A DNA stretch of 64,000 bases, taken from assembly GCA_028820655.1 (NCBI GenBank), contig JAPPIK010000051.1, positions 60,106 to 124,105 on the forward strand. The letters are read 5' to 3'. Shown here one piece after another: positions 1 through 64,000 of the stretch (position 1 is the stretch's first letter; each line of letters starts with the position of its first letter). The stretch is from Candidatus Poribacteria bacterium. Lineage in GTDB: Bacteria > Poribacteria > WGA-4E > JAJDTR01. The translations under genes were made by a program, and so were the position numbers. Under the pieces are notes generated by a model. That model saw only the letters and a list, made by a program, of their open reading frames with translations, was not told where the DNA came from and ran no database searches.

Positions 1-123
1 CGAGTTTGCGTTAACAGAAAGAGGTGTCATTAACGTATTTACGAGTTTGCGTTAATAAGGTTTAGTATTATTAACGTTTTGTCGGGTTTGGGTTAATAAG
101 ACGTGTCATTGTTAACGTTTTTG
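1..123. repeat. 41-bp tandem repeat, three units, cut by window edge
   Basis: Units begin at 1, 42 and 83, an exact 41-bp period. Each starts with cgagtttgcgttaa or a one- to two-base variant and carries a ttaacgt motif near its end. A weaker fourth unit (13 of 18 bases at its start) follows at 124. The array lies just downstream of the restriction-subunit gene and may continue outside the window. The whole unit repeats, so there is no repeat-spacer alternation. Confidence 0.8.
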
Positions 124-225
124 AGAGGTCGCGTCGATAAGATTCGAGGAACCAGAAGTTTCTTTTGGGCTTGCGTTCAATCTCATACGTGGTTTCTTGG
201 GCCGGAAAATCTGGCGACGCAAATC

Positions 226-2982
226 TTACGCCGCCAACCGCTCATTCAGTTCCGCCAGGATCCCGGTCAACTGCTCGCCAAACAACTGATGCACCCTAAT
301 CGCCCCGCCCTTCGCCTGAAACGGCGCATATTCAAAGTCCTCCATCTCAATCTGCAGCGATGTGGCGATATGGTCTCTGATCATCTCCAGCCACGCCATC
401 TGTTCCTCCGAATACTCCCTCCCCTGATCGGCAAGCCAGCCCCGAAACCGCCGATTCACGGATGCTCTGTAGGGTTCAAGCATTTCAGTCTCCTCAATCG
501 CAAAACGCACCAAGGAGATAATGTCGGTCAATAGCTTTTGCGCTCCCGCCCCTTTGACTTTTGATTGTTCCAACCGGCGGTAAGCCTGCCATAGTTTCTC
601 CTGCGTGAGTCGGTACGGCGGTCTTCCGATGGCATCGGCAAGTTCCTTAACTTGTCGATAGGTGAGATGGCGCTGTCCGTAGGGTCGGCTGTAGATAAGT
701 TGAATGGCTGTCAACTCGTCTCTGTTGTCTTCGATAAACTGCTTGAAGCCTTGAACGACGTGTTGTGCCCGCTCTCTTGCCGCTTCGTCAAATCCCGATG
801 AGATGACGCTGTCTTGGCTTACGATGTCAATCGTCTGCTCGTGTTGCCTTCTCAGTTCAACGAGGGTGTTCCGCAAGTCGGGATTATCGAAAGGTTGGCA
901 CGCCTCGGTAACAAGTTGTTCCATCCGCTCCCGAATCAACTCCGGTGTCAGGTCTTGCTCGTTTGATCCCGTCAATAAAAGGGGCTGGCAGTCTTCAGGC
1001 CCCCCGTCCGGATCAGTAGCATCGAATAAGCTTTGAATCATATCACGCAGGGAGACGCCTCCCGAGACTTCGGCAATCTGTTGCCGCGCATCATCTTCAA
1101 TTTGGCTATTAAGGCGTGCGAGCCTGCTCGCCAACGTCGTCAGGGTGTCGGAATCCCTGGCGCCGAGCGCGACAGAATCAATCAGCTTGTCAAGCGGCAC
1201 ACTACGGTTTCGTTCAAACGGCCGGGAATCGGTTTTGTCATTCTCGCAAACGCCGACGGCATCGACAATCACAAAGTGGGTTTTGTGAGCGGTGTCGGGC
1301 GTGACCGCCCGCAGATCGGTTGACGAAATTGTGCGGGTGCCTCTACCTTTCATCTGCTCAAAGTAGACCGGCGATCTGATGTTTCGCATGAAGATAATGC
1401 ACTCCAGCGGTTTGATGTCCGTTCCGGTAGCCACCATGTCCACCGTCACCGCGATGCGCGGGTCGTATGAATTTCGAAAGCTGGCGAGAAGGTCTTCCGG
1501 TCTCTCGCCGGTTGTCTGGTAGGTAATTTTCTTGCAAAAGTCGTTGCCTCGATCAAACTCTTCACGGACGATGTGTAGTATATCTTCGGCGTGCGAGTCG
1601 TCTTTGGCGAAGATGAGCGTTTTGGGTACAACGGTTCTGCCGGGAAAAATCTCCGTAAACAGATTGTTTCGAAACGTTTGAATCACGGTCCGAATCTGGT
1701 CGGGTGCCACCACGGCGCGGTCTAGCTGATTCGCGCCGTACTCCAGGTCCTCGTCAAGCTGTTCCAATCGGGCTGCGCGGGTGCGTCTGTCCCGTCTGTC
1801 AACGTAATATCCGGCTTCAACGCCGCCGCCTTCTTCCGTAATCTCCGTCCGAATGCGATACACCTCGTACCCGACGTTGACACCATCGGTGACGGCGCGC
1901 TCGTGGCTGTATTCCGTTACCAAGTTTTGGTTGAAGAATCCTAGCGTCTGCTTAGAGGGGGTGGCGGTAAGACCGACAATAAAGGCGTCAAAGTATTCCA
2001 GCACCGGGCGCCAGCGGTTGTAGATTGAGCGATGGCATTCGTCGGTGATGATGAAATCGAAGGTCGAGATGGGGATGTCGGGGTTGTATTCCACCTCGGC
2101 AGCAGTTTGGCTAGGAGTTCCAAGATCGTACAACGAACGCTCCTCGGTCTGTTCATCCACTTCCGGCTCCCCTTTCAGCATCGAATACAGCCGCTGAATC
2201 GTGGTGATGCAGACCTTACTCACCCGATCAATCTTGTTCGCCGCGAGGTGTTGCACGTTGTAGAGTGCGGTGAATTTTCTGCCGTCATCCGGCGTGGTGT
2301 ACTGCTGAAATTCCTTTAGTGTCTGTCTTCCAAGGTTGCTGCGATCAACGAGAAACAGTATCCTGTCCGCATTTGCGAACTTAATGAGTCGATACGCCAA
2401 ACTCACGGCAGTGTAGGTTTTACCGCTGCCGGTTGCCATCTGGATTAACGCCCGAGGTCGGTTGGCTGAAAACGATTGTTCCAGATTCACGATCGCTTCA
2501 ATCTGACAGTCTCGCAGCCCATGCGTGTCCAGCGCAGGCAAATCCCGGAGACGCTCTCGCAAGGCGTGCCCCTGTGCGACCCACCGCGCCAGTATTTCCG
2601 GTTTGTGGAAGGCGAAAAGGCGTCGAGAACGGGAATCCGGATCGCGCAGGTCGCGGAAGAAGGTTTCAACCCCGGTGCTTTCGTAGCCGAAGGGCAAGGG
2701 TCTTTGATGGCACCGAAGTCGCGCTGGAATCCCGGTGAGGTATCGCTCTGTTTGTTCGGAGACGCCGCCGAGGGTGGCGCCTTCCAGTTTGGCTTCGATC
2801 ACTCCGACCGCTTTTCTGTCGATGAATAGCAGGTAGTCGGCGGGACCGGATGCCATCTGAAACTCGCGTATCGCCACGCCCTGCGATGCACCAAGGTTCA
2901 TCTCTTCGCGGTCTTGAATCGTCCAGCCCGCTGCGGTCAGCAGTTGGTCGATGTTTTGCCGTGCTGATTGTTCGGGTGTCAT
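226..2982 (-). CDS. hsdR: Type I restriction enzyme R subunit (HsdR, EcoEI-like)
   Basis: The motor/nuclease subunit of a type I restriction system, translocating DNA with ATP and cutting it. Of 918 residues, the N-terminus has a PD-(D/E)xK nuclease site (D49, then E63-A-K65 in VIEAKLEG). Superfamily 2 helicase motifs follow: GSGKT at 185-189, DECH at 314-317, TAT at 339-341, and a motif VI region with QMKGRGTR. The last third resembles the EcoEI R C-terminal domain. The length is normal for an intact subunit. No HsdM or HsdS is in the window; the gene upstream is unrelated and divergent, so partners would have to lie to the left or elsewhere. The ATG at 2982 has only a weak Shine-Dalgarno (SD). 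Confidence 0.93.
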   Translation of the reverse strand: MTPEQSARQNIDQLLTAAGWTIQDREEMNLGASQGVAIREFQMASGPADYLLFIDRKAVGVIEAKLEGATLGGVSEQTERYLTGIPARLRCHQRPLPFGYESTGVETFFRDLRDPDSRSRRLFAFHKPEILARWVAQGHALRERLRDLPALDTHGLRDCQIEAIVNLEQSFSANRPRALIQMATGSGKTYTAVSLAYRLIKFANADRILFLVDRSNLGRQTLKEFQQYTTPDDGRKFTALYNVQHLAANKIDRVSKVCITTIQRLYSMLKGEPEVDEQTEERSLYDLGTPSQTAAEVEYNPDIPISTFDFIITDECHRSIYNRWRPVLEYFDAFIVGLTATPSKQTLGFFNQNLVTEYSHERAVTDGVNVGYEVYRIRTEITEEGGGVEAGYYVDRRDRRTRAARLEQLDEDLEYGANQLDRAVVAPDQIRTVIQTFRNNLFTEIFPGRTVVPKTLIFAKDDSHAEDILHIVREEFDRGNDFCKKITYQTTGERPEDLLASFRNSYDPRIAVTVDMVATGTDIKPLECIIFMRNIRSPVYFEQMKGRGTRTISSTDLRAVTPDTAHKTHFVIVDAVGVCENDKTDSRPFERNRSVPLDKLIDSVALGARDSDTLTTLASRLARLNSQIEDDARQQIAEVSGGVSLRDMIQSLFDATDPDGGPEDCQPLLLTGSNEQDLTPELIRERMEQLVTEACQPFDNPDLRNTLVELRRQHEQTIDIVSQDSVISSGFDEAARERAQHVVQGFKQFIEDNRDELTAIQLIYSRPYGQRHLTYRQVKELADAIGRPPYRLTQEKLWQAYRRLEQSKVKGAGAQKLLTDIISLVRFAIEETEMLEPYRASVNRRFRGWLADQGREYSEEQMAWLEMIRDHIATSLQIEMEDFEYAPFQAKGGAIRVHQLFGEQLTGILAELNERLAA

Positions 2983-3513
2983 GTCTTCGGTCGCTTTACG
3001 TAAACGTGATTGTCGTATTTTTTCGGACGCATTGACCTACGGCACGGTAGTTATATTACCTGAATCTGCAACTAGAGTCAATTCTAGCCTGAAGGCAGAC
3101 ACATCGGTTTGTAGTGGTCGGCATGGTGGACCTCTAATATCGAAATAGTATTCAATAGACGTTACGTTTCACCCCAATTTCAACCGTTTCAGACAAAATG
3201 GAACCTTGTAAATCTTCATGTGTGATTTCTCATGGAATTCCAATCAACCAAAGCTGCGCTATCGTGGCGCGCGATCGTGCTCGGTTGATTTCGGCAATCC
3301 AACGAGATTACGCCGAAATCAATGCTGAAATGCATTGGATGGCGGCGACCAGATTCTGTTATAATAACAGCTTGTCAGCAACCGGGATTCAGGATACGAA
3401 GAAACCAAGCCGGAGTTATTCGTCACCTTCATCAGTCTGAGTTACGCTCGGTTGTGCATCAGATTAAGTCACAAAATGCTAAACACCAAATTCAAACACA
3501 GGAGAAGATTCAA
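2983..3513. other. Intergenic region between hsdR and a secreted-protein gene
   Basis: About 530 bases lie between two divergent genes. Short reading frames here lack ribosome sites and have no recognisable product. Promoters for both genes presumably lie here, but I see no convincing -35/-10 pair. Confidence 0.4.
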
Positions 3514-4347
3514 ATGAGAAGCATCGTTTCAACTTTTACCGCAACGTTCATCTTGGCAGCGTTATGCAGCTTCGCTTATGCCGGCGCCGTGCCGGGCGCC
3601 GTAATGATTCTTGACGCCTCCGACAACCCCGATCACCCCAAGGCTTGGAAAAACCTTGGCGAAGCGGGCGGATCGCTGTCTGCCGCCGACAAGGCGCCCG
3701 ATCTCGAAGATGGGCCAATCAAGATAGCGAGCTTGGGTATCAATGAGCGAAAAGGGATGTATTACACGGCGAAGGAATCAAAACGAACCTTCGGCGGCCC
3801 CGTCAACAAGAATCCCAAGCTGTATTTGGCCGACTATACTTTTGAGTTCCTTTGCAGGCGAAACGGCAATTTGTTTGTCGAGGAACATCACTTCGTCGGT
3901 TTCCAAAACAGCCCGGCGGAGGGCGCTCAAGGGATTCGCTTTTGGTTGCTGGGCGGCGGCGATGAGCTAGGAATCTCGATCCACGCCAAGGGCTCCAAGC
4001 AGGCTCCCGCGGCGATCAAGATCCAGTTGGAGCAAGATGTTTGGACGTGGGTCACGCTTGTCGGCGAGAACAAAAAGTCGATCGTGGCGTATCAAGACGG
4101 CAGGAAGATTAGCCAACAGGGCGGCTTCGATTGGAACGTAAAATTGCCTATCAATGAGATCTCCATCGGCGCAAATTCTCATAGTGAACGGCGTCGGACG
4201 TTCAACGGTTCATTCTCCCTCGTGCGCGTCTATGACAAGGCGTTGACGCCGGCTCAAGTCTTGAGCAACGCGAAGGGCGTGTTCCTAGCTGTCGAGCCGG
4301 GCGACAAGCTCTCAACGACTTGGGGTAAGTTAAAGCAGGGATTTTAG
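3514..4347 (+). CDS. Secreted LamG/concanavalin A-like protein with TTWG tail
   Basis: A 277-residue protein starting at the ATG behind aggagaag; the same frame is open further upstream but without a ribosome site. Residues 1-23 are a signal peptide (hydrophobic core, cut near AYAGA). The body looks like a single LamG/pentraxin-type beta-sandwich: YTFEFLCRR, WTWVTLVGE, YQDGRK and SLVRVYDKALTPAQV are typical strands of that fold. It probably binds carbohydrate or protein outside the cytoplasm; the ligand is unknown. The end, LSTTWGKLKQGF, matches the ends of two other secreted proteins in this window (genes ending at 20773 and 22854), outside the folded domain. Confidence 0.8.
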   Translation: MRSIVSTFTATFILAALCSFAYAGAVPGAVMILDASDNPDHPKAWKNLGEAGGSLSAADKAPDLEDGPIKIASLGINERKGMYYTAKESKRTFGGPVNKNPKLYLADYTFEFLCRRNGNLFVEEHHFVGFQNSPAEGAQGIRFWLLGGGDELGISIHAKGSKQAPAAIKIQLEQDVWTWVTLVGENKKSIVAYQDGRKISQQGGFDWNVKLPINEISIGANSHSERRRTFNGSFSLVRVYDKALTPAQVLSNAKGVFLAVEPGDKLSTTWGKLKQGF

Positions 4348-4416
4348 TACGCTTACGCACGTCCCGCCTTTAATTTGGGGAGCGTGGTCCAAAATCTCGG
4401 TCTCTCGGTTAGAGGG

Positions 4417-4509
4417 GAGTCGCGGCCGGGAGAAGATCTCTATGGGATTTCTATCGCGTTCCTTATTCAGTCACTTGATCACTCACTATCCATTCGCTTG
4501 ATCTCCTAC
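4417..4509 (-). repeat. Composite REP with nested insert
   Basis: Read on the minus strand it starts GTAGGAGATC and ends in the usual GCGACTC foot, but the loop is replaced by about 65 bases made of two copies of a tctatcgc...tcactTGATC unit. It belongs to the same family as 28444-28505 and the three copies at 56979-57446. Confidence 0.65.
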
Positions 4510-4526
4510 CGGGAGGCATGTGGGGG

Positions 4527-4553
4527 GAGTCGCGAGCGGGAGATCGCTCCTAC
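4527..4553 (-). repeat. REP palindrome
   Basis: A 27-base REP: GTAG foot, then a GCGATC/CTCGC stem with a small loop, ending GACTC. One base in the stem differs from the window consensus. Confidence 0.8.
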
Positions 4554-4766
4554 CAAACGGTTCCAAGCCGGTTCCGATTGTAGTGGATTTGTCACTCGGC
4601 TGCGAGCAGATTCCGTCGATTTAACGTACATTGACCCGGTTTGCGACGCATCCTATGAGAGGGTCGGGTCAGAAGCCTATAGGACCTCTACCGCCCTCGC
4701 TATTCACTCAGTTGATCCTATGGGAATGGGTAGCAACATGCGTTATAATATCAAGAGGAAGGATCT

Positions 4767-6377
4767 ATGATTGAAAAGCCCGAACGAAAAAGCCCCACGG
4801 AACAACTAGATATTCAACGCAAGACCGAAGACATCGTAAGCGGCAAGCGCCCCGTCGATATTCTGTATCCCTACATCCCGCCGGACTACAAAGTGCCCTT
4901 CCTGCACATCGGCACGGAAAAACAGTTGTTCTTGGATAACTTCATCTTGGACCGGCTTGACGGCGTGACGCGCGTCTTTCCAAAACCCGACCGCCCCGAC
5001 GACCCCATCATCAAAACCATGGAACTCCCGTGGGAACTGCGCGGCGGAATTTTTCCCGTAACGGCGGTGCAAGACCCCGACGACAAGAAGTTCAAGTTGT
5101 GGTACGTGAAGGATCGCACGCGAGCGCTATGCTATGCGGAGGCGGACGATCCGCTGAATTGGGAAAAGCCGCTGAGCGAAAAGTGCATTCCCTTCGAGGA
5201 TCACAAAGCCACGAACATCGTCCTGGATAACTCCGGCCACCATGTCGCGTTGGCGCTGAACTACGATCAGAGCGACGCGGAACGCAAATTCCTTATGATC
5301 AACAATCCGGGGGATGTGAGCAGGGGACCGGACAAGAAAACCGTGTTTCGCGTCTCCAGCGACGGTCTGCAATGGACAACGGTCAACGAGAACACGCCCT
5401 ACCAACATCACCACTACCAGCGCCCCATCTGGGACGAGTCCATTCAGAAGTGGATCTCTTACAGCCAGTATTCGCACCACTGGAATATGCTGTACCGCAA
5501 ACGCCAAATCGGACGTCAGGAGAGCGCCGATTACATGCATTGGTCGCCGAAAGAGGTGGTGCTTTCCGTGGATTGGGAGCCGAACCTCCCGCCCCACCTC
5601 GAATTTCACGACATGTCGGTGCGCAAGGTGGGCGGTCAATACATCGGCGTGGCGACTGAGTTCATGGCGGAGCCCATCCGGTGCGCCCCCGGAGATTGGA
5701 ACTGGCACGACCACGCCTACGCGCACCTCTCGCTGTACGCCAGCCGGGACGGAAAGCACTGGCGGCGCGCGGGGGACGACGGTCCCTGGGCGGACAGGGG
5801 CAGACCCGGCAGCTACGATTACGGTTTCCTGAACGACAGTGTGGCGGGGCAACTCGTCCACGACGGCAAGACCTTCATCGTCTACGGCGCGCGTCCCGAG
5901 AAACAGCGTCCCAAAAACACGATGGCGCCGGAGGAGAATTATGATCGGGCGACTGCGGACCGGCAAAAACTCGTCGACGCCCTCGGAACCTATCCCCGTA
6001 TGGGCGCCTGCTCCGTCGGGATCCTCATCCTGCGCGAGGACGGCTGGGCGGAACTGAAGCCGTCGTACGAACGGGGCGAGGTCACCACGCGGCAATTCGT
6101 ATTCGAGGGGGACACGCTCAAGCTCAACGCGGAAGCCTACGGCGGATACATCCGCGCGGAGGTGCTCGATCCCCAATTCAAGCCGTATGAGGGCTTTTCA
6201 GCCGCGGATTGCGACCCGGTGTATTCGGACGACCCCAAGCAGATTTGGCATACGGTCCGATGGAACGGCAGCAGCGATGTCCGCTCGTTATGGAACAAAC
6301 CGGTGCGCATCGTGTTCCATCTGCATCAGGCGAGCCTGTACGCGTTCCAGTTTGTGTATGCGGACGCGGGTGGGTAG
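4767..6377 (+). CDS. Five-bladed-propeller glycosidase-like protein (paralog 1)
   Basis: A 536-residue protein with a good ribosome site (agaggaagga). It resembles the GH32/43/68 propeller superfamily: repeated blades with FKLWYV, LCYAE, DGLQWTTV, KWISYSQYSHHW, SRDGKHWRR. The entry strand IGTEKQLFLDNFI carries the acidic position where a GH32/43 nucleophile sits. A C-terminal beta domain (about 440-536) ends in the family signature HQASLYAFQF. There is no signal peptide, so it is probably cytoplasmic. It is the closest relative of the product at 14935-16575; together with six others it forms a family of eight in this window. The sugar-hydrolase function is inferred from fold; the substrate is unknown. 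Confidence 0.8.
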   Translation: MIEKPERKSPTEQLDIQRKTEDIVSGKRPVDILYPYIPPDYKVPFLHIGTEKQLFLDNFILDRLDGVTRVFPKPDRPDDPIIKTMELPWELRGGIFPVTAVQDPDDKKFKLWYVKDRTRALCYAEADDPLNWEKPLSEKCIPFEDHKATNIVLDNSGHHVALALNYDQSDAERKFLMINNPGDVSRGPDKKTVFRVSSDGLQWTTVNENTPYQHHHYQRPIWDESIQKWISYSQYSHHWNMLYRKRQIGRQESADYMHWSPKEVVLSVDWEPNLPPHLEFHDMSVRKVGGQYIGVATEFMAEPIRCAPGDWNWHDHAYAHLSLYASRDGKHWRRAGDDGPWADRGRPGSYDYGFLNDSVAGQLVHDGKTFIVYGARPEKQRPKNTMAPEENYDRATADRQKLVDALGTYPRMGACSVGILILREDGWAELKPSYERGEVTTRQFVFEGDTLKLNAEAYGGYIRAEVLDPQFKPYEGFSAADCDPVYSDDPKQIWHTVRWNGSSDVRSLWNKPVRIVFHLHQASLYAFQFVYADAGG

Positions 6378-6586
6378 GAATTATCCGGAGCGTAGATTTG
6401 TTCCCAAAAGGTATAGTCAAGATTCTATCGAAACTAGGCATTCAAAACGTGTGCACCACTCATGATCCTCCGTAGAGATTCCCACTCGACTCTGCGATTG
6501 GACACACACTTCGCATAGAGATTATCGGAATCTAATCTCCACACGCTTACAAATACTTCGCTCGCAGAATTACCGGGAGGTTGAGA

Positions 6587-6931
6587 ATGGAAATCGACGT
6601 TTACAAGAATAACGATATCACCTATCTGAAACCCAATGGCAAGTTGATTGGGAGCGCTTCTACCGAATTGAGGCGTAAAATCTATCACTTTTTATCCGAT
6701 ATCGAGGAGGCGCCGAAATTTCTCATTGATTTTGCAGATGTAACGGTGGTGGATAGTTCGTCGCTCGGCGCGTTGATGGAGGCGCATATATCTATCACAA
6801 AGAAGGGGGGACGTATCGCCGTTATCAACGTCAGCAAACACATCAAAAGTCTCATTGTTCGAAGCCGGCTCATCAGCACGTTTGAACATTTCGAGAGCGA
6901 AAACGAAGCGGTTTCGGCGCTTCAATCCTAA
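6587..6931 (+). CDS. STAS-domain anti-anti-sigma factor (SpoIIAA-like)
   Basis: A 114-residue single STAS domain. The ATG at 6587 sits six bases after gggagg and is preferred over the in-frame TTG at 6581. The phosphorylation loop reads VVDSSSLGAL (residues 54-63), with Ser58 as the expected target; the usual glycine after the two serines is serine here. Such proteins bind an anti-sigma kinase when dephosphorylated and so free a sigma factor. No serine kinase/anti-sigma gene lies nearby, so its partner must be elsewhere. A hairpin lies 20 bases after the stop. Confidence 0.9.
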   Translation: MEIDVYKNNDITYLKPNGKLIGSASTELRRKIYHFLSDIEEAPKFLIDFADVTVVDSSSLGALMEAHISITKKGGRIAVINVSKHIKSLIVRSRLISTFEHFESENEAVSALQS

Positions 6932-6951
6932 GGCAACGGATTTTTTGGGTA

Positions 6952-6975
6952 CGGCGAATTCAGCGCAATTCGCCG
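6952..6975 (+). terminator. Hairpin after STAS gene, possible terminator
   Basis: Nine-base perfect stem CGGCGAATT/AATTCGCCG with a six-base loop, 20 bases after the stop codon. It lacks a following T-run (a T-run precedes it), so intrinsic termination is not certain. Confidence 0.35.
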
Positions 6976-7088
6976 GGAATCGAAAACATCCCCTAGGCTT
7001 TCCCAACAATACTTCCACGGCGCCGTGATATTTATAGGGCGTTTACAGTTAATCTCCTCACACAAATGGTGGTAGCACGTACGAACAA

Positions 7089-7191
7089 TGTTGGGTTTCA
7101 CTCAGATTGTGGCACGTTCAAGCGAAACAGGCATTCGAAAATCACTACAAGAGCGGCGATTACAAACGCATTTCCGTTCAACCCAGCCTAC
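7089..7191 (-). mobile_element. 103-bp MITE copy 1
   Basis: Read on the minus strand it begins GTAG, then GCTGGGTTGAAC, and ends at TGAAACCCAACA, so its two ends can pair. It is non-coding and the same length as five other copies. Confidence 0.8.
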
Positions 7192-7307
7192 GACTCCTGA
7201 CGCACTCGCTCATCCAACCATTCTCCGACATACTCGAACACTGCTCCCTTCGGAGGAAGCGCACCTAATTACAGAGGGCGTTATTGGGTGGTAGAACGCA
7301 CGATTCA

Positions 7308-7410
7308 TGTTGGGTTTCACTCAATTATTGGCTCGATAAAGCGAAGTAAACACTCGACAATCCCTTCAGGAGCGGCGATTATTAACGGATTTCCGTTCAA
7401 CCCAACCTAC
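7308..7410 (-). mobile_element. 103-bp MITE copy 2
   Basis: Same limits and ends as the copy at 7089, with GTAGGTTGGG at the foot on the minus strand. Within the tandem array. Confidence 0.85.
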
Positions 7411-7526
7411 GACTCCTGACGCATTTGATCATTCAACCATTTTCCGACATACTCGAATGCTGCTCCCTTTGGAGGAAACGCACCTAATTACAGAGGGCGT
7501 TATTGGGTGGTAGAACGCACGATTCA

Positions 7527-7628
7527 TGTTGGGTTTCACTCAATTATTGGCTCGATCAAGCGAAGCAGGCATTCGAAAATCACTACTAGGTGACGATTAT
7601 TAACGGATTTCCGTTCAACCCAACCTAC
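7527..7628 (-). mobile_element. 102-bp MITE copy 3
   Basis: Third copy in the tandem array, one base shorter, with the same ends. Confidence 0.85.
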
Positions 7629-7767
7629 GACTTCTCGCGCATTCGCTCATCCAACTGTTATCCGGAGCGCTCAACCGCCGCCGACCAAGACCCCGAACAC
7701 CAAAAACAGGTGCTGGAGCAGCGAGCCAGGGCGCGACAACATGAATGCCTAACAAGGTGATAACGCC

Positions 7768-8154
7768 ATGACACGCCTTGCCGTACTTGCCACCACCCTT
7801 CTCGTGCTCATGAGTTGCACCAATTCGCCGCCGAAAAAAGAAAAAGTCACAAATATTGAGGTATCCGCAGAGGCTGGCGTTGAACCTCTTCAACCGCTAA
7901 AGAGTCAATACCCACAAACCTATGATGTGCTGAAACGCATCCAAGAGTATAATGCCAAATTTGGATTCGATACCGGCACTTATAAGATTTCCGCCAATCA
8001 ACGAGGTAAATACGGCTCATTTTCAATGAGCTATAGTGGCCAAAGTGAGACGCCCAATCAGAATCTTAAAACACGCCGGGCTGAAGTTAACGCACGTAGG
8101 CGGCCGTTTCATTATCGCCGACCGGTGGTTCCGGACGGCGCGGTTGACCCATGA
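7768..8154 (+). CDS. Putative lipoprotein, end possibly altered by repeat
   Basis: A 128-residue product with a ribosome site (aaggtga) nine bases before the ATG. The N-terminus is a lipoprotein signal ending LVLMSC (Cys17). Residues 18-85 look like an ordinary soluble domain (YPQTYDVLKRIQEYNAKFGF), with no family I recognise. The last 35 residues are arginine/proline-rich (RRAEVNARRRPFHYRRP) and unlike the rest, as if the reading frame runs on into non-coding DNA after a truncation. It may therefore be a 3'-damaged gene. Confidence 0.5.
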   Translation: MTRLAVLATTLLVLMSCTNSPPKKEKVTNIEVSAEAGVEPLQPLKSQYPQTYDVLKRIQEYNAKFGFDTGTYKISANQRGKYGSFSMSYSGQSETPNQNLKTRRAEVNARRRPFHYRRPVVPDGAVDP

Positions 8155-8244
8155 AACCTCCCGATTCGGATGTCGTGGTAAGCACCGCCATAATCGCAGC
8201 CATCTCTCCGCCTTTTCGCAGAACGAACATACGTTGCCACCTTT

Positions 8245-8295
8245 GTAGCACGATTTGTTAGATTGCGGAACGCGCAAACTAACAGTTTGCGCTAC
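8245..8295. repeat. Double-hairpin element with GTAG at both feet
   Basis: Left arm: GTAG followed by an imperfect CACGATTTGTTAGATTGCG hairpin. Right arm on the other strand: GTAG followed by CGCAAACT GTT AGTTTGCG. The copy at 14155-14203 has both arms but GTAC feet. Confidence 0.75.
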
Positions 8296-8703
8296 ATCGT
8301 TACGTTCATTAACGCACGGTCATAATCGTGTGTATATGAATGTAAATGAGTAAATTACCCCAATTGCGACGCCTTCCCCATCCAACTATTCCCCGCAATC
8401 CCTCACCGATTCCCTCCCACTTTGCTCTTGATCCCACACCTTGAATTTGCTATGATGCGGATAGTGTTTCAGGCTCGCAAGCGCACGGTTTCCCGCACTT
8501 GCCATTGTCCCAGCCAGCCTTTACGAATGGTGAAGTCCAATTACGCTGAACTCATCATCCGCACAATAGACTTGTGTAATCTCGAATTTTCACATACTAG
8601 ATCTTGGGCGTATCTCCTCGAACGGCCAAAAATCACCGAGATCCTACCCCGAGTCCGATTGATTGACCGATTTTGCTCTTCCATCATCAGTTTCAGAGCC
8701 TGG

Positions 8704-8918
8704 TAGAATAATCGGTAGCAGAGTCATTTTTAGTCACTCGTAGGAAGGTTATTCGTGCTTTTATTGTTGTCTGCTATGTACCTGTCGCCCCTCCGGGGCT
8801 TAGGTGCACGGAGTTTTCTGGCATTTCTACACACCTTCAAGATCTCTATCGCACTCACTATCCATTCGCTTGATCCCCTCTGGGGCTTTTAAATGCTGGT
8901 GCGCAGTGCGCACCCTAC
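8704..8918. repeat. Dispersed repeat, copy 1 (with copy at 44187-44358)
   Basis: Shared landmarks in the same order: cggtagca.ag.cattttt, tttttattgttgtct, acctgtcgcccct, and a final ctggtgcgc hairpin ending ccctaca. The middle differs: this copy carries the tatcgcactcactatcc unit. Confidence 0.7.
8898..8918 (-). repeat. Class-2 GTAG hairpin
   Basis: On the minus strand: GTAG, then the 17-base palindrome GGTGCGCA C TGCGCACC. Confidence 0.8.
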
Positions 8919-9503
8919 AAATGTACTTTTCAAACGGGCTCATTTCTGTCAATAATGGTGCGCGACACGGCCGCATGAGAAATTAAACTTTTAGGTGCTC
9001 GATAATGCAGAAGATAAGGCTGAAAGAAAGAAAATAGCGAATTAACGTCCGCTTCAGTCTGTTTTGACAGACCCTCGAAAATACGCTCCCGACCAATAAA
9101 CGACTTTAGCCATGTTTCCAAATGAAATTGAGGAAGATATCAATAGTTGTGCAGTTTAAGGGTTGAAGCGTCGAAGCGGTGTAGAACAGAAAAATTGGTC
9201 GGTGGCTTGAAGGGAAATAGAGTTCGCAGTGCAGATGCCCGGGTCAAATCAGTCCGCAAGGCTGATTCCAAACGGGTGGAAACCTGTTCGGAGTGGATGA
9301 ACATTGATGCAGATTACGTGGTGGAAACTTTAAGAGCGAGAGGCAAGTCAAGACTTAAAAAAGAGATACGCGCAAAGTCCTCGCTGCATTGTAAGCAAAG
9401 CGATACATTCAATTGGACACAGAGTGAGACGTTCCGCATCAATGGTTTCCGAATTAAATCTGTTTGAGTTCGGATTGGAGTTTCACCGACGGAGGACAAA
9501 TTC

Positions 9504-10115
9504 ATGAATTTCCGACAACAGCTAATTTACCTCACGTTTTGTGGCGCCACTGTACTCATCGGCATGTTGCTTTCATCGTGTGCTGCCAATCCTTATGCAA
9601 AGTTTTACACATCTGTTCCGAATAGTTCTGGTGTTTTAGTGGAGAGGCAACCTAGCGAAAACCCTACTATTGTCAGGGGAGAGTCTGTTCCACCGGGGCC
9701 TGCCGAAACCATGCTTCCAATTGTCAGAAAAGAAATTCGCCTGATGCAAAGCAATGGGCACCAATTGATTGGCTATTCTATCTTCCTATCGTCAAAGCAA
9801 CAGCTTGGAATGCTCAGATCTCATGCAAAAAAAATTGGTGCAGACACTGCTATTTTTTACAAGCAGTATCGACACACCGAACGCGGGCATGTGCCACTTA
9901 CTTTACCCGATGCAAGAAAAAAAATAAAGGTACAGCGATCAGGTACAATTTCAGGAGACGTATCGGTTTACTACAACGAGGACGAAATAATCACATTGCC
10001 AAAAACTTACACGACGCATTGGTTGCCTTATAGCCGCGACAGATACAGTTTCTGTGCAACCTTTTGGATAAGAAGGCAATTTGGCAAACAGGGTTATATA
10101 AGGAGAAAACAATGA
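9504..10115 (+). CDS. Putative lipoprotein with MNFRQ leader
   Basis: A 203-residue product; ggagg lies nine bases before the ATG. The leader MNFRQQLIYLTFCGATVLIG ends in a lipobox LLSSC (Cys26). The middle part (IRLMQSNGHQLIGYSIF, AKKIGADTAIFYKQY) has the look of small envelope lipoproteins with a GAD motif, but I cannot name the family. The last residues are basic. Its stop overlaps the start of the next gene by ATGA, so the two are probably translated together. The two genes share the same leader sequence but differ after it. Confidence 0.65.
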   Translation: MNFRQQLIYLTFCGATVLIGMLLSSCAANPYAKFYTSVPNSSGVLVERQPSENPTIVRGESVPPGPAETMLPIVRKEIRLMQSNGHQLIGYSIFLSSKQQLGMLRSHAKKIGADTAIFYKQYRHTERGHVPLTLPDARKKIKVQRSGTISGDVSVYYNEDEIITLPKTYTTHWLPYSRDRYSFCATFWIRRQFGKQGYIRRKQ

Positions 10116-10627
10116 ACTTTCGACAAAAACTCGCCTATACCGCCACCGGCGCCGCGTTCATGCTTGTCGGCATGCTCACTGCCAATCACCTAACACCAAT
10201 CAACGCCGAAAACGACACCTTCGGTGATATAATCTGTACAGGCTTAACAGTTATTGACAAGCACTCACCAGCAAAAGTTCACATATATGCCGATAGACAC
10301 GGGGCAACGCTTCAATTGACGGCGGGACAATCTGAACAACAGAGGATAAAGTTGACGTGTTCCGAGTCCGACGAACATGCTCGTATCTCCGTGTCCGGGG
10401 GGCGCGATGGGAATCATGCCATAGATATCTTCACCGAGAGCAGGGGCAACGTAAAAAATCCCGACAATCCGGAGGATGCATCTTTCGGTATTGCCATTTA
10501 CAATCTTAACAAAAGTAGAATTTCCCGTGCGGGAATGATGGTACGCGGAAGTGGCGAGGGTTCCTTTTTTGCTAATGGTGTCGATGATAAACCGTTATGG
10601 GATTCACCTACAAGTTATAACCAATAA
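10112..10627 (+). CDS. Exported protein of unknown function with MNFRQ leader
   Basis: 171 residues from the ATG at 10112, preceded by aaggag; an in-frame ATG at 10064 lies inside the previous gene and lacks a ribosome site. Residues 1-32 form a signal sequence (FMLVGMLTANHLTP). The mature part is beta-rich with short repeats (VHIYADRHGATLQL, ARISVSGGRDG, FGIAIYNLNKSRISRAGMMV), suggesting a beta-helix or sandwich built from short strands. No family is recognised. Overlaps the upstream lipoprotein gene by four bases. Confidence 0.65.
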   Translation: MNFRQKLAYTATGAAFMLVGMLTANHLTPINAENDTFGDIICTGLTVIDKHSPAKVHIYADRHGATLQLTAGQSEQQRIKLTCSESDEHARISVSGGRDGNHAIDIFTESRGNVKNPDNPEDASFGIAIYNLNKSRISRAGMMVRGSGEGSFFANGVDDKPLWDSPTSYNQ

Positions 10628-10822
10628 GAAGTGGCAAATGTTTTCGCCAATTACCGTGGCAGTGGGTTTGGAGCAAATTCCCTTTCTCACGTTCCTCGCA
10701 ACACGGTCTAAGATGTTCAATCCGCAAAAAGCCGAGTTTTGAAAAACCCGATTGCTCTAAATGGAGTGCCATCTTCTGAATCTGTGTTTCCACACTGACC
10801 ACCGTTCTTTGAAGGACATACC

Positions 10823-12208
10823 ATGCCCGAAAAAAAGCCCCATATCCTGCTGCTTATCAACGATGAACACCGCCCCGATGTGATGCCGATTGAAGGCGAT
10901 CCGCACATTCGGACGCCCACCCTTGACCGGTTCATCAACCAAGGCACATACTTCCGCAACGCCTATACGCCGTCGCCGATCTGCGTACCGGCGCGGCAGA
11001 GTTTTCTCTCCGGTCTATACCCGCACAACACGGGCGCCCTCGAAAACGACAACGAGATGCCGAGCGAAACTGTGACCATGCCCGGTCACCTCTCACGCTA
11101 CGGCTACCAAGCGGTCGGCGCGGGCAAGATGCACTTTCCGGGTCCCGACCAGATGCACGGCTGGCATGAACGCATCGGCAGGGATATCCGAGGTCGGAAC
11201 GGCTATGAATCGGCGAAGGATCCGGAGCGCAAAGCCGAGACCTTCACCGAACCCGGTACCGGCAAATGGTCGTCCGCCAAGGAGGTTACGAACGCCCGTG
11301 TCGGCAAGGGTTACTGGATGTCGCACGACAAGTATTGCGTGGACGGGGCGTTGATGTTCCTTGAGGAATACTTTGTCAACGAGGCGTACGACAGACCCGG
11401 CAACCGCCCGCTGCTGCTCGCCGTCAGCCTGTGGTGTCCGCACTATCCGTACCAGTGCCCCGAGGACCTGTTCAACTACTACATGCGCCGTGTGGAGCCG
11501 TACGTCGAGGATTTGCCCGAGAAATTCGCCTGCGACGATTTCTTCAAGGTGAAGATCGGGGAGGATGTGACCTACCGCGAGGCACACCGGGCGACGGCTG
11601 CATATTACGGCATGATCGAGTGGGTGGATATCCAGTACGCCCGCGTCATAGCACGACTTGAGGAGTTGAACGTGCTCGACGACTTCATCGTCGCCTTCAT
11701 GAGCGATCACGGCGAGATGCTGGGGCAGAAGGGGCTGTGGGAGAAACAGCAGTATTTCGAGGCATCGGCGCGCGTGCCGTTCTTCATCTCGTGCCCGGGA
11801 GGCGGGTCAATCTCGACCGAAAGATGGGATTCCATACCGCGCGGGGGTGTCGTTCAGCAGAACGTCTCGTTGGTCGACCTGTTCCCGACGCTATGTGATC
11901 TGGTGAACGTTCCTGCCCCGGAGGGGTTGGATGGGCGTTCGTTGGTTCCGATCATGGAGGGGCGAACGGATGAATGGGAGAACGAGGCGTATTCCGAACT
12001 CCACACGCACCAACACGGACCGTCGGTGATGGTCAAGCACGAGCATCTGAAGTATTTCCGTTTTGAGGGCAAGGGTTGGCCGGAGCAACTCTTCGATTTG
12101 GCGGTCGATCCCGATGAGAACCGAAATCTGATCGATGATGAGGCGTATGCGGAGGATTTAAAGCGGTTGCGCGCCAAAGCAGATTCGTTTAACAGGAGTA
12201 ATGCGTAA
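10823..12208 (+). CDS. Sulfatase (formylglycine-dependent, arylsulfatase type)
   Basis: 461 residues; aagga lies seven bases before the ATG. The sulfatase signature SPICVPARQSFLSG has the C-x-P-x-R core with Cys54, which must be converted to formylglycine for activity. Metal-site motifs are INDEH (residues 12-16; a variant of the common DD) and MSDHGEMLGQKGLWEKQ. It hydrolyses sulfate esters, probably on a polysaccharide or its fragments given the glycosidase-like neighbours. No signal peptide is visible, unlike the sulfatase at 31037, so it may act on imported sulfated sugars. No sulfatase-maturing enzyme is encoded in the window. Confidence 0.93.
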   Translation: MPEKKPHILLLINDEHRPDVMPIEGDPHIRTPTLDRFINQGTYFRNAYTPSPICVPARQSFLSGLYPHNTGALENDNEMPSETVTMPGHLSRYGYQAVGAGKMHFPGPDQMHGWHERIGRDIRGRNGYESAKDPERKAETFTEPGTGKWSSAKEVTNARVGKGYWMSHDKYCVDGALMFLEEYFVNEAYDRPGNRPLLLAVSLWCPHYPYQCPEDLFNYYMRRVEPYVEDLPEKFACDDFFKVKIGEDVTYREAHRATAAYYGMIEWVDIQYARVIARLEELNVLDDFIVAFMSDHGEMLGQKGLWEKQQYFEASARVPFFISCPGGGSISTERWDSIPRGGVVQQNVSLVDLFPTLCDLVNVPAPEGLDGRSLVPIMEGRTDEWENEAYSELHTHQHGPSVMVKHEHLKYFRFEGKGWPEQLFDLAVDPDENRNLIDDEAYAEDLKRLRAKADSFNRSNA

Positions 12209-12353
12209 TGGACTTCCATCTCGCTCATTGTCCGCCCGCTTGAGCGAACTACTATCGCGCTGAGAACTCTATGGGAGGTCTACCGCGTTCGCTATTCACT
12301 CACTTGCTGGAACTGCATCGCATTCGCTATTCGCTCATTTGATCCCTATGGAT

Positions 12354-12374
12354 GGTGGGCAGAGCCCACCCTAC
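12354..12374 (-). repeat. Class-2 GTAG hairpin, preceded by solo insert units
   Basis: GTAG, then GGTGGGCT C TGCCCACC on the minus strand. Just before it (12270-12343) are two to three copies of the cgttcgctattcactcacttg unit found nested in composite REPs. Confidence 0.75.
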
Positions 12375-12457
12375 ACTTAGATTCGGTTGATCGTTATTCA
12401 CTCGCTTGATGGAAACTATTTTTACGGATTACGCTTCACGTATTCCTACACAACACA

Positions 12458-13975
12458 ATGACCCCTCACAAACTCGATTACGGCACGGAACTATTTGTAG
12501 ACGATTTGCTCATTGAGACGAAGCGCGGTGTCACGCGCACGCTTCATCCGGCGGCCAAAACACCGGAACCGGTCTTGGCGCCGGAGCCCGGCAAGCCGTG
12601 GGAGAACGACGGACCCGAGCGAACCAAACGGGTGAATCTCTTGGGAACGGTGCTCCACGACAAGAGGTCGAACAGATACCAGATGTGGTATTTGGCTCGC
12701 ATGGATCCGGATCACGGACACCGCATCCCCGGTTTATATGTCCCCCGCACCGGCGCCGGAGACGCCACCCGGTACATGGGACGGCGCACAGACGATGACG
12801 GCAGGAATTTCCGAGGCAGCGACATCGGCGACCTGCTCTGCTATGCCGAAAGCGATGACGGGCTGAAGTGGACCAAACCGGATTTGGGGGTGTTCGATTT
12901 TGACGATAGCCCGAACAACAACATCGTTTGGGACCTGCACGGCGCCAGCGTATTTCTTGACGACGCCCGAGACGACTGGGAGCGTTATACGGCGATCGGT
13001 TTTTGCCGCCGCTACCGGAACATCTTCGTGATAAAGTCGCCCGACGGTATCCATTGGAACGATGAAGGATTGAAACAGCCGGTGATAGAGCGCTCCAACG
13101 AGGGACCTACGAATGTGGTGTACGACGCAAAGGCTGACCGCTACCTCTCTTATATGCTGCTCGGGGGAGGAGCGGAGCGCCGCCACATCGAATACAGCGA
13201 GAGCGAGAAATTGGAAGACGGCTGGTCGGAAATAACCCCCATGCTGGAGCCGAGTCCGAGAGACGACGCGCTGGGAAAAGAACGCTACGGCGCCATCCGA
13301 GCGGAGTTTCACAACATGTCCGGTTATCCCTATGGCAGCATTTATGTCGGTATTTTGGGCGTCCTCTACGTCACCGAGGATATCGTGAATACCGTGCCGG
13401 GGCAGGCAGCCGTCGATGGCCCCATCGACGCGCAATTCGTCTATAGCAGAGACGGCGTGAACTGGCACCATTTTGAAGACCGGACACAGGTTCTTCCACG
13501 CGGGAAGGGTGGCGAATACGATTCGGGCATGATTCTCTTCACCGCCAAGGAGCCGTTGGTAGAAGATGACGAGATCCATTGGTATTACACCGGCAGCACA
13601 CAGACGCACGGCAAACTGTTGAAGGACAAGGTGATGTCCATCGGGAGAGCCAGTTGGCGGTTAGACGGGTTTGTCTCGCTCGATGCGGCTGACGGCGTGG
13701 TTGAAACCGTTCCGCTGCAAATGCCGGACGGGGGGCTCGAAGTGAACGTTGACGCGAGCGCGGGCAGCCTTGCCGTCGAGGTGTTGTCGCCGGACGGAGG
13801 GGTGCAGTCAGGATATTCGGCGGAAAGCTGCACGTCTATCCGCGGGGATCACGTGCGCCATCCGGTTCGCTGGGGTGACCGCGGTTTGAATCGGGCGGAA
13901 CAGCCGTGCCGGCTTCGTTTTCGTTTGAAGGGTGCGAGGCTTTACAGTTTTCGTATTCTCCCGCCTGGAGATTGA
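12458..13975 (+). CDS. Propeller glycosidase-like protein (paralog 2)
   Basis: A 505-residue member of the eight-protein family. Family motifs in order: DYGTELFVDDLLIE (entry strand), YQMWYLARMD, LLCYAESDDGLKWTKPDLGVFDF, NNNIVWDLHGASVFLDD, KSPDGIHWND, DAQFVYSRDGVNWHHFE, EIHWYYTGS, then the C-terminal domain LEVNVDASAGSLAVEVLS ending RLRFRLKGARLYSFRIL. No signal peptide. It is most like the two genes at 60633-63970 in the LHGASVFLDD and DGPIDAQ segments. The start codon lacks a clear ribosome site. Glycoside-cleaving activity is inferred from the fold only. Confidence 0.78.
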   Translation: MTPHKLDYGTELFVDDLLIETKRGVTRTLHPAAKTPEPVLAPEPGKPWENDGPERTKRVNLLGTVLHDKRSNRYQMWYLARMDPDHGHRIPGLYVPRTGAGDATRYMGRRTDDDGRNFRGSDIGDLLCYAESDDGLKWTKPDLGVFDFDDSPNNNIVWDLHGASVFLDDARDDWERYTAIGFCRRYRNIFVIKSPDGIHWNDEGLKQPVIERSNEGPTNVVYDAKADRYLSYMLLGGGAERRHIEYSESEKLEDGWSEITPMLEPSPRDDALGKERYGAIRAEFHNMSGYPYGSIYVGILGVLYVTEDIVNTVPGQAAVDGPIDAQFVYSRDGVNWHHFEDRTQVLPRGKGGEYDSGMILFTAKEPLVEDDEIHWYYTGSTQTHGKLLKDKVMSIGRASWRLDGFVSLDAADGVVETVPLQMPDGGLEVNVDASAGSLAVEVLSPDGGVQSGYSAESCTSIRGDHVRHPVRWGDRGLNRAEQPCRLRFRLKGARLYSFRILPPGD

Positions 13976-14154
13976 GGGCGTGTATCGCGCATGGTCCATT
14001 GATCTTTAGAGATTATCTTGCACCGCATTTGGAAGGTTGGATTGACGTTGCTGATTGGTCGGTTCGCTAAGAATATATGGCAAGAGATGGGAGCCGGTAG
14101 TTAACACGCTACCAAGTAACTCTTTTTCAGAATCAGTCTTGGAGAAGGAAATCT

Positions 14155-14203
14155 GTACCACAATCTGTTAGATTGTGATCCGCAAACTAACAGTTTGCGG
14201 TAC
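14155..14203. repeat. Double-hairpin element, second copy
   Basis: Two perfect hairpins, CACAATCT GTT AGATTGTG and CGCAAACT AAC AGTTTGCG, separated by three bases and flanked by GTAC on both sides. Confidence 0.8.
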
Positions 14204-14208
14204 GAGAG

Positions 14209-14680
14209 TGTTACGTGCTGAAGGAAGTATTCCGATTGGAATAATGTCATGCTCTCAAGTAACACTCGACATAGCACTCCGCTGGAGTGCGGCGATTGGA
14301 CGCATCATGATTCTATTGACATTGCACTCCGCTGGAGTGAAAACCAGACGACGAAGGAACACTTTTCACGGCTAATCATTGAGCGAAAAAAACCAGTGTT
14401 ACTTGCTGAAAGAATTATCCCGACAGGGATAATGGCACGCTCTTAAGTAACACTCCACATTGCACTCCGCTGGAGTGCGGTGATTGGACGCATCACGATT
14501 CTATTGACATTGCACTCCGCTGGAGTGCAGACGCGGTGAGGAATCGTGTTCTATTGACATCTCACTCCTCTGGAGTGAAACTATTCTACGATGGAATGCT
14601 TTTTCAAAACCTGTCATAGAGCGCAAAATGAGTGTTACTTGCTGACAGAATTATTCCGACAGGGACAATGGGGTGCTCTT
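14209..14680. repeat. 188-bp tandem duplication with CACTCC hairpins
   Basis: The phrase gtgttac.tgctga occurs at 14209, 14396 and 14631. Inside are five copies of the hairpin GCACTCC GCT GGAGTGC or a near variant (14274, 14324, 14462, 14512, 14562); copies 1/3 and 2/4 are each 188 bases apart. Unlike other hairpins here they lack a GTAG foot. A related hairpin is at 50213-50229. Confidence 0.75.
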
Positions 14681-14746
14681 AACCATGATTCGCGGGATCT
14701 CTTTCGCGGTCGTAGTACACTCCCTTGATCCCGCACTGCAAGAAAT

Positions 14747-14767
14747 GGTGGGCAGTGCCCACCCTAC
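14747..14767 (-). repeat. Class-2 GTAG hairpin
   Basis: GTAG plus GGTGGGCA C TGCCCACC on the minus strand. Relative to 8898-8918 both sides of one stem pair are changed together (C-G to G-C). Confidence 0.8.
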
Positions 14768-14787
14768 AATACGCTACGGTGGGGTGG

Positions 14788-14814
14788 GAATCGCGACCGG
14801 GAGGTCGCTCCTAC
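14788..14814 (-). repeat. REP palindrome
   Basis: 27 bases: GTAG foot, GCGACC TCCC GGTCGC stem-loop, GATTC tail, on the minus strand. Confidence 0.88.
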
Positions 14815-14833
14815 CGGGTGGCGTATGGTGGGG

Positions 14834-14860
14834 GAATCGCGACCGGGAGATCGCTCCTAC
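14834..14860 (-). repeat. REP palindrome
   Basis: 27 bases, same orientation as the REP at 14788 and 46 bases from it. The stem is GCGATC/GGTCGC with one G-T pair. Confidence 0.88.
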
Positions 14861-14934
14861 CGGCAGGGGAATGGCATGATTTTCAATCATTCATCAGTTC
14901 GAGGATTAAGATTTAATGGGAGAACCAAACGCGC

Positions 14935-16575
14935 ATGACGGATAAACCGGAAAAGAGAAGCCTTACCGAACCGTTGGACATCCAGCGGAAGATCGACGAC
15001 ACGCTGGCGGGCAGGCGCCCGATTGAAAGTAGGAAGTATCCTCACTTTATGCCCGATTACGAGATTCCGTTTCTCCACATCGGTACGCAGAAACAGTTGT
15101 TCTTGGATAACTTTATCATCGATCACCTTGAGGATGTGGAAAGGGTGATCCCCGAACCGTACCGTCCCGAAGAGCCGATTCTCGAGGTTGGAGACCTCCC
15201 TTGGGAGATTCACTACAACCCTTTTCCGTCGGGCGCGGTCCAAGACCCCGACGACGGCAAATTCAAGATGTGGTACATCCAATCCCTGTCCGGCGACCCG
15301 TTCAACACGGGTCAAGTGTTGTGCTATGCCGAATCGATCGACTGTATCCACTGGGAAAAGCCTCTCAGCGACAAATGTTTGCCATACGAGAATTACAGGG
15401 AGACCAACATCGTGGAACGGGACACCGCGGGCGTGACGGTGGTGCTCAACCACGATCAGAGCGACCCCGATAAGAAGTTCCTGATGCTCTACAGTGCCTA
15501 CGGCTTGGCACGTGAGAGAGGCGAACCTCTCACATCCACGGTGAAGGCGTCGCCGGACGGATTGCGCTGGACGACCGTCAGCGATTACAGCACCTACCGC
15601 CATCATCACGAGCCGAGAATCATCTGGGACGAATCGATAGAAAAGTGGGTTGCCTACAGTCAGTATTCCCATCACCAGAACTTCCTGTACCGCAAACGGC
15701 AAATTGGGCGGCAGGAGAGCGAGGACTTCATCAACTGGTCGCCCAAGGAGGTGGTGATATCGGTGGATTGGGAGCCGGACTTGCCCCCGAATCTGGAGTT
15801 TCACGAGATGTCGGTTCGCAAGGTCGGCGGGCAATATATCGGCATCCCCGGCGAGTTCATGGCTGAGCCGATCTGGTGCTCCAGAGACGGTGGGAACTGG
15901 CGGGATCTGGCGTTTGTCAGGCTGGGTTTATACACGAGCCGCGACGGCAGACGTTGGGTGCGGGTCGGGGGACCGGGAGCATGGGTCGACAACCGCGCTC
16001 CGGGGAGCATCGACTACGGCTACGTCTGCTATACATCTACCGGTCAGCTCGTTCACGACGGAAAACTCCATATTCCGTACTTGGCGATTCCGGACAAACA
16101 GGAATGGTACAGTTATCCGCCGCCCGCGTTAATGGTGCCCGAAGCCGCCTTCGAAGCGGGCAAAGCGGATTGGGAGAATTTGGTAGCGGTTATGGGCGGC
16201 TACCCGAGACGGCGCCGCTCGGTCGGCGCGCTCATCCTGCGGGAAGACGGCTGGGCGGAACTCAAGCCGACCTATGAGAACGGCAAGGTGTTTGCCAGGC
16301 AGTTTGTGTTCGAGGGTGATTGCCTGAAGATCAATGCCGACTGTTACGGCGGGTATATGCGCGCCGAGATTCTCGATCCCGATTTCAAGCCGTACCCCGG
16401 ATTCGCCGCTGAGGATTCTGTCCCCGTGTGTTCGGATGATCCCAATCAGATTTGGCACACCGTACGTTGGAAAGACGATGCGGATTTGAGAACACTGTGG
16501 AACAAGCCGTGCCGACTCTGTTTTCATCTTCATCAGGCGAGTCTGTACGCCTTTCAGTTTGAAGAGGGTCAGTGA
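14935..16575 (+). CDS. Propeller glycosidase-like protein (paralog 3)
   Basis: 546 residues, the near twin of paralog 1. Long stretches agree almost residue for residue, e.g. LHIGTQKQLFLDNFI, YSQYSHHQNFLYRKRQIG, WSPKEVVISVDWEPDLPP, MSVRKVGGQYIG. The propeller spans about 40-430 and the C-terminal beta domain 440-546 ends HQASLYAFQF. There is no signal peptide. The gene sits directly behind two REPs, about 8.6 kb from its twin with a sulfatase and another propeller gene between. Probably acts on a related glycan; no substrate is known. Confidence 0.8.
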   Translation: MTDKPEKRSLTEPLDIQRKIDDTLAGRRPIESRKYPHFMPDYEIPFLHIGTQKQLFLDNFIIDHLEDVERVIPEPYRPEEPILEVGDLPWEIHYNPFPSGAVQDPDDGKFKMWYIQSLSGDPFNTGQVLCYAESIDCIHWEKPLSDKCLPYENYRETNIVERDTAGVTVVLNHDQSDPDKKFLMLYSAYGLARERGEPLTSTVKASPDGLRWTTVSDYSTYRHHHEPRIIWDESIEKWVAYSQYSHHQNFLYRKRQIGRQESEDFINWSPKEVVISVDWEPDLPPNLEFHEMSVRKVGGQYIGIPGEFMAEPIWCSRDGGNWRDLAFVRLGLYTSRDGRRWVRVGGPGAWVDNRAPGSIDYGYVCYTSTGQLVHDGKLHIPYLAIPDKQEWYSYPPPALMVPEAAFEAGKADWENLVAVMGGYPRRRRSVGALILREDGWAELKPTYENGKVFARQFVFEGDCLKINADCYGGYMRAEILDPDFKPYPGFAAEDSVPVCSDDPNQIWHTVRWKDDADLRTLWNKPCRLCFHLHQASLYAFQFEEGQ

Positions 16576-17094
16576 AACGGGATTTGGCAGTAGTAGGCGT
16601 ACTCCGTATGCCGTAACCCCGGTGCAGATTCCGCAACAGCAGAGGGATTCCTATCCGAACTTCCTATGGACTCGCTTCAGCGGGAACTCTTACCGGCCAG
16701 ATTCCCCTTCACTATTCGTTCCGTTGACCCCTTACCGTTCGCTCGATCGGTTTCAGTTTATCGACAGATATCGTACTGGCAAATAGCGGTTAAAGTCACT
16801 CCTCCCAACCAATTACCAAGATTTCTTTCACACCTGTTATTCAAACGGACTCTTGGACATTCCCGTACGCACCTGATGAAATTGGGATTGTACCAAATAC
16901 TCGATACCGACTCGTATATCATTTTATTGGGACGAAAGTAAGAAATCTGCACATTTCCCGAGAAAATTAATCGGTCGTGTGATGATTCCCCTCCAAAGTG
17001 CATCTTCAATAGTAGAAGGCACGTCTCCAGGCAGACAGCGAGTTTCATTCAGAAGGTCTTTCGCATCCAACCACTCAAGCTTGGGAGTCAAAGG
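16576..17094. other. Intergenic region before the sigma-propeller gene
   Basis: About 520 bases with degraded repeat-like phrases (ttcactattcgttccgttgacccc) and no convincing gene. Confidence 0.4.
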
Positions 17095-19803
17095 ATGACA
17101 CTGAGCGATGTCGAGTTAATCGAGCGCACATTGGCGGGCGACGAAACCGCATTCGGGTTTCTGGTAGATAAATACAAGGGTGCGGTGCACGCCCTGGCGT
17201 ACCGAAAGCTCGGGGATTTTCAACTTGCCGAGGAAATTGCTCAGGACACGTTTCTGGCGGCGTACCAGAAACTGGGGACACTGAGGAATCACACCCATTT
17301 ACCGGGCTGGCTCTATGTCATCGCTTCCCGTCGTTGCTTGATGTGGCAGCGGAAGAATCGACCGCGGGTGCAATCAATTGGCGAGATGAAGACGGGTGAA
17401 ATGGATTCGATCGCGCAGAGAAGGCATGCCGAGAAACAGACTCAACAACAGGTACGCGACGCACTCGAGAGCCTACCCGAAAGTGAACGCACAGTGCTGA
17501 CGCTGCACTATTTCGGGGGGCTGACAGGCAAGGAGATCGCACAGTTTATCGGCACCTCACCCGGCGCCGTTCTAAATCGGCTCTATCGCGCACGAGCCCG
17601 ACTGAAAGAGGAGATTATACCGATGATACGGGCAACCTCAGGCATGATCCAACTACCTCCAACCTTTACTCAACAACTCATTCGCCAAATTCGCGAACTT
17701 CAACCAACACCCTCGCCGAGCGGGAAACCATGGGTCCCGTGGATTGCGGCGACAACAGTTTTCGTGATTGCGCTGTTCATCGGTATCGGGCAGCAAAGGA
17801 TGACTTCGTTTCAACGCCCCTATAGCTTGGATGCGCCCGAATCGGAGATCATGGTCGAGATTTTGGACATGCCGGTGGTTGAGCCGCTACCGGCGGAACG
17901 GCCTCTGTTCATTCATGGCGTACCTTCGATCGCGGGAAAGACTGGCACAGGAGACCGAAGCAACGACGCCGTTTTAGGGAAAGCCGTAGAGCCGCCGGCG
18001 CGAGCCAAATCGGCCTACGCGGAGTGGACGCCGATGAATGGGCCTTACGGCGGGACGATTTTGTCCCTGCTTGCTACGCCGGAGGGAACGCTTTTCGCCG
18101 GCACAGATTACGCACTTCTTTTCCGATCGCCCGACGGCGGGCAGTCATGGAAAAAAGTTCATACACCCCTTGAGGATTTACCTCATTTGAGGTGGCTGAC
18201 GTCGCTGGCGGCGATCGACGATACGCTTTACGCCACGGGGAGTTTTGTTGTCTCCTCAACGGATGGCGGCGATTCTTGGACGAGAGACGTCCGGTTTGGA
18301 GAAGACAGAGATGGCTTTTGCGGCGTCGCGATAATTAAAGGGACACTTTATGCGGGATCGAGGGAAAGGGGGGTGCTACGTTCAAACGATGATGGGCAAA
18401 CATGGGTGCCCATGAATGAGGGCTTGACTGATTCTCCGGATTCTCAATCCGAGAACGTGCCGGGAATAGGAATAATACCGGAGCCTATGATTAACACATT
18501 CCTCGCAGAGGGTGCCACACTCTACGTGGGATCCGACGCCGGGGCTTTCCGGCGCAAAGCAGGTGCTGACCGGTGGGAGCCGTTGCATAAAGCCATGTTT
18601 ACGGATGTGAGAACAGGTCTCGAACTCCCGAAAAATCCGGCTCAACCGTTCTCTTCTGTCCGTTCTCTTGCCACAAAAGGCGGTGAGATTTACCTCGCTA
18701 CTAGGGAAGCTCTATACCGCTCTTCAACCGGTGGTTCTTCGTGGAAACAGATTCCATGGAAAAACGAATTATACCGCGGTTCAATCATGTCGATTGCCGC
18801 AGCCGGCGACATGGTCTACGCCGGTGTATATTCCAGCGGTGTCTTTCGCTCAACCGATAATGGGCAAACTTGGAAGTCGGCCAGCGCGGGAATAGCTAGT
18901 TCGACGGTGCAAGACGTGGAAGGACTAAATGGCGCGGTCTACGCGACAGATCGCTTTAGCGTCAGCCGGTCTTCAGATAGAGGCATATCGTGGGAAACCA
19001 TTCACAAGGGACTGCCCCCCGACAGCTATATTGAGCGGCTCGTCGTCTCGACCGGAACTCTCTACGCCGCCGTTGGCAGTCTCGCCGGACAAATCTATCG
19101 ATGGGATGAATCCCGGGCGTCGTGGTTACGAGTTGCATCGGACACGCGACTGATTGGCGTCAGTTCGCTGACGATTCAAGGGAAGATCTTCTGCGTCGGA
19201 ACGAATCACGATGGGGTTTTTCGCTCGCCCGACGGGGGTGGGATTTGGACTGAACTAGGGCTTCGCGGAAAAAAGATCAACGCGATTGCGGTGCGTGGAA
19301 TGGACATTTACGCAGGCACCGAGGGTGAAGGAATTTTTCGGCTGGAGCACGGCAGTGGAACGTGGCAGCAGCTCGACGTGAGTTCAACGATCCACCGCGT
19401 CCGCGATTTGGTGGTTGCGGACGGGACGTTGTACGCCGCTGGAATAACGACGCGGGGACCCCTGGTCCGCAGACTGCTTTGTGACGTTGGCAATTATGCG
19501 ATCAGAGGGGTTCTGCGCTCTCACGACGGAGGCGATTCATGGAAGATGGTTAATGGCGGTCTGAAGGCTGGAATGGGGGTCACCTCGTTGGCGGTTGACC
19601 AATCCACTCTTTACACAAGCGACGGGCTTCGAATTTTTCGGTTGCCACTTGGTGCAGACTCGTGGGAACCGGTTAGCTCCGGACTGACGAGGGATCCCCT
19701 TCATGTTCAGTGTTTGGGAGTCGATGGGGCAGCGGTTTACGCCGGCACATTTGGATTCGGGGTTTTTCAGGTTTCGCTGGATGCAGAGCTTGAAAAGCCG
19801 TAG
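17095..19803 (+). CDS. ECF sigma factor fused to membrane-anchored propeller
   Basis: A 902-residue protein. Residues 1-90 are sigma region 2 (DETAFGFLVDKYKGAVHALAY, EEIAQDTFLAAY) and 115-175 are region 4, a helix-turn-helix (LTGKEIAQFIGTSPGAVLNRLY). A single membrane segment lies at about 213-232 (WVPWIAATTVFVIALFIG). After a linker, 310-900 hold repeated BNR/Ycf48-type blades (RSPDGGQSWKKV, SSTDGGDSWTR, RSNDDGQTWVP, RSTDNGQTWKS, RSHDGGDSWKM), as in sialidase or Vps10-type propellers. By topology the sigma domain would be cytoplasmic and the propeller outside, so an external ligand could control sigma directly. No anti-sigma gene adjoins it. One uninterrupted frame carries both parts. Confidence 0.88.
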   Translation: MTLSDVELIERTLAGDETAFGFLVDKYKGAVHALAYRKLGDFQLAEEIAQDTFLAAYQKLGTLRNHTHLPGWLYVIASRRCLMWQRKNRPRVQSIGEMKTGEMDSIAQRRHAEKQTQQQVRDALESLPESERTVLTLHYFGGLTGKEIAQFIGTSPGAVLNRLYRARARLKEEIIPMIRATSGMIQLPPTFTQQLIRQIRELQPTPSPSGKPWVPWIAATTVFVIALFIGIGQQRMTSFQRPYSLDAPESEIMVEILDMPVVEPLPAERPLFIHGVPSIAGKTGTGDRSNDAVLGKAVEPPARAKSAYAEWTPMNGPYGGTILSLLATPEGTLFAGTDYALLFRSPDGGQSWKKVHTPLEDLPHLRWLTSLAAIDDTLYATGSFVVSSTDGGDSWTRDVRFGEDRDGFCGVAIIKGTLYAGSRERGVLRSNDDGQTWVPMNEGLTDSPDSQSENVPGIGIIPEPMINTFLAEGATLYVGSDAGAFRRKAGADRWEPLHKAMFTDVRTGLELPKNPAQPFSSVRSLATKGGEIYLATREALYRSSTGGSSWKQIPWKNELYRGSIMSIAAAGDMVYAGVYSSGVFRSTDNGQTWKSASAGIASSTVQDVEGLNGAVYATDRFSVSRSSDRGISWETIHKGLPPDSYIERLVVSTGTLYAAVGSLAGQIYRWDESRASWLRVASDTRLIGVSSLTIQGKIFCVGTNHDGVFRSPDGGGIWTELGLRGKKINAIAVRGMDIYAGTEGEGIFRLEHGSGTWQQLDVSSTIHRVRDLVVADGTLYAAGITTRGPLVRRLLCDVGNYAIRGVLRSHDGGDSWKMVNGGLKAGMGVTSLAVDQSTLYTSDGLRIFRLPLGADSWEPVSSGLTRDPLHVQCLGVDGAAVYAGTFGFGVFQVSLDAELEKP

Positions 19804-19972
19804 AATTGTTTTTCAACCCCGCGATCGGGAAGAAGCCGCCACAGCATCACCCCAACAGAGGTTTTTTTGCTTCAACCCGGTCAACACTCCCCCGTCTAAA
19901 CAGAACAGAGGTCTTTGCGCCTGAATTCAATCGACAACGAAAATGCCACCTTCCCAATTGGAGGGGATTCTC

Positions 19973-20773
19973 ATGAGATGGATACCGATCGTCTTGCTAT
20001 TAGCCGGCTCTCCGCTCTTCACAGCATATTCCGGTACGTTTACGGATGATTTTAGTGATGGAGATCTTGACGGATGGGATGTCTTCATCCACCCGCCACT
20101 TCCGCGCGAAGAAGCTGCACATGTTGTCAAACTTGAAGATGGGGATTTAGTTATAGACACGATCGCCAAAAGGGTTGAACTTCCTCCCGGTTTCGACTTC
20201 ATAGAATTTGTGCGTATGGAATTGAGAGTAGGGGATATGGATGCGTGGAATTCTTACACGCTAACTTGCCAGGTAAAATTTGACAGTGCGCCACGCGAGG
20301 GGCCGGGAATGTTTGTGGTCGGTGTGCGGAGAAGCGAGGGGCATTTTGGCGTGACGGCTCAGCAAATATTACTGATTCTTCCGACACAGCAACACATTCA
20401 GGTGGAAACCGTTGAACCGCACGCCGAGCGCGACCCTATATTAGGGCTGCAGGGGGTGATTCACCATGAAGTCCTCGATCCCAGAAATTTCAGACGGCCC
20501 ATAAAACTCAAACAGTGGCTCCCAATCAAAATCGTGGCTGAGGAAAGCAGGTTTGAGTTTCATTTAGACGAGAATCTCGTAGCCGAATACGAAGATGAAA
20601 ATGCGGGGCCCGGTACCGTTATGTTTCAGGCAGAATTCATGATGGTTGTTCGTCTTGATGACTTTATGATTACGGGACCGGGAATCCCGAACAATGACCC
20701 ACCTCAAAGCGTTAGGCATGAAGCGCGTCTGGCCACCACTTGGGGAGAAATCAAGAACCTTCCCAATAAATAA
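19973..20773 (+). CDS. Secreted beta-sandwich protein with TTWG tail (copy A)
   Basis: 266 residues from the ATG at 19973, preceded by gagggg; an in-frame ATG at 19943 has no ribosome site and would spoil the signal peptide. A signal peptide (IPIVLLLAGSPLFTAYS) is followed by FTDDFSDGDLDGWDVF, a typical opening of DUF1080/LamG-like jelly-roll domains, then YTLTCQVKF, QWLPIKIVAEE, FEFHLDENLVAEYED and VRLDDFMITGP. The C-terminus RLATTWGEIKNLPNK shares the TTWG motif. It is a paralog of the gene at 22096. It lies 170 bases after the sigma-propeller gene and may be co-regulated; its ligand is unknown. Confidence 0.75.
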   Translation: MRWIPIVLLLAGSPLFTAYSGTFTDDFSDGDLDGWDVFIHPPLPREEAAHVVKLEDGDLVIDTIAKRVELPPGFDFIEFVRMELRVGDMDAWNSYTLTCQVKFDSAPREGPGMFVVGVRRSEGHFGVTAQQILLILPTQQHIQVETVEPHAERDPILGLQGVIHHEVLDPRNFRRPIKLKQWLPIKIVAEESRFEFHLDENLVAEYEDENAGPGTVMFQAEFMMVVRLDDFMITGPGIPNNDPPQSVRHEARLATTWGEIKNLPNK

Positions 20774-21217
20774 TCTTCTAATCTGCGAATCCGAGAAAAT
20801 CTCGAAATTAGTCGTTCCAACTCCGTACCCGTTTCCGCATCAACTCCCTTCCTGAGGCAATCCGCATCGCCTTTAATTAGAGCCGACCAGGCGCGAACCG
20901 TCTCCCTATGACCACCGTCGTGTTGTTGCGCAACTCGCGTGAAGTGTTGTAAATTTGCCACTTGTCGGGCAGCACAACACCTATTCATAAGACATTCACA
21001 AGCTAATGTGTTGGTCGGCATTGGTAAAGTCGGCGCGTATTACTTTCGTGAATGGAATTGGCATCGTTCTTGCGCTAGGTTCCGCTACAATTTTTGTTGG
21101 GCGTATGCGTAATCGTAGGGGCGAGGTTCAACTGAGCGAATAGCGAAGGCGATAGTAGATCCTATGCGACAGAGATCCTACCGCAATAGAAAGTCTTGAT
21201 GACTATAGGAGGATGAA
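20774..21217. other. Intergenic region with possible gene remnant
   Basis: A minus-strand frame around 20800-21020 encodes protein-like text (RAWSALIKGDADCLRKG) but overlaps the preceding gene and has no identified family; it may be a decayed gene. A solo gagcgaatagcgaaggcgatag unit lies near 21136. Confidence 0.35.
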
Positions 21218-21931
21218 ATGAAAAGCAAACTTTTTCTATTCTTCTCATGCCTTGTTTTTCTGATTTCGGTTATCTATATTGCGTTTGTATCTATCAGAGG
21301 GAAAATCCACGCCAAAAGCGAACAGCCACCATCGAAAATGTCTGCAAACTTAAACGAGAATTATCGCTATGCCAAGACCATAGCTCCGAAACCCCGACAG
21401 GACGAGTTTAGCGAGTTGACCGACGCTGAACTGGAAGCCGCGCTTGAATATCTTGGGGCTTTAGACGCCCAATCGGGTACTGTGGAAAAACCACAGGCAC
21501 AAGATACACAATTTGCGATTTCCGAGTCCGACACCTTTGAAGAACAGGACATTGCAAGCGGAACTGATCCAGGGTTGAAAGCGACGTTTGAATTTTATAA
21601 GAGAAATCTGACACGGCATTGGGAAATCGCGCACCAGACCACACCCCTTATGAACAAGATTGTTGAACTCGATGAGAGCATGGATGATCTTGATAATCGC
21701 ATGAACGAAATAACTGGCAGAAGCGAGGAACGTCAGAAGTTAAGGAAGACATATCGGCAACTACAGAAAGAGCGGGCTGAAGTCAGCATTGCCCTTGAAC
21801 CTCTTGATGAACTCCAGGCACAGGTCGATAAGGAATGGAAGGATTACCTTTGGGCACACCACGGGATGTCCAATAGTCAATTCCTTGAAGCGCACGGAAC
21901 GGCGCTTAGGTCGTGGTTAGCCAGTCAGTGA
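21218..21931 (+). CDS. Membrane-anchored coiled-coil protein, unknown function
   Basis: 237 residues; aggagg lies five bases before the ATG. Residues 4-26 form one membrane helix (FLFFSCLVFLISVIYIAFV). The rest is hydrophilic and mostly helical, with a predicted coiled coil at about 145-205 (heptad-like MNKIVELDESMDDLDNRMNEI, RQLQKERAEVSIALEPLDEL). No enzyme motif or family is recognised. It sits between two paralogous TTWG-tailed secreted proteins and may be an envelope structural or adaptor protein. Confidence 0.65.
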   Translation: MKSKLFLFFSCLVFLISVIYIAFVSIRGKIHAKSEQPPSKMSANLNENYRYAKTIAPKPRQDEFSELTDAELEAALEYLGALDAQSGTVEKPQAQDTQFAISESDTFEEQDIASGTDPGLKATFEFYKRNLTRHWEIAHQTTPLMNKIVELDESMDDLDNRMNEITGRSEERQKLRKTYRQLQKERAEVSIALEPLDELQAQVDKEWKDYLWAHHGMSNSQFLEAHGTALRSWLASQ

Positions 21932-22095
21932 AGGCAGTAACTGTTCACTTCTTCCGGAACTGGAAAAGCGAAATCTACGCGTCATTATCGCAGCACGAAA
22001 TCAAAGATGAAATGTTCAATGTATATGGCAATTCAAAACCGAGAATTAGGTTCGCCGCCTGTTATTCAAACAGGTTTTAGCCGAGGGGATTGCTC

Positions 22096-22854
22096 ATGAA
22101 ATGGTTGCTATTAGCCATACTCATTGCCGGACTGCCCGCAGCCGCCGCGCATTCAGGTACGTTTCTGGATGATTTCTGTGATGGAAACCTTGACGACTGG
22201 AGTGTCCAATTCTCCCTCGATTTCCCCGATTCCGTCAAAATCGAAAATAGATACCTTGTCATGGATACGACAGCCGGAAAACGAGCAAGGACTGTTTCTG
22301 CCGAGATTAAAATAGAGAACGAACAAAACTGGGACTCTTACACACTTACATGTCGAGTTCGTTTTTCCAGTGAGTTGATTTGGGAGGACCCACAATTTAG
22401 CATTACTGTTCAAGGACGAAACGGGCAATTTGACCTGATGACTGGTCAAATACTGTCGGTACTTCCAATTGTCCAGCTTTTACTAGTGGATACCATTCCA
22501 CCAGACGTCAAACCCGACCAAGATAACATGATTAATATAATCCGCCGCGCAAATTTCGGACCCGAACGTCTCAGACGCCGCATAAAGTTAGATCGGTGGC
22601 TCCCAATCAAAATCGTGGTAGATCGAGATTATCTTGAGTTTCATTTCGACGACAGATTGGTAACAGAGTATGAAGATGAGACGGCGCTCCCGGGCACCGT
22701 GGAATTCAGTGCGGCTCAGGGAATGCTCGTTCATGTGGATGACGTTGTTGTTACGGGGCCGCGCATCCCAAACATTGGTGATCCCCGTAACGTTGACCTG
22801 AAGTCACATCTAGCTACGACGTGGGGAGAAATCAAGAATTCGCCGCGCCGATGA
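22096..22854 (+). CDS. Secreted beta-sandwich protein with TTWG tail (copy B)
   Basis: 252 residues from the ATG at 22096, preceded by gagggg as in copy A. Signal peptide LLLAILIAGLPAAAAHS, then FLDDFCDGNLDDWSV and the same string of motifs as copy A (SYTLTCRVRF, RWLPIKIVVDR, LEFHFDDRLVTEYED, VHVDDVVVTGP). The end is HLATTWGEIKNSPRR. Copies A and B clearly arose by duplication and flank the coiled-coil gene. The fold is DUF1080/LamG-like; a carbohydrate ligand is plausible but unproven. Confidence 0.75.
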   Translation: MKWLLLAILIAGLPAAAAHSGTFLDDFCDGNLDDWSVQFSLDFPDSVKIENRYLVMDTTAGKRARTVSAEIKIENEQNWDSYTLTCRVRFSSELIWEDPQFSITVQGRNGQFDLMTGQILSVLPIVQLLLVDTIPPDVKPDQDNMINIIRRANFGPERLRRRIKLDRWLPIKIVVDRDYLEFHFDDRLVTEYEDETALPGTVEFSAAQGMLVHVDDVVVTGPRIPNIGDPRNVDLKSHLATTWGEIKNSPRR

Positions 22855-23361
22855 TTTTCTCTCCTCCAGTTCTTCCATCCTTTCGATTCGTACCCCTACC
22901 CCATTCAGCTTCAACATCCTATTAACATAGATTTCCGACCTGTCAAGCGGTTATAATCAGGGCGGAATACGTCCCAAACATCAAGCACAAGGAGCGATAT
23001 CAAAAAAAATCGTATATGTTTAGTTCAGCCAAGAATAGTGGCAGAGATGATCTGACATGCATTACTCCCGACTATCGGCAGGGGGAATCTCTTGATTATA
23101 TGTGGGAGGGGCATCTTGCCCCGATTTCCCCGCGTTTACAATAAATCAACGCATTTAATAATTACGCAACGGAAACCGATTACGTCAGGACATCCCTCCC
23201 ACTGGGTGTGTCCCTCATAATTGGGTACATGGGCAGACTCACGTTCGACTGAGGAATAAAGTGATTGTTCTGCATTTTCTGCAAGAAATCAACGGACTTA
23301 ACAGTTTCAAAAAATCACAAACAGATGCGCTGTTGGAAATCCCGTCCGGGAGGCGAGAGAA
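22855..23361. other. Intergenic region before the dehydrogenase gene
   Basis: About 500 bases, AT-rich near 22920-23000. The only structure seen is a short hairpin GGGGC atctt GCCCC (23108-23122). No gene is visible. Confidence 0.4.
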
Positions 23362-24453
23362 ATGGCAAGAGCGGGAATAGCGGTGTTGGGTTGCGAGCAA
23401 TCGGTAGCGATGTACATGCCGATGTTCAGATACTTGGACAACGGGGAGTTCATTGCGGCAGCCGACATCGTGGTGGAAAAAGCCGAAAAAGCGCGCGACT
23501 TCTACGGCGCAAAGCGCGCCTATAAGGATATTGACAAGATGCTGCTCGATGCGGACGTAGACGGCGTGATTGTCGCCACGCCCCATTATCTTCACGCCGA
23601 GCATGTCGTCAAGATTGCCGAGGCGGGCAAGCACGTGCTCTGCGAAAAACCGATGGCGCGGACAATCGATGAGTGCGACCGCATGATTGACGCCTGCGAC
23701 CGGAACGGCGTCATCCTGATGCCGGCGCACATGAAGCGGTTCAACCGGTGTTTTCAACTGGCGGACCGGATGATTAAGGACGGGACGCTGGGGGATGTCG
23801 CCCAAGTGCGCACCCAGTGGGACACCTATGCGCAAGGTACGGATGCCGCCTATATGAAGCACCGCACATTGGGGCTGGCGTGTCTGGGATATGGCAGTCA
23901 CACCATAGACTTGTCCCGATGGTGGCTGGGGGAGGTGGAAGCCGTGAGCGCCGAGGTGTCTATCGGGTGGAAGGGCAGAGAGGTCGACGATCAGTCGGTG
24001 ATGACGCTGCGGCATGTCGACGGGCAGGTGAGCGTCCATTCCGTCTCGTTGGTGTTTCATAAGCCGTTGCTGGAGGAGTACACCATTTTCGGAACGGAAG
24101 CCACGCTACAGATGCGCGTGGAAGGACTGTGGAGCTACACCTCGCCCACCCCGTTTGACATGAAACTGTACCGGCGCGAGCGGATGGTCGAAGATGTGAC
24201 GCCAAAGATTCTGGACAACATCGACGACACGCTGACGCGCACCAACCACTTCCTCAAGGAGATGGAGCACTTTTGCGACTGTATTGTCAATGGGAAGACG
24301 CCAATAGTAACGGGGAAGGACGGGAGAAAGGCGACAGAGATATCCAACGCTGGTTACGTGTCGTCGTGGAAAAAGCGGAAGGTCACGCTCCCGTTGCGCG
24401 AATCTCCCAACTTGGAACGATTCTTCAACGAATTGGCTGGATCAAAAATATAA
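23362..24453 (+). CDS. Gfo/Idh/MocA-family NAD(P)-dependent oxidoreductase
   Basis: 363 residues, gggagg upstream of the ATG. The Rossmann start (ARAGIAVLGCEQSVAMYMPMF) is looser than the usual GxGxxG. Family hallmarks follow: VDGVIVATPHYLHAEHV, the EKPMA motif that holds the catalytic lysine (about residue 95), and the C-terminal substrate domain with GYGSHTIDLSRWWLG, the expected H in the active-site region. These enzymes oxidise or reduce sugars, inositols or amino sugars, and fit the carbohydrate theme of the locus. A perfect palindrome lies between it and the MFS gene. The exact substrate cannot be read. Confidence 0.9.
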   Translation: MARAGIAVLGCEQSVAMYMPMFRYLDNGEFIAAADIVVEKAEKARDFYGAKRAYKDIDKMLLDADVDGVIVATPHYLHAEHVVKIAEAGKHVLCEKPMARTIDECDRMIDACDRNGVILMPAHMKRFNRCFQLADRMIKDGTLGDVAQVRTQWDTYAQGTDAAYMKHRTLGLACLGYGSHTIDLSRWWLGEVEAVSAEVSIGWKGREVDDQSVMTLRHVDGQVSVHSVSLVFHKPLLEEYTIFGTEATLQMRVEGLWSYTSPTPFDMKLYRRERMVEDVTPKILDNIDDTLTRTNHFLKEMEHFCDCIVNGKTPIVTGKDGRKATEISNAGYVSSWKKRKVTLPLRESPNLERFFNELAGSKI

Positions 24454-24520
24454 TATTTCGTGATTTATGGGAAGCACGGAAATAATGGTTATTTGCGACA
24501 AATTTAATAACAGGATTCTT

Positions 24521-24548
24521 GTAGGGAATAACGATCGTTATTCCCTAC
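24521..24548. repeat. Perfect 28-bp palindrome with GTAG feet
   Basis: GTAGGGAATAACGA followed directly by its exact reverse complement, with no loop. It lies 68 bases after the dehydrogenase stop and 52 bases before the MFS start. It could act as a bidirectional terminator, an operator, or a mobile GTAG palindrome like the other families in this window. Confidence 0.85.
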
Positions 24549-24599
24549 GGCTCCAACGCATGAACTCTGTTTCGCTCAAAGAATCTAGGAAGGCAGCTT

Positions 24600-25799
24600 G
24601 TGCCTTATGATAATGGAAACATAACGCGATTCTACATCTGCTCGGCGCTCGGAGGGTTGACCTTCTTTCACGGGGTGCTGGCCTTCTACATGAGGCAGAT
24701 CGGATTTTCGTACACCCAGATCTTCATCTTGGTGGCTTTGTATGAAATCCTAGTCTTTCTCCTAGAAATACCGACAGGGATGTATGCCGACCGATTCGGT
24801 CTAAAACGGAGCGTCGTCCTTGGTCACCTTTTATCCGCAGCGAGCTGTTTTCCGGTCGCTTTATTCCCTGCATCTTACGGCATATTCCTTCTTTGGAGCG
24901 TGCTTTCCGCACTATGTACCACGCTGAATTCGGGTTCCGTGGAAGCGTTGCAATACCATTCGTTACGCGATCTGTCGCGTGAAGCAGAATACACCACACT
25001 CCGCGGCAGATTGGCTGCGATCGGGGGAGTTGCGATGCCGGTCGGGGCTTTTGCCGGCGGCGTTTTCTGTGAAACCCATGGATTCGGTCGGGTCGTCGCA
25101 CTCGGCGGCTTGACCGGATTGGTTGCGACGGCATTCTTTGTTAGCATGAGCGAACCACGAAGTGTCCTACGGGAGCGTGACGAGTCACCCACCAGAAGCA
25201 CTATCGCCGGGATTTACGAGAGCATACAACTCATCAAAAGAGATAAAGAACTGGCGGGGGTTATTGTTGCCGGAGCTGTCGTTTATGCGGCGTATTATCT
25301 GATTAACAACTATTCCCAGCCGTGTCTTGAACAAGCGGGGATATTGTCCTATCGAGTCGTAGGTGTGATTAGTGGGACACTCATGGTGACGTTAGCCGCT
25401 GTTTCATGGTTGGCGGGGTACTTGAAACAGCGTGTCGGAGAAACCGGTATATTCGTCTGGTTATCCGGTGTTCCCATTCTCAGTTTGGTAGGGCTGGGGA
25501 AACTTGGAGGACTAAGGTTACTATTGCCGCTGTATTTTTCCAGATTGGGCGAAGGTGTGGCGGATCCTGTCATCTCTGACCGGCTGCTTCGGAAAAGCCC
25601 TCCGGAAAAAAGTGCGACTCTCCTCTCTACACAGAGCCTTCTTGCGTCGCTACTGCTGTCGTTGTGGAGCATGGGTACCGGATTGGGTCTGGACCATGTC
25701 GGATCCTTCTTCACGTTCACCGCAGGTGCCGGATTCGCGTTTTTGTTACTGTTGTGGTTCGGCCGATGGGCTTTGAAACCTCACCATCAGACCAGCTAA
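24600..25799 (+). CDS. Major facilitator superfamily transporter
   Basis: 399 residues from a GTG start with aggaagg seven bases upstream. About 12 hydrophobic segments. The loop between helices 2 and 3 reads GMYADRFGLKRS, the MFS motif A. It is likely an inner-membrane importer or exporter of a small molecule. Placed after the Gfo/Idh/MocA gene on the same strand, it could bring in the sugar that enzyme uses, but the 28-bp palindrome and 146-base gap argue against a simple operon. Confidence 0.88.
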   Translation: MPYDNGNITRFYICSALGGLTFFHGVLAFYMRQIGFSYTQIFILVALYEILVFLLEIPTGMYADRFGLKRSVVLGHLLSAASCFPVALFPASYGIFLLWSVLSALCTTLNSGSVEALQYHSLRDLSREAEYTTLRGRLAAIGGVAMPVGAFAGGVFCETHGFGRVVALGGLTGLVATAFFVSMSEPRSVLRERDESPTRSTIAGIYESIQLIKRDKELAGVIVAGAVVYAAYYLINNYSQPCLEQAGILSYRVVGVISGTLMVTLAAVSWLAGYLKQRVGETGIFVWLSGVPILSLVGLGKLGGLRLLLPLYFSRLGEGVADPVISDRLLRKSPPEKSATLLSTQSLLASLLLSLWSMGTGLGLDHVGSFFTFTAGAGFAFLLLLWFGRWALKPHHQTS

Positions 25800-25985
25800 A
25801 CGTATAATACTTACGGAATGGTACAAGAGCCCTGTTCAAGAACTGCTGTAACGTGGTTTTCGAATCCGACCACGCAAAAGATACCACTTCGTCGGTTTTA
25901 ATCCGTGATTCAGACAGATAATTCAAACAATTGCCTAACCCCTAGAGGATGTCATTTTTGAACTAAGGACCACCCGAAAAAGACC

Positions 25986-26654
25986 ATGGAATTCTATCTC
26001 ATCCGCCACGGACAATCCGTTAACAACGCCTCGCCCGACGCTCTGGAACCGGATCCGGGGCTGACAAACGTAGGTCGGAACCAGGCGAGTTGTGTCGGCG
26101 AAGCGCTCAAAGGAAAGGGGATTCGACGACTTTACTGCAGCCCGATGCTGAGAGCCTTGCAGACCGCCGAGATTGTTGGGCGAATGCTTTCGCTTCCGCC
26201 TCACGTCTGCGTAGGGCTTCACGAATGGGACGGTATATGGGAGGCGAGTGTCGGCAGATACGGCGCCACGCTTCCCGGGCTTACGCGATCACAGATGAGG
26301 GAGATTTGCCCGGATGTGGTTCTTCCGAACAATGTCACCGATGAAGGCTGGCTGTTTTCGGAATGGGAGAACGTCGAACTGATGCTCTGGCGCGCCTACC
26401 GCGATGCCAAAGTGTTCATTCAACAGGCGGAAGCGAGTCACGGCGAATCCGACGAGCGTGCCGCGGTGGTCTCCCACGGCGGCTTTCTGGCTACGATGAT
26501 CTGTGCGTTTTTCGACCTCACGCCGAATGACGACCCCGACCATTTCGCGCACCGTAACGGGGCGATTAGCAAAATCCGAAAAACGCGTGAAGTTACGCAG
26601 TTGCGTTATCTTCACAGAATTTCGCATCTCCCCGAAGAGATGCTTACGTGGTAG
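25986..26654 (+). CDS. Histidine phosphatase family protein
   Basis: 222 residues. The N-terminal catalytic motif LIRHGQSVNN (RHG, with the phosphorylated His at residue 8), the arginine of YCSPMLRALQTAE, and the second catalytic His in VVSHGGFLATMI are all present. This is the phosphoglycerate-mutase-like branch; substrates range from sugar phosphates to nucleotide derivatives and are not predictable here. An insertion at about 80-120 (HEWDGIWEASVGRYGATLPG) may form the specificity cap. The ribosome site is weak. Confidence 0.88.
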   Translation: MEFYLIRHGQSVNNASPDALEPDPGLTNVGRNQASCVGEALKGKGIRRLYCSPMLRALQTAEIVGRMLSLPPHVCVGLHEWDGIWEASVGRYGATLPGLTRSQMREICPDVVLPNNVTDEGWLFSEWENVELMLWRAYRDAKVFIQQAEASHGESDERAAVVSHGGFLATMICAFFDLTPNDDPDHFAHRNGAISKIRKTREVTQLRYLHRISHLPEEMLTW

Positions 26655-26726
26655 TCCCCATTATTTCAATCTCGGACAACCAAGGACCGGATACTTTGAA
26701 TAAACGGGAGATTTTTTTACACTGCG

Positions 26727-26795
26727 GTAGTTTCGGTTTCCTAACCGAACCGGTGGTTGTTCAGTCTCGCCGGTGCGGTTGGAAACCGCATCTAC
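26727..26795 (-). repeat. Two-hairpin GTAG element (CGGTT class)
   Basis: Left hairpin on the plus strand: GTAG, TTTCGGTT tcct AACCGAAC (26727-26751). Right hairpin on the minus strand: GTAG foot and GCGGTT tcc AACCGC (26772-26795). A related pair lies at 39015-39087; single arms at 42270-42294 and 55192-55215. Confidence 0.75.
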
Positions 26796-26933
26796 CGGGT
26801 TTGATGGAAATCGGGTGCGGTCAAGGGCGACATCTGCCAAAATATCTATAAATTTTAATGGATTTGAATTTAAGATATATTCCAGTCCGAGAATCGAAGA
26901 AACGAATGCATTTCAACCTAATGGAGAAATACT

Positions 26934-28319
26934 ATGAGCGCCGAACAGACGCGGCACCTCGTGCTGGATTCTCGCATCATCGCCGAGACGGTGAACGCAA
27001 AACTTACCGTTGGCGAGGTGTCCAAGCACCCGGGTAACCCGCTATTTGCCGAGGACAAGCCGTGGGAACCCCGTTACGACAACGTGTACGCCAACGTCAT
27101 TTATGATGAAGACGATGAAATCTACAAGTGTTGGTACAATCCGTTCATCGTTGACGAGCGAGTGACCGGCACGCCGTCGGAAAAGCGCAATCCCGATTCG
27201 CTCGACTACTCTGATATCAAGCCCGACCACCGGGAGATGGGGCTTTGCTACGCCGTCTCGACCGACGGCATCCGGTGGGACAAACCCGATCTCGGGCTGG
27301 TCGAGTTTGACGGGAACAAACGGAACAACCTCCTGGTTAGGGAGATTCACGGCGCCGGCGTCTTCAAGGACTATCGCGAGACCGATCCGGCGAAACGCTA
27401 CAAAATGTTCCATTGCGGCAGTCCGCAGATGGAGGTGCTGTTTTCGGCGGACGGGCTGCGTTGGTGCGAGCCTATCCCGATTCCGGAGATTGAGGCGCAC
27501 GGCACCCACGCCATCGCCTGCTGGGCGCCAAGTTTGGGCAAATATGTGGGCTTCACGCGCCAACATGCGAATGGAACGCGGCTGGTCACGCGGGGCGAGT
27601 CTACCGATTTTGTGAATTGGACAAAGGACAATACGGTGCTCGTGGGGCCCAACGCGCGCCTTCAAGCGCACGATATGATTGTGTTCCCGACGCACGGCAT
27701 CTATATCGGACTGTTGGGCATGATGACGTATCCCGAAGACCCGAAAGATTCCGCCGCGGGTGTGAAACAGCACGTCGAGTTGGCGTGGAGCCCCGATACC
27801 GAGGCATGGTACCGTATACAGGAGGGAACGCCGCTCATCGGGAATACCCCCGGAGGCGCGGCTCGGTATGGGGAGATGCCGTATGACTGGGGAACTGTCT
27901 TCGCCTCCGCGCCGATTTTCAACGACGACGAAATCCGGATCTACTACGGCGCCTGCGACTGGTACTTCTTCGACTGGCGCAAAGGATACCTCGCGCTTGC
28001 AACACTGCGACCCGATGGCTGGGCGGGTTACGAACCCGCCTCGGCGGGGACTGAAGCTATCATAACAACCGAGGCTTTAGCCTTTGACGGGGAGTCCGTC
28101 GGCATTACCGCCGATGTGCGGGATGGCGGGTCGGTGCGTGTAGCCGTTCTGGATGACGCGGGAGAACAGCAGGCGATTAGCGAGCCTATCGGCGGCTCGG
28201 TCACCGACGCCCTCGTAAAATGGGAGGGAACCCGAGATTTGGATCAGCTCCGAGGGGCGAAGATTCGCCTAAGATTTCAGCTTCGCGACGCGAAACTGTA
28301 CGCCTTCCAGATAAATTGA
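26934..28319 (+). CDS. Propeller glycosidase-like protein (paralog 4)
   Basis: A 461-residue, most compact member of the family, with a ggaga ribosome site. Motifs: NVIYDEDDEIYKCWYNPF, LCYAVSTDGIRWDKPDLGLVEFDG, NLLVREIHGAGVFKD, LFSADGLRWCEP, THAIACWAPSLGKYVGFTR, ELAWSPDTEAWYRI, IRIYYGACDWYFFDWRKGYLAL; the C-terminal domain ends RLRFQLRDAKLYAFQIN. It lacks the FVDD entry strand in the usual form (here LVLDSRII). No signal peptide. Placed between a phosphatase and a YhcH-type gene in a likely sugar-catabolic neighbourhood. Confidence 0.78.
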   Translation: MSAEQTRHLVLDSRIIAETVNAKLTVGEVSKHPGNPLFAEDKPWEPRYDNVYANVIYDEDDEIYKCWYNPFIVDERVTGTPSEKRNPDSLDYSDIKPDHREMGLCYAVSTDGIRWDKPDLGLVEFDGNKRNNLLVREIHGAGVFKDYRETDPAKRYKMFHCGSPQMEVLFSADGLRWCEPIPIPEIEAHGTHAIACWAPSLGKYVGFTRQHANGTRLVTRGESTDFVNWTKDNTVLVGPNARLQAHDMIVFPTHGIYIGLLGMMTYPEDPKDSAAGVKQHVELAWSPDTEAWYRIQEGTPLIGNTPGGAARYGEMPYDWGTVFASAPIFNDDEIRIYYGACDWYFFDWRKGYLALATLRPDGWAGYEPASAGTEAIITTEALAFDGESVGITADVRDGGSVRVAVLDDAGEQQAISEPIGGSVTDALVKWEGTRDLDQLRGAKIRLRFQLRDAKLYAFQIN

Positions 28320-28385
28320 AACGACCAGTGGGTTGGTATCAAGCGAGTGGAAAATGGGCGATTAACGGAAGGAGGAGAAATGGAG

Positions 28386-28412
28386 GAATCGCGACCGGGA
28401 GGTCGCTCCTAC
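28386..28412 (-). repeat. REP palindrome
   Basis: 27-base consensus REP with GTAG foot on the minus strand. Confidence 0.88.
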
Positions 28413-28443
28413 AGGGTGGGCGGTTGATGGACGCCGGGGCGGG

Positions 28444-28505
28444 GAGTCGCGACCTGGAGATCGAGGGATTTCTATCGCACTCACTATCCGTTCGCTTGAT
28501 CCTAC
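28444..28505 (-). repeat. Composite REP with nested insert
   Basis: The REP halves (GAGTCGCGACCTGGAGATCG and cctac) are separated by tttctatcgcactcactat and gcttgat sequence, replacing the normal CGAT of the loop side. Confidence 0.75.
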
Positions 28506-28534
28506 AGGGGTCGGTTGATGGACGCCGGGGCGGG

Positions 28535-28561
28535 GAATCGCGACCGCGAGGTCGCTCCTAC
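28535..28561 (-). repeat. REP palindrome
   Basis: 27 bases with a loop variant (GCGAGG); same orientation as the two preceding REPs. Confidence 0.85.
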
Positions 28562-28583
28562 AGATAAACAATTCCGAAAGGCT

Positions 28584-28604
28584 GGTGCGCAATGCACACC
28601 CTAC
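28584..28604 (-). repeat. Class-2 GTAG hairpin
   Basis: GTAG plus GGTGTGCA T TGCGCACC; one stem pair is G-T. Confidence 0.75.
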
Positions 28605-28727
28605 AAAACCTCGTGCGCGGGTTGTGGGAATAAGGATTTCTGTTGACCGGGATTTGGAAAGATAGTAGAATCGCGAACGATGAGTCAGGATTACTAACCG
28701 TGAAAACTACTACCGAAGGAGCATCAC

Positions 28728-29186
28728 ATGATATTGGACAGTCTTGAGAACGCCTCCCGCTACTTTCCCTTGCACCCTGGATTTGAGGCTGCCTTCCAGT
28801 TTTTGAATCGCGGAGACCTCGCCGAACTTCCGTTCGGCAGAAACGAAATCGCCGGCGAACAGTTGCACGCCATGGCAATGAGGGACAAAGGGAAGGGAAA
28901 GGCCGCGGCGAAATTCGAATCGCACCGGCAGTTCATCGACATACAGTTTACGGTCGCGGGCTATGACGACATCGCTTGGGAAGATCTTGCGGTCTGCGAA
29001 CCGGATAAAAACGGATACATGCCGGAATCCGATGCCACGTTGTACGCAAATCCGCCGTCGAGATGGACAACGGTGCCCGCAGGCTATTTTGTTATCTTCT
29101 TCCCGGAAGACGTACACGCGCCGATGGGGACGGACGAAGTGGTTCACAAAGTCGTCGTCAAAGTCGCCGTAGATTGGACTGAATAG
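28728..29186 (+). CDS. YhcH/YjgK/YiaL family protein (DUF386)
   Basis: 152 residues with aaggag seven bases upstream. Family features: an LE..SRYFPLHPGFE opening, FESHRQFIDIQFTVAGYDDI with the conserved H and D/Q, and a cupin-like C-terminal half AGYFVIFFPEDVHAP.......HKVVVKV. Members of this family occur in sialic-acid and other acid-sugar operons, where they are thought to act as sugar isomerases/anomerases or binding proteins. The metal-binding His residues (ESH, DVHAP, HKVVVK) are present, so it should be functional. Confidence 0.9.
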   Translation: MILDSLENASRYFPLHPGFEAAFQFLNRGDLAELPFGRNEIAGEQLHAMAMRDKGKGKAAAKFESHRQFIDIQFTVAGYDDIAWEDLAVCEPDKNGYMPESDATLYANPPSRWTTVPAGYFVIFFPEDVHAPMGTDEVVHKVVVKVAVDWTE

Positions 29187-29224
29187 TGGAGTCGACGCTG
29201 CCTCGCCGCATTCTAAATGTCGCA

Positions 29225-29246
29225 GGGGCGAGATCCTCCTCGCCCC
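29225..29246 (+). terminator. Hairpin, possible terminator of the YhcH-type gene
   Basis: Eight-base stem GGGGCGAG/CTCGCCCC with a six-base loop, 38 bases after the stop. It has no T-run, so this may be another repeat hairpin. Confidence 0.35.
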
Positions 29247-29332
29247 ATCTTCGCGCATTGATGGGAAACATCATATTCTAACTCTACCGTCCCGTCACCT
29301 ACCCACCTTGTTCCAGCCAACTATTGAGACAG

Positions 29333-30463
29333 ATGCCGCTCACCACAGTTGAAATATCCAAGTCGGCGCTCAAACATAACATCGAACAACTGAAAGCGAT
29401 TCTACCGCCCGACTTCACGCTTATCGCCGTCATCAAGGCGAATGCCTACGGTCACGAAATGACCGGCGTGGCAGAGGCGATTAAAGACGGTGTGTCCTAT
29501 ATGGCGGTCTCGACAGTTGAGGACGGGTTGGCGCTGCGGGAAAGCGGAATCGATCGCAAACTGCTGATAATGGGTAACGTGGACTATCGGGATAAATCAT
29601 TGCTCCTGGAGGCGGTGGAAAAGGAGCTTGAACTTTCGGTATTTAACCTTGAGATGCTAAACGCGCTTCAGGTTGCCGCCGCCGAGACGAATCGCACCGC
29701 GCGAATCCATATCAAAGTGGACACCGGCATGAGAAGGTTTGGCGTGCTTGAAAGTGAGGCGCTTGAATTTATCGAGGCGGCCCGCAATACACCAGCAATA
29801 ACCATCCAAGGGCTGTTTTCGCATCTTGGAATGGCGGATGAGGAGAGCGGTTATACAGAGGTGCAAGAATCGCGTTTTAGATCCCTGCTAAACCAACTGA
29901 GCGAGCGCGGTATTTCAATCCCCCTGCATCACCTGTATAACTCGCCGGGCAGCATGCGCGAGAATCTGCTCGGGAACGCCTGCCGCATCGGTATCTCACT
30001 CTACGGATTATACCCTTCCAACTACTGCCGGGCGCAGATGGAGGCGCGGATTCCCGAGTTTTCACTCCGACCGGTGCTCTCGTGGAAAACGCGAATCGTG
30101 CAGGTCAATCGGGTGCCCGAAGGATCACCGGTGAGTTATGGCGGCATCTATCGAACAAAGCGAGAGGAGACGCTGGCGATTCTGCCGACAGGTCATTTCG
30201 ACGGGTACGACCGCGGGCTATCGAACAAGGCCGACGTGCTGGTTCGCGGGAAACGCTGTCCCGTCGCGGGGCGTGTGTGCATGAACCAGACCGTTTTAAA
30301 CGTGTCAGGCGTTCCGGGCGCATGTGTCGGCGATGAGGTGGTGCTCCTCGGGAAAGGGGGCGAGGAAGAGATTACCGCCGAGGAACTGGCGGATAAGATT
30401 GATACGGTTGTTTACGAGATAGTCACCCGAATCAATCCATCACTCCCCCGTGTATTTTTGTAA
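29333..30463 (+). CDS. alr: Alanine racemase
   Basis: A PLP enzyme converting L- and D-alanine for peptidoglycan. 376 residues from the ATG at 29333; an in-frame TTG at 29324 is a weaker alternative. The PLP-lysine motif AVIKANAYGH lies near residue 35; the racemase signatures HIKVDTGMRRFG, GLFSHLGMAD, HLYNSPGSM and RIGISLYGLYP follow. The C-terminal beta domain has VSYGGIYRTKREETLAILPTGHFDGY, containing the catalytic tyrosine region, and CPVAGRVCMNQTVL. Length and motifs are those of an intact enzyme. Confidence 0.96.
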   Translation: MPLTTVEISKSALKHNIEQLKAILPPDFTLIAVIKANAYGHEMTGVAEAIKDGVSYMAVSTVEDGLALRESGIDRKLLIMGNVDYRDKSLLLEAVEKELELSVFNLEMLNALQVAAAETNRTARIHIKVDTGMRRFGVLESEALEFIEAARNTPAITIQGLFSHLGMADEESGYTEVQESRFRSLLNQLSERGISIPLHHLYNSPGSMRENLLGNACRIGISLYGLYPSNYCRAQMEARIPEFSLRPVLSWKTRIVQVNRVPEGSPVSYGGIYRTKREETLAILPTGHFDGYDRGLSNKADVLVRGKRCPVAGRVCMNQTVLNVSGVPGACVGDEVVLLGKGGEEEITAEELADKIDTVVYEIVTRINPSLPRVFL

Positions 30464-30549
30464 ACAGCCTTTCTATCTCTCGGACTATTGCTTTTTGGGG
30501 TGGAAAGAAGGGAACGAACAGGGATTGATGAACTGAGAGAATAACGAGT

Positions 30550-30681
30550 AGGATTTCCTTTGGAATCTTTGTGGTGCTGTTGCGAGGAGGCGATAAATCC
30601 TCACAAATCCAAGACATAGAAAAAGCAAAAAGGGACTGGAAAGCACATCGCGAGAGGGAGATTGAACATGAGCGACTATAG
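30550..30681 (+). pseudogene. Truncated RelE/HigB-type toxin (HI1419 family), C-terminal remnant
   Basis: The frame ending with TAG at 30679 reads FVVLLRGGDKSSQIQDIEKA and continues with KRDWKAHREREIEHERL, the usual C-terminal third of the toxin that partners this antitoxin family. A stop (TGA at 30529) closes the frame upstream. A short GIDELR-like piece, matching the toxin's central motif, lies in another frame at about 30521, so the N-terminal two thirds are deleted or shifted. The remnant overlaps the antitoxin start by 14 bases, as in intact pairs. Confidence 0.65.
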
Positions 30682-30982
30682 ACGATTCAAAGACTTACAT
30701 ATTGAGCAATTGCGGGACCCGAAGGACGCAAAGACATACCTTTCGGTTGCACTTGAGGATTATGAGAAAGACGACGATATTGAGACGTTTCTTCTCGCGG
30801 TGCGCGATGTGGCAGAAGCGCAGGGAGGTATGTCCAAGTTGGCTAATCGCGTCGACCTAACCCGCGAGGGATTGTATAAGGCTCTTTCCGAGAACGGAAA
30901 CCCGCAACTCAATACAATGGGCAAGATATTGCATGGATTAGGGTTCAGATTTTCGATAGAAGCGCGGGATAACCCGCCGTAG
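30668..30982 (+). CDS. Addiction-module antitoxin, HigA/HI1420 type
   Basis: 104 residues from the ATG at 30668 behind gagagggag; a TTG at 30662 is less likely. The first half (LRDPKDAKTYLSVALEDYEKDDDIETFLLAVRDVAEAQGG) and the helix-turn-helix (MSKLANRVDLTREGLYKALSENGNPQLNTMGKILHGLGF) match the downstream antitoxin of HI1419/HI1420-type type II systems. It should neutralise a RelE-fold ribosome-dependent RNase and repress its own promoter. The toxin upstream is a remnant, so this is an orphan antitoxin. Confidence 0.9.
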   Translation: MSDYRRFKDLHIEQLRDPKDAKTYLSVALEDYEKDDDIETFLLAVRDVAEAQGGMSKLANRVDLTREGLYKALSENGNPQLNTMGKILHGLGFRFSIEARDNPP

Positions 30983-31036
30983 CGAATCAGCGGCAGCGCG
31001 GACTGTTGCCTCCCATTTTTCCATTAACCGGATTCC

Positions 31037-32581
31037 TCAGCCGTTCGTCCGCTCCGCCCAATCCGACCATGCCTGCGCCATCGACTTCACACGCTCCGGC
31101 TCCTTTTCCGCCAGATTCCTCAACTCCGAGCGGTCGGCTTCAAGGTCGTACAACTCCCAATTCGCCGGATCGCCGCTCCCAACCAATTTCCAATCGCCGT
31201 GACGTACCGCCCTCCTGTCGTTATGCTCCCAGAACAGCCATTCGTAAGCATCGCGCTGCTTCCCTTCGAAGATGGGAAGTAGGCTCAGACCTTCGCAGGG
31301 AATAATCTCTTCCCCGTTGTATTCGTTGGGATACTCGACGCCGGCGACATCGCAGAACGTAGGCAGCAGATCCATCACATGACCGACTTGGTTCGTGATC
31401 TCACCGCCGTTCTGGATCGCCTCGTGCCAACGAACGATGAGCGGTGTGGCGATGCCTCCCTCGTATACCGCACCCTTGGAAGCGCGCAACGGTGTGTTGT
31501 GCATGATCCCCCACTCGGGACCGACCGCGCAGTAGGTATCGACGCCGCCGGGGTCGATGTCCGGACTGTCCCACCTCATGTTGCCAGCATCGCCGCCGTT
31601 GTCGGACAGGAACAGCACAATCGTGTTTCGATCCACGCCGCAATCCTTGAGCGTCTGTAGTATGCGTCCAATCCCCTGATCCATGCTGTCAATCATGGCG
31701 GCGTAAACCGCCATCCGCAGGTCCTGCCACTCCTTGTGTTCCTCATCAACCCACGGTGTGGTGTTGGGAATGTCGCCGTAAGCCTGCATCCCCCAGTTCG
31801 GGTCCACCAATCCCATGGCGAGTTGGCGTTGATGGCACTCCCGGCGCAACACATCCCAACCCTCCATGAATTTCCCGCGGTATCGTTCAATATCCTCCGG
31901 TCGGGCTTGCAGCGGGTTATGCGGCGCCAAATGCGCCACATACGCGAAAAACGGATCCGAGCCCTCGCTGTACCGTTTAATCATCTCCACCGCATGGTCG
32001 TTGATCGCGTCGGTCACGTAAAAATCGTCCGGAAACTCCCAGATCTCTTCACCGTTATGCTCGAACGGCGGGCGGAATCCGCCGAATTTCATGTCCTCCA
32101 GCGCCGGATTAAAGTAGTTCGACGGCATATCGGGAAACCCGTAGAATTCCTCGAAGCCCCACGCCAAGGGAGTGTCCGGTTTTTGACGCTGGCAGTTCCA
32201 TTTGCCGCTAATCGAGGTGCGGTAACCCGCGGACCGCAGTGCCTGCGCCACGGTTACCACGTTCGAGGTTAGCACACTTGTCGATCCGCTATGATTGCGA
32301 GGATAGAGTCCGGTCATCAACGCCGCGCGCGAAGGGGCGCACACGGGATTCACGTAAAACTGGCTGAAACGCAGCCCGTCGGCGGCCAGGCTGTCGATGT
32401 TCGGCGTGTTTATCTCACCGCCGTAACACCCCGCGTCCGACCATCCCATGTCGTCCGCGACGATTAAAACGATATTCGGTTTGTCTTGCTTCTCATCACC
32501 AGCCGCCGCAGAGTACGGCGCGAGCGCCGATGCCATAGCTGCACCTCCAAGGGATTTTAGCAGTTCTCGTCGAGTGAACAT
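31037..32581 (-). CDS. Exported sulfatase with Tat-type leader
   Basis: 514 residues from the ATG at 32581 (aaaggag upstream; a GTG one codon earlier is the alternative). The leader FTRRELLKSLGGAAMASALA is a twin-arginine type signal, so the enzyme is exported folded. Catalytic motifs: metal-binding VADDMGWSD, the formylglycine signature NPVCAPSRAALMTG (Cys about 81) and LFLSDNGGD. It cleaves sulfate esters outside the cytoplasm, presumably opening a sulfated glycan for the glycosidase-like protein encoded just upstream (32614-34116), from which it is separated by only 32 bases; the two are likely co-transcribed. Confidence 0.93.
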   Translation of the reverse strand: MFTRRELLKSLGGAAMASALAPYSAAAGDEKQDKPNIVLIVADDMGWSDAGCYGGEINTPNIDSLAADGLRFSQFYVNPVCAPSRAALMTGLYPRNHSGSTSVLTSNVVTVAQALRSAGYRTSISGKWNCQRQKPDTPLAWGFEEFYGFPDMPSNYFNPALEDMKFGGFRPPFEHNGEEIWEFPDDFYVTDAINDHAVEMIKRYSEGSDPFFAYVAHLAPHNPLQARPEDIERYRGKFMEGWDVLRRECHQRQLAMGLVDPNWGMQAYGDIPNTTPWVDEEHKEWQDLRMAVYAAMIDSMDQGIGRILQTLKDCGVDRNTIVLFLSDNGGDAGNMRWDSPDIDPGGVDTYCAVGPEWGIMHNTPLRASKGAVYEGGIATPLIVRWHEAIQNGGEITNQVGHVMDLLPTFCDVAGVEYPNEYNGEEIIPCEGLSLLPIFEGKQRDAYEWLFWEHNDRRAVRHGDWKLVGSGDPANWELYDLEADRSELRNLAEKEPERVKSMAQAWSDWAERTNG

Positions 32582-32613
32582 CACCGCCCACTCCTTTCAA
32601 ATCCGGCAGGGGT

Positions 32614-34116
32614 TTAATCATTCGATTTGATTTGGAAGGCGTACAACTTTGCATTGCGAAGACGGAATCTGAGCCTGACGACTCTCCCCACCAGCGATTC
32701 AAGGTTGCGATCGCCTCTCCAGCGAGGCTGTAGCCGCAAGCCGTCCACATTCCGGTATATTCGGTTGTTGTCCCAGTCAAATTCCTGTTTTTTCGCGCTA
32801 TCGACATAGGGTTGATGGTCCGCGTCGAGCACTTCGACGAGGAACCCGCCCTCCGATGCGTCGATGTTGACTTCGAGCGTGTCGCCGTCGAGTCTGAACG
32901 GCTTGGTCGTGACGTGGCCCCACTCGTCGCCGGCCTCAAAGCACACGAATCTGTCCAACGGCAAGGTTGCCAGCCCAATCTGGTTGCTCTGCCAACTCTC
33001 GCAGACACCGGGAGTGGGGTGTTCGTTCCTACCGGTGTAGTAAATCCGGTGCTCGTCGCCGACGGTCAATATCTCCGAGGCCTGCAAAACTCGGTCGAGG
33101 TCAAACGCTCCGGTTCCCCCGCGCGGGATAAAGGGTTTGCGCTCGTAGATCCAACTTCGATCAAAGTTGACTCCGTCCCGACCGGTGGCAATATAGAAAT
33201 CTATCGTCTCGTCGCAGGTGGGGGAGTCCATGCCCAATGGATCTTCCGCGTAGAGGCTTATCAGATTGAAATAAATCCCTTCGTAAATCCAACACGTCAC
33301 CCAATGAAATTGCAGACGGGGCACGCCGTCCGGAGTGATTTCAGCCGCGGGATCGTCGACCACGATTTGGTCCGCCACCGTCTCCCAGTTCTCGGTATCG
33401 TTCATCAGGTCGTTCGTGCGGTGGTACATGACCCGGAACGCTCGAAACTCCTTCGGTCCACCGATGGCGCCCATATCCGTGCGGGTCATGAGGCGGTATT
33501 TGCCTTTGATCGGGTCCCACAGGATCTGGTTATGGAAATCCGCCGCTCTCCCGGTGATTGGTTCGCCGTTATTGTAGTCGTTCCAGTGTATCCCGTCCGC
33601 CGAATAAGCCAGAATCGCCTGACTCACCTCGTCGAGGTTGCTGTCCATTCCCGCCTTGAACTTTTCGGGGTGCCCCCACGGCACGGTCGGGTCAATCGAG
33701 CAACTGAACGCCTGGGCGCGCTTGATGATATTGCCCGGATCTATGTCGGTGGTTCCGATGCCGACCAGGGGCTTTGTCCAGTGAATCCCGTCCTCCGACT
33801 CGGCGTATCCGGTTCCAGCGTGTCGCCAAGCCATGTACCACATCTGGAACTTCTCCGCGTATTCGTTCCAAGCGACGGAGGTCATGAAACCGAAGTCGAG
33901 CGACACCGGATTGGCGTTGGGATCGTTGTCGTCATAATCGGTAGGCAGGGAGGGTTCGAGCACGACGCCGTGTTTTTTTGCCTTTCCCAGCGACCGCGTC
34001 ACGTTGCGCTTTTCGGAGATGATGTGATCGTCTACCAACAGTTGCTTCTGCGTACCGATCGGAAGCAGCTCCTCTCCGCAAGCGGCGCTCGCATACAAGA
34101 GAAATGCGCCAACCAT
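32614..34116 (-). CDS. Exported propeller glycosidase-like protein (paralog 5)
   Basis: 500 residues from the ATG at 34116, eight bases after aaaggagg; the open frame extends to 34167 but without a site. A short hydrophobic leader MVGAFLLYASAAC is followed by GEELLPIGTQKQLLVDDHII, so it may be a lipoprotein or have an ordinary signal peptide. Blade motifs: FQMWYMAWRHAGTGYAESEDGIHWTKP, LAYSADGIHWNDY, YRLMTRTDMG, DFYIATGRDGVNFD, HRIYYTGRNE. The C-terminal domain ends RLRFRLRNAKLYAFQI. It lies directly upstream of the exported sulfatase, the clearest functional pair in the window. Confidence 0.82.
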   Translation of the reverse strand: MVGAFLLYASAACGEELLPIGTQKQLLVDDHIISEKRNVTRSLGKAKKHGVVLEPSLPTDYDDNDPNANPVSLDFGFMTSVAWNEYAEKFQMWYMAWRHAGTGYAESEDGIHWTKPLVGIGTTDIDPGNIIKRAQAFSCSIDPTVPWGHPEKFKAGMDSNLDEVSQAILAYSADGIHWNDYNNGEPITGRAADFHNQILWDPIKGKYRLMTRTDMGAIGGPKEFRAFRVMYHRTNDLMNDTENWETVADQIVVDDPAAEITPDGVPRLQFHWVTCWIYEGIYFNLISLYAEDPLGMDSPTCDETIDFYIATGRDGVNFDRSWIYERKPFIPRGGTGAFDLDRVLQASEILTVGDEHRIYYTGRNEHPTPGVCESWQSNQIGLATLPLDRFVCFEAGDEWGHVTTKPFRLDGDTLEVNIDASEGGFLVEVLDADHQPYVDSAKKQEFDWDNNRIYRNVDGLRLQPRWRGDRNLESLVGRVVRLRFRLRNAKLYAFQIKSND

Positions 34117-34338
34117 AAACCCCGCCTCCTTTAATCTTACTTGTAGCATTCTGGTAATACTATACACACTTCAATACACCCCGCCGAAAGCGATTGGAAA
34201 TTATAGGGATTCCTTTACCCCTCGGGCTTTGTGCCACGACAGACAAGGCATCTTACTCCATTCCACACAATTTTCTTTACTGGATCCGCGCAATCAATAC
34301 ACTTAAATTCTAAGGAAATGATATAATTTTATAACCGT

Positions 34339-35601
34339 TCATGCCCTGGATGTCGTCAGCATAGCGGCAACATCTGCAGGCAATTTAAGCCTATTTCTGT
34401 GTTCAAAGTCAAAAATGCTTTCGTAGTTATTGCGAAACGCGGCAACGATATTCCTGCCTTTATCTTTGGCAATCAACAGGTCTGATTTGGCTTTGTCCCA
34501 TTTGCTCAGGCGTAGCAATGCCATCCCGCGATTGAGGTAGGCATTGGCGTAGTCGGGTCTGAGTTCGATAGCTTTAGTATAATCATCAATCGCGCGGCCA
34601 TAATCCTGTTTATTGCTGTAGACCACGCTACGACCACAATAGGCTTCGGCATAATTGGGTTTCAAGTTTGTCGCTTTGCTAAAATCATCGATAGCACGGT
34701 CGCAATCCTTTTTCCTACGGTAAACCTGGCCTCGATTGGAATAAGCTAGAGCAAAATTGGGTTTGAGTTCTATCGCCATGTTATAGTCCTCAATCGCACG
34801 GTCATAGTCTTTTTTTCTTTTGTAAGCCAAGCCTCGACCAAAATACGCCAAGGCATAATTGGGTTTCAACTCTATCGTTTTGTCAAAATCTTCAATGGCG
34901 CGATTATAATCGCGGATGTTACGGTAAGCCCGACCTCGATTGTAGTAAGCTTTGGCGTTATCAGGCTCCAGTTCTATCACTTTAATATAATCACCGATGG
35001 AACGTGCATAATCGCCATTATCGCCGTAAGCTGCCCCGCGATTGAGATAAGCGTTGGCGTAGTCGGGATCGAGTTTAATCGCTCGGGTAAAGTCTTGAAT
35101 AGCGCTGTCAATCTCGACTTTTTGGCGGTATGCTGCCCCGCGATTGTTATAAGCCTCGGCATAATCTCGTTTCAAATTTATTGCTGTGAAAAAGTTTTCA
35201 ATTGCTCGATCGACATCACCCTTTTTGATGTGCGCCAGCCCACAGTTGTTATGCGCCTCGGCAAGGTTTGGTTTTAATTCAATCGCTGTGTTAAAATCTT
35301 TGATAGCGTGGTCAAATTCCCGTTTTTTAATGTAAGCCATACCACGATTGTTATAGGCTTCGGCGTAATCGGGTTGCCTATCTATCGCTGCGTTATAATC
35401 TTTAATGGCACGGTCAAATTCTCCTTTGATTTCATAGGCGTAGCCGCGAAAGTTGTAGGCAGGCACGTAGTCTGATTTCCATTCAATTGCCTTGTCGTAG
35501 TCTTCAATTGCCTCATCATATCTTTCTGTGACCAATCGAACATTGCCCCGTTGAAAATAATCGTCGTAGCGTCTGTCGTTGTTCTTTGCACCATTTTTCA
35601 T
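34339..35601 (-). CDS. Tetratricopeptide repeat protein (11 TPRs)
   Basis: 420 residues made almost wholly of 11 consecutive 34-residue TPRs (about 12-380), of the form AEAYNNRGxAYxxKxxxDxAIxDFxxAIxLxPxY, plus a short tail. No signal peptide or membrane segment. TPR solenoids bind partner proteins. The start codon overlaps the stop of the FRG-domain gene by ATGA (35598-35601), so the two are translationally coupled, and the TPR protein may be a partner or scaffold of the FRG protein. Confidence 0.92.
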   Translation of the reverse strand: MKNGAKNNDRRYDDYFQRGNVRLVTERYDEAIEDYDKAIEWKSDYVPAYNFRGYAYEIKGEFDRAIKDYNAAIDRQPDYAEAYNNRGMAYIKKREFDHAIKDFNTAIELKPNLAEAHNNCGLAHIKKGDVDRAIENFFTAINLKRDYAEAYNNRGAAYRQKVEIDSAIQDFTRAIKLDPDYANAYLNRGAAYGDNGDYARSIGDYIKVIELEPDNAKAYYNRGRAYRNIRDYNRAIEDFDKTIELKPNYALAYFGRGLAYKRKKDYDRAIEDYNMAIELKPNFALAYSNRGQVYRRKKDCDRAIDDFSKATNLKPNYAEAYCGRSVVYSNKQDYGRAIDDYTKAIELRPDYANAYLNRGMALLRLSKWDKAKSDLLIAKDKGRNIVAAFRNNYESIFDFEHRNRLKLPADVAAMLTTSRA

Positions 35602-36380
35602 GATAATGTTTCTCCATCGTTAGATGTGATAAGTGTTAGGTCATAGGGATGCTGATGAGAGTTTCTTTCAAAAAAACCAAGCAGGTCGGAAAATAGTGTT
35701 TCTTCTGATACACCCATTTTTGCCAGTTCTGTTCGGAGATTTTCTTTGTGCGCAGCAGGGATTGTGATTTCTCGATTAATCATTCCGCCATCCATTTCCG
35801 GTAAGCCAAATAAGAATGCCGATTGCTGTGCAATTATCCGTTGAGTGTCCACTGACTGATTGTCTAATGTGGGCGCCCAAAGGTACCACTGCTCCTAATT
35901 CATATTAAAGAACTCATCCAAGTTGCGCTTAATAGATTCGACTGTTTTTATCTCTTCAATTTTCTCACCATTATTTTCTATCACAATTACTTTGCCATCA
36001 ACATCCTTATTGTCTTTACCGTCGCAGGCAAACCAAAGACCGACGAGGGGATTAAATGTAAAATCAATCAGCCCCGTAGCAACTTTGTTATGCTGTAAAT
36101 GCGCCATGCACTCTAATGGTTTCAAACCCCTGTATGCGGATGGATATTTCAATTCAATCTCATCAATAATTTGTAGAAGATAGCGCTGCCACAAACGATA
36201 CAAAACATCAGAACGGTAGTTACGACCATATTGGTCGTTCAAGCGACGATAAGCGCTGCTGTTCACTTGCCAGTCTTTATTTTCCTGTCCTCGATAAAGA
36301 TAATTCTTGTCCAACTGAATTACATCGACTATTTGCCCGATGTAGTCCTCTAGGTTGGAGATTTCAATCGGTTTGTTCAT
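35598..36380 (-). pseudogene. FRG-domain protein interrupted by one in-frame amber codon
   Basis: Residues 1-161 carry an FRG domain (YLYRGQENKDWQVNSSAYRRL, LECMAHLQHNKVATGLIDFTFNPLVGLWFAC). A single TAG (35895-35897) follows NMN. Reading through it in the same frame gives EQWYLWAPTLDNQSVDTQ and RIIAQQSAFLFGLPEM, then AKMGVSEETLFSDLLGF, the normal C-terminal part of FRG proteins, up to the stop at 35598. Without the TAG the product would be about 260 residues, the usual family size. Whether this is a nonsense mutation, an assembly error or read-through cannot be told here. The function of FRG domains is not established. Coupled to the TPR gene. Confidence 0.8.
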
Positions 36381-36551
36381 GTGATAATCGTCCGGTTTTA
36401 GGTCTCCAAATAGCGCATAGATTTACGCTGAATAGCAGTATGTCGAGATTCATTCAAGACTGCAATCTTCTAAGCACCTTTTGTACGTGAAAATCAGGCA
36501 AAAAAGATGACTTCCTTTTAATGCGTACAATCTACGCTATCCACTTAATCC

Positions 36552-37724
36552 TCAACACTCCACCACCCACGCCTCGCGCCCGGCGTACTGCTCATCATAA
36601 ACCCGCCGGTTCAACTCCAATCCGAGACCCGGTGTATCGGGAACGCTGAAAGCGCCGTCCTTGAACACGTAACCCGACGTATCGATCACATCGCTGGTCA
36701 GGGTCGCGCACTCCCCGTAGAGAAAGTTCGGAATCGCCTTGCCAAGCTGGAAACTCAGAAAAAGCCCGAGCAGCGACGACCAGTTGTGCGGCGCGCACAT
36801 CACGCCGTACTCGCCCGCCATCTGGGAAAGCCGCCGCCAACCGGTGATGCCGAGCGCTCGAATGTCGTGCTGAATCACATCCAGCACGCCCTCCTCAAAG
36901 AACGGTGTATAGAACTCGAGCGGCTCGCGTGAGCGCGACTCGCCGTCGGCAATCAAAGTGTCAAGGTTTCGTTCCTTAATTGCCGCTCTCAGGTTGCGGT
37001 ACGCCTCGACCTCTTCCTCAAACATCTCCTCTATCCAGAACACACCCACATCGCTTGTCGCGTCGAGGAAGGCGACGGTCTCGTCATACGTATAACCGTT
37101 ATTCGCGTCGACATGGATAGTGAAATCGGCGCCGGCAATGCTGCGCACAATTTTGACGACCTCGATATCCCGCTTCAAACCCTCGTCATGATCCATGAGG
37201 AAACAGCCGCGTCCAATCTTCATCTTGCACGCACGAAAGCCGTTCCGCACGCTGCTTTCCGCATCCTCCGCGATGCGTTTCAGCCCCGCCTCTTTCGTGT
37301 CGTAAAGGAGATCGTTGAAGTAGATGGTGCTGTCGTACACCGGCAACCAATCCGCATAGCTCCGGTCGGCGATGAGTTGATACACCGGTACGCCGAGTAT
37401 CTTGCCGATAGAATCCCACAGGGCATTCTCAAGTCCTCTGAATCCGTCGGAGACGCCCCTCTCCGGGTCAAGCAGATCGAACGGACTGCGATTCAAAGCG
37501 CGCCGGCCGACTTCTGCCTCCGCGCGTCCAACGCCCCATCCCAGTGTCCCGTCGCTATTATGGATGCGGATGACGCCTTCCTCCCACTTCCAGTTCGGCT
37601 CGGGATAGATAATCTCTTCCGCCCGAGAGTTGGTGCCGATTTCGGGGCGATCCACCTTCAACCTAACCTGTTCGACCTTCGTGATTCTGATGTCTCGCGG
37701 ATAATCTTCCGGGCTTATACCCAT
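36552..37724 (-). CDS. Enolase-superfamily enzyme (mandelate racemase/MLE type), A
   Basis: 390 residues with gaggagg upstream. Active-site residues of the mandelate racemase subgroup are visible: K167-x-K169 (CKMKIG), metal ligands D206 (HVDANNGY), E232 (WIEEMFEE) and E262 (ADGES), D287 and H313 (APHNW). Such enzymes dehydrate acid sugars or racemise alpha-hydroxy acids by proton abstraction. It starts 18 bases after the stop of the SDR gene at 37743, so they form an operon (epimerase/dehydrogenase, then dehydratase), typical of sugar-acid catabolism. Substrate unknown. Confidence 0.92.
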   Translation of the reverse strand: MGISPEDYPRDIRITKVEQVRLKVDRPEIGTNSRAEEIIYPEPNWKWEEGVIRIHNSDGTLGWGVGRAEAEVGRRALNRSPFDLLDPERGVSDGFRGLENALWDSIGKILGVPVYQLIADRSYADWLPVYDSTIYFNDLLYDTKEAGLKRIAEDAESSVRNGFRACKMKIGRGCFLMDHDEGLKRDIEVVKIVRSIAGADFTIHVDANNGYTYDETVAFLDATSDVGVFWIEEMFEEEVEAYRNLRAAIKERNLDTLIADGESRSREPLEFYTPFFEEGVLDVIQHDIRALGITGWRRLSQMAGEYGVMCAPHNWSSLLGLFLSFQLGKAIPNFLYGECATLTSDVIDTSGYVFKDGAFSVPDTPGLGLELNRRVYDEQYAGREAWVVEC

Positions 37725-37742
37725 TTTAGCCTCCTCTGCGCA

Positions 37743-38801
37743 TCACGCCTTGCCCCATGGAACCCCGGTTGGAACAATTCCGACATCCTCTCCGCGCCGC
37801 ATCGCCTCGGCGGTGTCCAAAATGCTCTCCAGATCGTGCTCCGGCCGGTATCCCAGAAGCGTCTTGATCTTGGTGAGGTCGAGTTCGAAGTAGTTTGAAC
37901 TCAACGCTCTGGCATCGACATAGTCCAAGTTGTACCGCTCGGAGAGGTAGGGTACAGCATCCTCCCACTTGAAGAGCGCCGCACCGCCAAGCGTGAACTC
38001 CTCGCCGAGCGCCTCATCCTTCTCGATCCCCAAGACCAGACCCTGCACAATGTCCCGCACGTCCGCGAATTGCTGTTTATACGGCGTCCCGTTGGGGTTG
38101 CGGGTCAGCAGGAACTTTTCCTCGCCCGTCCATAGCGATTTGATGGTCTCAATAATCTCGCGCTCACCGGCATCGTCCCCCGTTTCGTCTTTGGCGCGAT
38201 TGTAAGTCGGACTGAATAGGAATAGTTTCGGCAAGCCGTCTTCGCTCAGGAACTCGCCCGGCTCAATCACGGTCGCAAAACGGAACACGGTTGTCGGCAC
38301 GCCGTACTGAATGTGGTAACTCATGCTCAACTCCTCGCCGATCCACTTGGTCAAGAAGTAAGGCATCACCTTGTAGCGGCTGACCATGTCCTCGGTAATC
38401 GGTTCCTCGAAATAGCGCCCCTTTTCCCCCAAACGCCAATAAATCGCCTCCGTGCACGCGTAAACGAAGCGGTGAAGATTGGGGCGATCCGTGCGGATGC
38501 ACTCCAATATGTTGAGCGTTCCCATCGCGTTGATGTGCAGAAATTGCAGGTTGTCAAAAGGTCCCATGAATGCCGCGGCGAGATGATAGATGGCATCCAC
38601 GCCGTCCACGGCGCGTTTGACATCGTCGAGGTTTCGCAGGTCGCCGACCACGGTTTCCACGCGGTTGTAATGGTCAAGTTTGTTCGCGCGGCTGGCGTCT
38701 GCGGGGTAGACGAAACTACGGATGTCGTGCCCCTTCTCCAGCAAACGTTTGGCGAGATTCGCGCCAATCCGTCCCGTCCCGCCGGTAATCAATATTTTCA
38801 T
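37743..38801 (-). CDS. NAD-dependent epimerase/dehydratase (extended SDR)
   Basis: 352 residues from the ATG at 38801, which follows gggaggag; the frame is open eight codons further but that start lacks a site. N-terminal KILITGGTGRIGANLAKRLLEKGH is the extended-SDR nucleotide site (GGTGRIG), with IYHLAAAF and the catalytic YFLTKW (Y-x-x-x-K). The usual role is sugar-nucleotide or sugar-acid epimerisation, dehydration or oxidation. First gene of a two-gene operon with the enolase-superfamily enzyme. Confidence 0.92.
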   Translation of the reverse strand: MKILITGGTGRIGANLAKRLLEKGHDIRSFVYPADASRANKLDHYNRVETVVGDLRNLDDVKRAVDGVDAIYHLAAAFMGPFDNLQFLHINAMGTLNILECIRTDRPNLHRFVYACTEAIYWRLGEKGRYFEEPITEDMVSRYKVMPYFLTKWIGEELSMSYHIQYGVPTTVFRFATVIEPGEFLSEDGLPKLFLFSPTYNRAKDETGDDAGEREIIETIKSLWTGEEKFLLTRNPNGTPYKQQFADVRDIVQGLVLGIEKDEALGEEFTLGGAALFKWEDAVPYLSERYNLDYVDARALSSNYFELDLTKIKTLLGYRPEHDLESILDTAEAMRRGEDVGIVPTGVPWGKA

Positions 38802-39140
38802 AATGAATGCTCCTCCCGGACACATTGAAAGTCGTGTTAATCTTCGCTGCTTTCAGACGAATTATAGCAGGTCTCGCCAAGAATGTAAAACCGGGATCAA
38901 CCGACCGGACAACCGCGCACCGTGCGGTTCTCCGGTGATCCCGGTATTCGTATGAATTCAAAGAACAGAGTGCCGAAACTTAAGAACACTACGCTTCGCA
39001 TGGACCGTTTCGATCCTGTTGTCACCGGTTTCCTGACCGGGCCGGTATTTGTCCGGTCTTGCGGGTGCGGTTGGAAACCGCACCTACCGAAATATGTAAA
39101 AATATAATTGGAATCGGCTCTATTTTCTACCTTCCAACAG
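38802..39140. other. Intergenic region with a CGGTT-class hairpin
   Basis: Contains a degenerate CCGGT ttcctg ACCGG hairpin near 39020-39045 and a full GTAG hairpin at 39064-39087. No gene is visible. Confidence 0.6.
39064..39087 (-). repeat. CGGTT-class GTAG hairpin
   Basis: GTAG, then GGTGCGGTT tcc AACCGCACC, a nine-base perfect stem. Confidence 0.85.
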
Positions 39141-39899
39141 TCAATAAAGGCTCATCAGACCCTCGGCGCCGGGGATCCGTTTCCGTTCAAATTCCGGCGT
39201 GAGCCAACGCGCCCGAGAGGGTCTGCCCGGATTTCGGTAAGCGTACACCACCGTCCACCGCGTATGGCTATTTGCGCGTCTCGGACTGACCGCGTGGGCG
39301 GCGTGTGTCCACATCAAGACCACTGTTCCCGCCGGGACGGACAAATCTTGGATCTCCAGCGGTTCCGCCGTCATGGGGTGTGTCTTTCCCGCCATCCATC
39401 CCGTCTTGATCGCCTTATCCGAGTCGGCTTTGATTTTCGCGTCGCGGTAGTGGTGGCTGCCCGGCACCGCTTTCAAGCCGCCGTCGCCGACCTCAAACCC
39501 GTTGACGTAGAAGAAGATACGCACAAAACCCAGGCTCGGATCATCATCGGCGTATTCGTGACTGTGCCAATGCGAACCCTTGTGTCCGCCGGGGCGGTTG
39601 AGCGTGACACAGTGGTCAAATCGAAGCTTTTCGCCGAGAACCCTTCGCGCCAAGTCGAGCATCTGTGGATGGGGTATGAGGCTCTCCAGATAGGAGTCAT
39701 ACTCCGCCGCAAAGTGGCTGGGCTTATGACCTTCCACACCGGACGGTGCCAGGTCTTGAATGTGCGACAACGACGCCGTCAATCGCTCGCAGGCGTCCGG
39801 TGTCAGGATGCCGGGAAGGAGAAAGTAACCGTCTTTGTCCAAGAGGGCTTTCTCCTTTTCGCCAAAATCGTATGGTCGAAATATGGGGGTATGATCCAC
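39141..39899 (-). CDS. Phytanoyl-CoA dioxygenase family protein (PhyH copy 1)
   Basis: 252 residues. I prefer the GTG at 39899, six bases after aaagga, over a TTG at 39914, because the paralog at 42551 starts at the same aligned GTG. An Fe(II)/2-oxoglutarate oxygenase fold: KDGYFLLPGILTPDACERL, FDHCVTLNRPGG, SHWHSHEYADDDP (metal region), IFFYVNGFEVGDGGLKAVPGSH, and a distal histidine in MWTHAAHAVSPRR. The canonical H-x-D appears here as H-S-H-E. Closely similar to the gene at 42551-43309, including 5' flanking DNA. The substrate is unknown. Confidence 0.88.
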   Translation of the reverse strand: MDHTPIFRPYDFGEKEKALLDKDGYFLLPGILTPDACERLTASLSHIQDLAPSGVEGHKPSHFAAEYDSYLESLIPHPQMLDLARRVLGEKLRFDHCVTLNRPGGHKGSHWHSHEYADDDPSLGFVRIFFYVNGFEVGDGGLKAVPGSHHYRDAKIKADSDKAIKTGWMAGKTHPMTAEPLEIQDLSVPAGTVVLMWTHAAHAVSPRRANSHTRWTVVYAYRNPGRPSRARWLTPEFERKRIPGAEGLMSLY

Positions 39900-40449
39900 G
39901 GGAATCCTTTCCAAAAAACAGTGGTCAGTGGCTAGTGGTCAGTGGTCAGTGGATCTCTACAGTCTTGCGATATTCCCTCGCCCGGCGGGTTGAGGGATCT
40001 CTATGGGAACCCTATCGCGCTGGGATCTTTATCGCCCGAAGATTTCTATGGGATTTCTATCGCTGTCGTTATTCACTCTTTTGATCCTATTCAGTCAAAT
40101 TATGAGATAAGCCACCCTCTGCAGTGAATCCTCTGTAGGAGCGACCTCCCGGTCGCGATTGCCAATCGCTACAATTCAATCTCTATTTGAGATCAAGCGA
40201 GTGAAGAGGGAGAGCGATAGGTTTTTTCCGGATCGCGAATCCAGTCGCCGAGACACATGACCGGTAGATAGGTAACCTTCCCAAAATGATCGGACTGATC
40301 TTCTTCGGGAAAACTAGATGCCAAGGCCTCCGCAAAAGGTTATCGCGACCGGGAGTGGGACTTGCTATCACGCTCCGTATTCAGTCGCTCGATCTCCTAC
40401 AGAGGAAGTGTCACGCCGTAGATTACGCTTACGATGAACCGCAACCTCC
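39900..40449. other. Intergenic repeat field left of the RAYT gene
   Basis: Holds an agtggtcagtgg microsatellite (39922-39952), several solo ctatcgc...tcactTTTGATC units (39958-40085, 40186-40222) and a REP at 40135-40161. Confidence 0.65.
40135..40161 (+). repeat. REP palindrome, left flank of RAYT
   Basis: 27-base consensus REP, plus-strand orientation, inverted relative to the REP at 41012-41038. Confidence 0.9.
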
Positions 40450-40932
40450 TTACTCCATCTTGAATTTACACCACCAATACGGGTAATCCTTCGCCGCCTT
40501 TGCCAGTCCGCTCCGCACAGGGTTCTCGTAACAGTATCGAATAATCGAATTCAACGATTCCTCCTTTCGAACGCCGTGCTCGTGATAAGCCGCCTGCCAG
40601 AGAGAACCACTTCGTCCCAAACGGGCGTTTATCTGCTTCGCAGTATAATTCTTGAGGGACTTAACAAGCCGCGAAAGAGTCTGGTTATCCCCTAGTTGAT
40701 TGACCGTATGGATATGATCCGGCATTACGATGAGGCAAAACCAGCTGCACCGTCCATTAGTTTCGAGCCAGTCTAGGGTTTCAAATATAACGTTTGCAAT
40801 CTTCGCGTCCGCAAGAAGCGGTTTTCTGCGAATTGTCGACATCGTAACGGAGTAGTAAGCCCCCGGAATCGAGTGTCTACCTTTCCGCAATTGGCGGTGT
40901 CCTCGTTCTGGAACGTCCGACGCAACTTTCAT
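40450..40932 (-). CDS. REP-associated tyrosine transposase (RAYT, Y1 family)
   Basis: 160 residues, an intact single-domain Y1/IS200-like HUH nuclease. Motifs: RKGRHSIPGAYYSVTM, the HUH pair in VMPDHIHTV, the helix with RSGSLWQAAYHEHGVRKEESL, and IRYCYENPVRSGLA containing tyrosines for the nucleophile. The E. coli homologue acts on REP hairpins through a GTAG tetranucleotide at their foot. This gene is bracketed by inverted consensus REPs (40135-40161 and 41012-41038), an arrangement typical of RAYTs. A decayed second copy lies at 57475-57948. Such enzymes are usually domesticated and single-copy rather than insertion sequences. Confidence 0.93.
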   Translation of the reverse strand: MKVASDVPERGHRQLRKGRHSIPGAYYSVTMSTIRRKPLLADAKIANVIFETLDWLETNGRCSWFCLIVMPDHIHTVNQLGDNQTLSRLVKSLKNYTAKQINARLGRSGSLWQAAYHEHGVRKEESLNSIIRYCYENPVRSGLAKAAKDYPYWWCKFKME

Positions 40933-41011
40933 GGTTCGCAGATAGGATCCTCTATCGCCAAATTTCCGTTCCGGCTTCGCGAAATCGGGTGTCAGGGGAT
41001 GTGCAACGGGT

Positions 41012-41038
41012 TAATCGCGACCGGGAGGTCGCTCCTAC
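41012..41038 (-). repeat. REP palindrome, right flank of RAYT
   Basis: 27-base consensus REP in minus orientation, 80 bases before the RAYT start codon. Confidence 0.9.
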
Positions 41039-41066
41039 AAAGGATGTCGGTTTCTCTAATTCGCCC

Positions 41067-42215
41067 TCACTCATACACAACGCCGTCAACCCGGTGGTGC
41101 TCGATATAATCCCAATCCATCTCCACGCCAAGACCGGGGCCCTGCGGCACCGGAACATGACCGTTCTTGTCGATATTCTCAAGCTCGTCCGTGAATTCGG
41201 GCGGTCGGATTGGTGCTTTCGTCTGGCTAATCTTGGGGTTCAACAGTCCGAGTTCGTAGTAGTTCGTGTTGCGGACAGCGGCGATGCAGTGCCGATGCGC
41301 CAAGCCTCCGCCGTGGAACTCCACATCCAAGCCGAAACCTTCCGCCGCGTGCGCCACCTTCATGGCGCCGGTAATCCCGCCATCTTCGTAGGTGCCGGTG
41401 CGCACGAAATCTGTACCGCCGTTCGCGATAAAATCAACGTGATGCTCCAGACCGAACACATGCTCCGTCTGCAGCAGCGGGGTATTGATATACTCGCGCA
41501 ACTTCTGATGCCCGAATATCGACACGCCGCCGTCTTTATAGGGATCCTCCAGCCAGAAAAAGTTTGCCGCGTCGCACGCCTTGCCCACCTTGAGCGCGTC
41601 GGCCCAGGTTTCCAATTCGCACGCCGGATCGAGCATCAGGTCCATCCGATCACCCACGCGCTTCCCGACCTCGAGCACGTTTGCCACCTCGCGTTCAATC
41701 GGCGCGTTCCCCCAGCCGTGAATCTTGAAGGCGCGGTATCCCAACTCGCTGCACTGTTCCGCGAAATCGGCAAAGTCTTCGGGCGTGCTAAGCCCGCCGT
41801 TCTCATCGCCGTGATAGGTGCTCGCGTAAGCCGGAATGGTTTCCTTGTAACCGCCGAGAAGCTGATAAATCGGCGCGTTGAGCGCCTTTCCGGCAAAATC
41901 CCACAACGCCACATCGACCGAACTGATAGCCGTGCGGTCCGTGTGGCGCAGCCCGCGTTTCAGGTCGTTGTAAATCTTCTCGCGATGGAACGGGTTTTTG
42001 CCCAATAGATACTGCACGACGCTATCGGACAGCCGACCGCCGTCCGATTCGCCGATGATCCCGGCGTCCGTATGAATCCGAAGAATCGAGGGACGCATCT
42101 TGAGGACGCTCCCTTTTTCGTAGACGGTGTTGAACCCGTTGTAATCCGTTCCCATGTCATGAATCTCGTGTTGGTAAACCACGACTTCAATTTTCGTTAT
42201 CTTTGGATCTGCCAT
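41067..42215 (-). CDS. Enolase-superfamily enzyme (mandelate racemase/MLE type), B
   Basis: 382 residues. Active-site features: K164-x-H166 (FKIHGWG), metal ligands D196 (LMLDPACE), E223 (WLEDP) and E251 (TEH), and H301 (VEFHGGG) as a further acid/base. The K-x-H variant and these spacings are seen in acid-sugar dehydratases of the subgroup. Not closely related to enzyme A at 36552. Probably dehydrates a sugar acid; substrate unknown. Stands alone, with a REP 28 bases after the stop codon. Confidence 0.92.
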   Translation of the reverse strand: MADPKITKIEVVVYQHEIHDMGTDYNGFNTVYEKGSVLKMRPSILRIHTDAGIIGESDGGRLSDSVVQYLLGKNPFHREKIYNDLKRGLRHTDRTAISSVDVALWDFAGKALNAPIYQLLGGYKETIPAYASTYHGDENGGLSTPEDFADFAEQCSELGYRAFKIHGWGNAPIEREVANVLEVGKRVGDRMDLMLDPACELETWADALKVGKACDAANFFWLEDPYKDGGVSIFGHQKLREYINTPLLQTEHVFGLEHHVDFIANGGTDFVRTGTYEDGGITGAMKVAHAAEGFGLDVEFHGGGLAHRHCIAAVRNTNYYELGLLNPKISQTKAPIRPPEFTDELENIDKNGHVPVPQGPGLGVEMDWDYIEHHRVDGVVYE

Positions 42216-42269
42216 TGGTATCGCTCCTGATTGGTGTTATTGTGAGACCAATAATTGTTAAACAATGCG

Positions 42270-42294
42270 GTAGGTTCGGTTTCCTAACCGAACC
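42270..42294 (+). repeat. CGGTT-class GTAG hairpin
   Basis: GTAG, then GTTCGGTT tcct AACCGAAC and a final C. Confidence 0.85.
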
Positions 42295-42310
42295 GGAATT
42301 TATCCAGCCC

Positions 42311-42413
42311 GTAGGTTGGGTTGAACGGAACATAATCAATTACACTTTCTTGATACGGACGCCTCCGGGTTGTGACGTTGCTTGAAATATCTAAACTCAT
42401 AGTGAAACCCAAC
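42311..42413 (+). mobile_element. 103-bp MITE copy 4 (opposite orientation)
   Basis: Starts GTAGGTTGGGTTGAACGG on the plus strand and ends TGAAACCCAAC. The interior has diverged from the other copies, while length and ends are kept. Confidence 0.75.
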
Positions 42414-42443
42414 TCAATAAACGCGCGCACCGGTTCATTCAAA

Positions 42444-42545
42444 TGTTGGGTTTCACTATTACTGTCTCACACGCCAATTTACTCGAAAAGCCTCAGAGCC
42501 TTTTGCGCTGAGAAATTACACTTTTTCCCGATCAACCCAACCTAC
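42444..42545 (-). mobile_element. 102-bp MITE copy 5
   Basis: TGTTGGGTTTCACT at the left, ATCAACCCAACCTAC at the right, diverged interior. The PhyH gene's stop codon lies six bases further right. Confidence 0.8.
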
Positions 42546-42550
42546 ATGAC

Positions 42551-43309
42551 TCAATAGAGGCTCATGAGCCCCTCGGCGCCTGGAATCCGTTTTCGTTCAA
42601 ATTCCGGCGTCAGCCAACGCGCCCGAGAGGGTCTGCCCGGATTCCGGTAAGCGTACACCACCGCCCACCGTGTACCGCTATTTGCGCGTCTCGGACTGAC
42701 CGCGTGCGCGGCGTGCGTCCACATCAAGATGACCGTTCCCGCCGGGACGGACAATTCCTGTATCTCCAGCGGTTCCCCCGTCATCGGGTGTGTCTTTCCC
42801 GCCATCCAACCCGTCTTGAGCGCCTCGTCCGTTTCCGCCTTGATATTCGCGTCCCGGAAGAGATGGCTGCCCGGCAACGCCTTCAAGCCGCCGTCGCCAA
42901 CCTCGAACCCGCTGACGTAGAAGAATATGCGCACAAAGCCGAGGTTCGGATCGTCATCGGCGTATTCGTGACTGTGCCAACCCGCGCCTGCGTTGCCACC
43001 CGGGCGGATCATCGTTACACAGTGGTCGAATCGGATCTCTTCGCCGAGCACCCTCCGTGCCAAATCAAGTATCTGTGGATGCGGGATGAGGCTCTCCAGA
43101 TAGGAGTCATACTCCGCCGCAAAGTGGGTGGGCTTATGACCTTCGACGGCGGACGGCAACAAGTCTTGAATGTGCAAAAACGAAGACATCAGCCGCTTGC
43201 AAGCCCCCGGCGTCAGGATACCGGGAAGGAGAAAGTGCCCGTCTCTGTCCAAGAGGGCTTTTTCCTTCTCGCCGAACTCGTAAGGTCGAAATATGGGGGT
43301 ATGATTCAC
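42551..43309 (-). CDS. Phytanoyl-CoA dioxygenase family protein (PhyH copy 2)
   Basis: 252 residues from a GTG start six bases after aaagga. Nearly identical in layout to copy 1: HTPIFRPYEFGEKEKALLD, GILTPGACKRL, FDHCVTMIRPGG, GWHSHEYADDDPNLGF, IFFYVSGFEVGDGGLKALPGSH, MWTHAAHAVSPRR. It also has the H-S-H-E metal motif. The duplication extends into 5' DNA, where both copies have the agtggtcagtgg microsatellite followed by ggatctctac. Between the copies lie the RAYT and enolase-superfamily enzyme B. Confidence 0.9.
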   Translation of the reverse strand: MNHTPIFRPYEFGEKEKALLDRDGHFLLPGILTPGACKRLMSSFLHIQDLLPSAVEGHKPTHFAAEYDSYLESLIPHPQILDLARRVLGEEIRFDHCVTMIRPGGNAGAGWHSHEYADDDPNLGFVRIFFYVSGFEVGDGGLKALPGSHLFRDANIKAETDEALKTGWMAGKTHPMTGEPLEIQELSVPAGTVILMWTHAAHAVSPRRANSGTRWAVVYAYRNPGRPSRARWLTPEFERKRIPGAEGLMSLY

Positions 43310-43425
43310 GGGAATCCTTTCTTAAAAACAGTGGTCAGTGGTCAGTGGATCTCTACCGCCCTCGCTATTCGCTCAGTTGCTGGCTAGTGGTCAGTGAAGA
43401 AGCTTAAATCCGCGTTATCTGTGAT
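43310..43425. repeat. Microsatellite and solo repeat unit upstream of PhyH copy 2
   Basis: Two to three agtggtcagtgg units and a ctaccgccctcgctattcgc unit, matching the flank of PhyH copy 1. Confidence 0.65.
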
Positions 43426-43536
43426 TCAGAATTGGTTCGCCACAAACACCAAATCAAATACATTCACGACACCGTCCCCATTCATGTCTCCCTCACGCTT
43501 ATCCGTCCCCAACGCCTGCTCAATTGTCTGAATCAC
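43426..43536 (-). pseudogene. Dockerin type I fragment
   Basis: A 36-codon minus-strand frame reads IEQALGTDKREGDMNGDGVV then NVFDLVFVANQF and a stop. D-M-N-G-D-G-x-x-N-x-x-D is the calcium-binding loop of a dockerin/EF-hand repeat, and such repeats typically end secreted proteins. There is no complete gene around it; upstream is a tcacggata repeat. It may be the C-terminal end of the gene whose N-terminal stub is at 44329-44487 on the same strand. Confidence 0.6.
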
Positions 43537-43640
43537 GGATATTTACGGATATTCACGGATTAAAGGATTTCACGGATAAGATTCGACCAATCAGCGACAT
43601 TTTCGATTCGACCTGAGTCATCTGACCAACAGCAGGGTTG

Positions 43641-44000
43641 CTAAAGAACCAATCTCTTAAATTCCAAACTTTTGCCTCCGAAATTGACTAGTAACCCCAC
43701 TTCCATACGATAGGCTTTCAGGTAGTTCAGCATCTGAGCGGTGTGCACAGCCTCCAATACGGCAATAGCCTTCAATTCCACCAAGACTTTTCCTTCAACC
43801 ACGGAATCTGCTCTGCGGGTCCCGATAGGCTCCGGACACTCTTTATAAAAGATATCTTGTTCAATTTCACGGGCAAATGTTAAGCCCACCCGTGCCAATT
43901 CAAGTGCTAGTGCTCGCTGATAAATCACCTCTTGGAATCCGTTTCTTAAGAACCGATGCACCTCTAACGCAGCCCCAATAATCTTCCAGGGGAAACGCAT
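43641..44000 (-). CDS. GxxExxY family protein
   Basis: 119 residues. The family motif appears as NGFQEVIYQRALALEL (G-x-x-E-x-x-Y), followed by VEGKVLVELKAIAVL (the E-x-K of a nuclease-like core) and AQMLNYLKAYRMEVGLLVNFGGKSLEFKR. Close to the usual length of about 120-130, with the N-terminus slightly short. Starts at ATG 44000 (or TTG 44003) without a clear ribosome site; a MITE begins 44 bases upstream and may have replaced the original 5' region. The biological role of the family is not established; the fold resembles PD-(D/E)xK nucleases. Confidence 0.88.
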   Translation of the reverse strand: MRFPWKIIGAALEVHRFLRNGFQEVIYQRALALELARVGLTFAREIEQDIFYKECPEPIGTRRADSVVEGKVLVELKAIAVLEAVHTAQMLNYLKAYRMEVGLLVNFGGKSLEFKRLVL

Positions 44001-44043
44001 CAAATTGAAGAGGAGGTCTCATGGTGGCAAAACGTACAATTAC

Positions 44044-44146
44044 TGTTGGGTTTCACTCAAATTTTGGCGCGTTCAAGCGAAATAGGCACTCGAAAACTGT
44101 TACAAGATTAGCGATTACTAACGGATTTCCGTTCAACCCAACCTAC
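44044..44146 (-). mobile_element. 103-bp MITE copy 6
   Basis: Standard ends and length. The 30 bases to its left (ggtctcatggtgg, aacgtaca) also match copies 1-3 and 7, so the mobile or duplicated unit may be longer than 103 bp. Confidence 0.85.
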
Positions 44147-44186
44147 GAGCCCCAAAATAGTGTTACAACTTAGATCCTGTTTGGAT

Positions 44187-44358
44187 AATCGGTAGCAAAG
44201 CCATTTTGGGGCACTTGCAGGAAGATTTTTCATGTTTTTATTGTTGTCTCCTACATACCTGTCGCCCCTCTGGGGCTTTGGTTTAGTGTGGATTGGCTTG
44301 CTATACACCTTTCGCGCCACTGGCACTCTCAAAGGCTGGTGCGCGGTGCGCACCCTAC
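44187..44358. repeat. Dispersed repeat, copy 2 (with 8704-8918)
   Basis: Carries cggtagcaaagccatttt, tttttattgttgtctcc, acctgtcgcccctc and ends in a class-2 GTAG hairpin (44338-44358: GTAG, GGTGCG cacc GCGCACC). Its right edge coincides with the point where the LRR stub stops looking like protein. Confidence 0.75.
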
Positions 44359-44487
44359 AGACTGGAGTTCACGCCGGATTACCGCTTCAAGGTTGGGATC
44401 ATGGATGTCAACAACCTGCGCAAACGCAACACTGCCGAACACGATATAGAGGAAAAGACATAGTGTGATTCCCTGCCGGAAATCCAT
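44329..44487 (-). pseudogene. N-terminal stub of a secreted leucine-rich-repeat protein
   Basis: From ATG 44487: MDFRQGITLCLFLYIVFGSV is a signal peptide, then VVDIHDPNLEAVIRREL, the usual opening of bacterial LRR proteins. After RREL the frame enters the dispersed repeat at 44358 and ends within a few codons. The rest of the LRR gene is missing, so a repeat has apparently replaced it. Begins 16 bases after the SDR stop. Confidence 0.65.
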
Positions 44488-44503
44488 TGATTCGTCCTTT
44501 ATA

Positions 44504-45358
44504 TCACTTCTCTCCACGAAGCCATTCCGATCCTTGCGCTTCCAATTCCTCCCGGATATTCCGTTCCAGCCGCCCCGGAATACTCAGCGGATTGAACGCC
44601 GACGCCCCGCAATCCGCAACCAAACTGTGTCCGGTGACGGCAGACGACTCATCCGACGCCAAGAACAGCATGACCTCTGCCACCTCCTCCGGCTGCGCCG
44701 GATTTCCCCGCGGATAGAGAAATTTCTGTCTTCTGACTTCTGCCGGGCTGCCCTCTAGCATGTCGAGTTTTTTCTCCGTGAGCATCCGAGCGGGTGTCAG
44801 CGCGTTGGCGCGAATCCCGTCAGGACCGTAGGTGACCGCCAAACTCTGCGTGAAGTTGATCATCCCCGCCTTGGCTGGACCGTACGATGAGATACTGGGG
44901 CTGCCGAACATCGCGTTGCCCGATGAGACGTTGATAATACTCCCGCCGCCCTGCTCAATCATCAGCGGCACTACCAACTTGCAGAAAAGCAACGGCGCCG
45001 TCAAATGACAGAACAGACCGTCCTCCCAATCTTCGACCGTGACCTCCTCCAGCCTACCGCCGGGATTGTCGATGACGGCGTTGTTGACCATCACGTCGAT
45101 CCGCCCGTAACGCGTATGAGTAAACTCCACCAACGCGGCAATGTCGTCTTTGTTCATGACATCGCACCGCTTGTAGACGACCTCGCCGGGCAGCCCAGCC
45201 GCCGCGTCGAGCACCTTTTGGGCGTTTTCCGGTGTCCGTCCCCGGTCGCAGATTGCAACCGAGGCGCCCTCTTTGGCGAACAGCAACGCCGCCGCTTTCC
45301 CTAGCCCAAGCGTCGCGCCGGTGATGATAGCTACCTTGCCTTCCAATCGTGTTCCCAT
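44504..45358 (-). CDS. Short-chain dehydrogenase/reductase (classical SDR)
   Basis: 284 residues. N-terminal EGKVAIITGATLGLGKAAALLFAKEGASVAI with the TGxxxGxG site, VNNAV (NNAG-like), the catalytic serine in INVSSGNAMFG, and Y-x-x-x-K in SYGPAKAGMINF. A C-terminal extension of some 20 residues (PLSIPGRLERNIREELEAQG) follows the usual end. Oxidises or reduces an alcohol or sugar; substrate unknown. Starts 36 bases after the GH172-like gene on the same strand, so the two are probably co-transcribed. Confidence 0.92.
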   Translation of the reverse strand: MGTRLEGKVAIITGATLGLGKAAALLFAKEGASVAICDRGRTPENAQKVLDAAAGLPGEVVYKRCDVMNKDDIAALVEFTHTRYGRIDVMVNNAVIDNPGGRLEEVTVEDWEDGLFCHLTAPLLFCKLVVPLMIEQGGGSIINVSSGNAMFGSPSISSYGPAKAGMINFTQSLAVTYGPDGIRANALTPARMLTEKKLDMLEGSPAEVRRQKFLYPRGNPAQPEEVAEVMLFLASDESSAVTGHSLVADCGASAFNPLSIPGRLERNIREELEAQGSEWLRGEK

Positions 45359-45394
45359 GGTTTGCTCTGCCTTATCCTTTCCTTTACGGAATCG

Positions 45395-46807
45395 CTATTC
45401 CGTGTCATCTATTGAACAACTCATCGCCCAGCACCCATGCGTGACGTTCTCAAAGTTGCTAAGCTTGACCATCAGTTCATTTGTGCCCTTCTTTAACCGA
45501 GCGGGGACGCTTATCACCTCGAAATCATGGTCATGGCGAAAGGTTCCAAGGTTCTCACCGTTTAGCCACACGGTCAACCAATCGTCGAAACCAAACCGAA
45601 TCTGGACGGACCGCTCCTCTGCAGACTCAATGGTTGTGCGGGCATAGGCGGAACGATCCAACTGGTCCTGAAAGCCGTCGCGGCAGTAGGTTGAAAAGTC
45701 AATCCACGTGTGTTCCGTTTTGGCGGAGTGTACCGGGAACTCCGTCTCTTGGAACTGTCCCGTCCAAGCGCCTGTCCCCTCCTCCGGGGCCTCCGAGTGC
45801 AGGAACTGTTCGTAGTTTCCGCATTCAAAGGGGCCCGCAATTTCCCATGATTCGGGCGATGTGGCCGGAGGCGCTTGGCTTTCCGGCACCCGGTAGTAGT
45901 ACACCACGGTCTCCGTGTCGTCCGCGCGGCACCCGCAGTGAAGCAGCAGCGAGGAGTCGAACCTCACGGGATCCGTACCGAAGAAACGGTACACGACCCC
46001 GTCCTGGTCGTATTCGGTCCCGTAGCGGTGATACGTGCAACCGATCCAGCGTGTCATCACCTCGTGATAGCCAAAACATAACCCGAAATCATCCTCCTCG
46101 TTATACCCCCTGATGACGTGGGGACCGGTTTCCCCGTCAATCATCCACACCTGTCCGCCGGTGTGAAAGATCACGTCGCTGTAATCGCGCTGTCTGATGC
46201 CCTTGACGATGCCCGCGACGAATCCCTTACCGGATACGTCAGCCATGAGATAGGAGGAATGATGACTCGCGGGGTGCTCGCTTCTGTATGCGGTGTGCAA
46301 ACGGTAAGGGGTGATATCGGTCCCCTCGGGGAACTGCTGCCAGTCCGCCATAAAGCGAATAAACTGGTCAACCAACGGCTCCATGGTGATACGGCACGAT
46401 TTGGCGAACGGAATCGGCAAATAAATGTTGAAGCTGTCACCGTGTACCGACCCCGATCTTCGGGTCAAGACCGCGAACCCGGCGTTGACCACACGATACG
46501 GAGATTGATCGAGCAAAACACCGCACAGCCGCTTCAGTTCCATGTTGACTAACGGGCGCCGGTCGTCATCGACGTAGATTTTGAGGACGGCATTGGTGTT
46601 GGAGTTGTCTGTGTAATCCTCGGTGAAACGCGTGTCCGAGATCGGATTCGGGGAAATCCAAATATGCCTCACGCAACCGGGTCCCCGTGCCCGGAATACC
46701 TCTTTGGTTTCTCCGACCGCCACTTGCCTATCCCTCAACGTTTGCCGCCGGGAGCGGAATTGCGCCGGTAGTTGGATGAGTGGGAAATTTGGATCCGGGA
46801 GATTCAT
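45395..46807 (-). CDS. DUF2961/GH172-like protein, copy 1
   Basis: 470 residues from ATG 46807; TTG 46819 and a further upstream start at 46834 are possible. Core motifs of the family are GCVRHIWISPN, LKIYVDDDRRPLV, YLPIPFAKSCRITME, FRWHTAY-like LHTAYRSEHPASHHSSY, and EDDFGLCFGYHEVMTRWIGC. The last 120 residues (TWIDFSTYCR, RSVQIRFGFDDWLTVWLNGENLG, VPARLKKGTNELMVKLSN) form a PA14/galactose-binding-like module. GH172 enzymes act on fructofuranose or arabinofuranose linkages; specificity here is unknown. No signal peptide. Paralog of 50380-51810. Confidence 0.85.
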   Translation of the reverse strand: MNLPDPNFPLIQLPAQFRSRRQTLRDRQVAVGETKEVFRARGPGCVRHIWISPNPISDTRFTEDYTDNSNTNAVLKIYVDDDRRPLVNMELKRLCGVLLDQSPYRVVNAGFAVLTRRSGSVHGDSFNIYLPIPFAKSCRITMEPLVDQFIRFMADWQQFPEGTDITPYRLHTAYRSEHPASHHSSYLMADVSGKGFVAGIVKGIRQRDYSDVIFHTGGQVWMIDGETGPHVIRGYNEEDDFGLCFGYHEVMTRWIGCTYHRYGTEYDQDGVVYRFFGTDPVRFDSSLLLHCGCRADDTETVVYYYRVPESQAPPATSPESWEIAGPFECGNYEQFLHSEAPEEGTGAWTGQFQETEFPVHSAKTEHTWIDFSTYCRDGFQDQLDRSAYARTTIESAEERSVQIRFGFDDWLTVWLNGENLGTFRHDHDFEVISVPARLKKGTNELMVKLSNFENVTHGCWAMSCSIDDTE

Positions 46808-46904
46808 TTCTTGGCTCAAAGGAACGCCTACCAATCGTTTTATGGTAGGATTTGAGCAGTTGATCGGCTCAGAAACTTTCTCATGGCGATTTCACTATAC
46901 GTAA

Positions 46905-47010
46905 TGGGTTCTCTATGGGAGTTCTACCGCGTTCGCTATTCACTCACTTGCTGGATTTCTATCGCACTCACTATCCATTCGCTTGATCCTTCGTTATTCG
47001 CTCATTTGAT
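46905..47010. repeat. Solo insert units (ctatcgc...cactTGATC)
   Basis: Three consecutive variants: taccgcgttcgctattcactc, tatcgcactcactatccattc and cgttattcgctcatttgatc. The same unit is nested inside composite REPs and occurs alone near 12270, 39960, 40190, 43355 and 50100. Confidence 0.7.
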
Positions 47011-47042
47011 CTCCGACATGCGACGAGTGAGAGAAAAGCGAA

Positions 47043-47069
47043 GAATCGCGACCAGGAGATCGCTCCTAC
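47043..47069 (-). repeat. REP palindrome, first of three
   Basis: 27 bases; loop variant TCCT (GCGATC TCCT GGTCGC). Confidence 0.88.
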
Positions 47070-47101
47070 AAGAGTTTCCTTTGCGCGAATGACGAAACGG
47101 A

Positions 47102-47128
47102 GAATCGCGACCAGGAGATCGCTCCTAC
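47102..47128 (-). repeat. REP palindrome, second of three
   Basis: Identical to the REP at 47043, 59 bases downstream. Confidence 0.88.
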
Positions 47129-47140
47129 AGACGACGTAGG

Positions 47141-47167
47141 GAATCGCGACCAGGAGGTCGCTCCTAC
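47141..47167 (-). repeat. REP palindrome, third of three
   Basis: GCGACC TCCT GGTCGC stem; 12 bases after the previous copy. Confidence 0.88.
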
Positions 47168-47622
47168 AGAGGTTTTCTTTGCCGGCTTGGTGGAACGGGT
47201 CTCTTGCGCCATTCTCTTAGAAAATATATGCATACGCGTAATCCTTGTCAAACCGGGAGGAGTATAGCACGGGTAGAATCGGTTTGCATCTGAAAAAGCT
47301 GAATCTGCACATGATGGGAAGTGTTCAACTCGGCGCAGACGAAGGAGCCAAAGGGATGGAACTAACAGATGCCAAAATGGACCGCATGGGACAATTATCT
47401 TCTATTGAATTGTGTGGCATTCGTCATAAAGTGCATCCGAATCTGTGTAGAGTTAAAGGCTGAGATGCCAAATTCATAGGTGTTCATTTCGCGTATCGTA
47501 GTCTATCACCAAACTGCGAGGCGGGATGGCAAGCGTAGATTGTGAACGGAGTCTCACTGGGTAGGAGTGGGAAGCGCATCTAATTGCAGAGAAGGTCTCA
47601 TGGTGGTAGAACGTACGATTAA

Positions 47623-47725
47623 TGTTGGGTTTCACTCAAATTTTGGCGCGTTCAAGCGAAATAGGCACTCGAAAACTCTTACAAGATCAGCGATTACTAA
47701 CGAATTTCCGTTCAACCCAACCTAC
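47623..47725 (-). mobile_element. 103-bp MITE copy 7
   Basis: Standard ends. Left flank shares tggtggtagaacgtacgatt with the copies at 7308 and 44044. Confidence 0.85.
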
Positions 47726-47916
47726 GAGTCCTGCGCGGCGGGATGGACTGCGTTGCACATCGGGACCGGCAAAGCGAGAGGGTCTTTGACGTGCCTTTCA
47801 GCACAAACGCGCCTCGCAACGGTTAAACATAAATCGTCAACATCGTCTTGCTTTGTAGGCGGGGATAATTCATAATTGGATTGAGACAGGAAAATCACAA
47901 CAGCATCAAGAGGGTT

Positions 47917-49998
47917 ATGATGCAGAATCGGAAACCTGCACTATTTCAAGATAGAGTTCGCCATGACGATGTCAGCCGGTATGCGTTGCCGGATGAAGCG
48001 GTCGCCCGATTGGGACAGGGGAATGTGTGGGATATGGCAATCTCGCCGAGCGGCGAGTATCTTGCCGTCGGAACTCCGTGCGGACTGTGGTGGTATGAGT
48101 TCTCGACGATGTCTCGGGTTGCGCTATGGAATCTGGAGGCGGGAGGGGTTGCCAGGATTGCCGCCGTCTCATTTTCCCCTGACGGTGAATTGATTGCGAC
48201 GGGGGGATACGATGGCCTCGTCAAAGTCTGGGACATCCCGCGCGGCGCCCCCGTTTCGAAGATGGAGCGATGGGAAAACCACAATCAACTACTGCGCCAA
48301 AACGAGATTTCTCGTCTCGCCTTTTCACCGGATGGTCAAATGCTCGCCGTCTCCGGCAGGCGAGACTACATCGTCGACATCTTGCGCCCGGATACCGGTG
48401 AAACGCTTGCAAAAATCAATAGCGAACACCAAATGGAGGTGCGGTATTGCGCGCTCACCAGACCGGTCGCTTTCTCACCCGACAACCTTCTGATCGCCTG
48501 CGCAAGTCCGGACGATGCGAATCCCTCAAGCGAGCCGACAGAGGAGTGCATCTCCGTATGGGATGTGTCTGGTAGTGAACGCGTGGCGTACCTCACGGAC
48601 TATCGCGATGTGCTGTATTCTCTCGCCTTTTCGCCGTGCGGCCGTTTCCTGGCCGCCGGCGGTCACAGGAAGGGTAAGGCGAAACTGAAGGTATGGAGTA
48701 TCGGTAGTTGGCAACTGCACCGGTCACACCCGGATATGGGCGCGGACCGGATTATCGTTTCTTATTCGACCGGGAATGTCCTCTGTGCCGCTGCGGTGTT
48801 TGATGGAAAAAACACCGTGGAGGTCTGGGACGTAGAACACACCGAGAACCTCTATACCTTAAAAAATGACGGCGAAATAGGAGCCGTACATTTCGCAAAA
48901 GGAACGCAGTTGGTCGCTGACTGTTTTCACGATTTTAGGGTGCGTACGGACGAGAACCCACACACTCGCGCATTCGCCCATCTGCATACCGGTTTTGCCG
49001 AATCCCTCGTGTTTTCGTCCGATGAGAAAACCTTAGCGAGCGCTCACCGGGGAGGCGGAATCCGGTTATGGGATGTTGACGTGCCGTCGAAAGCCCCGAG
49101 GATATTCCATCCACCCGGCACCGGTCATCGCGTCTACGCGCCGGCCTCCGGAAAAATCCACGCCACAAGTCGAGACGAAAACACCGTTAATGTCTGGGAG
49201 GTTGGAATCAACACCCCCCTTGCTCAAATCACACTGGAGAAACCGCCAAGCTACGGAGCCGTGGCGTATTCCGCCAAGACCCAACGCCTCGGGTGCGGGG
49301 ATGACAACGGGACGATCAGCGTGTGGGAGGTACCGCATGGGGAAAGGCGCTGCACCTTTACGGCGCATACCACCGAGATCGTGAACTTGGTGTTTAGTCC
49401 GAACGGTAAATATCTTGTGAGTTTGGCAAATTACGGTCCCGATTCGCGGCTCTGGGACATTGAACGCGGAGAAGAGATTCCAGATTTCCCCGGAAACCGA
49501 ATTGAGTTCGTTGGGTTCTCCCCATGCAGCGCCCTGATCGTCGGCGACACGGAGAAAGAGATTCTATTGTGGGATGTGGAACGTTGCGAAACCCGGTTGA
49601 CAATACCAAAGCCGGAAAGTTGGATTCATAACGGATTGTGGCAGATGGCATTGGCTTTCTCGCCGTGCGGACGATATTTTGCATCTGCCCCGTGGTGGGA
49701 ATTGGGTATGGCGCGGGTTCCGGTGCGGTTATGGAGGGCGGCAACAGGTGAGATTCTCGCCACGTTCCGGGGACACGCGCGGGATGTCGCCGCACTGGCT
49801 TTTTCGCCGGAGGGCTCGCGGCTGGCAAGCGGCGGTTGCGACGGTACCATCCTTCTTTGGGATATTACCCCTTATGTGGAGAGCGCCCATGGGACTTCCT
49901 TACCCGATATTCTCCCGCTAACACGGGAGGACGAAGGCGACGCCGGTGTTCGCGATTTAGGCGCTCGTCTCGGTGGCGGTCGCTTGAGCCGATTCTAA
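47917..49998 (+). CDS. WD40 repeat protein
   Basis: 693 residues from one of two adjacent ATGs (47917/47920) behind aagaggg. About 11-12 WD40 blades: GNVWDMAISPSGEYLAVGT, AAVSFSPDGELIATGGYDGLVKVWDI, SRLAFSPDGQMLAVSG, LAFSPCGRFLAAGGHR, VNLVFSPNGKYLVS, VAALAFSPEGSRLASGGCDGTILLWDI. They would form one 12-bladed or two smaller propellers. No signal peptide, membrane segment or attached enzyme domain, so a protein-interaction scaffold is likely. It stands alone between two minus-strand GH172-like genes. Confidence 0.9.
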   Translation: MMQNRKPALFQDRVRHDDVSRYALPDEAVARLGQGNVWDMAISPSGEYLAVGTPCGLWWYEFSTMSRVALWNLEAGGVARIAAVSFSPDGELIATGGYDGLVKVWDIPRGAPVSKMERWENHNQLLRQNEISRLAFSPDGQMLAVSGRRDYIVDILRPDTGETLAKINSEHQMEVRYCALTRPVAFSPDNLLIACASPDDANPSSEPTEECISVWDVSGSERVAYLTDYRDVLYSLAFSPCGRFLAAGGHRKGKAKLKVWSIGSWQLHRSHPDMGADRIIVSYSTGNVLCAAAVFDGKNTVEVWDVEHTENLYTLKNDGEIGAVHFAKGTQLVADCFHDFRVRTDENPHTRAFAHLHTGFAESLVFSSDEKTLASAHRGGGIRLWDVDVPSKAPRIFHPPGTGHRVYAPASGKIHATSRDENTVNVWEVGINTPLAQITLEKPPSYGAVAYSAKTQRLGCGDDNGTISVWEVPHGERRCTFTAHTTEIVNLVFSPNGKYLVSLANYGPDSRLWDIERGEEIPDFPGNRIEFVGFSPCSALIVGDTEKEILLWDVERCETRLTIPKPESWIHNGLWQMALAFSPCGRYFASAPWWELGMARVPVRLWRAATGEILATFRGHARDVAALAFSPEGSRLASGGCDGTILLWDITPYVESAHGTSLPDILPLTREDEGDAGVRDLGARLGGGRLSRF

Positions 49999-50143
49999 TC
50001 CATGTTCCCGGTCGTCTGGATCTGTCGCAAAGCCGCCCCCGGCGCCGCGCCCCTGTGTCTCCGTGATAGAACAAACGCACGTTGCTTCCTGAAAGATTTC
50101 TACCGCATTGATTATTCATTCGCCAGGTCTCCGCTGGAGCGGG

Positions 50144-50170
50144 GAGTCGCGACCTGGAGATCGCTCCCAC
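50144..50170 (-). repeat. REP palindrome
   Basis: 27 bases with GTGG instead of GTAG at the foot (gctcccac), directly after a CCGCTGGAGCGG half-hairpin. Confidence 0.85.
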
Positions 50171-50279
50171 AGGAGAAGAGGGAATTGTGTGCATGGCATT
50201 TCTATTCGCATTGCACTCCGCCGGAGTGCGGGAATCGGGGTGTCCGTTTTCTATCAACATGCCGCTCCGCTGGAGCGGG

Positions 50280-50306
50280 GAGTCGCGACCTGGAGATCGC
50301 TCCTAC
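50280..50306 (-). repeat. REP palindrome
   Basis: 27 bases, GTAG foot intact, directly after a CCGCTCC GCT GGAGCGG hairpin. Confidence 0.88.
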
Positions 50307-50379
50307 AAGTGTTGGTTGGTGGGGGAAAGAAATCAAGTTTTCAAGAAAAAACTTGATTTCGGCGGTTTCGGCGGATTCG

Positions 50380-51810
50380 CTAGTCCGTACTCTCCAATAC
50401 GCAACTCATCGCCCAGCACCCGTGCGTGACGTTCTCAAGATTGCTGAGCTTGACCATCAGTTTGTTGTCGCCTTTCTTCAAACGGGCGGGGACGTTAATT
50501 GACGCGAAACCGTGGTCGTGACGGAAGGTACCCAAGTTCTCGCCGTTTAGCCACACGCTCAGCCAGTCGTCGAAACCGAGCCGAATTTGAATCGACCGCT
50601 CATCCTCGGACTCAATCGTTGTGCGGGCATAGGCGGAACGATCCAATTGACCCTGAGAGCCGGTACGACAGTAGGTTGAGAAGTCAATCCATGTGTGTTC
50701 CGATTTCGCGGAATGCACCGAGAATTCCACTTCATCGTCTTTGAACTGTCCCAACCAAGGCGCCGCGATCTGCTCCGGAATCTCCGGCTGCAAGAACTCT
50801 TCGTGATCGGCGCACCCGAACGCGCCCGCCATCTCCCACGTTTTGGGCGACGTGACCGGAGGCGCTTGGCTTTCCGGCACCCGATAGTAATACACCACGG
50901 TCTCCGTGTCATCTGCGCGAGATCCGCAGCGGAGCAGCAGCGAGGAGTCGAACGTCACCGAATTCAAGCCGAAGAACCGGTAAATCACCCCGTCTTGGTC
51001 GGTTCGATTGGCATAGCGGTGATAGGGACAGCCGATCCAGCGCGTCATCACCTCGTGGTATCCCCAGCCGAACGCGAAGTCATCCTCCTCGTTGATTCCC
51101 CTCATGACATGGGGATCGGTCTCGCCGTCAATCATCCACACCTGCCCGCCGGTATGATAAATCATGTCGGTGTGCTCGCGTTGACGGATGCCTTTGACGA
51201 TGCCCGCAACGAACCCCTTTCCCGATAAATCAGCCATTAGAAAGGATGAGTGGTGGCTCGCGGGGTATTCGCTTCTGTATACCGCATGCAAACGGTAGGG
51301 CGTGATATCGGTCCCCTCTGGGAACTGCTGCCAGTCCGCCATGATGCGGATACACTGATCCATCAACGGTTCCATCGTGATCCGGCAGGATTTGGCAAAC
51401 GGAATCGGCAAATATATGTTGAAGCAATCACCGTGAACCGACCCCATTTTTCTGGGCAAGACCGCGAACCCGGCGTTGTCCACTCGATACGGAGATTGAT
51501 CGAGCAACACACCGCACAACCGCTTCAGATCCATGTTGACTAACGGGCGCGGGTCGTCATCGACGTAGATTTTGATGATGGCATTGGTGTTGGAATTGTC
51601 GATATAATCCGGGGTAAATCGCGTGTCCGAGATCGGATTGGGGACAATCCAGATGTGGCGGATGCATCCCGGCCCCTCCGCCCGGAATACCTCTATGGTT
51701 TCCCCTATCCCCGCTTGCCTATCCACCATTGTGTGCCGCTGGGCGCGGAATTGCGTCGGCAGTTGGATAAGTGGAAAATTTGGATCCTGAACATTTGTTA
51801 TGTGGCTCAT
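50380..51810 (-). CDS. DUF2961/GH172-like protein, copy 2
   Basis: 476 residues from ATG 51810, with gaaagg upstream (a TTG at 51816 is possible). Nearly every motif of copy 1 is repeated: CIRHIWIVPNPISDTRF, IKIYVDDDPRPLVNM, YLPIPFAKSCRITMEP, SEYPASHHSSFLMADLSGKGF, EDDFAFGWGYHEVMTRWIGC, and the C-terminal binding module RSIQIRLGFDDWLSVWLNGENLG. No signal peptide. Unlike copy 1 it is not followed by an SDR gene. The pair arose by duplication; the shared 5' end begins at DPNFPLIQLP. Confidence 0.85.
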   Translation of the reverse strand: MSHITNVQDPNFPLIQLPTQFRAQRHTMVDRQAGIGETIEVFRAEGPGCIRHIWIVPNPISDTRFTPDYIDNSNTNAIIKIYVDDDPRPLVNMDLKRLCGVLLDQSPYRVDNAGFAVLPRKMGSVHGDCFNIYLPIPFAKSCRITMEPLMDQCIRIMADWQQFPEGTDITPYRLHAVYRSEYPASHHSSFLMADLSGKGFVAGIVKGIRQREHTDMIYHTGGQVWMIDGETDPHVMRGINEEDDFAFGWGYHEVMTRWIGCPYHRYANRTDQDGVIYRFFGLNSVTFDSSLLLRCGSRADDTETVVYYYRVPESQAPPVTSPKTWEMAGAFGCADHEEFLQPEIPEQIAAPWLGQFKDDEVEFSVHSAKSEHTWIDFSTYCRTGSQGQLDRSAYARTTIESEDERSIQIRLGFDDWLSVWLNGENLGTFRHDHGFASINVPARLKKGDNKLMVKLSNLENVTHGCWAMSCVLESTD

Positions 51811-51858
51811 ACTCAAACCTTTCGCTACGTCAGTTTGTAAAAAATTCGCCTCAATGTA

Positions 51859-53430
51859 TCAATCTTTGAGGAGTTCTTCAATCATCCAGATTAGCGGCTG
51901 ACCGCCGATGAGGTTGCAGCCTATGAAACTATATTGCCAATTCCCCGCCTTATCGATCAGGATGAAAAATGGTATCCCACGAATCTGATAAGCCTTCCTC
52001 ACTTGCTTCCGCCGGTCAAGCAAGATTGGCCACGGCGGCTGGTGTTCCTCCAAGAATCTCTGCACCTGCTCAGGGGTTTCACCATTGTTGATTCCCCAGA
52101 TAGCGACGTTGTCAACTTTGTTGAACTGATCATAGATTGTCTTGATTTGCGGAATTGCGTCGTTGCATGGCCCGCACCATGAAGCGCCAACGTCAAGCAA
52201 TAGGACCTTTCCTCGCATCGCCGACAGAGTGCAAACCTCTCCATCCAATGTTTCTAAAGAAAAGTCAGTTGCCTTCTCGTTGAGCGTGTTCTTTATATAT
52301 TTTTGACGGATTTCTTCGCGGTCAGCGTCTTCTCGGATTCGGTACTCCGTTTCTGCCTCTTGGAGAAAATCGTCGAAGGTATCGGCATTTCCCCGCTCCA
52401 TCTGATGATAGACGCGTTCCAATCCCGCTCGACTCTCCGCGTGAGGGGTGAGGGCAAAGTGTGCGTCGGCATAGCGGCGCCTCGCTGTGTCCCACTCTCC
52501 TAGTCCTTCTGCCGAACGTCCCAACATCCAGAAGTAATTGACGGCGCTCTCGCCAAACCTTGATGATATTGATTCCAGAAAATCCGGCGCGTTCGCTTCC
52601 AGCCCGTCATGCGCTTCTTTCCATCGTTCCTGACGGAGAAAGATTTCGCCGCGCAAGCGAGAAATTTCCTTGTATGCTTCCTCTATAGATTTTTTGTAAT
52701 ATTGGACGAACCGCTCCTGTTCCTCTTTTTCCCCCATCCTGATTTCAGCACATTCCAAATTCTCCAATGCTTTGTCCAGTCGGATGTTGAATTTGAGCCG
52801 ACATTCTACCGCTTGGGTATAAGCCGGATTGAATGCATGCCGTGTATCTTGGCAATGGGAAAGATGTGCTTTCAAGAAGCGGTCAATAAGTTCGTCAAGC
52901 TGATCATCACTTGCTAAGGATCTATCATCTTCGGCTAGCCACAATAGATGTTCATGCGCCAACAAATACCAAGATAATTCGGGTACATCAGAGGCGGTAC
53001 ATTCGTTAATGAGACGCTGGTAATAGTGCCATTTCTCATGTGCCTCCGGGCTTTGGTGAGCTAACCCGAACAATGCACTCTGATAAACTTTGGTTCCGGG
53101 GTGTTGCAGCATCTTGTGAAGCAGTTCCCTTGGAATATTGTCTGCGCCGCCAGCAAGACTCTTATAGCCCCAATAGGTAGTGCTTAATACTTCCGGGGTT
53201 TCTTGTTGCGTCCTAAGCAGAGATTCGATTTCAGGTCGAATCTTCCCTTTCGCCTCCTCCTCCGGAAACATGTCCGCTATCAGTTTCCATCGAGAACGGT
53301 AAGCCTCCAAGTCCGCCGGATTGGATTCCAGCGCACGCGCACTAATTTCCAATGCCTTATCATATTCACCGATTTGATGGTATTCCTTAATCTGCGCTGC
53401 CAAATCCTGTTGTTGCTTGTCTTCGGACAT
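51859..53430 (-). CDS. TPR-like protein with C-terminal TlpA-type thioredoxin domain, copy 1
   Basis: 523 residues from ATG 53430, which follows gggaggagg. Residues 1-360 are helical, TPR/SEL1-like (YHQIGEYDKALEISARALESNPADLEAYRSRWKL, WDTARRRYADAHFAL). The last 140 residues are a TlpA/AhpC-type thioredoxin: FSLETLDGEVCTLSAMRGKVLLLDVGASWCGPC with the redox pair in WCGPC, then IPQIKTIYDQF and GIPFFILIDKAGN. There is no signal peptide or membrane anchor, which is unusual since most TlpA-like proteins are periplasmic. Tandem paralog of the next gene. Confidence 0.9.
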   Translation of the reverse strand: MSEDKQQQDLAAQIKEYHQIGEYDKALEISARALESNPADLEAYRSRWKLIADMFPEEEAKGKIRPEIESLLRTQQETPEVLSTTYWGYKSLAGGADNIPRELLHKMLQHPGTKVYQSALFGLAHQSPEAHEKWHYYQRLINECTASDVPELSWYLLAHEHLLWLAEDDRSLASDDQLDELIDRFLKAHLSHCQDTRHAFNPAYTQAVECRLKFNIRLDKALENLECAEIRMGEKEEQERFVQYYKKSIEEAYKEISRLRGEIFLRQERWKEAHDGLEANAPDFLESISSRFGESAVNYFWMLGRSAEGLGEWDTARRRYADAHFALTPHAESRAGLERVYHQMERGNADTFDDFLQEAETEYRIREDADREEIRQKYIKNTLNEKATDFSLETLDGEVCTLSAMRGKVLLLDVGASWCGPCNDAIPQIKTIYDQFNKVDNVAIWGINNGETPEQVQRFLEEHQPPWPILLDRRKQVRKAYQIRGIPFFILIDKAGNWQYSFIGCNLIGGQPLIWMIEELLKD

Positions 53431-53530
53431 TTTACCACCTCCTCCCCGGTGCAACTCGTGTTGCCCCCTTCCGCGTACCTTTCAATTACCCAAGATCCGT
53501 AAGTCCTGTATGTGAAACGTGTATTTCAAG

Positions 53531-55120
53531 CTATTGATCTTCAAGGAGCGCTTCGATCATCCAAATTAACGGTTGACCTCTAACGAGATGCCAACCTACG
53601 AAACTGTACTGCCAATTCCCCTCTTTATCAATCAGGATAAAAAATGGTATTCCACCAATCTGATAAGCCTTTCTCACTTCCTGCCGGGGGTCAAGCAAAA
53701 TTGGCCACGGCGGCCGGTGTTCCTCCAAGAATGTCTCCACCTGTTTAGGAGTTTCACCGTCATTGATTCCCCAGATAGCTACTTCGTCAACCTTGCTGAA
53801 CCGGTCATAGATTTTCTTGATGTGCGGTATTACCTCGATGCATGGAGCGCACCACGACGCGCCAACATCAAGCAATAGAACCTTACCACGAGCCCCCGAT
53901 AGCGTGAATGCCGCTCCTTCCAACGTCTCCAAAGAAAAGTCCGCGGCTTTCTTGTTGAACCTGCCCTTGACGATTTTCTCCCGGATTTTGTCCAACTCCG
54001 GACCTTCTCGAGTTAGGTATTCGGCTTCGGCGTTATCGAGAAAAGCGTCAAACGTACCGGTAGAGCCTCGCTGGATTTGATGATAAACGCGTTCCAATCC
54101 ATCCCGGCTCTCCGCGTGGGGGATAGGCGCGAAGAATGCATGAGCATAGTAACGCCTAGCTTCTTGCCACTCTCCTATTCCTTCCGCCGATCGTCCCAAC
54201 ATCCAGAAGTAATGCGTAACACTCTCTTTGAACATCGTCTCATGGAGCCGTCGCCATAGTGATTCCGAGAAACCCGGCGGGTTCGCCGCCAGTCCATCGT
54301 AAGCTTCTCTCCATCGTTCCTGCCGGAAGTAGACTTCGGCGCGTAAGCGCGCGATGTACTTGACCGCTTCCTCTACAGATTGTTTGAAGATTTTGACAAA
54401 CCACTCCCGTTCCTCTTTTTCCCCCAGTCTGTCTTCTGCACAATCCAAGATTTCCAATGCTTTATCGAGTCGGAGGTTGAACTTAAGCCGCCATTCTACC
54501 ACTTCGGTATACGCTCCGCCGAACCACCACTGCGCATTCTGGCGGTAGTAAAGAAGGTCTTTCAAATATCGGTCGATGAGGTCATCAAGAACGTCATCAC
54601 TTACCAGAGAGCGATTTCCCTCGGCTAACCGCAACATTTCTTCATATGCCAACAAATACCAGGATAATTCTATCGCGTCTGAGACGGTCAACTCGTCGAT
54701 GACGCGCTGGTAATAGTGCCATTTCTCACGTGAGTCTTCGCTTCGTGCGGCCAACCCCAACAATGCAATCAGATGGATTTCGGTTCCGGTGTGTTGCAAC
54801 ATCGAATCGAATAAACTACGCGGCACCTCGTCGTCGCCGCCGGGGAGTTTCCGATAGCCCCAGTAGGCAGTCCATAGCACGTCAGGGTTCTCTGGTTGTG
54901 TCCTCAAGAACGAGGGGATTTCGGATTGAATCCTGTTCCTCGCTTCCTTCTCTGAAAACATGTCGGCGATCAATCTCCATCGGATACCGTAAACTCTCAA
55001 GTCCGACGGGTCGGCTTCCAGTGCGCGTTCGCTAATCTCGAAAGCCTTATCGAAATCGCCTGCCTTGTGGTGGTTTTCTAACTGCGTCGCCAATTCCTGC
55101 TGATGAGTGCCGTCAGACAT
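53531..55120 (-). CDS. TPR-like protein with C-terminal TlpA-type thioredoxin domain, copy 2
   Basis: 529 residues from ATG 55120 behind agaggg; an earlier in-frame start at 55150 lacks a site. Same build as copy 1: helical repeats (HHKAGDFDKAFEISERALEADPSDL, WQEARRYYAHAFFA), then FSLETLEGAAFTLSGARGKVLLLDVGASWCAPC with the redox pair WCAPC, and GGIPFFILIDKEGN. It lies 100 bases upstream of copy 1 on the same strand, so the two could share a transcript. Thiol-disulfide exchange is the likely chemistry; the partners are unknown. Confidence 0.9.
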   Translation of the reverse strand: MSDGTHQQELATQLENHHKAGDFDKAFEISERALEADPSDLRVYGIRWRLIADMFSEKEARNRIQSEIPSFLRTQPENPDVLWTAYWGYRKLPGGDDEVPRSLFDSMLQHTGTEIHLIALLGLAARSEDSREKWHYYQRVIDELTVSDAIELSWYLLAYEEMLRLAEGNRSLVSDDVLDDLIDRYLKDLLYYRQNAQWWFGGAYTEVVEWRLKFNLRLDKALEILDCAEDRLGEKEEREWFVKIFKQSVEEAVKYIARLRAEVYFRQERWREAYDGLAANPPGFSESLWRRLHETMFKESVTHYFWMLGRSAEGIGEWQEARRYYAHAFFAPIPHAESRDGLERVYHQIQRGSTGTFDAFLDNAEAEYLTREGPELDKIREKIVKGRFNKKAADFSLETLEGAAFTLSGARGKVLLLDVGASWCAPCIEVIPHIKKIYDRFSKVDEVAIWGINDGETPKQVETFLEEHRPPWPILLDPRQEVRKAYQIGGIPFFILIDKEGNWQYSFVGWHLVRGQPLIWMIEALLEDQ

Positions 55121-56010
55121 TGGTCCCTCTTCTCGTGGTTCGGGCTTCATGAAGTTTAAAGGATTATTTCGTTAATATCCTACCGATGCTCGGTGCGGTT
55201 AGAACCCGCACCTACCGTGTTTAGGGAAAACTGGAATTACCGGTTTAAATACTTAATCTTCATCTAGCCCGACCTAATAGACATCTTTCCAAAATATTAG
55301 CAGTTGTTACTGAGTATTTTCCGAGCGTTGAGTAGCCACAGGCGTGCATGAACGATTAATTGATTTGGGCGATTCAGTTAAGGTTTTTCGTCCGCTTGCC
55401 TTTCATTTTGCCGGCCGAAGGCAGGTATCTCCGTGATTCAATCATATGAGGCGTTTCCCCTCTGGATTTCTGTTTCCCGTGACTCGTAATGGAGCTTCCA
55501 TGATTGGCGGTTACACTGCTTGTTCCCCCTGTTTGCGTGATTCAACTCTGCCTGCGATGCCGGATGTCGTCGCAGACGATGGCTATTCGCAAAAATCGGC
55601 CTGAAATCCAATGATGACACGGGTTTGACGGGTTAGGAGCGCCATGCGGTATTCTGCGATATACTGCGAATATGCTTCAGCGCGCCGCCTCCCGCTTAGC
55701 CAAACTATGGGGGAGTCGACGATGTAAATTCGATCTGATTTCATAGAGTTGCGACACCTGGCATCAATTGAAATGCACCCTGCAGAAGGAGCGCTATGCT
55801 AGTATACCACATAAGTGTTAAGTAATCAAGTTAAAATCGAGGCGTGACAAGGCAAGAGTTTTTTCAGTAATAATCTGGGCAAAACCAAAGATTGTTCACT
55901 TGAGATACCCCGATGCAAGTTGCCAATCGGTGTAGATATTCTGATCTCCAACATTACTATAACCACATAGATTCATTTTGGAAAGATGTCTAATGAACCG
56001 TTCAATTCAC
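55121..56010. other. 0.85-kb region without a gene
   Basis: One CGGTT-class hairpin (55192-55215) is near the left end. The rest (55216-56010) holds no convincing frame, and no repeat I can match elsewhere in the window. Confidence 0.5.
55192..55215 (-). repeat. CGGTT-class GTAG hairpin
   Basis: GTAG, then GGTGCGGgttctaACCGCACC on the minus strand. Loop variant of the copy at 39064. Confidence 0.75.
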
Positions 56011-56784
56011 TTACACACATCCCGGAAATTCCCGACCGCGCAGCAACAGGTGATTATTGGACTTGGTCGCAGCGCCTTCACCCGTATACTTCGTCTTCGA
56101 ACTCATGTAATGCGTGGCATAACCTCGACGCCGGGTCTTTGATCGATTGGTGTGACTGCAGTGCAACGTAAGGCTGTGATGAAAACTGCAATCGCCGGCT
56201 TTCAGTTCGATCGGCACCTCATTCTCCAGCGGTCCCGCGAGCGCCTTCTTCTCAATCTCTCGCTCACGTTCAACGTCGAGCAGCCCCCATTTGTGGCTCC
56301 CGGGAATAAACCACAGACAACCGTTCTCGACCGTCGCGTCGTCCAACGCCGCCCAGCAACTCACGAGGCTATACGGCACGTACGGTCTCCACGAGTTGGA
56401 ATCCTGGTGATAGTTCTTGCGCGACCCGTGCGCGGACGATTTCATAAACAGTTGATCGCCGAACAGCTTGATATCGGGACCGATGAGGTCTTCCAAGACA
56501 TCCAGGATCTTCGGATTGGTCGCGTGGGCGTGCATGACTGGATCCGTACGAACCAAGCCTCCAAGTTTTCGGACGGATTCGAGAGTCGATTTCGCCTCTA
56601 CCTCTTTGCGTTGAATTGCCGGTTCAACTTGGCGGCCGAACCCCGGCTCCGGGACGACCTCACCCACGGCAATCTGATCGGCTCGCTTCCCGACAGCGTG
56701 TACTTCCTCGTCGGTCATTAGCTCCCGAACGATGATATAACCGTTCTCGTCAAAATGCTGCTTCTGTTCATCTGTCAACGCCAT
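56011..56784 (-). CDS. Phytanoyl-CoA dioxygenase family protein (PhyH copy 3)
   Basis: 257 residues from ATG 56784 behind aaaaggagg; the open frame continues to 56853 through a REP and is not translated there. The PhyH core is canonical: DENGYIIVRELMTDEEV, LFMKSSAHGSRKNYHQDSNSWRPY with H-x-D in YHQDS, ENGCLWFIPGSHKWG, and the distal His and Arg in HHSLTLHCSHTNRSKTRRRG. It differs clearly from copies 1 and 2, which lack H-x-D. Fe(II)/2-oxoglutarate hydroxylation of a small molecule is expected. Confidence 0.93.
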   Translation of the reverse strand: MALTDEQKQHFDENGYIIVRELMTDEEVHAVGKRADQIAVGEVVPEPGFGRQVEPAIQRKEVEAKSTLESVRKLGGLVRTDPVMHAHATNPKILDVLEDLIGPDIKLFGDQLFMKSSAHGSRKNYHQDSNSWRPYVPYSLVSCWAALDDATVENGCLWFIPGSHKWGLLDVEREREIEKKALAGPLENEVPIELKAGDCSFHHSLTLHCSHTNRSKTRRRGYATHYMSSKTKYTGEGAATKSNNHLLLRGREFPGCV

Positions 56785-56810
56785 AATCAATGCCTCCTTT
56801 TTTCTGTTTT

Positions 56811-56837
56811 GTAGGAGCGATCTCCAGGTCGCGACCT
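56811..56837 (+). repeat. REP palindrome in PhyH leader region
   Basis: 27 bases, plus orientation, ending 26 bases upstream of the PhyH start codon's mRNA side and so probably transcribed in its 5' leader. Confidence 0.85.
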
Positions 56838-56977
56838 CTTGCGGCGCGGTCATGGCCCACGACCCCAGCCCTAGAAGGGCGAAAAATATATAGTCACGCC
56901 GAATCCTTCACACGCCAAAACCCCAGAAAGATCAAACGAGCGGATTGCAAAGCCGATAGGTTTCGTGCCCTTCTTCT

Positions 56978-57452
56978 GTAGGAGATCAAGTGAGTGAATA
57001 GCGAATGCGATAGGGATCTTCTCCAGGTCGCGACCCCTTTGACAGGTCGACGACGAACAGAAAATCGCAACCATCAGATTGCTCCAGCGAAAGAACGAAC
57101 AAATTGTAGGCTGGGCATTGCCCACCAGCCTTTGAAAGCCAAGCGCTATTTGTAAATGCGACAGATTTTTTGCCTTTCTTCTGTAGGAGTTCAAGTGAGT
57201 GAATAGCGAATGCGATAGGGATCTTCTCCAGGTCGCGATTCCTTTGACAGGTCGACGACGAACAGAAAATCGCAACCATCAGATTGCTCCAGCGAAAGAA
57301 CAAACAAATTGTAGCCTGGGCATTGCCCACCAGCCTTTGAAAGCCAAGTGCTAATTGCAAATGCGAAAGATTTTTTGCCTTTCTTCTGTAGGAGATCAAG
57401 TGAGTGAATAGCGAATGCGATAGGGATCTTCTCCAGGTCGCGATTCCTATTG
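56978..57452 (+). repeat. 205-bp tandem repeat with composite REPs
   Basis: Composite REPs start at 56979, 57183 and 57389 (204 and 206 bases apart). Each full unit also holds a GTAG hairpin with TGGGCA TTGCCCA (57106-57130 and 57311-57335). Confidence 0.85.
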
Positions 57453-57474
57453 CCCAGAGATCGTCGTGGCCTCC

Positions 57475-57948
57475 TCACTCCATCTTGAATTTAGACCGCC
57501 AATACGTATAATCCTTCGCGGTCTTCACCAGTCCGCTCCTCACAGGGTTCTCGTAACAGTATCGAATAATCGCATTTAATGATTCGTCACGCCGAATGCC
57601 ATGATCATGATAAGCCGCTTGCCAGAGCGAACCGCTACGCTCCAAGTGGGTGTTGATCCGTCTCGCCGTGAAACTCTTGAAGGTTTGAATGAGCCTCGAA
57701 AGAGGTTGATCTTCCCCTAGTTGAATGACGGCGTGGATATGATCTGGCATCACGACGAGACAAACCCACCTGCACCATTTATTGGTTTCGAGCCAATCAA
57801 AAGCGTCAAATATAACGGCGGCGACTTTCTCGTTTGCAAGAAGGGGTTTTCTTTCAATTGTGGTAAGGGTAAGGGAGTAGTAGGCACCCGGTATGGAGCG
57901 TCTACCTTTCCGTTAGCTTCGGTATCATGGATTTGGGCTGTCTTGCAT
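57475..57948 (-). pseudogene. Decayed REP-associated tyrosine transposase (RAYT)
   Basis: Minus-strand sequence matches the intact RAYT at 40450-40932 along its whole length: RKGRRSIPGAYYSLTLTTIE, FDAFDWLETNKWCRW, VVMPDHIHAVIQLG, RSGSLWQAAYHDHGIRRDESL, IRYCYENPVRSGL and the same ending KFKME. The frame is kept, but two stop codons (TGA, TAA) interrupt the first 15 codons and no start codon follows until the DHIH motif. The catalytic parts are intact, so inactivation looks recent and limited to the 5' end. Confidence 0.85.
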
Positions 57949-58004
57949 AGTTTTTTATATATGGAGCGATGTTCGATCAGAACGAAAGAATCGCGAAAAT
58001 CGAA

Positions 58005-58031
58005 GAATCGCGACCTGGAGATCGCTCCTAC
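58005..58031 (-). repeat. REP 1 of tandem array
   Basis: 27-base REP, minus orientation, loop variant TCCA. Confidence 0.9.
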
Positions 58032-58101
58032 AGAAATGTCTCTCGTATTTTAGCGGTGATTTCCAGTTCGAGATTCTTTTGCTAGAACCCCGAAAAACGA
58101 A

Positions 58102-58128
58102 GAATCGCGACCGGGAGGTCGCTCCTAC
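58102..58128 (-). repeat. REP 2 of tandem array
   Basis: Consensus REP, 97 bases from REP 1. Confidence 0.9.
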
Positions 58129-58199
58129 ACGAGAAACCTTTCGCGTTTTGGCGGTGATTTCCAGTTCGAGATTCTTTTGCCTGAACAACGAAAAACGAA

Positions 58200-58226
58200 G
58201 AATCGCGACCGGGAGGTCGCTCCTAC
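58200..58226 (-). repeat. REP 3 of tandem array
   Basis: Consensus REP, 98 bases from REP 2, with a nearly identical linker. Confidence 0.9.
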
Positions 58227-58297
58227 ACGAGAAACCTTTCGCGTTTTGGCGGTGATTTCCAGTTCGAGATTCTTTTGCCTGAACAACGAAAAACGAA

Positions 58298-58324
58298 GAA
58301 TCGCGACCTAGAGATCGCTCCTAC
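58298..58324 (-). repeat. REP 4 of tandem array, supplies a stop codon
   Basis: 98 bases from REP 3. Its GTAG foot holds the TAG stop of the propeller gene that ends at 58321. Confidence 0.9.
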
Positions 58325-60003
58325 ATGTGGGCCGTATCCACAAAACCCGCATAACCGGGGCCGCCCGCGCCGACATACCCATTACTCGCGCCCGATTCAT
58401 CCGGGCTTACCCAAAACGCGTACAACTCGCCCAATCTGAGATAAAACCTGAACCTCACCGGCTCACCCGCCAGCCCGCCAAGATCCGCTGCCCCTTCCCA
58501 ATTCACCCGGCGCAACGTCTCATCGCTCCGAATCACCTCACAATTCTCTTTCGAGAAAGGAGCGATAACATCCCCGTGCCTATCAAGAACCTCGACCCGC
58601 AACTCGCCTTGGTCGCAGTCCGCGTTCACGAACAGATGCTTTCCGCTAAACCGAACCGGGCGCGTGGTCAAACTTCCCTCGTCTCGAGTCGATCCCATGG
58701 ACGCGAATCCGTCGCGCCGCAGAATCGCCAGCCCGGTGGTGCGTCCGCTTTTTCCGCCGTCCTCGGCACGGCTTACGCCGTTGTAGTACAGGTAAAGCTC
58801 ATCACCGACGACGATACAACCCCCGCCGACAGACTGCACATTTCCCCAGTTCCATGCGCCCCGCTCCTCATTCGCTTTGAACAGCGGCGTCCGATTTGGC
58901 CGGTGAAAATGGAATCCGTCGCGGCTGTACCCGGGCACCACCTCGTTCCGTTTCGGAATCCTCAACCTGTGGGATTCTTCGTTGGGCGGTCCCTGATGCA
59001 CGCTGAAAAATCCCAACATGAGGCTTTCGTACGCGATGGCGTCGAAATGGTAGAGTTGCGGACGGATATTGCTGAATTCGGATTTGGGGTGGTGCGGATC
59101 CAGTCTGTCAGCCGCAAGCCACGGCACGATTTCCCCTTCTCTCGCCTCGCTCGACGCCCACGTCAACTTCTCCGGATCGCGGTTTTCGAGATAAGCGCGG
59201 CAGCGTCCGTCGCTTCCCCAATGGTATCTGATGTTCGCCACCCACAGCTTCCGAAACGGGTTGAAGTGGGCGTTCGTATGGTCGCCGACATGGCGCCAGG
59301 AGGTAACAACCGGCTCGCTCCAGTGGATGCCGTCAGCCGAATAGAGGAGCGAGAAGAAAAAATCGTTGATGTTGTTGGGCCACAGATAGGTTAGGAAGAG
59401 TTTGTACCGCCTGTCCGGGTCGGTCTTCTCGTAATCGATCCAAACGCTGGTCGTATCGCAGCTAAAGTATGTTCCCGGTTCCCACGGATCGGAGTGTTCC
59501 AGAACCAGATTTGTGCCATCCACGACATCGAGCAGCGGTTTCTCCCAGTGAATCCCGTCTTTGGAGGTGGCGTAGCCGACGCCGTGCCTGACATTGTGCC
59601 AGTTCTTGAAAACTCCTTCGCTCGAATCGTACCAAAGACCGCCGCTGTAGCTCGGCACATCGAGCACGGGGTTGCGCGGATGCATCCTCGCCGAATGAAA
59701 CGTCCGATCCAGGCTCGTGTCCTCAATCAGGAAATCGTCGACGAACAGTTGCCGCCCCACGTCAATCGGAATAACATCCGGCGGGTTCTCCAGATAGGGA
59801 ACCGGCATCGGTTTCCCGGTCGGCTCGCCATGATTCGGCGGCCACGGCACGGGCAATTCAATCCCGTTATATAGCGTTTCGCTTAGTGATCCTTCAGTAT
59901 TCATCATCAACACCAGACATACGGTTGCGCTCAAGTATCTGCAGATTCCCCCAAATCTAGCGTGGAAGAATCGGGTCAGTGATAGGTTCATCAATTTTTT
60001 CAT
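58321..60003 (-). CDS. Exported propeller glycosidase-like protein (paralog 6)
   Basis: 560 residues from ATG 60003 (ATG 59991 is also possible). The leader MKKLMNLSLTRFFHARFGGI, then CRYLSATVCLVLMM looks like a signal peptide. IDVGRQLFVDDFLIED is the entry strand, then GVGYATSKDGIHWEKPLLDV, SLLYSADGIHWSEP, LWVANIRYHWG, PGYSRDGFHFHRPN, ELYLYYNGVSRAED and the C-terminal domain ending RFRFYLRLGELYAFWVSP. A tail of 23 residues follows (glycine-rich, GYVGAGGPGYAGFVDTAHM), found in no other paralog; its TAG stop lies in a REP foot. The start overlaps the GerMN gene's end by about 47 bases, suggesting coupling. Confidence 0.8.
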   Translation of the reverse strand: MKKLMNLSLTRFFHARFGGICRYLSATVCLVLMMNTEGSLSETLYNGIELPVPWPPNHGEPTGKPMPVPYLENPPDVIPIDVGRQLFVDDFLIEDTSLDRTFHSARMHPRNPVLDVPSYSGGLWYDSSEGVFKNWHNVRHGVGYATSKDGIHWEKPLLDVVDGTNLVLEHSDPWEPGTYFSCDTTSVWIDYEKTDPDRRYKLFLTYLWPNNINDFFFSLLYSADGIHWSEPVVTSWRHVGDHTNAHFNPFRKLWVANIRYHWGSDGRCRAYLENRDPEKLTWASSEAREGEIVPWLAADRLDPHHPKSEFSNIRPQLYHFDAIAYESLMLGFFSVHQGPPNEESHRLRIPKRNEVVPGYSRDGFHFHRPNRTPLFKANEERGAWNWGNVQSVGGGCIVVGDELYLYYNGVSRAEDGGKSGRTTGLAILRRDGFASMGSTRDEGSLTTRPVRFSGKHLFVNADCDQGELRVEVLDRHGDVIAPFSKENCEVIRSDETLRRVNWEGAADLGGLAGEPVRFRFYLRLGELYAFWVSPDESGASNGYVGAGGPGYAGFVDTAHM

Positions 60004-60463
60004 AGCCCGCGAAGGGGTGAAGGCTTTCACCTTCAACCAGGAACTTCACTGCCTTAGCTCCGGGCCACTCAGCTAACGAGAGAACAATAGAGTCAATCAT
60101 CAGCGCCTGCCGCCGCGGATCGTCTGGAAGACCGGATCTGAATTCCTTTGAGAAATCAGCGTATACGACACGATCCTTAAATGACACCGACAGCAGTTTC
60201 GTTCCTTTTGGAATTGCCCTTCGCAATTTAGGATCTCCCGGGCCTTTAATCAGGATATTCAGCCCTTTTTCCACGTTGTTGACGAACTGTTTCTCCGCCG
60301 ATATCTCATATTTCAGCTCTATTAAGCATTTCTCGGGCGCAAGAGAGGACTCATTAGCGTCAAGGAAGTAAACTGTTGTCTCAAGCATGTCCTTTGAGTC
60401 GCACCCATTCGCGATTAGACATAGCCCGAATGCCGCGAGTACCAGAAGATGCGTTTTAAGCAT
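59957..60463 (-). CDS. GerMN-domain lipoprotein
   Basis: 168 residues from ATG 60463, preceded by gaaagaggtgag; the open frame extends through REPs to 60652 and is not used there. A lipoprotein signal LLVLAAFGLCLIANGC (Cys about 21) is followed by a sporulation/germination GerMN-type domain: TTVYFLDANESSLAPEK, ISAEKQFVNNVEKGLNILIKGP, GTKLLSVSFKDRVVYADFSKEF, RRQALMIDSIVLSLAEWPGAKAVKFLVEG. Such domains occur in envelope lipoproteins of many non-sporing bacteria. It overlaps the next gene, a propeller glycosidase-like protein, so both may be exported together. Confidence 0.88.
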   Translation of the reverse strand: MLKTHLLVLAAFGLCLIANGCDSKDMLETTVYFLDANESSLAPEKCLIELKYEISAEKQFVNNVEKGLNILIKGPGDPKLRRAIPKGTKLLSVSFKDRVVYADFSKEFRSGLPDDPRRQALMIDSIVLSLAEWPGAKAVKFLVEGESLHPFAGYEKIDEPITDPILPR

Positions 60464-60496
60464 ATTCCTCACCTCTTTCCGAATCGTATGTGATGG

Positions 60497-60523
60497 GAAT
60501 CGCGACCTGGAGGCCGCGACCGA
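60497..60523 (-). repeat. Degenerate REP
   Basis: One arm intact (GAATCGCGACCTGGAGG), the GTAG foot lost (ccgcgaccgac). Lies 34 bases upstream of the GerMN start. Confidence 0.6.
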
Positions 60524-60549
60524 CATGCACCGAAAGAGCGGAACACAAA

Positions 60550-60576
60550 GAATCGCGATCAGGAGATCGCTCCCAC
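60550..60576 (-). repeat. REP palindrome
   Basis: 27 bases with GTGG foot. Confidence 0.8.
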
Positions 60577-60609
60577 AGCGGTTTCCTTTGCCAAAACAGC
60601 GAAAACGAA

Positions 60610-60636
60610 GAATCGCGACCTGGAGGTCGTGACTAC
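60610..60636 (-). repeat. REP palindrome, supplies a stop codon
   Basis: 27 bases; the GTAG foot (gtagtcacg variant) contains the TAG stop of the propeller gene ending at 60633. Confidence 0.85.
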
Positions 60637-62216
60637 AAGATTTTAAACGCATACAGCTTGGCGTTGCGAATCACGAACCTCAAGCGAAAGGGACGCCGGA
60701 TATCCGACAGATCCCTGCCCTCCCACCGAACCTGATGCGAGAGACTGTCATCGGCAATAGCATCGCACGCTTCACTCGAAAACCCGAGTTGCACCTTTTC
60801 TTCCGCGTCGAGCACCTCTACGGCAATTTCCCCGCCGGTGGCATCGGCGTTGATTTCCAAGCAGTTTCCTCTCGCCTCCAGCGGTACGGTTTCCACGACG
60901 CCGCGCTCGGCTTGCAGAGCCACCAGGCGATCGCGGCGCCAACTCACCCTCCCAATTGAAAATAAACTGTCCTTGTTCGGACCGCCGTGCCCGAAGTTTC
61001 GTCCGTTGTAATACGCAACCAGTTCGTCGTCATGTAGGAATGTGCCGACCGCCGTCATGATTATCATCCCGCCATCGAAAGCGCCCTCGGGACCCAAAGG
61101 GATAACCGGACTGCGGTCTTCCAGCCGGTGCCACTTCCTGCCGTCGTGGCTGTAGACCAACTGTGCGTCGATGGGACCATCGTCATTCGTGGGTCCCGGC
61201 CCCGTGTAGTCGAAGGCGTGCAGAAATCCGAAGATTGTCCCATTGTCGCCGTAGACAAACGGCGTCATTCCGTAGAACTGCGTGTTGGGCGGATCCCTCT
61301 CGTCGGGGTAGATGACCATCGTTTCATCCCAACGCTCCAGATCTCGTCCTTTGCTGATGAGCGCCGTGACAACCCGTTTCCTGCCGCGCTTCCCCACGTA
61401 ATTGATGTACTCGTAGCGGGGATCGTTTGACCGATTGAGACTTCCTGACACGTAACATTCGAGGCTCGGCACATAGCACGCGTTGAAACTTCCTTCGTTG
61501 CGCCGATCCACAACGGGTTGCGGCTCCGACCAATGGATGCCGTCAGGGGAATAACATGTGCGAACGTCGTGAAACCGTCTGAAAAAACCGATTGCCTTAT
61601 AACGCCTCTGCGGATCGGGCTCCTCCTCGTCAAGGAACACGCTGGCGCCGTGAGTGTCGAGCATGATGTTGTTTTCTGCGCCGCCGTCAATTATCCCACC
61701 GTTTTCTACGCGATTGAAGTGGCACAACCCCAGATCGGGCTTCTCCCAGTGGATGCCATCCGCACTCGTGGCGTACAGTGTCAGATCGCAGTGGATATTT
61801 GCGCCCGGGATTTCCAATTCAGGGATAACGAAGTCGTGTCCGCCGCTCATGCGACTCATGTACCACATGCGATATTGGTCTTGGTGCGGGTCGAACATCA
61901 CGGTGCCATAGATGAAGATGTGTTTGGCGAAATAATCTTCCCCATGATGATAAGCGAATTCCCACGGGTGCTCGGGCATCACGACCGGCTTATCCATCTT
62001 GGAACCTTGTTGGACGCGCCGGGAAACCCCATCTTTGCGATGGATGAGGAGGTCGTCGACGAACAGTTGCGTTTTGTTGCCAATCTGGTGAGGGTCGCCG
62101 CCGAGGGCGGTTTCACCCCCTCCGACGCCCACCACGGCGCAGCTAACGGGCAAGAACCATCGTGACAACAGCCTATTGACAAGTGAACCAGAATTTGAGA
62201 AACCGTTTGATATCAT
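60633..62216 (-). CDS. Propeller glycosidase-like protein (paralog 7)
   Basis: 527 residues from ATG 62216, chosen because it aligns with the start of paralog 8 (both continue SLVNRLLSR). The frame is open to 62366 without support. A hydrophobic N-terminus (FLPVSCAVVGVGGGETALG) looks like a signal peptide or anchor. Motifs: IGNKTQLFVDDLLIH, YRMWYMSRMSGGHDF, LTLYATSADGIHWEKPDLGLCHF, NNIMLDTHGASVFLDEEEPDPQ, SPDGIHWSEPQPVVDRRNEG, NTQFYGMTPFVYGDNG, GPIDAQLVYSHDGRKWHRLE and the C-terminal domain ending LRFVIRNAKLYAFKIL. Tandem duplicate of paralog 8; its stop codon is provided by a REP. Confidence 0.82.
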   Translation of the reverse strand: MISNGFSNSGSLVNRLLSRWFLPVSCAVVGVGGGETALGGDPHQIGNKTQLFVDDLLIHRKDGVSRRVQQGSKMDKPVVMPEHPWEFAYHHGEDYFAKHIFIYGTVMFDPHQDQYRMWYMSRMSGGHDFVIPELEIPGANIHCDLTLYATSADGIHWEKPDLGLCHFNRVENGGIIDGGAENNIMLDTHGASVFLDEEEPDPQRRYKAIGFFRRFHDVRTCYSPDGIHWSEPQPVVDRRNEGSFNACYVPSLECYVSGSLNRSNDPRYEYINYVGKRGRKRVVTALISKGRDLERWDETMVIYPDERDPPNTQFYGMTPFVYGDNGTIFGFLHAFDYTGPGPTNDDGPIDAQLVYSHDGRKWHRLEDRSPVIPLGPEGAFDGGMIIMTAVGTFLHDDELVAYYNGRNFGHGGPNKDSLFSIGRVSWRRDRLVALQAERGVVETVPLEARGNCLEINADATGGEIAVEVLDAEEKVQLGFSSEACDAIADDSLSHQVRWEGRDLSDIRRPFRLRFVIRNAKLYAFKIL

Positions 62217-62374
62217 TTTCTGTGCGTAATTGGTAAGTATATCTATGTTCCTTCTTTCAACGAAAGTTGCAGTTCTTGTAGGGGACGGCCCCCGTGCCAT
62301 CCCGTGATGGCTGGTTTGATGCGCACCCACCTGCTCGGTCCGGATTGACAAATCCGGACCGCACACTTGCTGCG

Positions 62375-63970
62375 TTATTGGATTCTAAACGCATACAACT
62401 TGGCGCGGCTCATCAGGAACCTCAAACGGAACGGACGCCGGACTTCCGACAGATCCTTGCCCTCCCACCGAACCTGATGCGAAAGGCTGTCATCGTCGAT
62501 AGGGTCGCACGCATCACGTGGAAATCCCGGTTGCACATTCCCCTCCGCATCGAGCACCTCTACCGCGATCTTTCCACCCGTTGCGTCCGCGTTGATTTCC
62601 AGGCGGTTTCCCGTCGTCTCCAGCGGTACGGTCTCCACGATGCCGCGTTCGGTGCCGGCATGCAAAGCCACCAGCCGGTCGCGCCGCCAACTCGCCCTGG
62701 CAATCGTGAAGTGACGATCCTTAACCGGCGCGCCGTGCCCGGTGTTCCCTGCCGTATAGTATGCGACCAGCTCGTCGCCGTGAGTGGATGTACCGAGCGC
62801 CGTCATGATTATCATCCCGCCGTCGATAGAGCCCTCGGGTCCCAAAGGGATAACCGGGCTTCTGTCTTCCGTGCGGCGCCACTCCCTGCCGTCGCGGCTG
62901 TACACCAATTGCACGTCGATCGGCCCATCGTCGTTGGCTGGTCCGGGACCTGTGTAATCGAACACGTGAAGAAATCCGAAGATGAACCCGTTGTCGCCGT
63001 AGGTGAACGGCGCCATGCCATAGAATTGCGTGCTGGGCAGATCATGCTCGTCGGGATAGATGACCATTGTCTCCTCCCAACGCTCCAAATCCCGCCCCTC
63101 GCTGATGAGCGCCGTGACAACCCGTTTCCTGCCGCGTTGCCCTTCGTGATTGACGAACTCGTGGCGCGGATCGTTTGACCGTATGACACTCCCTGCCACG
63201 TAACGGCGAAGTCCCGGAACGTAACAGGCGTTGAAAGATCCCTCGTTACGTCTTTCGGCGGCAGGCTGCGGTTCCGACCAATGCACCCCGTCGGGAGAGT
63301 GGCATATCCGTATCTCCTCAAACCGTCTGATAAAACCGATCGCCTTGTAACGCTTATGGGGATCTGGCTCCTCCAGGTCGAGAAACACGCTGGCGCCGTG
63401 AAAATCGAGCATGATGTTATTCTGCGTGTCGCCAACGATGATCTCTCCGCTGCCGGATAGGCGGTTGAAGTGGCATAACCCGAGATTGGGCTTCTCCCAG
63501 TGGATGCCGTCCGTGCTCGTAGCGTACAGTGTCAAGTCTCGGTGAATGTTGCCGCCGCCCGGGATTTCCTGTTCCGGGATAGCGAAATCGTGCCTGTAGC
63601 TCATGCGACTCATGTACCACATGCGGTACTTGCCTTGGAGAGAATCGTAAAACACGGTGCCGTAGACGTAGATGCGTTTCCCGACCCCATCGTCCTCCGG
63701 ATGGTACGAAAACTCCCACGGGTGCTCGGGCGTCAACACCGGCTTCTCCATCTTTACCGCCTGCTGGACACGGCGCGCGATCCCCTCCTTATGATGAATC
63801 AGGAGGTCGTCGACAAACAACTGCGTTTTCGTGCCGATCCTGTGGGGTTCGCCGCCAAAGACAACGCTGGCGCACGCCATCCCGATCACGACGCAACCAA
63901 CAAGCAAAAACCCTCGTGACAACAACCTATTGACGAGAGAAAATAAATCCGACAAACAACTTAAAATCAT
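62375..63970 (-). CDS. Propeller glycosidase-like protein (paralog 8)
   Basis: 531 residues from ATG 63970, only 30 bases from the window end, so its promoter lies outside. The N-terminus (FLLVGCVVIGMACASVVFGG) is an export signal, possibly a lipoprotein one. The body matches paralog 7 motif for motif: IGTKTQLFVDDLLIHHKEGIA, YRMWYMSRMSYRHDF, EKPNLGLCHFNRLSG, NNIMLDFHGASVFLDLEEPDPH, SPDGVHWSEPQPAAERRNEG, GPIDVQLVYSRDGREW, ending LRFLMSRAKLYAFRIQ. The 158-base gap to paralog 7 and conserved order point to a recent tandem duplication. Glycosidase activity is inferred from the fold. Confidence 0.82.
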   Translation of the reverse strand: MILSCLSDLFSLVNRLLSRGFLLVGCVVIGMACASVVFGGEPHRIGTKTQLFVDDLLIHHKEGIARRVQQAVKMEKPVLTPEHPWEFSYHPEDDGVGKRIYVYGTVFYDSLQGKYRMWYMSRMSYRHDFAIPEQEIPGGGNIHRDLTLYATSTDGIHWEKPNLGLCHFNRLSGSGEIIVGDTQNNIMLDFHGASVFLDLEEPDPHKRYKAIGFIRRFEEIRICHSPDGVHWSEPQPAAERRNEGSFNACYVPGLRRYVAGSVIRSNDPRHEFVNHEGQRGRKRVVTALISEGRDLERWEETMVIYPDEHDLPSTQFYGMAPFTYGDNGFIFGFLHVFDYTGPGPANDDGPIDVQLVYSRDGREWRRTEDRSPVIPLGPEGSIDGGMIIMTALGTSTHGDELVAYYTAGNTGHGAPVKDRHFTIARASWRRDRLVALHAGTERGIVETVPLETTGNRLEINADATGGKIAVEVLDAEGNVQPGFPRDACDPIDDDSLSHQVRWEGKDLSEVRRPFRLRFLMSRAKLYAFRIQ

Positions 63971-64000
63971 CTTCTGTAAAATATACCAGCAAGCGAGTGG

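Follow-up and report, generated by a model that had tools for sequence, protein, structure and literature searches.

Three Exported Proteins With a Common C-Terminal Tail

The window, by which we mean the whole 64-kb stretch of Poribacteria DNA that was analyzed, encodes three proteins that begin with a signal peptide, as judged by inspection and by a heuristic, and that end in closely similar peptides, AVEPGDKLSTTWGKLKQGF in protein 1, SVRHEARLATTWGEIKNLPNK in protein 2, and NVDLKSHLATTWGEIKNSPRR in protein 3 (Table 1). The DNA pattern for TTWG, ACNACNTGGGG, has three matches on the two strands of the 64 kb and each is at the C-terminus of one of these proteins, just as the preliminary description of this DNA had it when noting a shared C-terminal TTWG motif on three signal-peptide proteins. 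That description had also assigned jelly-roll domains to the proteins and had set the body of the first apart from the other two, and both points hold. Protein 1 is a LamG protein (PF13385, E = 1.7e-12, 48 bits against a cut-off of 27.6), and its tail is itself matched by the tail profile presented below (G000:C61:64387-64446 in the window's own genome, E = 3.4e-10). Proteins 2 and 3, which share about 43% identity, matched no Pfam family in a profile search, and their assignment as jelly rolls is by predicted fold alone: the AlphaFold2 model of protein 2 was found by Foldseek to be of the jelly-roll class and GH16/CBM66-like (E about 1e-8, TM about 0.5), with a resemblance to GH16 glucanases and also to CBM66. 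Rfam gave zero matches in the window.

Table 1. Tailed proteins of the window and the positions of their tails.
Feature	Position in window	Strand	Remarks
Exported LamG protein (protein 1), 277 aa	3514-4347	+	N-terminal signal peptide, C-terminal tail
Tail of protein 1, VFLAVEPGDKLSTTWGKLKQGF	4279-4344	+	TTWG at 4315-4326
Exported jelly-roll protein (protein 2), 266 aa	19973-20773	+	Tailed
Tail of protein 2, QSVRHEARLATTWGEIKNLPNK	20705-20770	+	TTWG at 20735-20746
Exported protein 3, 254 aa, paralogue of protein 2	22090-22854	+	Tailed
Tail of protein 3, RNVDLKSHLATTWGEIKNSPRR	22786-22851	+	TTWG at 22816-22827

Conservation and Distribution of the Tail

The tail is about 20 aa long and is described by a profile of 22 columns, [AS]V.P.(G/D)KL.TTWG.[LI]K followed by a basic end. 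The pattern TTWG..[IL]K has 38 matches in the window's genome and the reversed control pattern has none, while 84 of the 85 Poribacteria genomes contain it, with tens of copies per genome and up to 66, compared with 0–1 matches for the control, and these counts rule out a chance origin. All 85 genomes are matched by the profile, most of them with at least 103 scored matches and with best E-values near 1e-10. When a stricter pattern was run against 84,980 species genomes, the matches listed came almost exclusively from Poribacteria, and a control phylum (148 genomes) yielded only one contig-confined match and three marginal ones. No model in Pfam or NCBIfam describes the tail, and the literature searched on TTWG, on T9SS, and on sorting signals of Poribacteria yielded no description of it.

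The position of the motif is as constant as its sequence. Across the phylum, all 168 pattern matches lie 8–19 residues ahead of the stop codon; the distance is 9–14 residues for all but three of the pattern matches at loci of the window's own genome, and 21 of the 23 TTWG occurrences in a 1.66-Mb sample fall within the last 25 residues. At loci that were fetched with the pattern, the searched letters are conserved by construction, but conservation extends to positions that the pattern leaves free, with V at −8 in 157/167 and P or A at −6 in 146/168, and the non-circular tests are the body-only homologue search and the Trp-neutral regular expression described below. In the own-genome sample, which covers 2.1 Mb (36%) and consists largely of match-bearing contigs, such that counts extrapolated from it would be too high, there are 73 C-terminal profile matches and none elsewhere, and in this sample the motif is thus not scattered through cytoplasmic proteins. 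A recently spread DNA repeat was considered and ruled out as its source: the motif is encoded by fully mixed codons, and third codon positions agree between pairs of tails in a fraction of only 0.34 (34%), and therefore selection acts on the peptide and is old. Judged from sequence, the tail is a general C-terminal feature of Poribacteria that is carried by dozens to more than 100 exported proteins per genome.

Export Association and Diversity of the Tailed Proteins

Tail carriers are strongly enriched in signal peptides, which were called with a home-made heuristic on genes defined as the longest ORF. In the 2.1 Mb of the window's own genome, 58 of 73 tailed proteins have one compared with 362 of 1713 ORFs overall (Fisher p = 1e-27), and most of the remaining tailed proteins have either an evident signal peptide that the heuristic did not call or a mis-called start. 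Phylum-wide, the same crude heuristic finds a signal peptide in 134 of 144 carriers with complete N-termini, and most of the other ten look like start-call errors.

The bodies to which the tail is attached are diverse. Once the tail is removed, the own-genome sample resolves into 12 body families, the largest being TolB-type propellers and LamG, and 99 non-redundant carriers from across the phylum fall into 20 BLAST families and 18 Pfam families that include LamG, 3-keto-disaccharide hydrolase, CBM9, PKD, cohesin, F5/8 C, and LDL-receptor repeats, with LamG (PF13385) found in 57 of the 99 at E ≤ 0.001. The preliminary description had called for a test of enrichment among signal-peptide proteins and would have been refuted by a motif found equally inside cytoplasmic proteins or in one domain family only; the enrichment was found, and neither refuting condition applies. 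A comparison of gene neighborhoods revealed no gene that recurs beside tail genes and no dedicated neighbor. Two regions of the window's genome (G000:C7:23800-39300 and C8:376-19700) contain long tandem arrays of TolB-like propellers, nearly all of them tailed, with recent duplications and fragments.

Physical Properties of the Tail

In the AlphaFold2 models of two different bodies, confidence is mostly good as far as the final strand or helix, after which pLDDT falls below 50 across the tail. The body of protein 1 is mostly at pLDDT 85–95 and its tail is below 50, and in the model of protein 2 (pLDDT 79) it is residues 245–266, the tail, that are below 50. The tail is therefore predicted to lie outside the body fold and to be unstructured. 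It also lacks a transmembrane stretch, as none of 232 tails (0/232) has a hydrophobic 15-mer above a KD of 1.6, the maximum 15-residue KD being 1.53 and the median 0.45. The last 14 residues have a mean net charge of +2.5, with a charge of at least +1 in 219 of the 232 tails.

These properties bear on whether the tail might simply cap jelly-roll and propeller folds as a structural element and have no role in trafficking. The dominance of propellers and jelly rolls among the bodies would fit such a cap, but the tail is a low-confidence segment outside two different predicted folds, it is also present on ankyrin-repeat-like, CBM9, PKD, and cohesin bodies, and, as described below, the same LamG body does without it inside larger proteins, and so we regard a capping function as highly improbable.

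Alternation of the Tail With a T9SS-Type Domain

A search with the LamG body of protein 1, from which the tail had been removed, retrieved 31 stand-alone exported homologues, every one of which ends in the tail or in a TTW[GA]/TVWA form of it. In genome G013, the same LamG body, 51–61% identical, is found inside proteins of 1000–1390 residues with no tail after it, and these large proteins contain LRR and dockerin-like repeats and terminate in a T9SS-type C-terminal domain (CTD). The two kinds of ending are likewise separate in the window's own genome, where there is no overlap between 28 proteins with a T9SS-type CTD and the 73 tailed proteins. A few families do have a tail-like stretch directly upstream of the CTD, and these copies differ at the Trp of the motif. 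With a regular expression that is neutral at this position, Trp is found in 64/64 terminal tails compared with 1/6 pre-CTD copies, of which five are paralogues from one array, after one further match that is not a tail was set aside. The other pre-CTD copies have F, I, or L in place of Trp. If the CTD assumes the task of the tail, relaxation of the Trp ahead of it is what one would predict.

Two loci with both elements can be described separately. An array of proteins at G000:C4:8217-23744 has a degenerate tail, VKPxGLKLTTFGxVKR, directly before the T9SS-type CTD, and in the tandem WD40 proteins at G000:C22:337639-351000 (L017-L019), LTTWGxIK stands about 126 residues from the C-terminus and a T9SS-type CTD follows it. 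The strict motif has no other internal copies.

A further function to consider is that of a processing or quality-control tag, namely a C-terminal propeptide or a periplasmic degradation signal, since the tail resembles cleavable or degradable ends in position, length, and disorder. However, its retention on about 100 exported proteins from many families and its exchange for a secretion domain make a tag of this type improbable.

T9SS Components in Poribacteria and Known C-Terminal Signals

The type IX secretion system is restricted to the FCB group according to a recent paper (PMC11285876). A single-cell study of Poribacteria (Kamke et al., 2014; PMC3909097) described T9SS-type CTDs in the phylum but detected no Por structural genes, and it left the export route unresolved. 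In the genomes analyzed here, SprA_N has matches in 79 of 85, of which 30 are above the cut-off, almost always in one ORF per genome and typically of about 2150–2300 aa, and one SprA copy is matched by TIGR04189 across six stretches (E = 6e-42), under the equivalog cut-off. SprA/Sov-like loci are L314:2891-9403 and, in the window's own genome, G000:C1:23701-30162. PorV matches occur in 84/85 genomes, often two per genome, and 84/85 also encode C25 peptidases of the gingipain/PorU type, with 1–5 per genome, and those examined have T9SS-like CTDs at their ends. One C25 gene lies within about 30–40 kb of SprA in many genomes. The preliminary description had proposed looking for a co-occurring peptidase or transporter, and peptidases (C25) and transporter-like proteins (SprA, PorV) do co-occur with the tail across the phylum. 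From the matches to SprA, PorV, and C25, a divergent T9SS is likely to be present in Poribacteria, and it is the leading, although unproven, candidate for the machinery that handles the tail.

The tail has much in common with the T9SS CTD (TIGR04183/FlgD-Ig-like). Both are C-terminal on signal-peptide cargo from many unrelated families per genome, homologues of SprA, PorV, and C25 are encoded in nearly all Poribacteria, with SprA not found in the tail-bearing genomes G085 and G259 of another phylum, and a CTD replaces the tail on homologous bodies. However, the T9SS CTD is a folded Ig-like beta-sandwich of 70–100 aa with GxY and C-terminal K motifs, whereas the tail is far shorter and predicted to be disordered, and shorter still than the three-stranded CTDs of 40–55 residues with which the T9SS of P. 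intermedia works (PMC11969387). Pfam and NCBIfam CTD models have zero matches on the tail proteins, and homology of the two was not found when the tail profile was compared with a Poribacterial CTD profile (hhalign probability 0.2%). The Por_Secre_tail of Kamke et al. (2014; PMC3909097) is also a C-terminal sorting-type domain, from the same phylum and on WD40 and other proteins, but that study concerns TIGR04183 and, in the text that was searched, does not mention the tail. PEP-CTERM/exosortase, GlyGly-CTERM, MYXO-CTERM, and LPXTG signals are likewise short, recurrent C-terminal regions with a basic end on diverse exported proteins, and the logic by which such tags are discovered has been set out before (PMC1569441, PMC3237569, PMC11980579). 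Signals of the PEP-CTERM/LPXTG type combine a motif with a transmembrane helix and a basic cluster, unlike the tail, which lacks the helix.

The tail could therefore be a minimal T9SS signal, in which case a divergent SprA translocon with a PorV shuttle would export the tailed proteins and a PorU-like C25 peptidase would trim or attach them. The near-universal SprA, PorV, and C25 matches and the alternation or concatenation of tail and CTD on one body argue for this, and the short CTDs of P. intermedia together with HBP35, in which the targeting signal is in the last 22 residues (PMC11285876), indicate that in Bacteroidota short signals are compatible with a T9SS. Set against these are the lack of profile similarity between tail and CTD and the two tail-bearing genomes of another phylum, described next, in which SprA is not detectable, and on balance we consider a minimal T9SS signal somewhat doubtful.

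Variants and Occurrence Outside Poribacteria

The single Poribacteria genome without TTWG..K, G009, has a lineage-wide variant instead, SVDPxGKAAAVWGxLKxR, which is present on 28 proteins in the sample, whose bodies belong to about 15 families. That the motif has shifted in concert on unrelated proteins suggests that they have a shared partner.

Beyond Poribacteria, the tail was found in two of the 58 genomes of another small phylum, G085 (loci L260, L264, L268, L270, and L272) and G259 (L395 and L396), with 5–6 tails in each. The carriers are ankyrin-like and protease-like exported proteins, some of which have lipobox-like signal peptides, and several look like lipoproteins. Misbinning was dropped as an explanation for G085, where the loci are on several contigs; the six of G259 are on one contig. 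The matches in G086 and G087 are on a single contig in each genome. Neither G085 nor G259 has a SprA match at E ≤ 0.001, which suggests that the tail can exist without a T9SS.

One possibility that we take seriously, although we would not give it even chances, is that the tail marks the substrates of a new outer-membrane route for sorting or secretion that is separate from T9SS. Such a route would serve about 100 proteins per genome and the tail would have reached a few members of another phylum, and the receptor would be an envelope protein that varies together with the motif (TTWG in most lineages and AAVWG in G009). Alternatively, the tail might be an anchor or docking peptide that binds one abundant scaffold, such as a porin, an S-layer, or a lattice protein, in the periplasm or at the surface and has no part in transport. 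A short, unstructured, and near-invariant peptide with a conserved Trp, a basic end, and no transmembrane helix is what such docking might require, and single-domain adhesion- and lectin-like bodies dominate among the carriers, but alternation with a T9SS export domain points to trafficking and the probable lipoproteins of G259 need no extra anchor, and thus docking without transport seems rather unlikely.

A Proposed Role in Protein Sorting

We propose that the tail is probably a new class of C-terminal sorting tag that is read by a shared envelope factor, a proposal with which the T9SS, separate outer-membrane route, and docking readings overlap. The N-terminal signal peptide would take these proteins out of the cytoplasm, the flexible, solvent-exposed tail would be recognized in the periplasm by the envelope factor, and this factor would direct the protein to its next site, most likely on the outer membrane or beyond it. 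The tail would then serve a purpose like that of the folded T9SS CTD, its substitute on large multidomain proteins. A sorting, anchoring, or processing role had been suggested from the three proteins of the window, and it is still at the level of inference. We further infer that there is one common receptor, for which the Poribacterial SprA/PorV/C25 apparatus is the leading but unproven candidate, and that the destination is the cell surface.

Poribacteria are uncultured, and the phylum is largely known from marine sponges, in which its members belong to the dominant symbionts. Contact with the host is presumed to be mediated by their surface and secreted proteins of the lectin, propeller, and LamG types. 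A search for this single short tag now gives a list of about 100 proteins per Poribacteria genome that are likely to be sorted, and since the tag alternates with a T9SS domain in organisms that encode homologues of SprA, PorV, and C25, the decoration of the symbiont surface becomes directly testable.

Sigma Factor–Propeller Fusions

Between the tailed genes of the window, at 17095-19803 on the + strand, is a gene for a protein of 902 aa that joins an ECF sigma factor, a membrane-spanning stretch, and a large BNR/sortilin-type propeller, and which looks like a sigma factor carrying its own extracytoplasmic sensor. Similar sigma-factor fusions are found at L325:8698-11730 and 11767-14802 (both on the − strand), and genome G082 has sigma factors of this type joined to WD40 propellers.

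Follow-up and report, generated by a model that had tools for sequence, protein, structure and literature searches.

Can a sigma factor carry its own external sensor on one polypeptide and, if so, how would a signal from outside the cell reach a promoter? This question is raised by a gene at 17095-19803 on the plus strand of the window, by which we mean the whole stretch of 64,000 nucleotides of Candidatus Poribacteria DNA that was analysed. The original prediction held that one frame encodes sigma regions 2 and 4, a transmembrane helix and a BNR propeller of about 590 residues, which would make the sensor part of the sigma factor itself. The ORF listing and translation, Pfam and an AlphaFold2 model agree with this description, and the same architecture recurs in relatives. 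The frame runs uninterrupted for 902 codons, with region 2 at residues 23-89 (17161-17361; Pfam PF04542 Sigma70_r2, E 1.7e-12) and region 4 at residues 118-170 (17446-17604; PF08281 Sigma70_r4_2, E 7.3e-16). These are separated by 28 residues and Pfam detects no further sigma domain, region 3 being absent; the NCBIfam sigma70-ECF model gives the protein 85.1 bits against a cut-off of 42.9. With regions 2 and 4 and without region 3, the protein has the domain content of an ECF (group 4) sigma factor. A frameshift or misjoined frame between the two halves, named as the weak point of the prediction, is ruled out by the intact frame, by its recurrence across genomes and by composition: third-position GC stays at 0.49-0.66 along the frame in blocks of 100 codons and the other two plus-strand frames hold 36 and 28 stops across the gene, and neither measure points to a misjoin.

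Between region 4 and the membrane lies a predicted cytoplasmic segment of 41 residues (174-214; 17614-17736) with the consensus QLPP.FTQQ.I..I..L.P....KP..PW. Neither Pfam nor the family consensus reveals a Cys/His zinc motif in this segment, or an anti-sigma domain of the zinc-finger or any other type in the protein; hence no classical anti-sigma domain is fused at this position. The transmembrane helix (214-239; 17734-17811) is predicted from hydrophobicity and from an AlphaFold2 helix at 218-239, the sole strong hydrophobic 19-mer being 214-232 (mean 2.14) and the next best outside this region reaching 1.33. It is followed by a putative extracytoplasmic stalk at about 238-262 (17806-17880; FQ.PYS..A.E...VEI.D) and an ectodomain of about 590 residues (307-897; 18013-19785) with about 13 BNR/Ycf48-like blades, Pfam matching Sortilin, DUF6242 and YCF48-type BNR families in the C-terminal part. 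In the AlphaFold2 model (mean pLDDT 70, pTM 0.57) propeller strands span 322-894; the sigma domain and the blades are mostly above 70 pLDDT and the stretch 178-306, with the linker and the juxtamembrane helix, falls below 50. Foldseek ranked GH74 two-propeller enzymes at the top for this model (1sqj, E 6.8e-20), and a second aligner, VIA-align, ranked propellers in general first, with Z 24-26 and alignments that mostly span some 270 residues. The modelling suggests that the ectodomain likely comprises two propellers. Its likeness to GH74 or HTCS-type sensor propellers is a resemblance of fold alone, and glycans as the ligand are a guess from that resemblance and from the neighbouring genes.

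The propeller most likely lies outside the cytoplasmic membrane, since there is one helix and the sigma domain must be cytoplasmic to meet RNA polymerase. This placement is supported by ectodomain homologues that exist as stand-alone proteins with signal peptides: a signal-peptide-like start was present in 23 of 56 non-receptor ORFs in family neighbourhoods that were homologous to ectodomains (E<1e-20). Several ectodomain-like ORFs that lack such a start come immediately after a truncated receptor frame and look like the part that it has lost. Charges flanking the helix in the family alignment (K/R 2.26 and D/E 1.91 before it; K/R 1.62 and D/E 0.10 after it) leave the positive-inside signal unclear and do not decide the topology. 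The single helix and the secreted homologues nevertheless point away from a propeller inside the cell, the second weak point named with the prediction.

When the prediction was checked on relatives, the architecture was found intact in many genomes, closed chromosomes included. We built a profile (A1) from residues 1-330 of the window protein, L031 and 23 of 29 relative loci; the other six, among them L051 with a misread start, were left out. Of 84 genomes in the phylum Poribacteria, 69 had a match at E<=1e-60, spread over 9 of 21 genera, with up to 26 candidates scored per genome. When an alignment of the N-terminal part was used to scan the genomes of 84,980 species, the best 80 of 472 relatives were all titled Poribacteria. 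At E<=0.001 the protein matches 59 sites in the window's genome; a long paralogue (C55) matches at 40% over residues 2-601, and other ECF genes in this genome run on in frame into WD40, PD40, CarboxypepD_reg or lectin-C domains. The closed chromosome G081 (6,656,312 bases), searched alone with the A1 profile, yielded 123 candidates. Of these, 95 were ECF-type matches at E<=1e-10, and 56 of the 95 (E<=2.8e-109) extend past the transmembrane helix. Twelve family genes form a tandem run there on the minus strand, at 1,524,816-1,573,145, and both sigma regions were present in all 42 members sampled from this chromosome, DUF6242 (BNR type) in 23 and WD40 in 12. Across 24 pairs picked by overall identity, which favours similar ectodomains, median dN/dS was 0.10 for the sigma part (n=20), 0.13 for linker, helix and stalk (n=24) and 0.24 for the ectodomain (n=24), with 0.42 as the highest single value; these low ratios in sigma and ectodomain argue that both ends are kept by purifying selection. 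The higher sigma dS in these pairs was not used as proof. The matches show a family that is widespread in this sponge-associated phylum. Our literature searches found no description of such proteins in Poribacteria; a 2014 poribacterial genome paper has passages on abundant WD40 domains, and a word search of it found neither "sigma" nor "ECF" (PMC3909097). A viral origin was rejected, a scan of viral contigs giving one weak propeller-only match (30% identity, 51 residues) and no relative of the sigma part.

Conservation within the family stops at a well-defined place. Mean pairwise column identity among 117 members is 0.68 in region 2, 0.64 in region 4, 0.52 in residues 174-214, 0.45 in the helix, 0.60 in the stalk and 0.34 after it. 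The stalk, near the sigma regions in identity, is therefore the best conserved segment outside them, rather than residues 180-210, where the prediction had placed a possible cleavage. It is kept with every ectodomain type, its consensus RFQ.PYs..A.SE.TvE being alike in BNR, WD40 and other members (68, 36 and 13 sequences), and residues 1 to about 280 (sigma, cytoplasmic segment, helix and stalk) are constant across all three. Among 52 pairs with sigma parts at least 85% identical, ectodomain identity was at least 70% in 15, 40-70% in 16 and below 40% in 8, and in 13 there was no BLAST match between ectodomains. In three example pairs, identity in 40-residue steps is 77-97% as far as residue 280 and 7-40% beyond it; two other pairs are reversed, with similar ectodomains on more distant sigma parts. 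Because identity breaks at about 280 and such discordant pairs exist, we conclude that an output module has moved between sensors, a cassette of about 280 residues being recombined with unrelated ectodomains. Sigma part and ectodomain share their nearest relative in 26 of 119 genes, a discordance that is partly noise from equidistant paralogues, and for shuffling we therefore rely on the abrupt breaks in identity and on the 13 pairs out of 52. The main ground for supposing a single, common signal-passing step at the stalk is that the helix and the stalk remain joined to the sigma part when the sensor changes.

As expected of an ECF sigma factor, the window gene appears to have an ECF-type promoter ahead of it, TGTGATGATT-N10-GTGCATCTT (16978-17006, plus strand; 88 bases before the ATG). 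The motif of the window's clade (f1/f4), TCTGATNATT-N10-GTGC[AG]TCAT, was first found by eye in upstream regions and then tested with the window left out: a matrix built from nine other family genes had its best score in the 64 kb, both strands included, at 16975 (24.8 bits), the next best being 7.7. The motif lies within 220 bp upstream of 10 of 28 family loci and is absent from the other 18; WD40-type members of f1/f4 show another upstream form, as read by eye. In nine of the ten genes (L242, near-identical to L241, being omitted) box identity was 0.76 and 0.92, against 0.44 in the spacer and 0.43 and 0.40 in the flanks. At the stringency used, to which its absence elsewhere is limited, the pattern occurred 10 times in 11 genomes, always upstream of family genes, against one occurrence of a reversed control; the distance to the start was 59-88 bp in nine cases and about 690 bp in one (G014:C31). 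The pattern was drawn from these genes and so recovers them by design; it is informative because nothing else matched and because the left-out test found the window site.

A different promoter is associated with the f2 clade. The upstream regions searched came mostly from family f2 (148 full-length ORFs gave 139 usable regions, with 134 left after near-duplicate removal). Of these 134, 52 contain the strict dyad TGCA[AC]C-N17/18-CGTC, as do 3 of 486 such regions for other genes, and a seedless search recovered the same motif. ECF promoters have an AAC-type -35 and a CGTC-type -10 element, a shape that the dyad shares. A stricter form had 16 sites in G081 and none for the reversed control. Seven of these sites precede family receptors, by 35-343 bp, and nine are not directly ahead of one: at L227 the site is ahead of a gene for a secreted protein, itself followed by a receptor, at L217 it is ahead of a different ECF gene, and the rest are ahead of mixed genes or short ORFs. 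Hence f2 promoters are not private to receptors. As a promoter for the window gene the f2 type was rejected, its matrix reaching 2.6 bits upstream, a score equalled by 16.5% of shuffles, and in the window's genome the f2 pattern is near control level (13 matches versus 6). The two promoter types suggest that the sigma factors transcribe their own genes and that the clades have diverged in promoter choice.

Two secreted proteins with a TTWG tail had been predicted to follow the gene directly and to be candidate targets. Both are present downstream, but they are not directly successive. The first (19973-20773, plus strand) has a signal-like N-terminus; its ORF opens at 19943, 139 bp from the receptor gene, and the more likely start is the ATG at 19973, 169 bp away. 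With no terminator-like hairpin found in the gap up to 19943, this gene is plausibly co-transcribed with the receptor and is the best target candidate. An AlphaFold2 model of the TTWG protein has a mean pLDDT of 53. Next comes an ORF of 237 aa at 21218-21931 (plus strand), with a hydrophobic N-terminus, a coiled-coil-like body and weak family matches only, a possible operon member, and then the second TTWG protein (22090-22854, plus strand), a paralogue of the first with 44% identity. The f2 and clade matrices found no family promoter upstream of 19943, 21218 or 22090, and for this reason the last two genes are weaker candidates. A sequence upstream of 22090, CGTCATTAT, was rejected as a promoter, as it is without a -35 box and outside the top 12 matches of the clade model.

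Family-wide, 24 of 31 genes close downstream of receptors encode proteins with signal peptides, as called by our own heuristic rule, against 61 of 171 other gene pairs of the same spacing (Fisher p 2e-5). Counted here were intact receptors 700 aa or longer whose next gene, on the same strand, lies -20 to 180 bp away, after duplicate downstream proteins had been removed. Without the filter on length and duplicates, signal peptides were called in 29 of 47 genes lying within 150 bp; these 47 include several pieces of frameshifted receptors.

From the architecture, its conservation, the adjacent promoters, the shuffling of ectodomains and the enrichment of secreted neighbours, all read from sequence, we infer with a probability of roughly 0.6 that the protein acts as a one-component ECF receptor: held at the membrane, it would turn on the operon to which it belongs, probably once intramembrane proteolysis has occurred. 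The propeller, outside the cytoplasmic membrane, would sense an external signal while the single helix holds the sigma domain at the inner face. The signal would pass through the conserved stalk and free or activate the sigma domain, which would then start transcription at the promoter ahead of its own gene and so raise its own level, with closely following secreted-protein genes raised together with the receptor. Two-step intramembrane proteolysis at stalk and helix would be the most likely activation step, because these two are constant whichever ectodomain is attached; analogy with IutY and with the proposal for ECF52 points the same way. A member of the site-2 protease family is encoded in the window's genome, but also in all 14 control genomes, so that its presence says little. 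Inhibition may come from the membrane position itself or from a short helix at 189-200.

Constancy of helix and stalk with all ectodomains would also fit a sigma factor that stays anchored and, activated by a shape change or dimerisation via the helix, recruits RNA polymerase to the DNA at the membrane. One-component regulators of the CadC/ToxR type act on DNA while membrane-anchored, and neither a cleavage motif nor a dedicated protease was seen here. This tethered mode of action is nonetheless unlikely, as a sigma factor must travel with RNA polymerase at initiation, and IutY, described as the one experimentally characterised fused ECF sigma factor, is released by proteolysis (PMC8999054). 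It is also unlikely that the protein is an ordinary ECF sigma factor, ECF57-like, under a separate regulator (an anti-sigma factor, a kinase or transcriptional control), its C-terminal part acting as an adhesin or directing it to the membrane. That the protein has no anti-sigma domain would suit such an arrangement, as would the proposal that WD40 extensions of ECF57 bind partners (PMC8999054); however, a constant cassette with swapped ectodomains fits interchangeable inputs, and the neighbours are variable secreted proteins, with no conserved partner gene seen on inspection, without clustering, of the neighbourhoods listed. A recently decayed or accidental fusion, or a sequence or assembly error, might be suspected from frameshifted family copies in some draft genomes but is refuted by the finding of this junction in many genomes, closed chromosomes included, by the intact 902-aa frame and by purifying selection on both halves.

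The evidence tips, if not by much, towards a whole receptor repertoire made from one sigma-helix-stalk cassette of about 280 residues recombined with unrelated ectodomains (BNR, WD40 and others), in arrays of up to a dozen, with more than 50 per genome and self-directed promoters of each clade's own; each receptor would be sensor, transcription factor and amplifier at once, and the repertoire, if real, would represent a bacterial one-polypeptide alternative to sigma/anti-sigma pairs. As far as our searches show, several features are new: the missing anti-sigma domain, exchangeable ectodomains with propellers among them, an expansion of this size, the gene arrays and promoters that differ by clade. 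For sigma factors that include an external sensor, the known cases are isolated (SCO4117, IutY) and their workings have hardly been tested. Tens of natural ectodomain swaps on a near-constant cassette, together with readable promoters, would make the mechanism directly testable, both as to release versus tethered action and as to the role of the stalk. The family may also hint at how uncultured sponge-associated bacteria read their surroundings, and is a possible source of modular one-gene biosensors.

ECF sigma factors joined in one protein with a membrane portion and a domain outside the cell are a known kind, represented by ECF52/SCO4117, ECF48, ECF53 and IutY (PMC8999054, PMC5826349). ECF52 (SCO4117 of Streptomyces coelicolor) has the same order of ECF sigma, transmembrane region and extracytoplasmic domain in one protein, and both proteolytic release and autoregulation have been proposed for it (PMC5826349, PMC8999054). 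The window protein likewise has its helix (214-239) and a presumably external ectodomain (307-897), but lacks a zinc finger after region 4; according to the same sources, ECF52 carries an anti-sigma domain of the zinc-finger type as well as a carbohydrate-binding module and is confined to Actinobacteria, and SCO4117 is the sole ECF52 of its genome, whereas the present family has propellers or other ectodomains, its best 80 of 472 relatives are poribacterial and it is present in tens of copies. IutY of Pseudomonas putida (ECF243) is also a sigma factor fused to a membrane-bound C-terminal part and is activated by stepwise proteolysis through Prc and RseP, but that part is an anti-sigma factor of iron-starvation cell-surface signalling (PMC8999054); Pfam gave no match of the window protein to a FecR-type anti-sigma domain at E<=1. 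ECF57 shares with the family propeller-type repeats in its C-terminal extension, WD40 in that group and in 12 of the 42 G081 members and BNR-type blades in the window protein; it is reported to have a pair of conserved cysteines, one in sigma2 and one in sigma4 (PMC8999054), whereas residues 1-180 of the window protein contain one cysteine, C81, and region 4 none.

SigI-RsgI of Clostridium thermocellum resembles the family in its several paralogous membrane sensors, whose ectodomains are described as polysaccharide-binding, and in its autoregulated sigma factors and RseP proteolytic signalling (PMC4711584, PMC12203970). It consists, however, of two proteins, and SigI is without region 4 and is not an ECF sigma factor (PMC4711584), whereas the window protein is one polypeptide with region 4. 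By analogy, its working mode would be most like that of SigI-RsgI folded into one protein. On the features tested the window protein is outside ECF52, ECF57, ECF243 and SigI, though a numbered ECF group may cover the family. Hybrid two-component sensors of Bacteroides also join sensor and transcription output in one protein, the output being of histidine-kinase/response-regulator type rather than a sigma factor. Three such periplasmic sensors, BT4663, BT4673 and BT3049, share a two-propeller extracytoplasmic sensor with the window protein, and Foldseek placed them among the matches listed for its model at E values of about 5e-18 to 4e-15, with TM-scores of only 0.23-0.31.

The motif KLATTWG.[IL]K forms a common C-terminal end of secreted proteins and was found in 22 of 692 non-receptor ORFs, as against 0 of 172 receptors (one-piece ECF sigma-transmembrane-ectodomain proteins). 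Three secreted proteins of the window (3322-4347, 19973-20773 and 22090-22854) carry this shared tail, which was examined by alignment and also occurs elsewhere, for example at L073:12084-12785 and L205:11851-12771 (L numbers denote loci with receptor-family genes in poribacterial genomes). The motif has the look of a tail that serves in sorting or anchoring.

A profile search of one whole poribacterial chromosome (G081; 6,656,312 bases) yielded 95 ECF-type matches. Eighteen of these were family-like (E values of 2e-94 to 7e-73), with the profile match stopping near region 4, and lie in open frames of 215 to 1026 aa.

Some ORFs near receptors have a part resembling the juxtamembrane segment, helix and ectodomain and lack the sigma domain (L111:4556-5701, L118:4689-5855 and L192:14647-15951); these may be either remnants or separate sensors. 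The window itself encodes a 705-aa WD40-like protein (47881-49998), also without a sigma domain; it is a homologue of the receptor ectodomains, at 28% across 647 residues. On the same contig, preceding the window, a one-strand run of BNR-type open frames of 335 to 484 aa each occupies G000:C61:22452-36014.

Upstream of the window receptor, positions 10823-16575 hold one ORF named sulfatase-like on visual inspection, together with a pair of long ORFs (12458-13975 and 14935-16575) whose mutual resemblance was likewise judged by eye; a Pfam search with the second of the pair gave no match. These genes possibly act in glycan breakdown. Within one genome, a membrane protein of ~470-490 aa repeatedly adjoins receptors (L197:9690-11120, L199:12399-13868, L205:9229-10641 and L205:16226-17641), and the N-termini of these copies are almost identical (MLMTLIQKE[IV]M.HILS.RFVAL).
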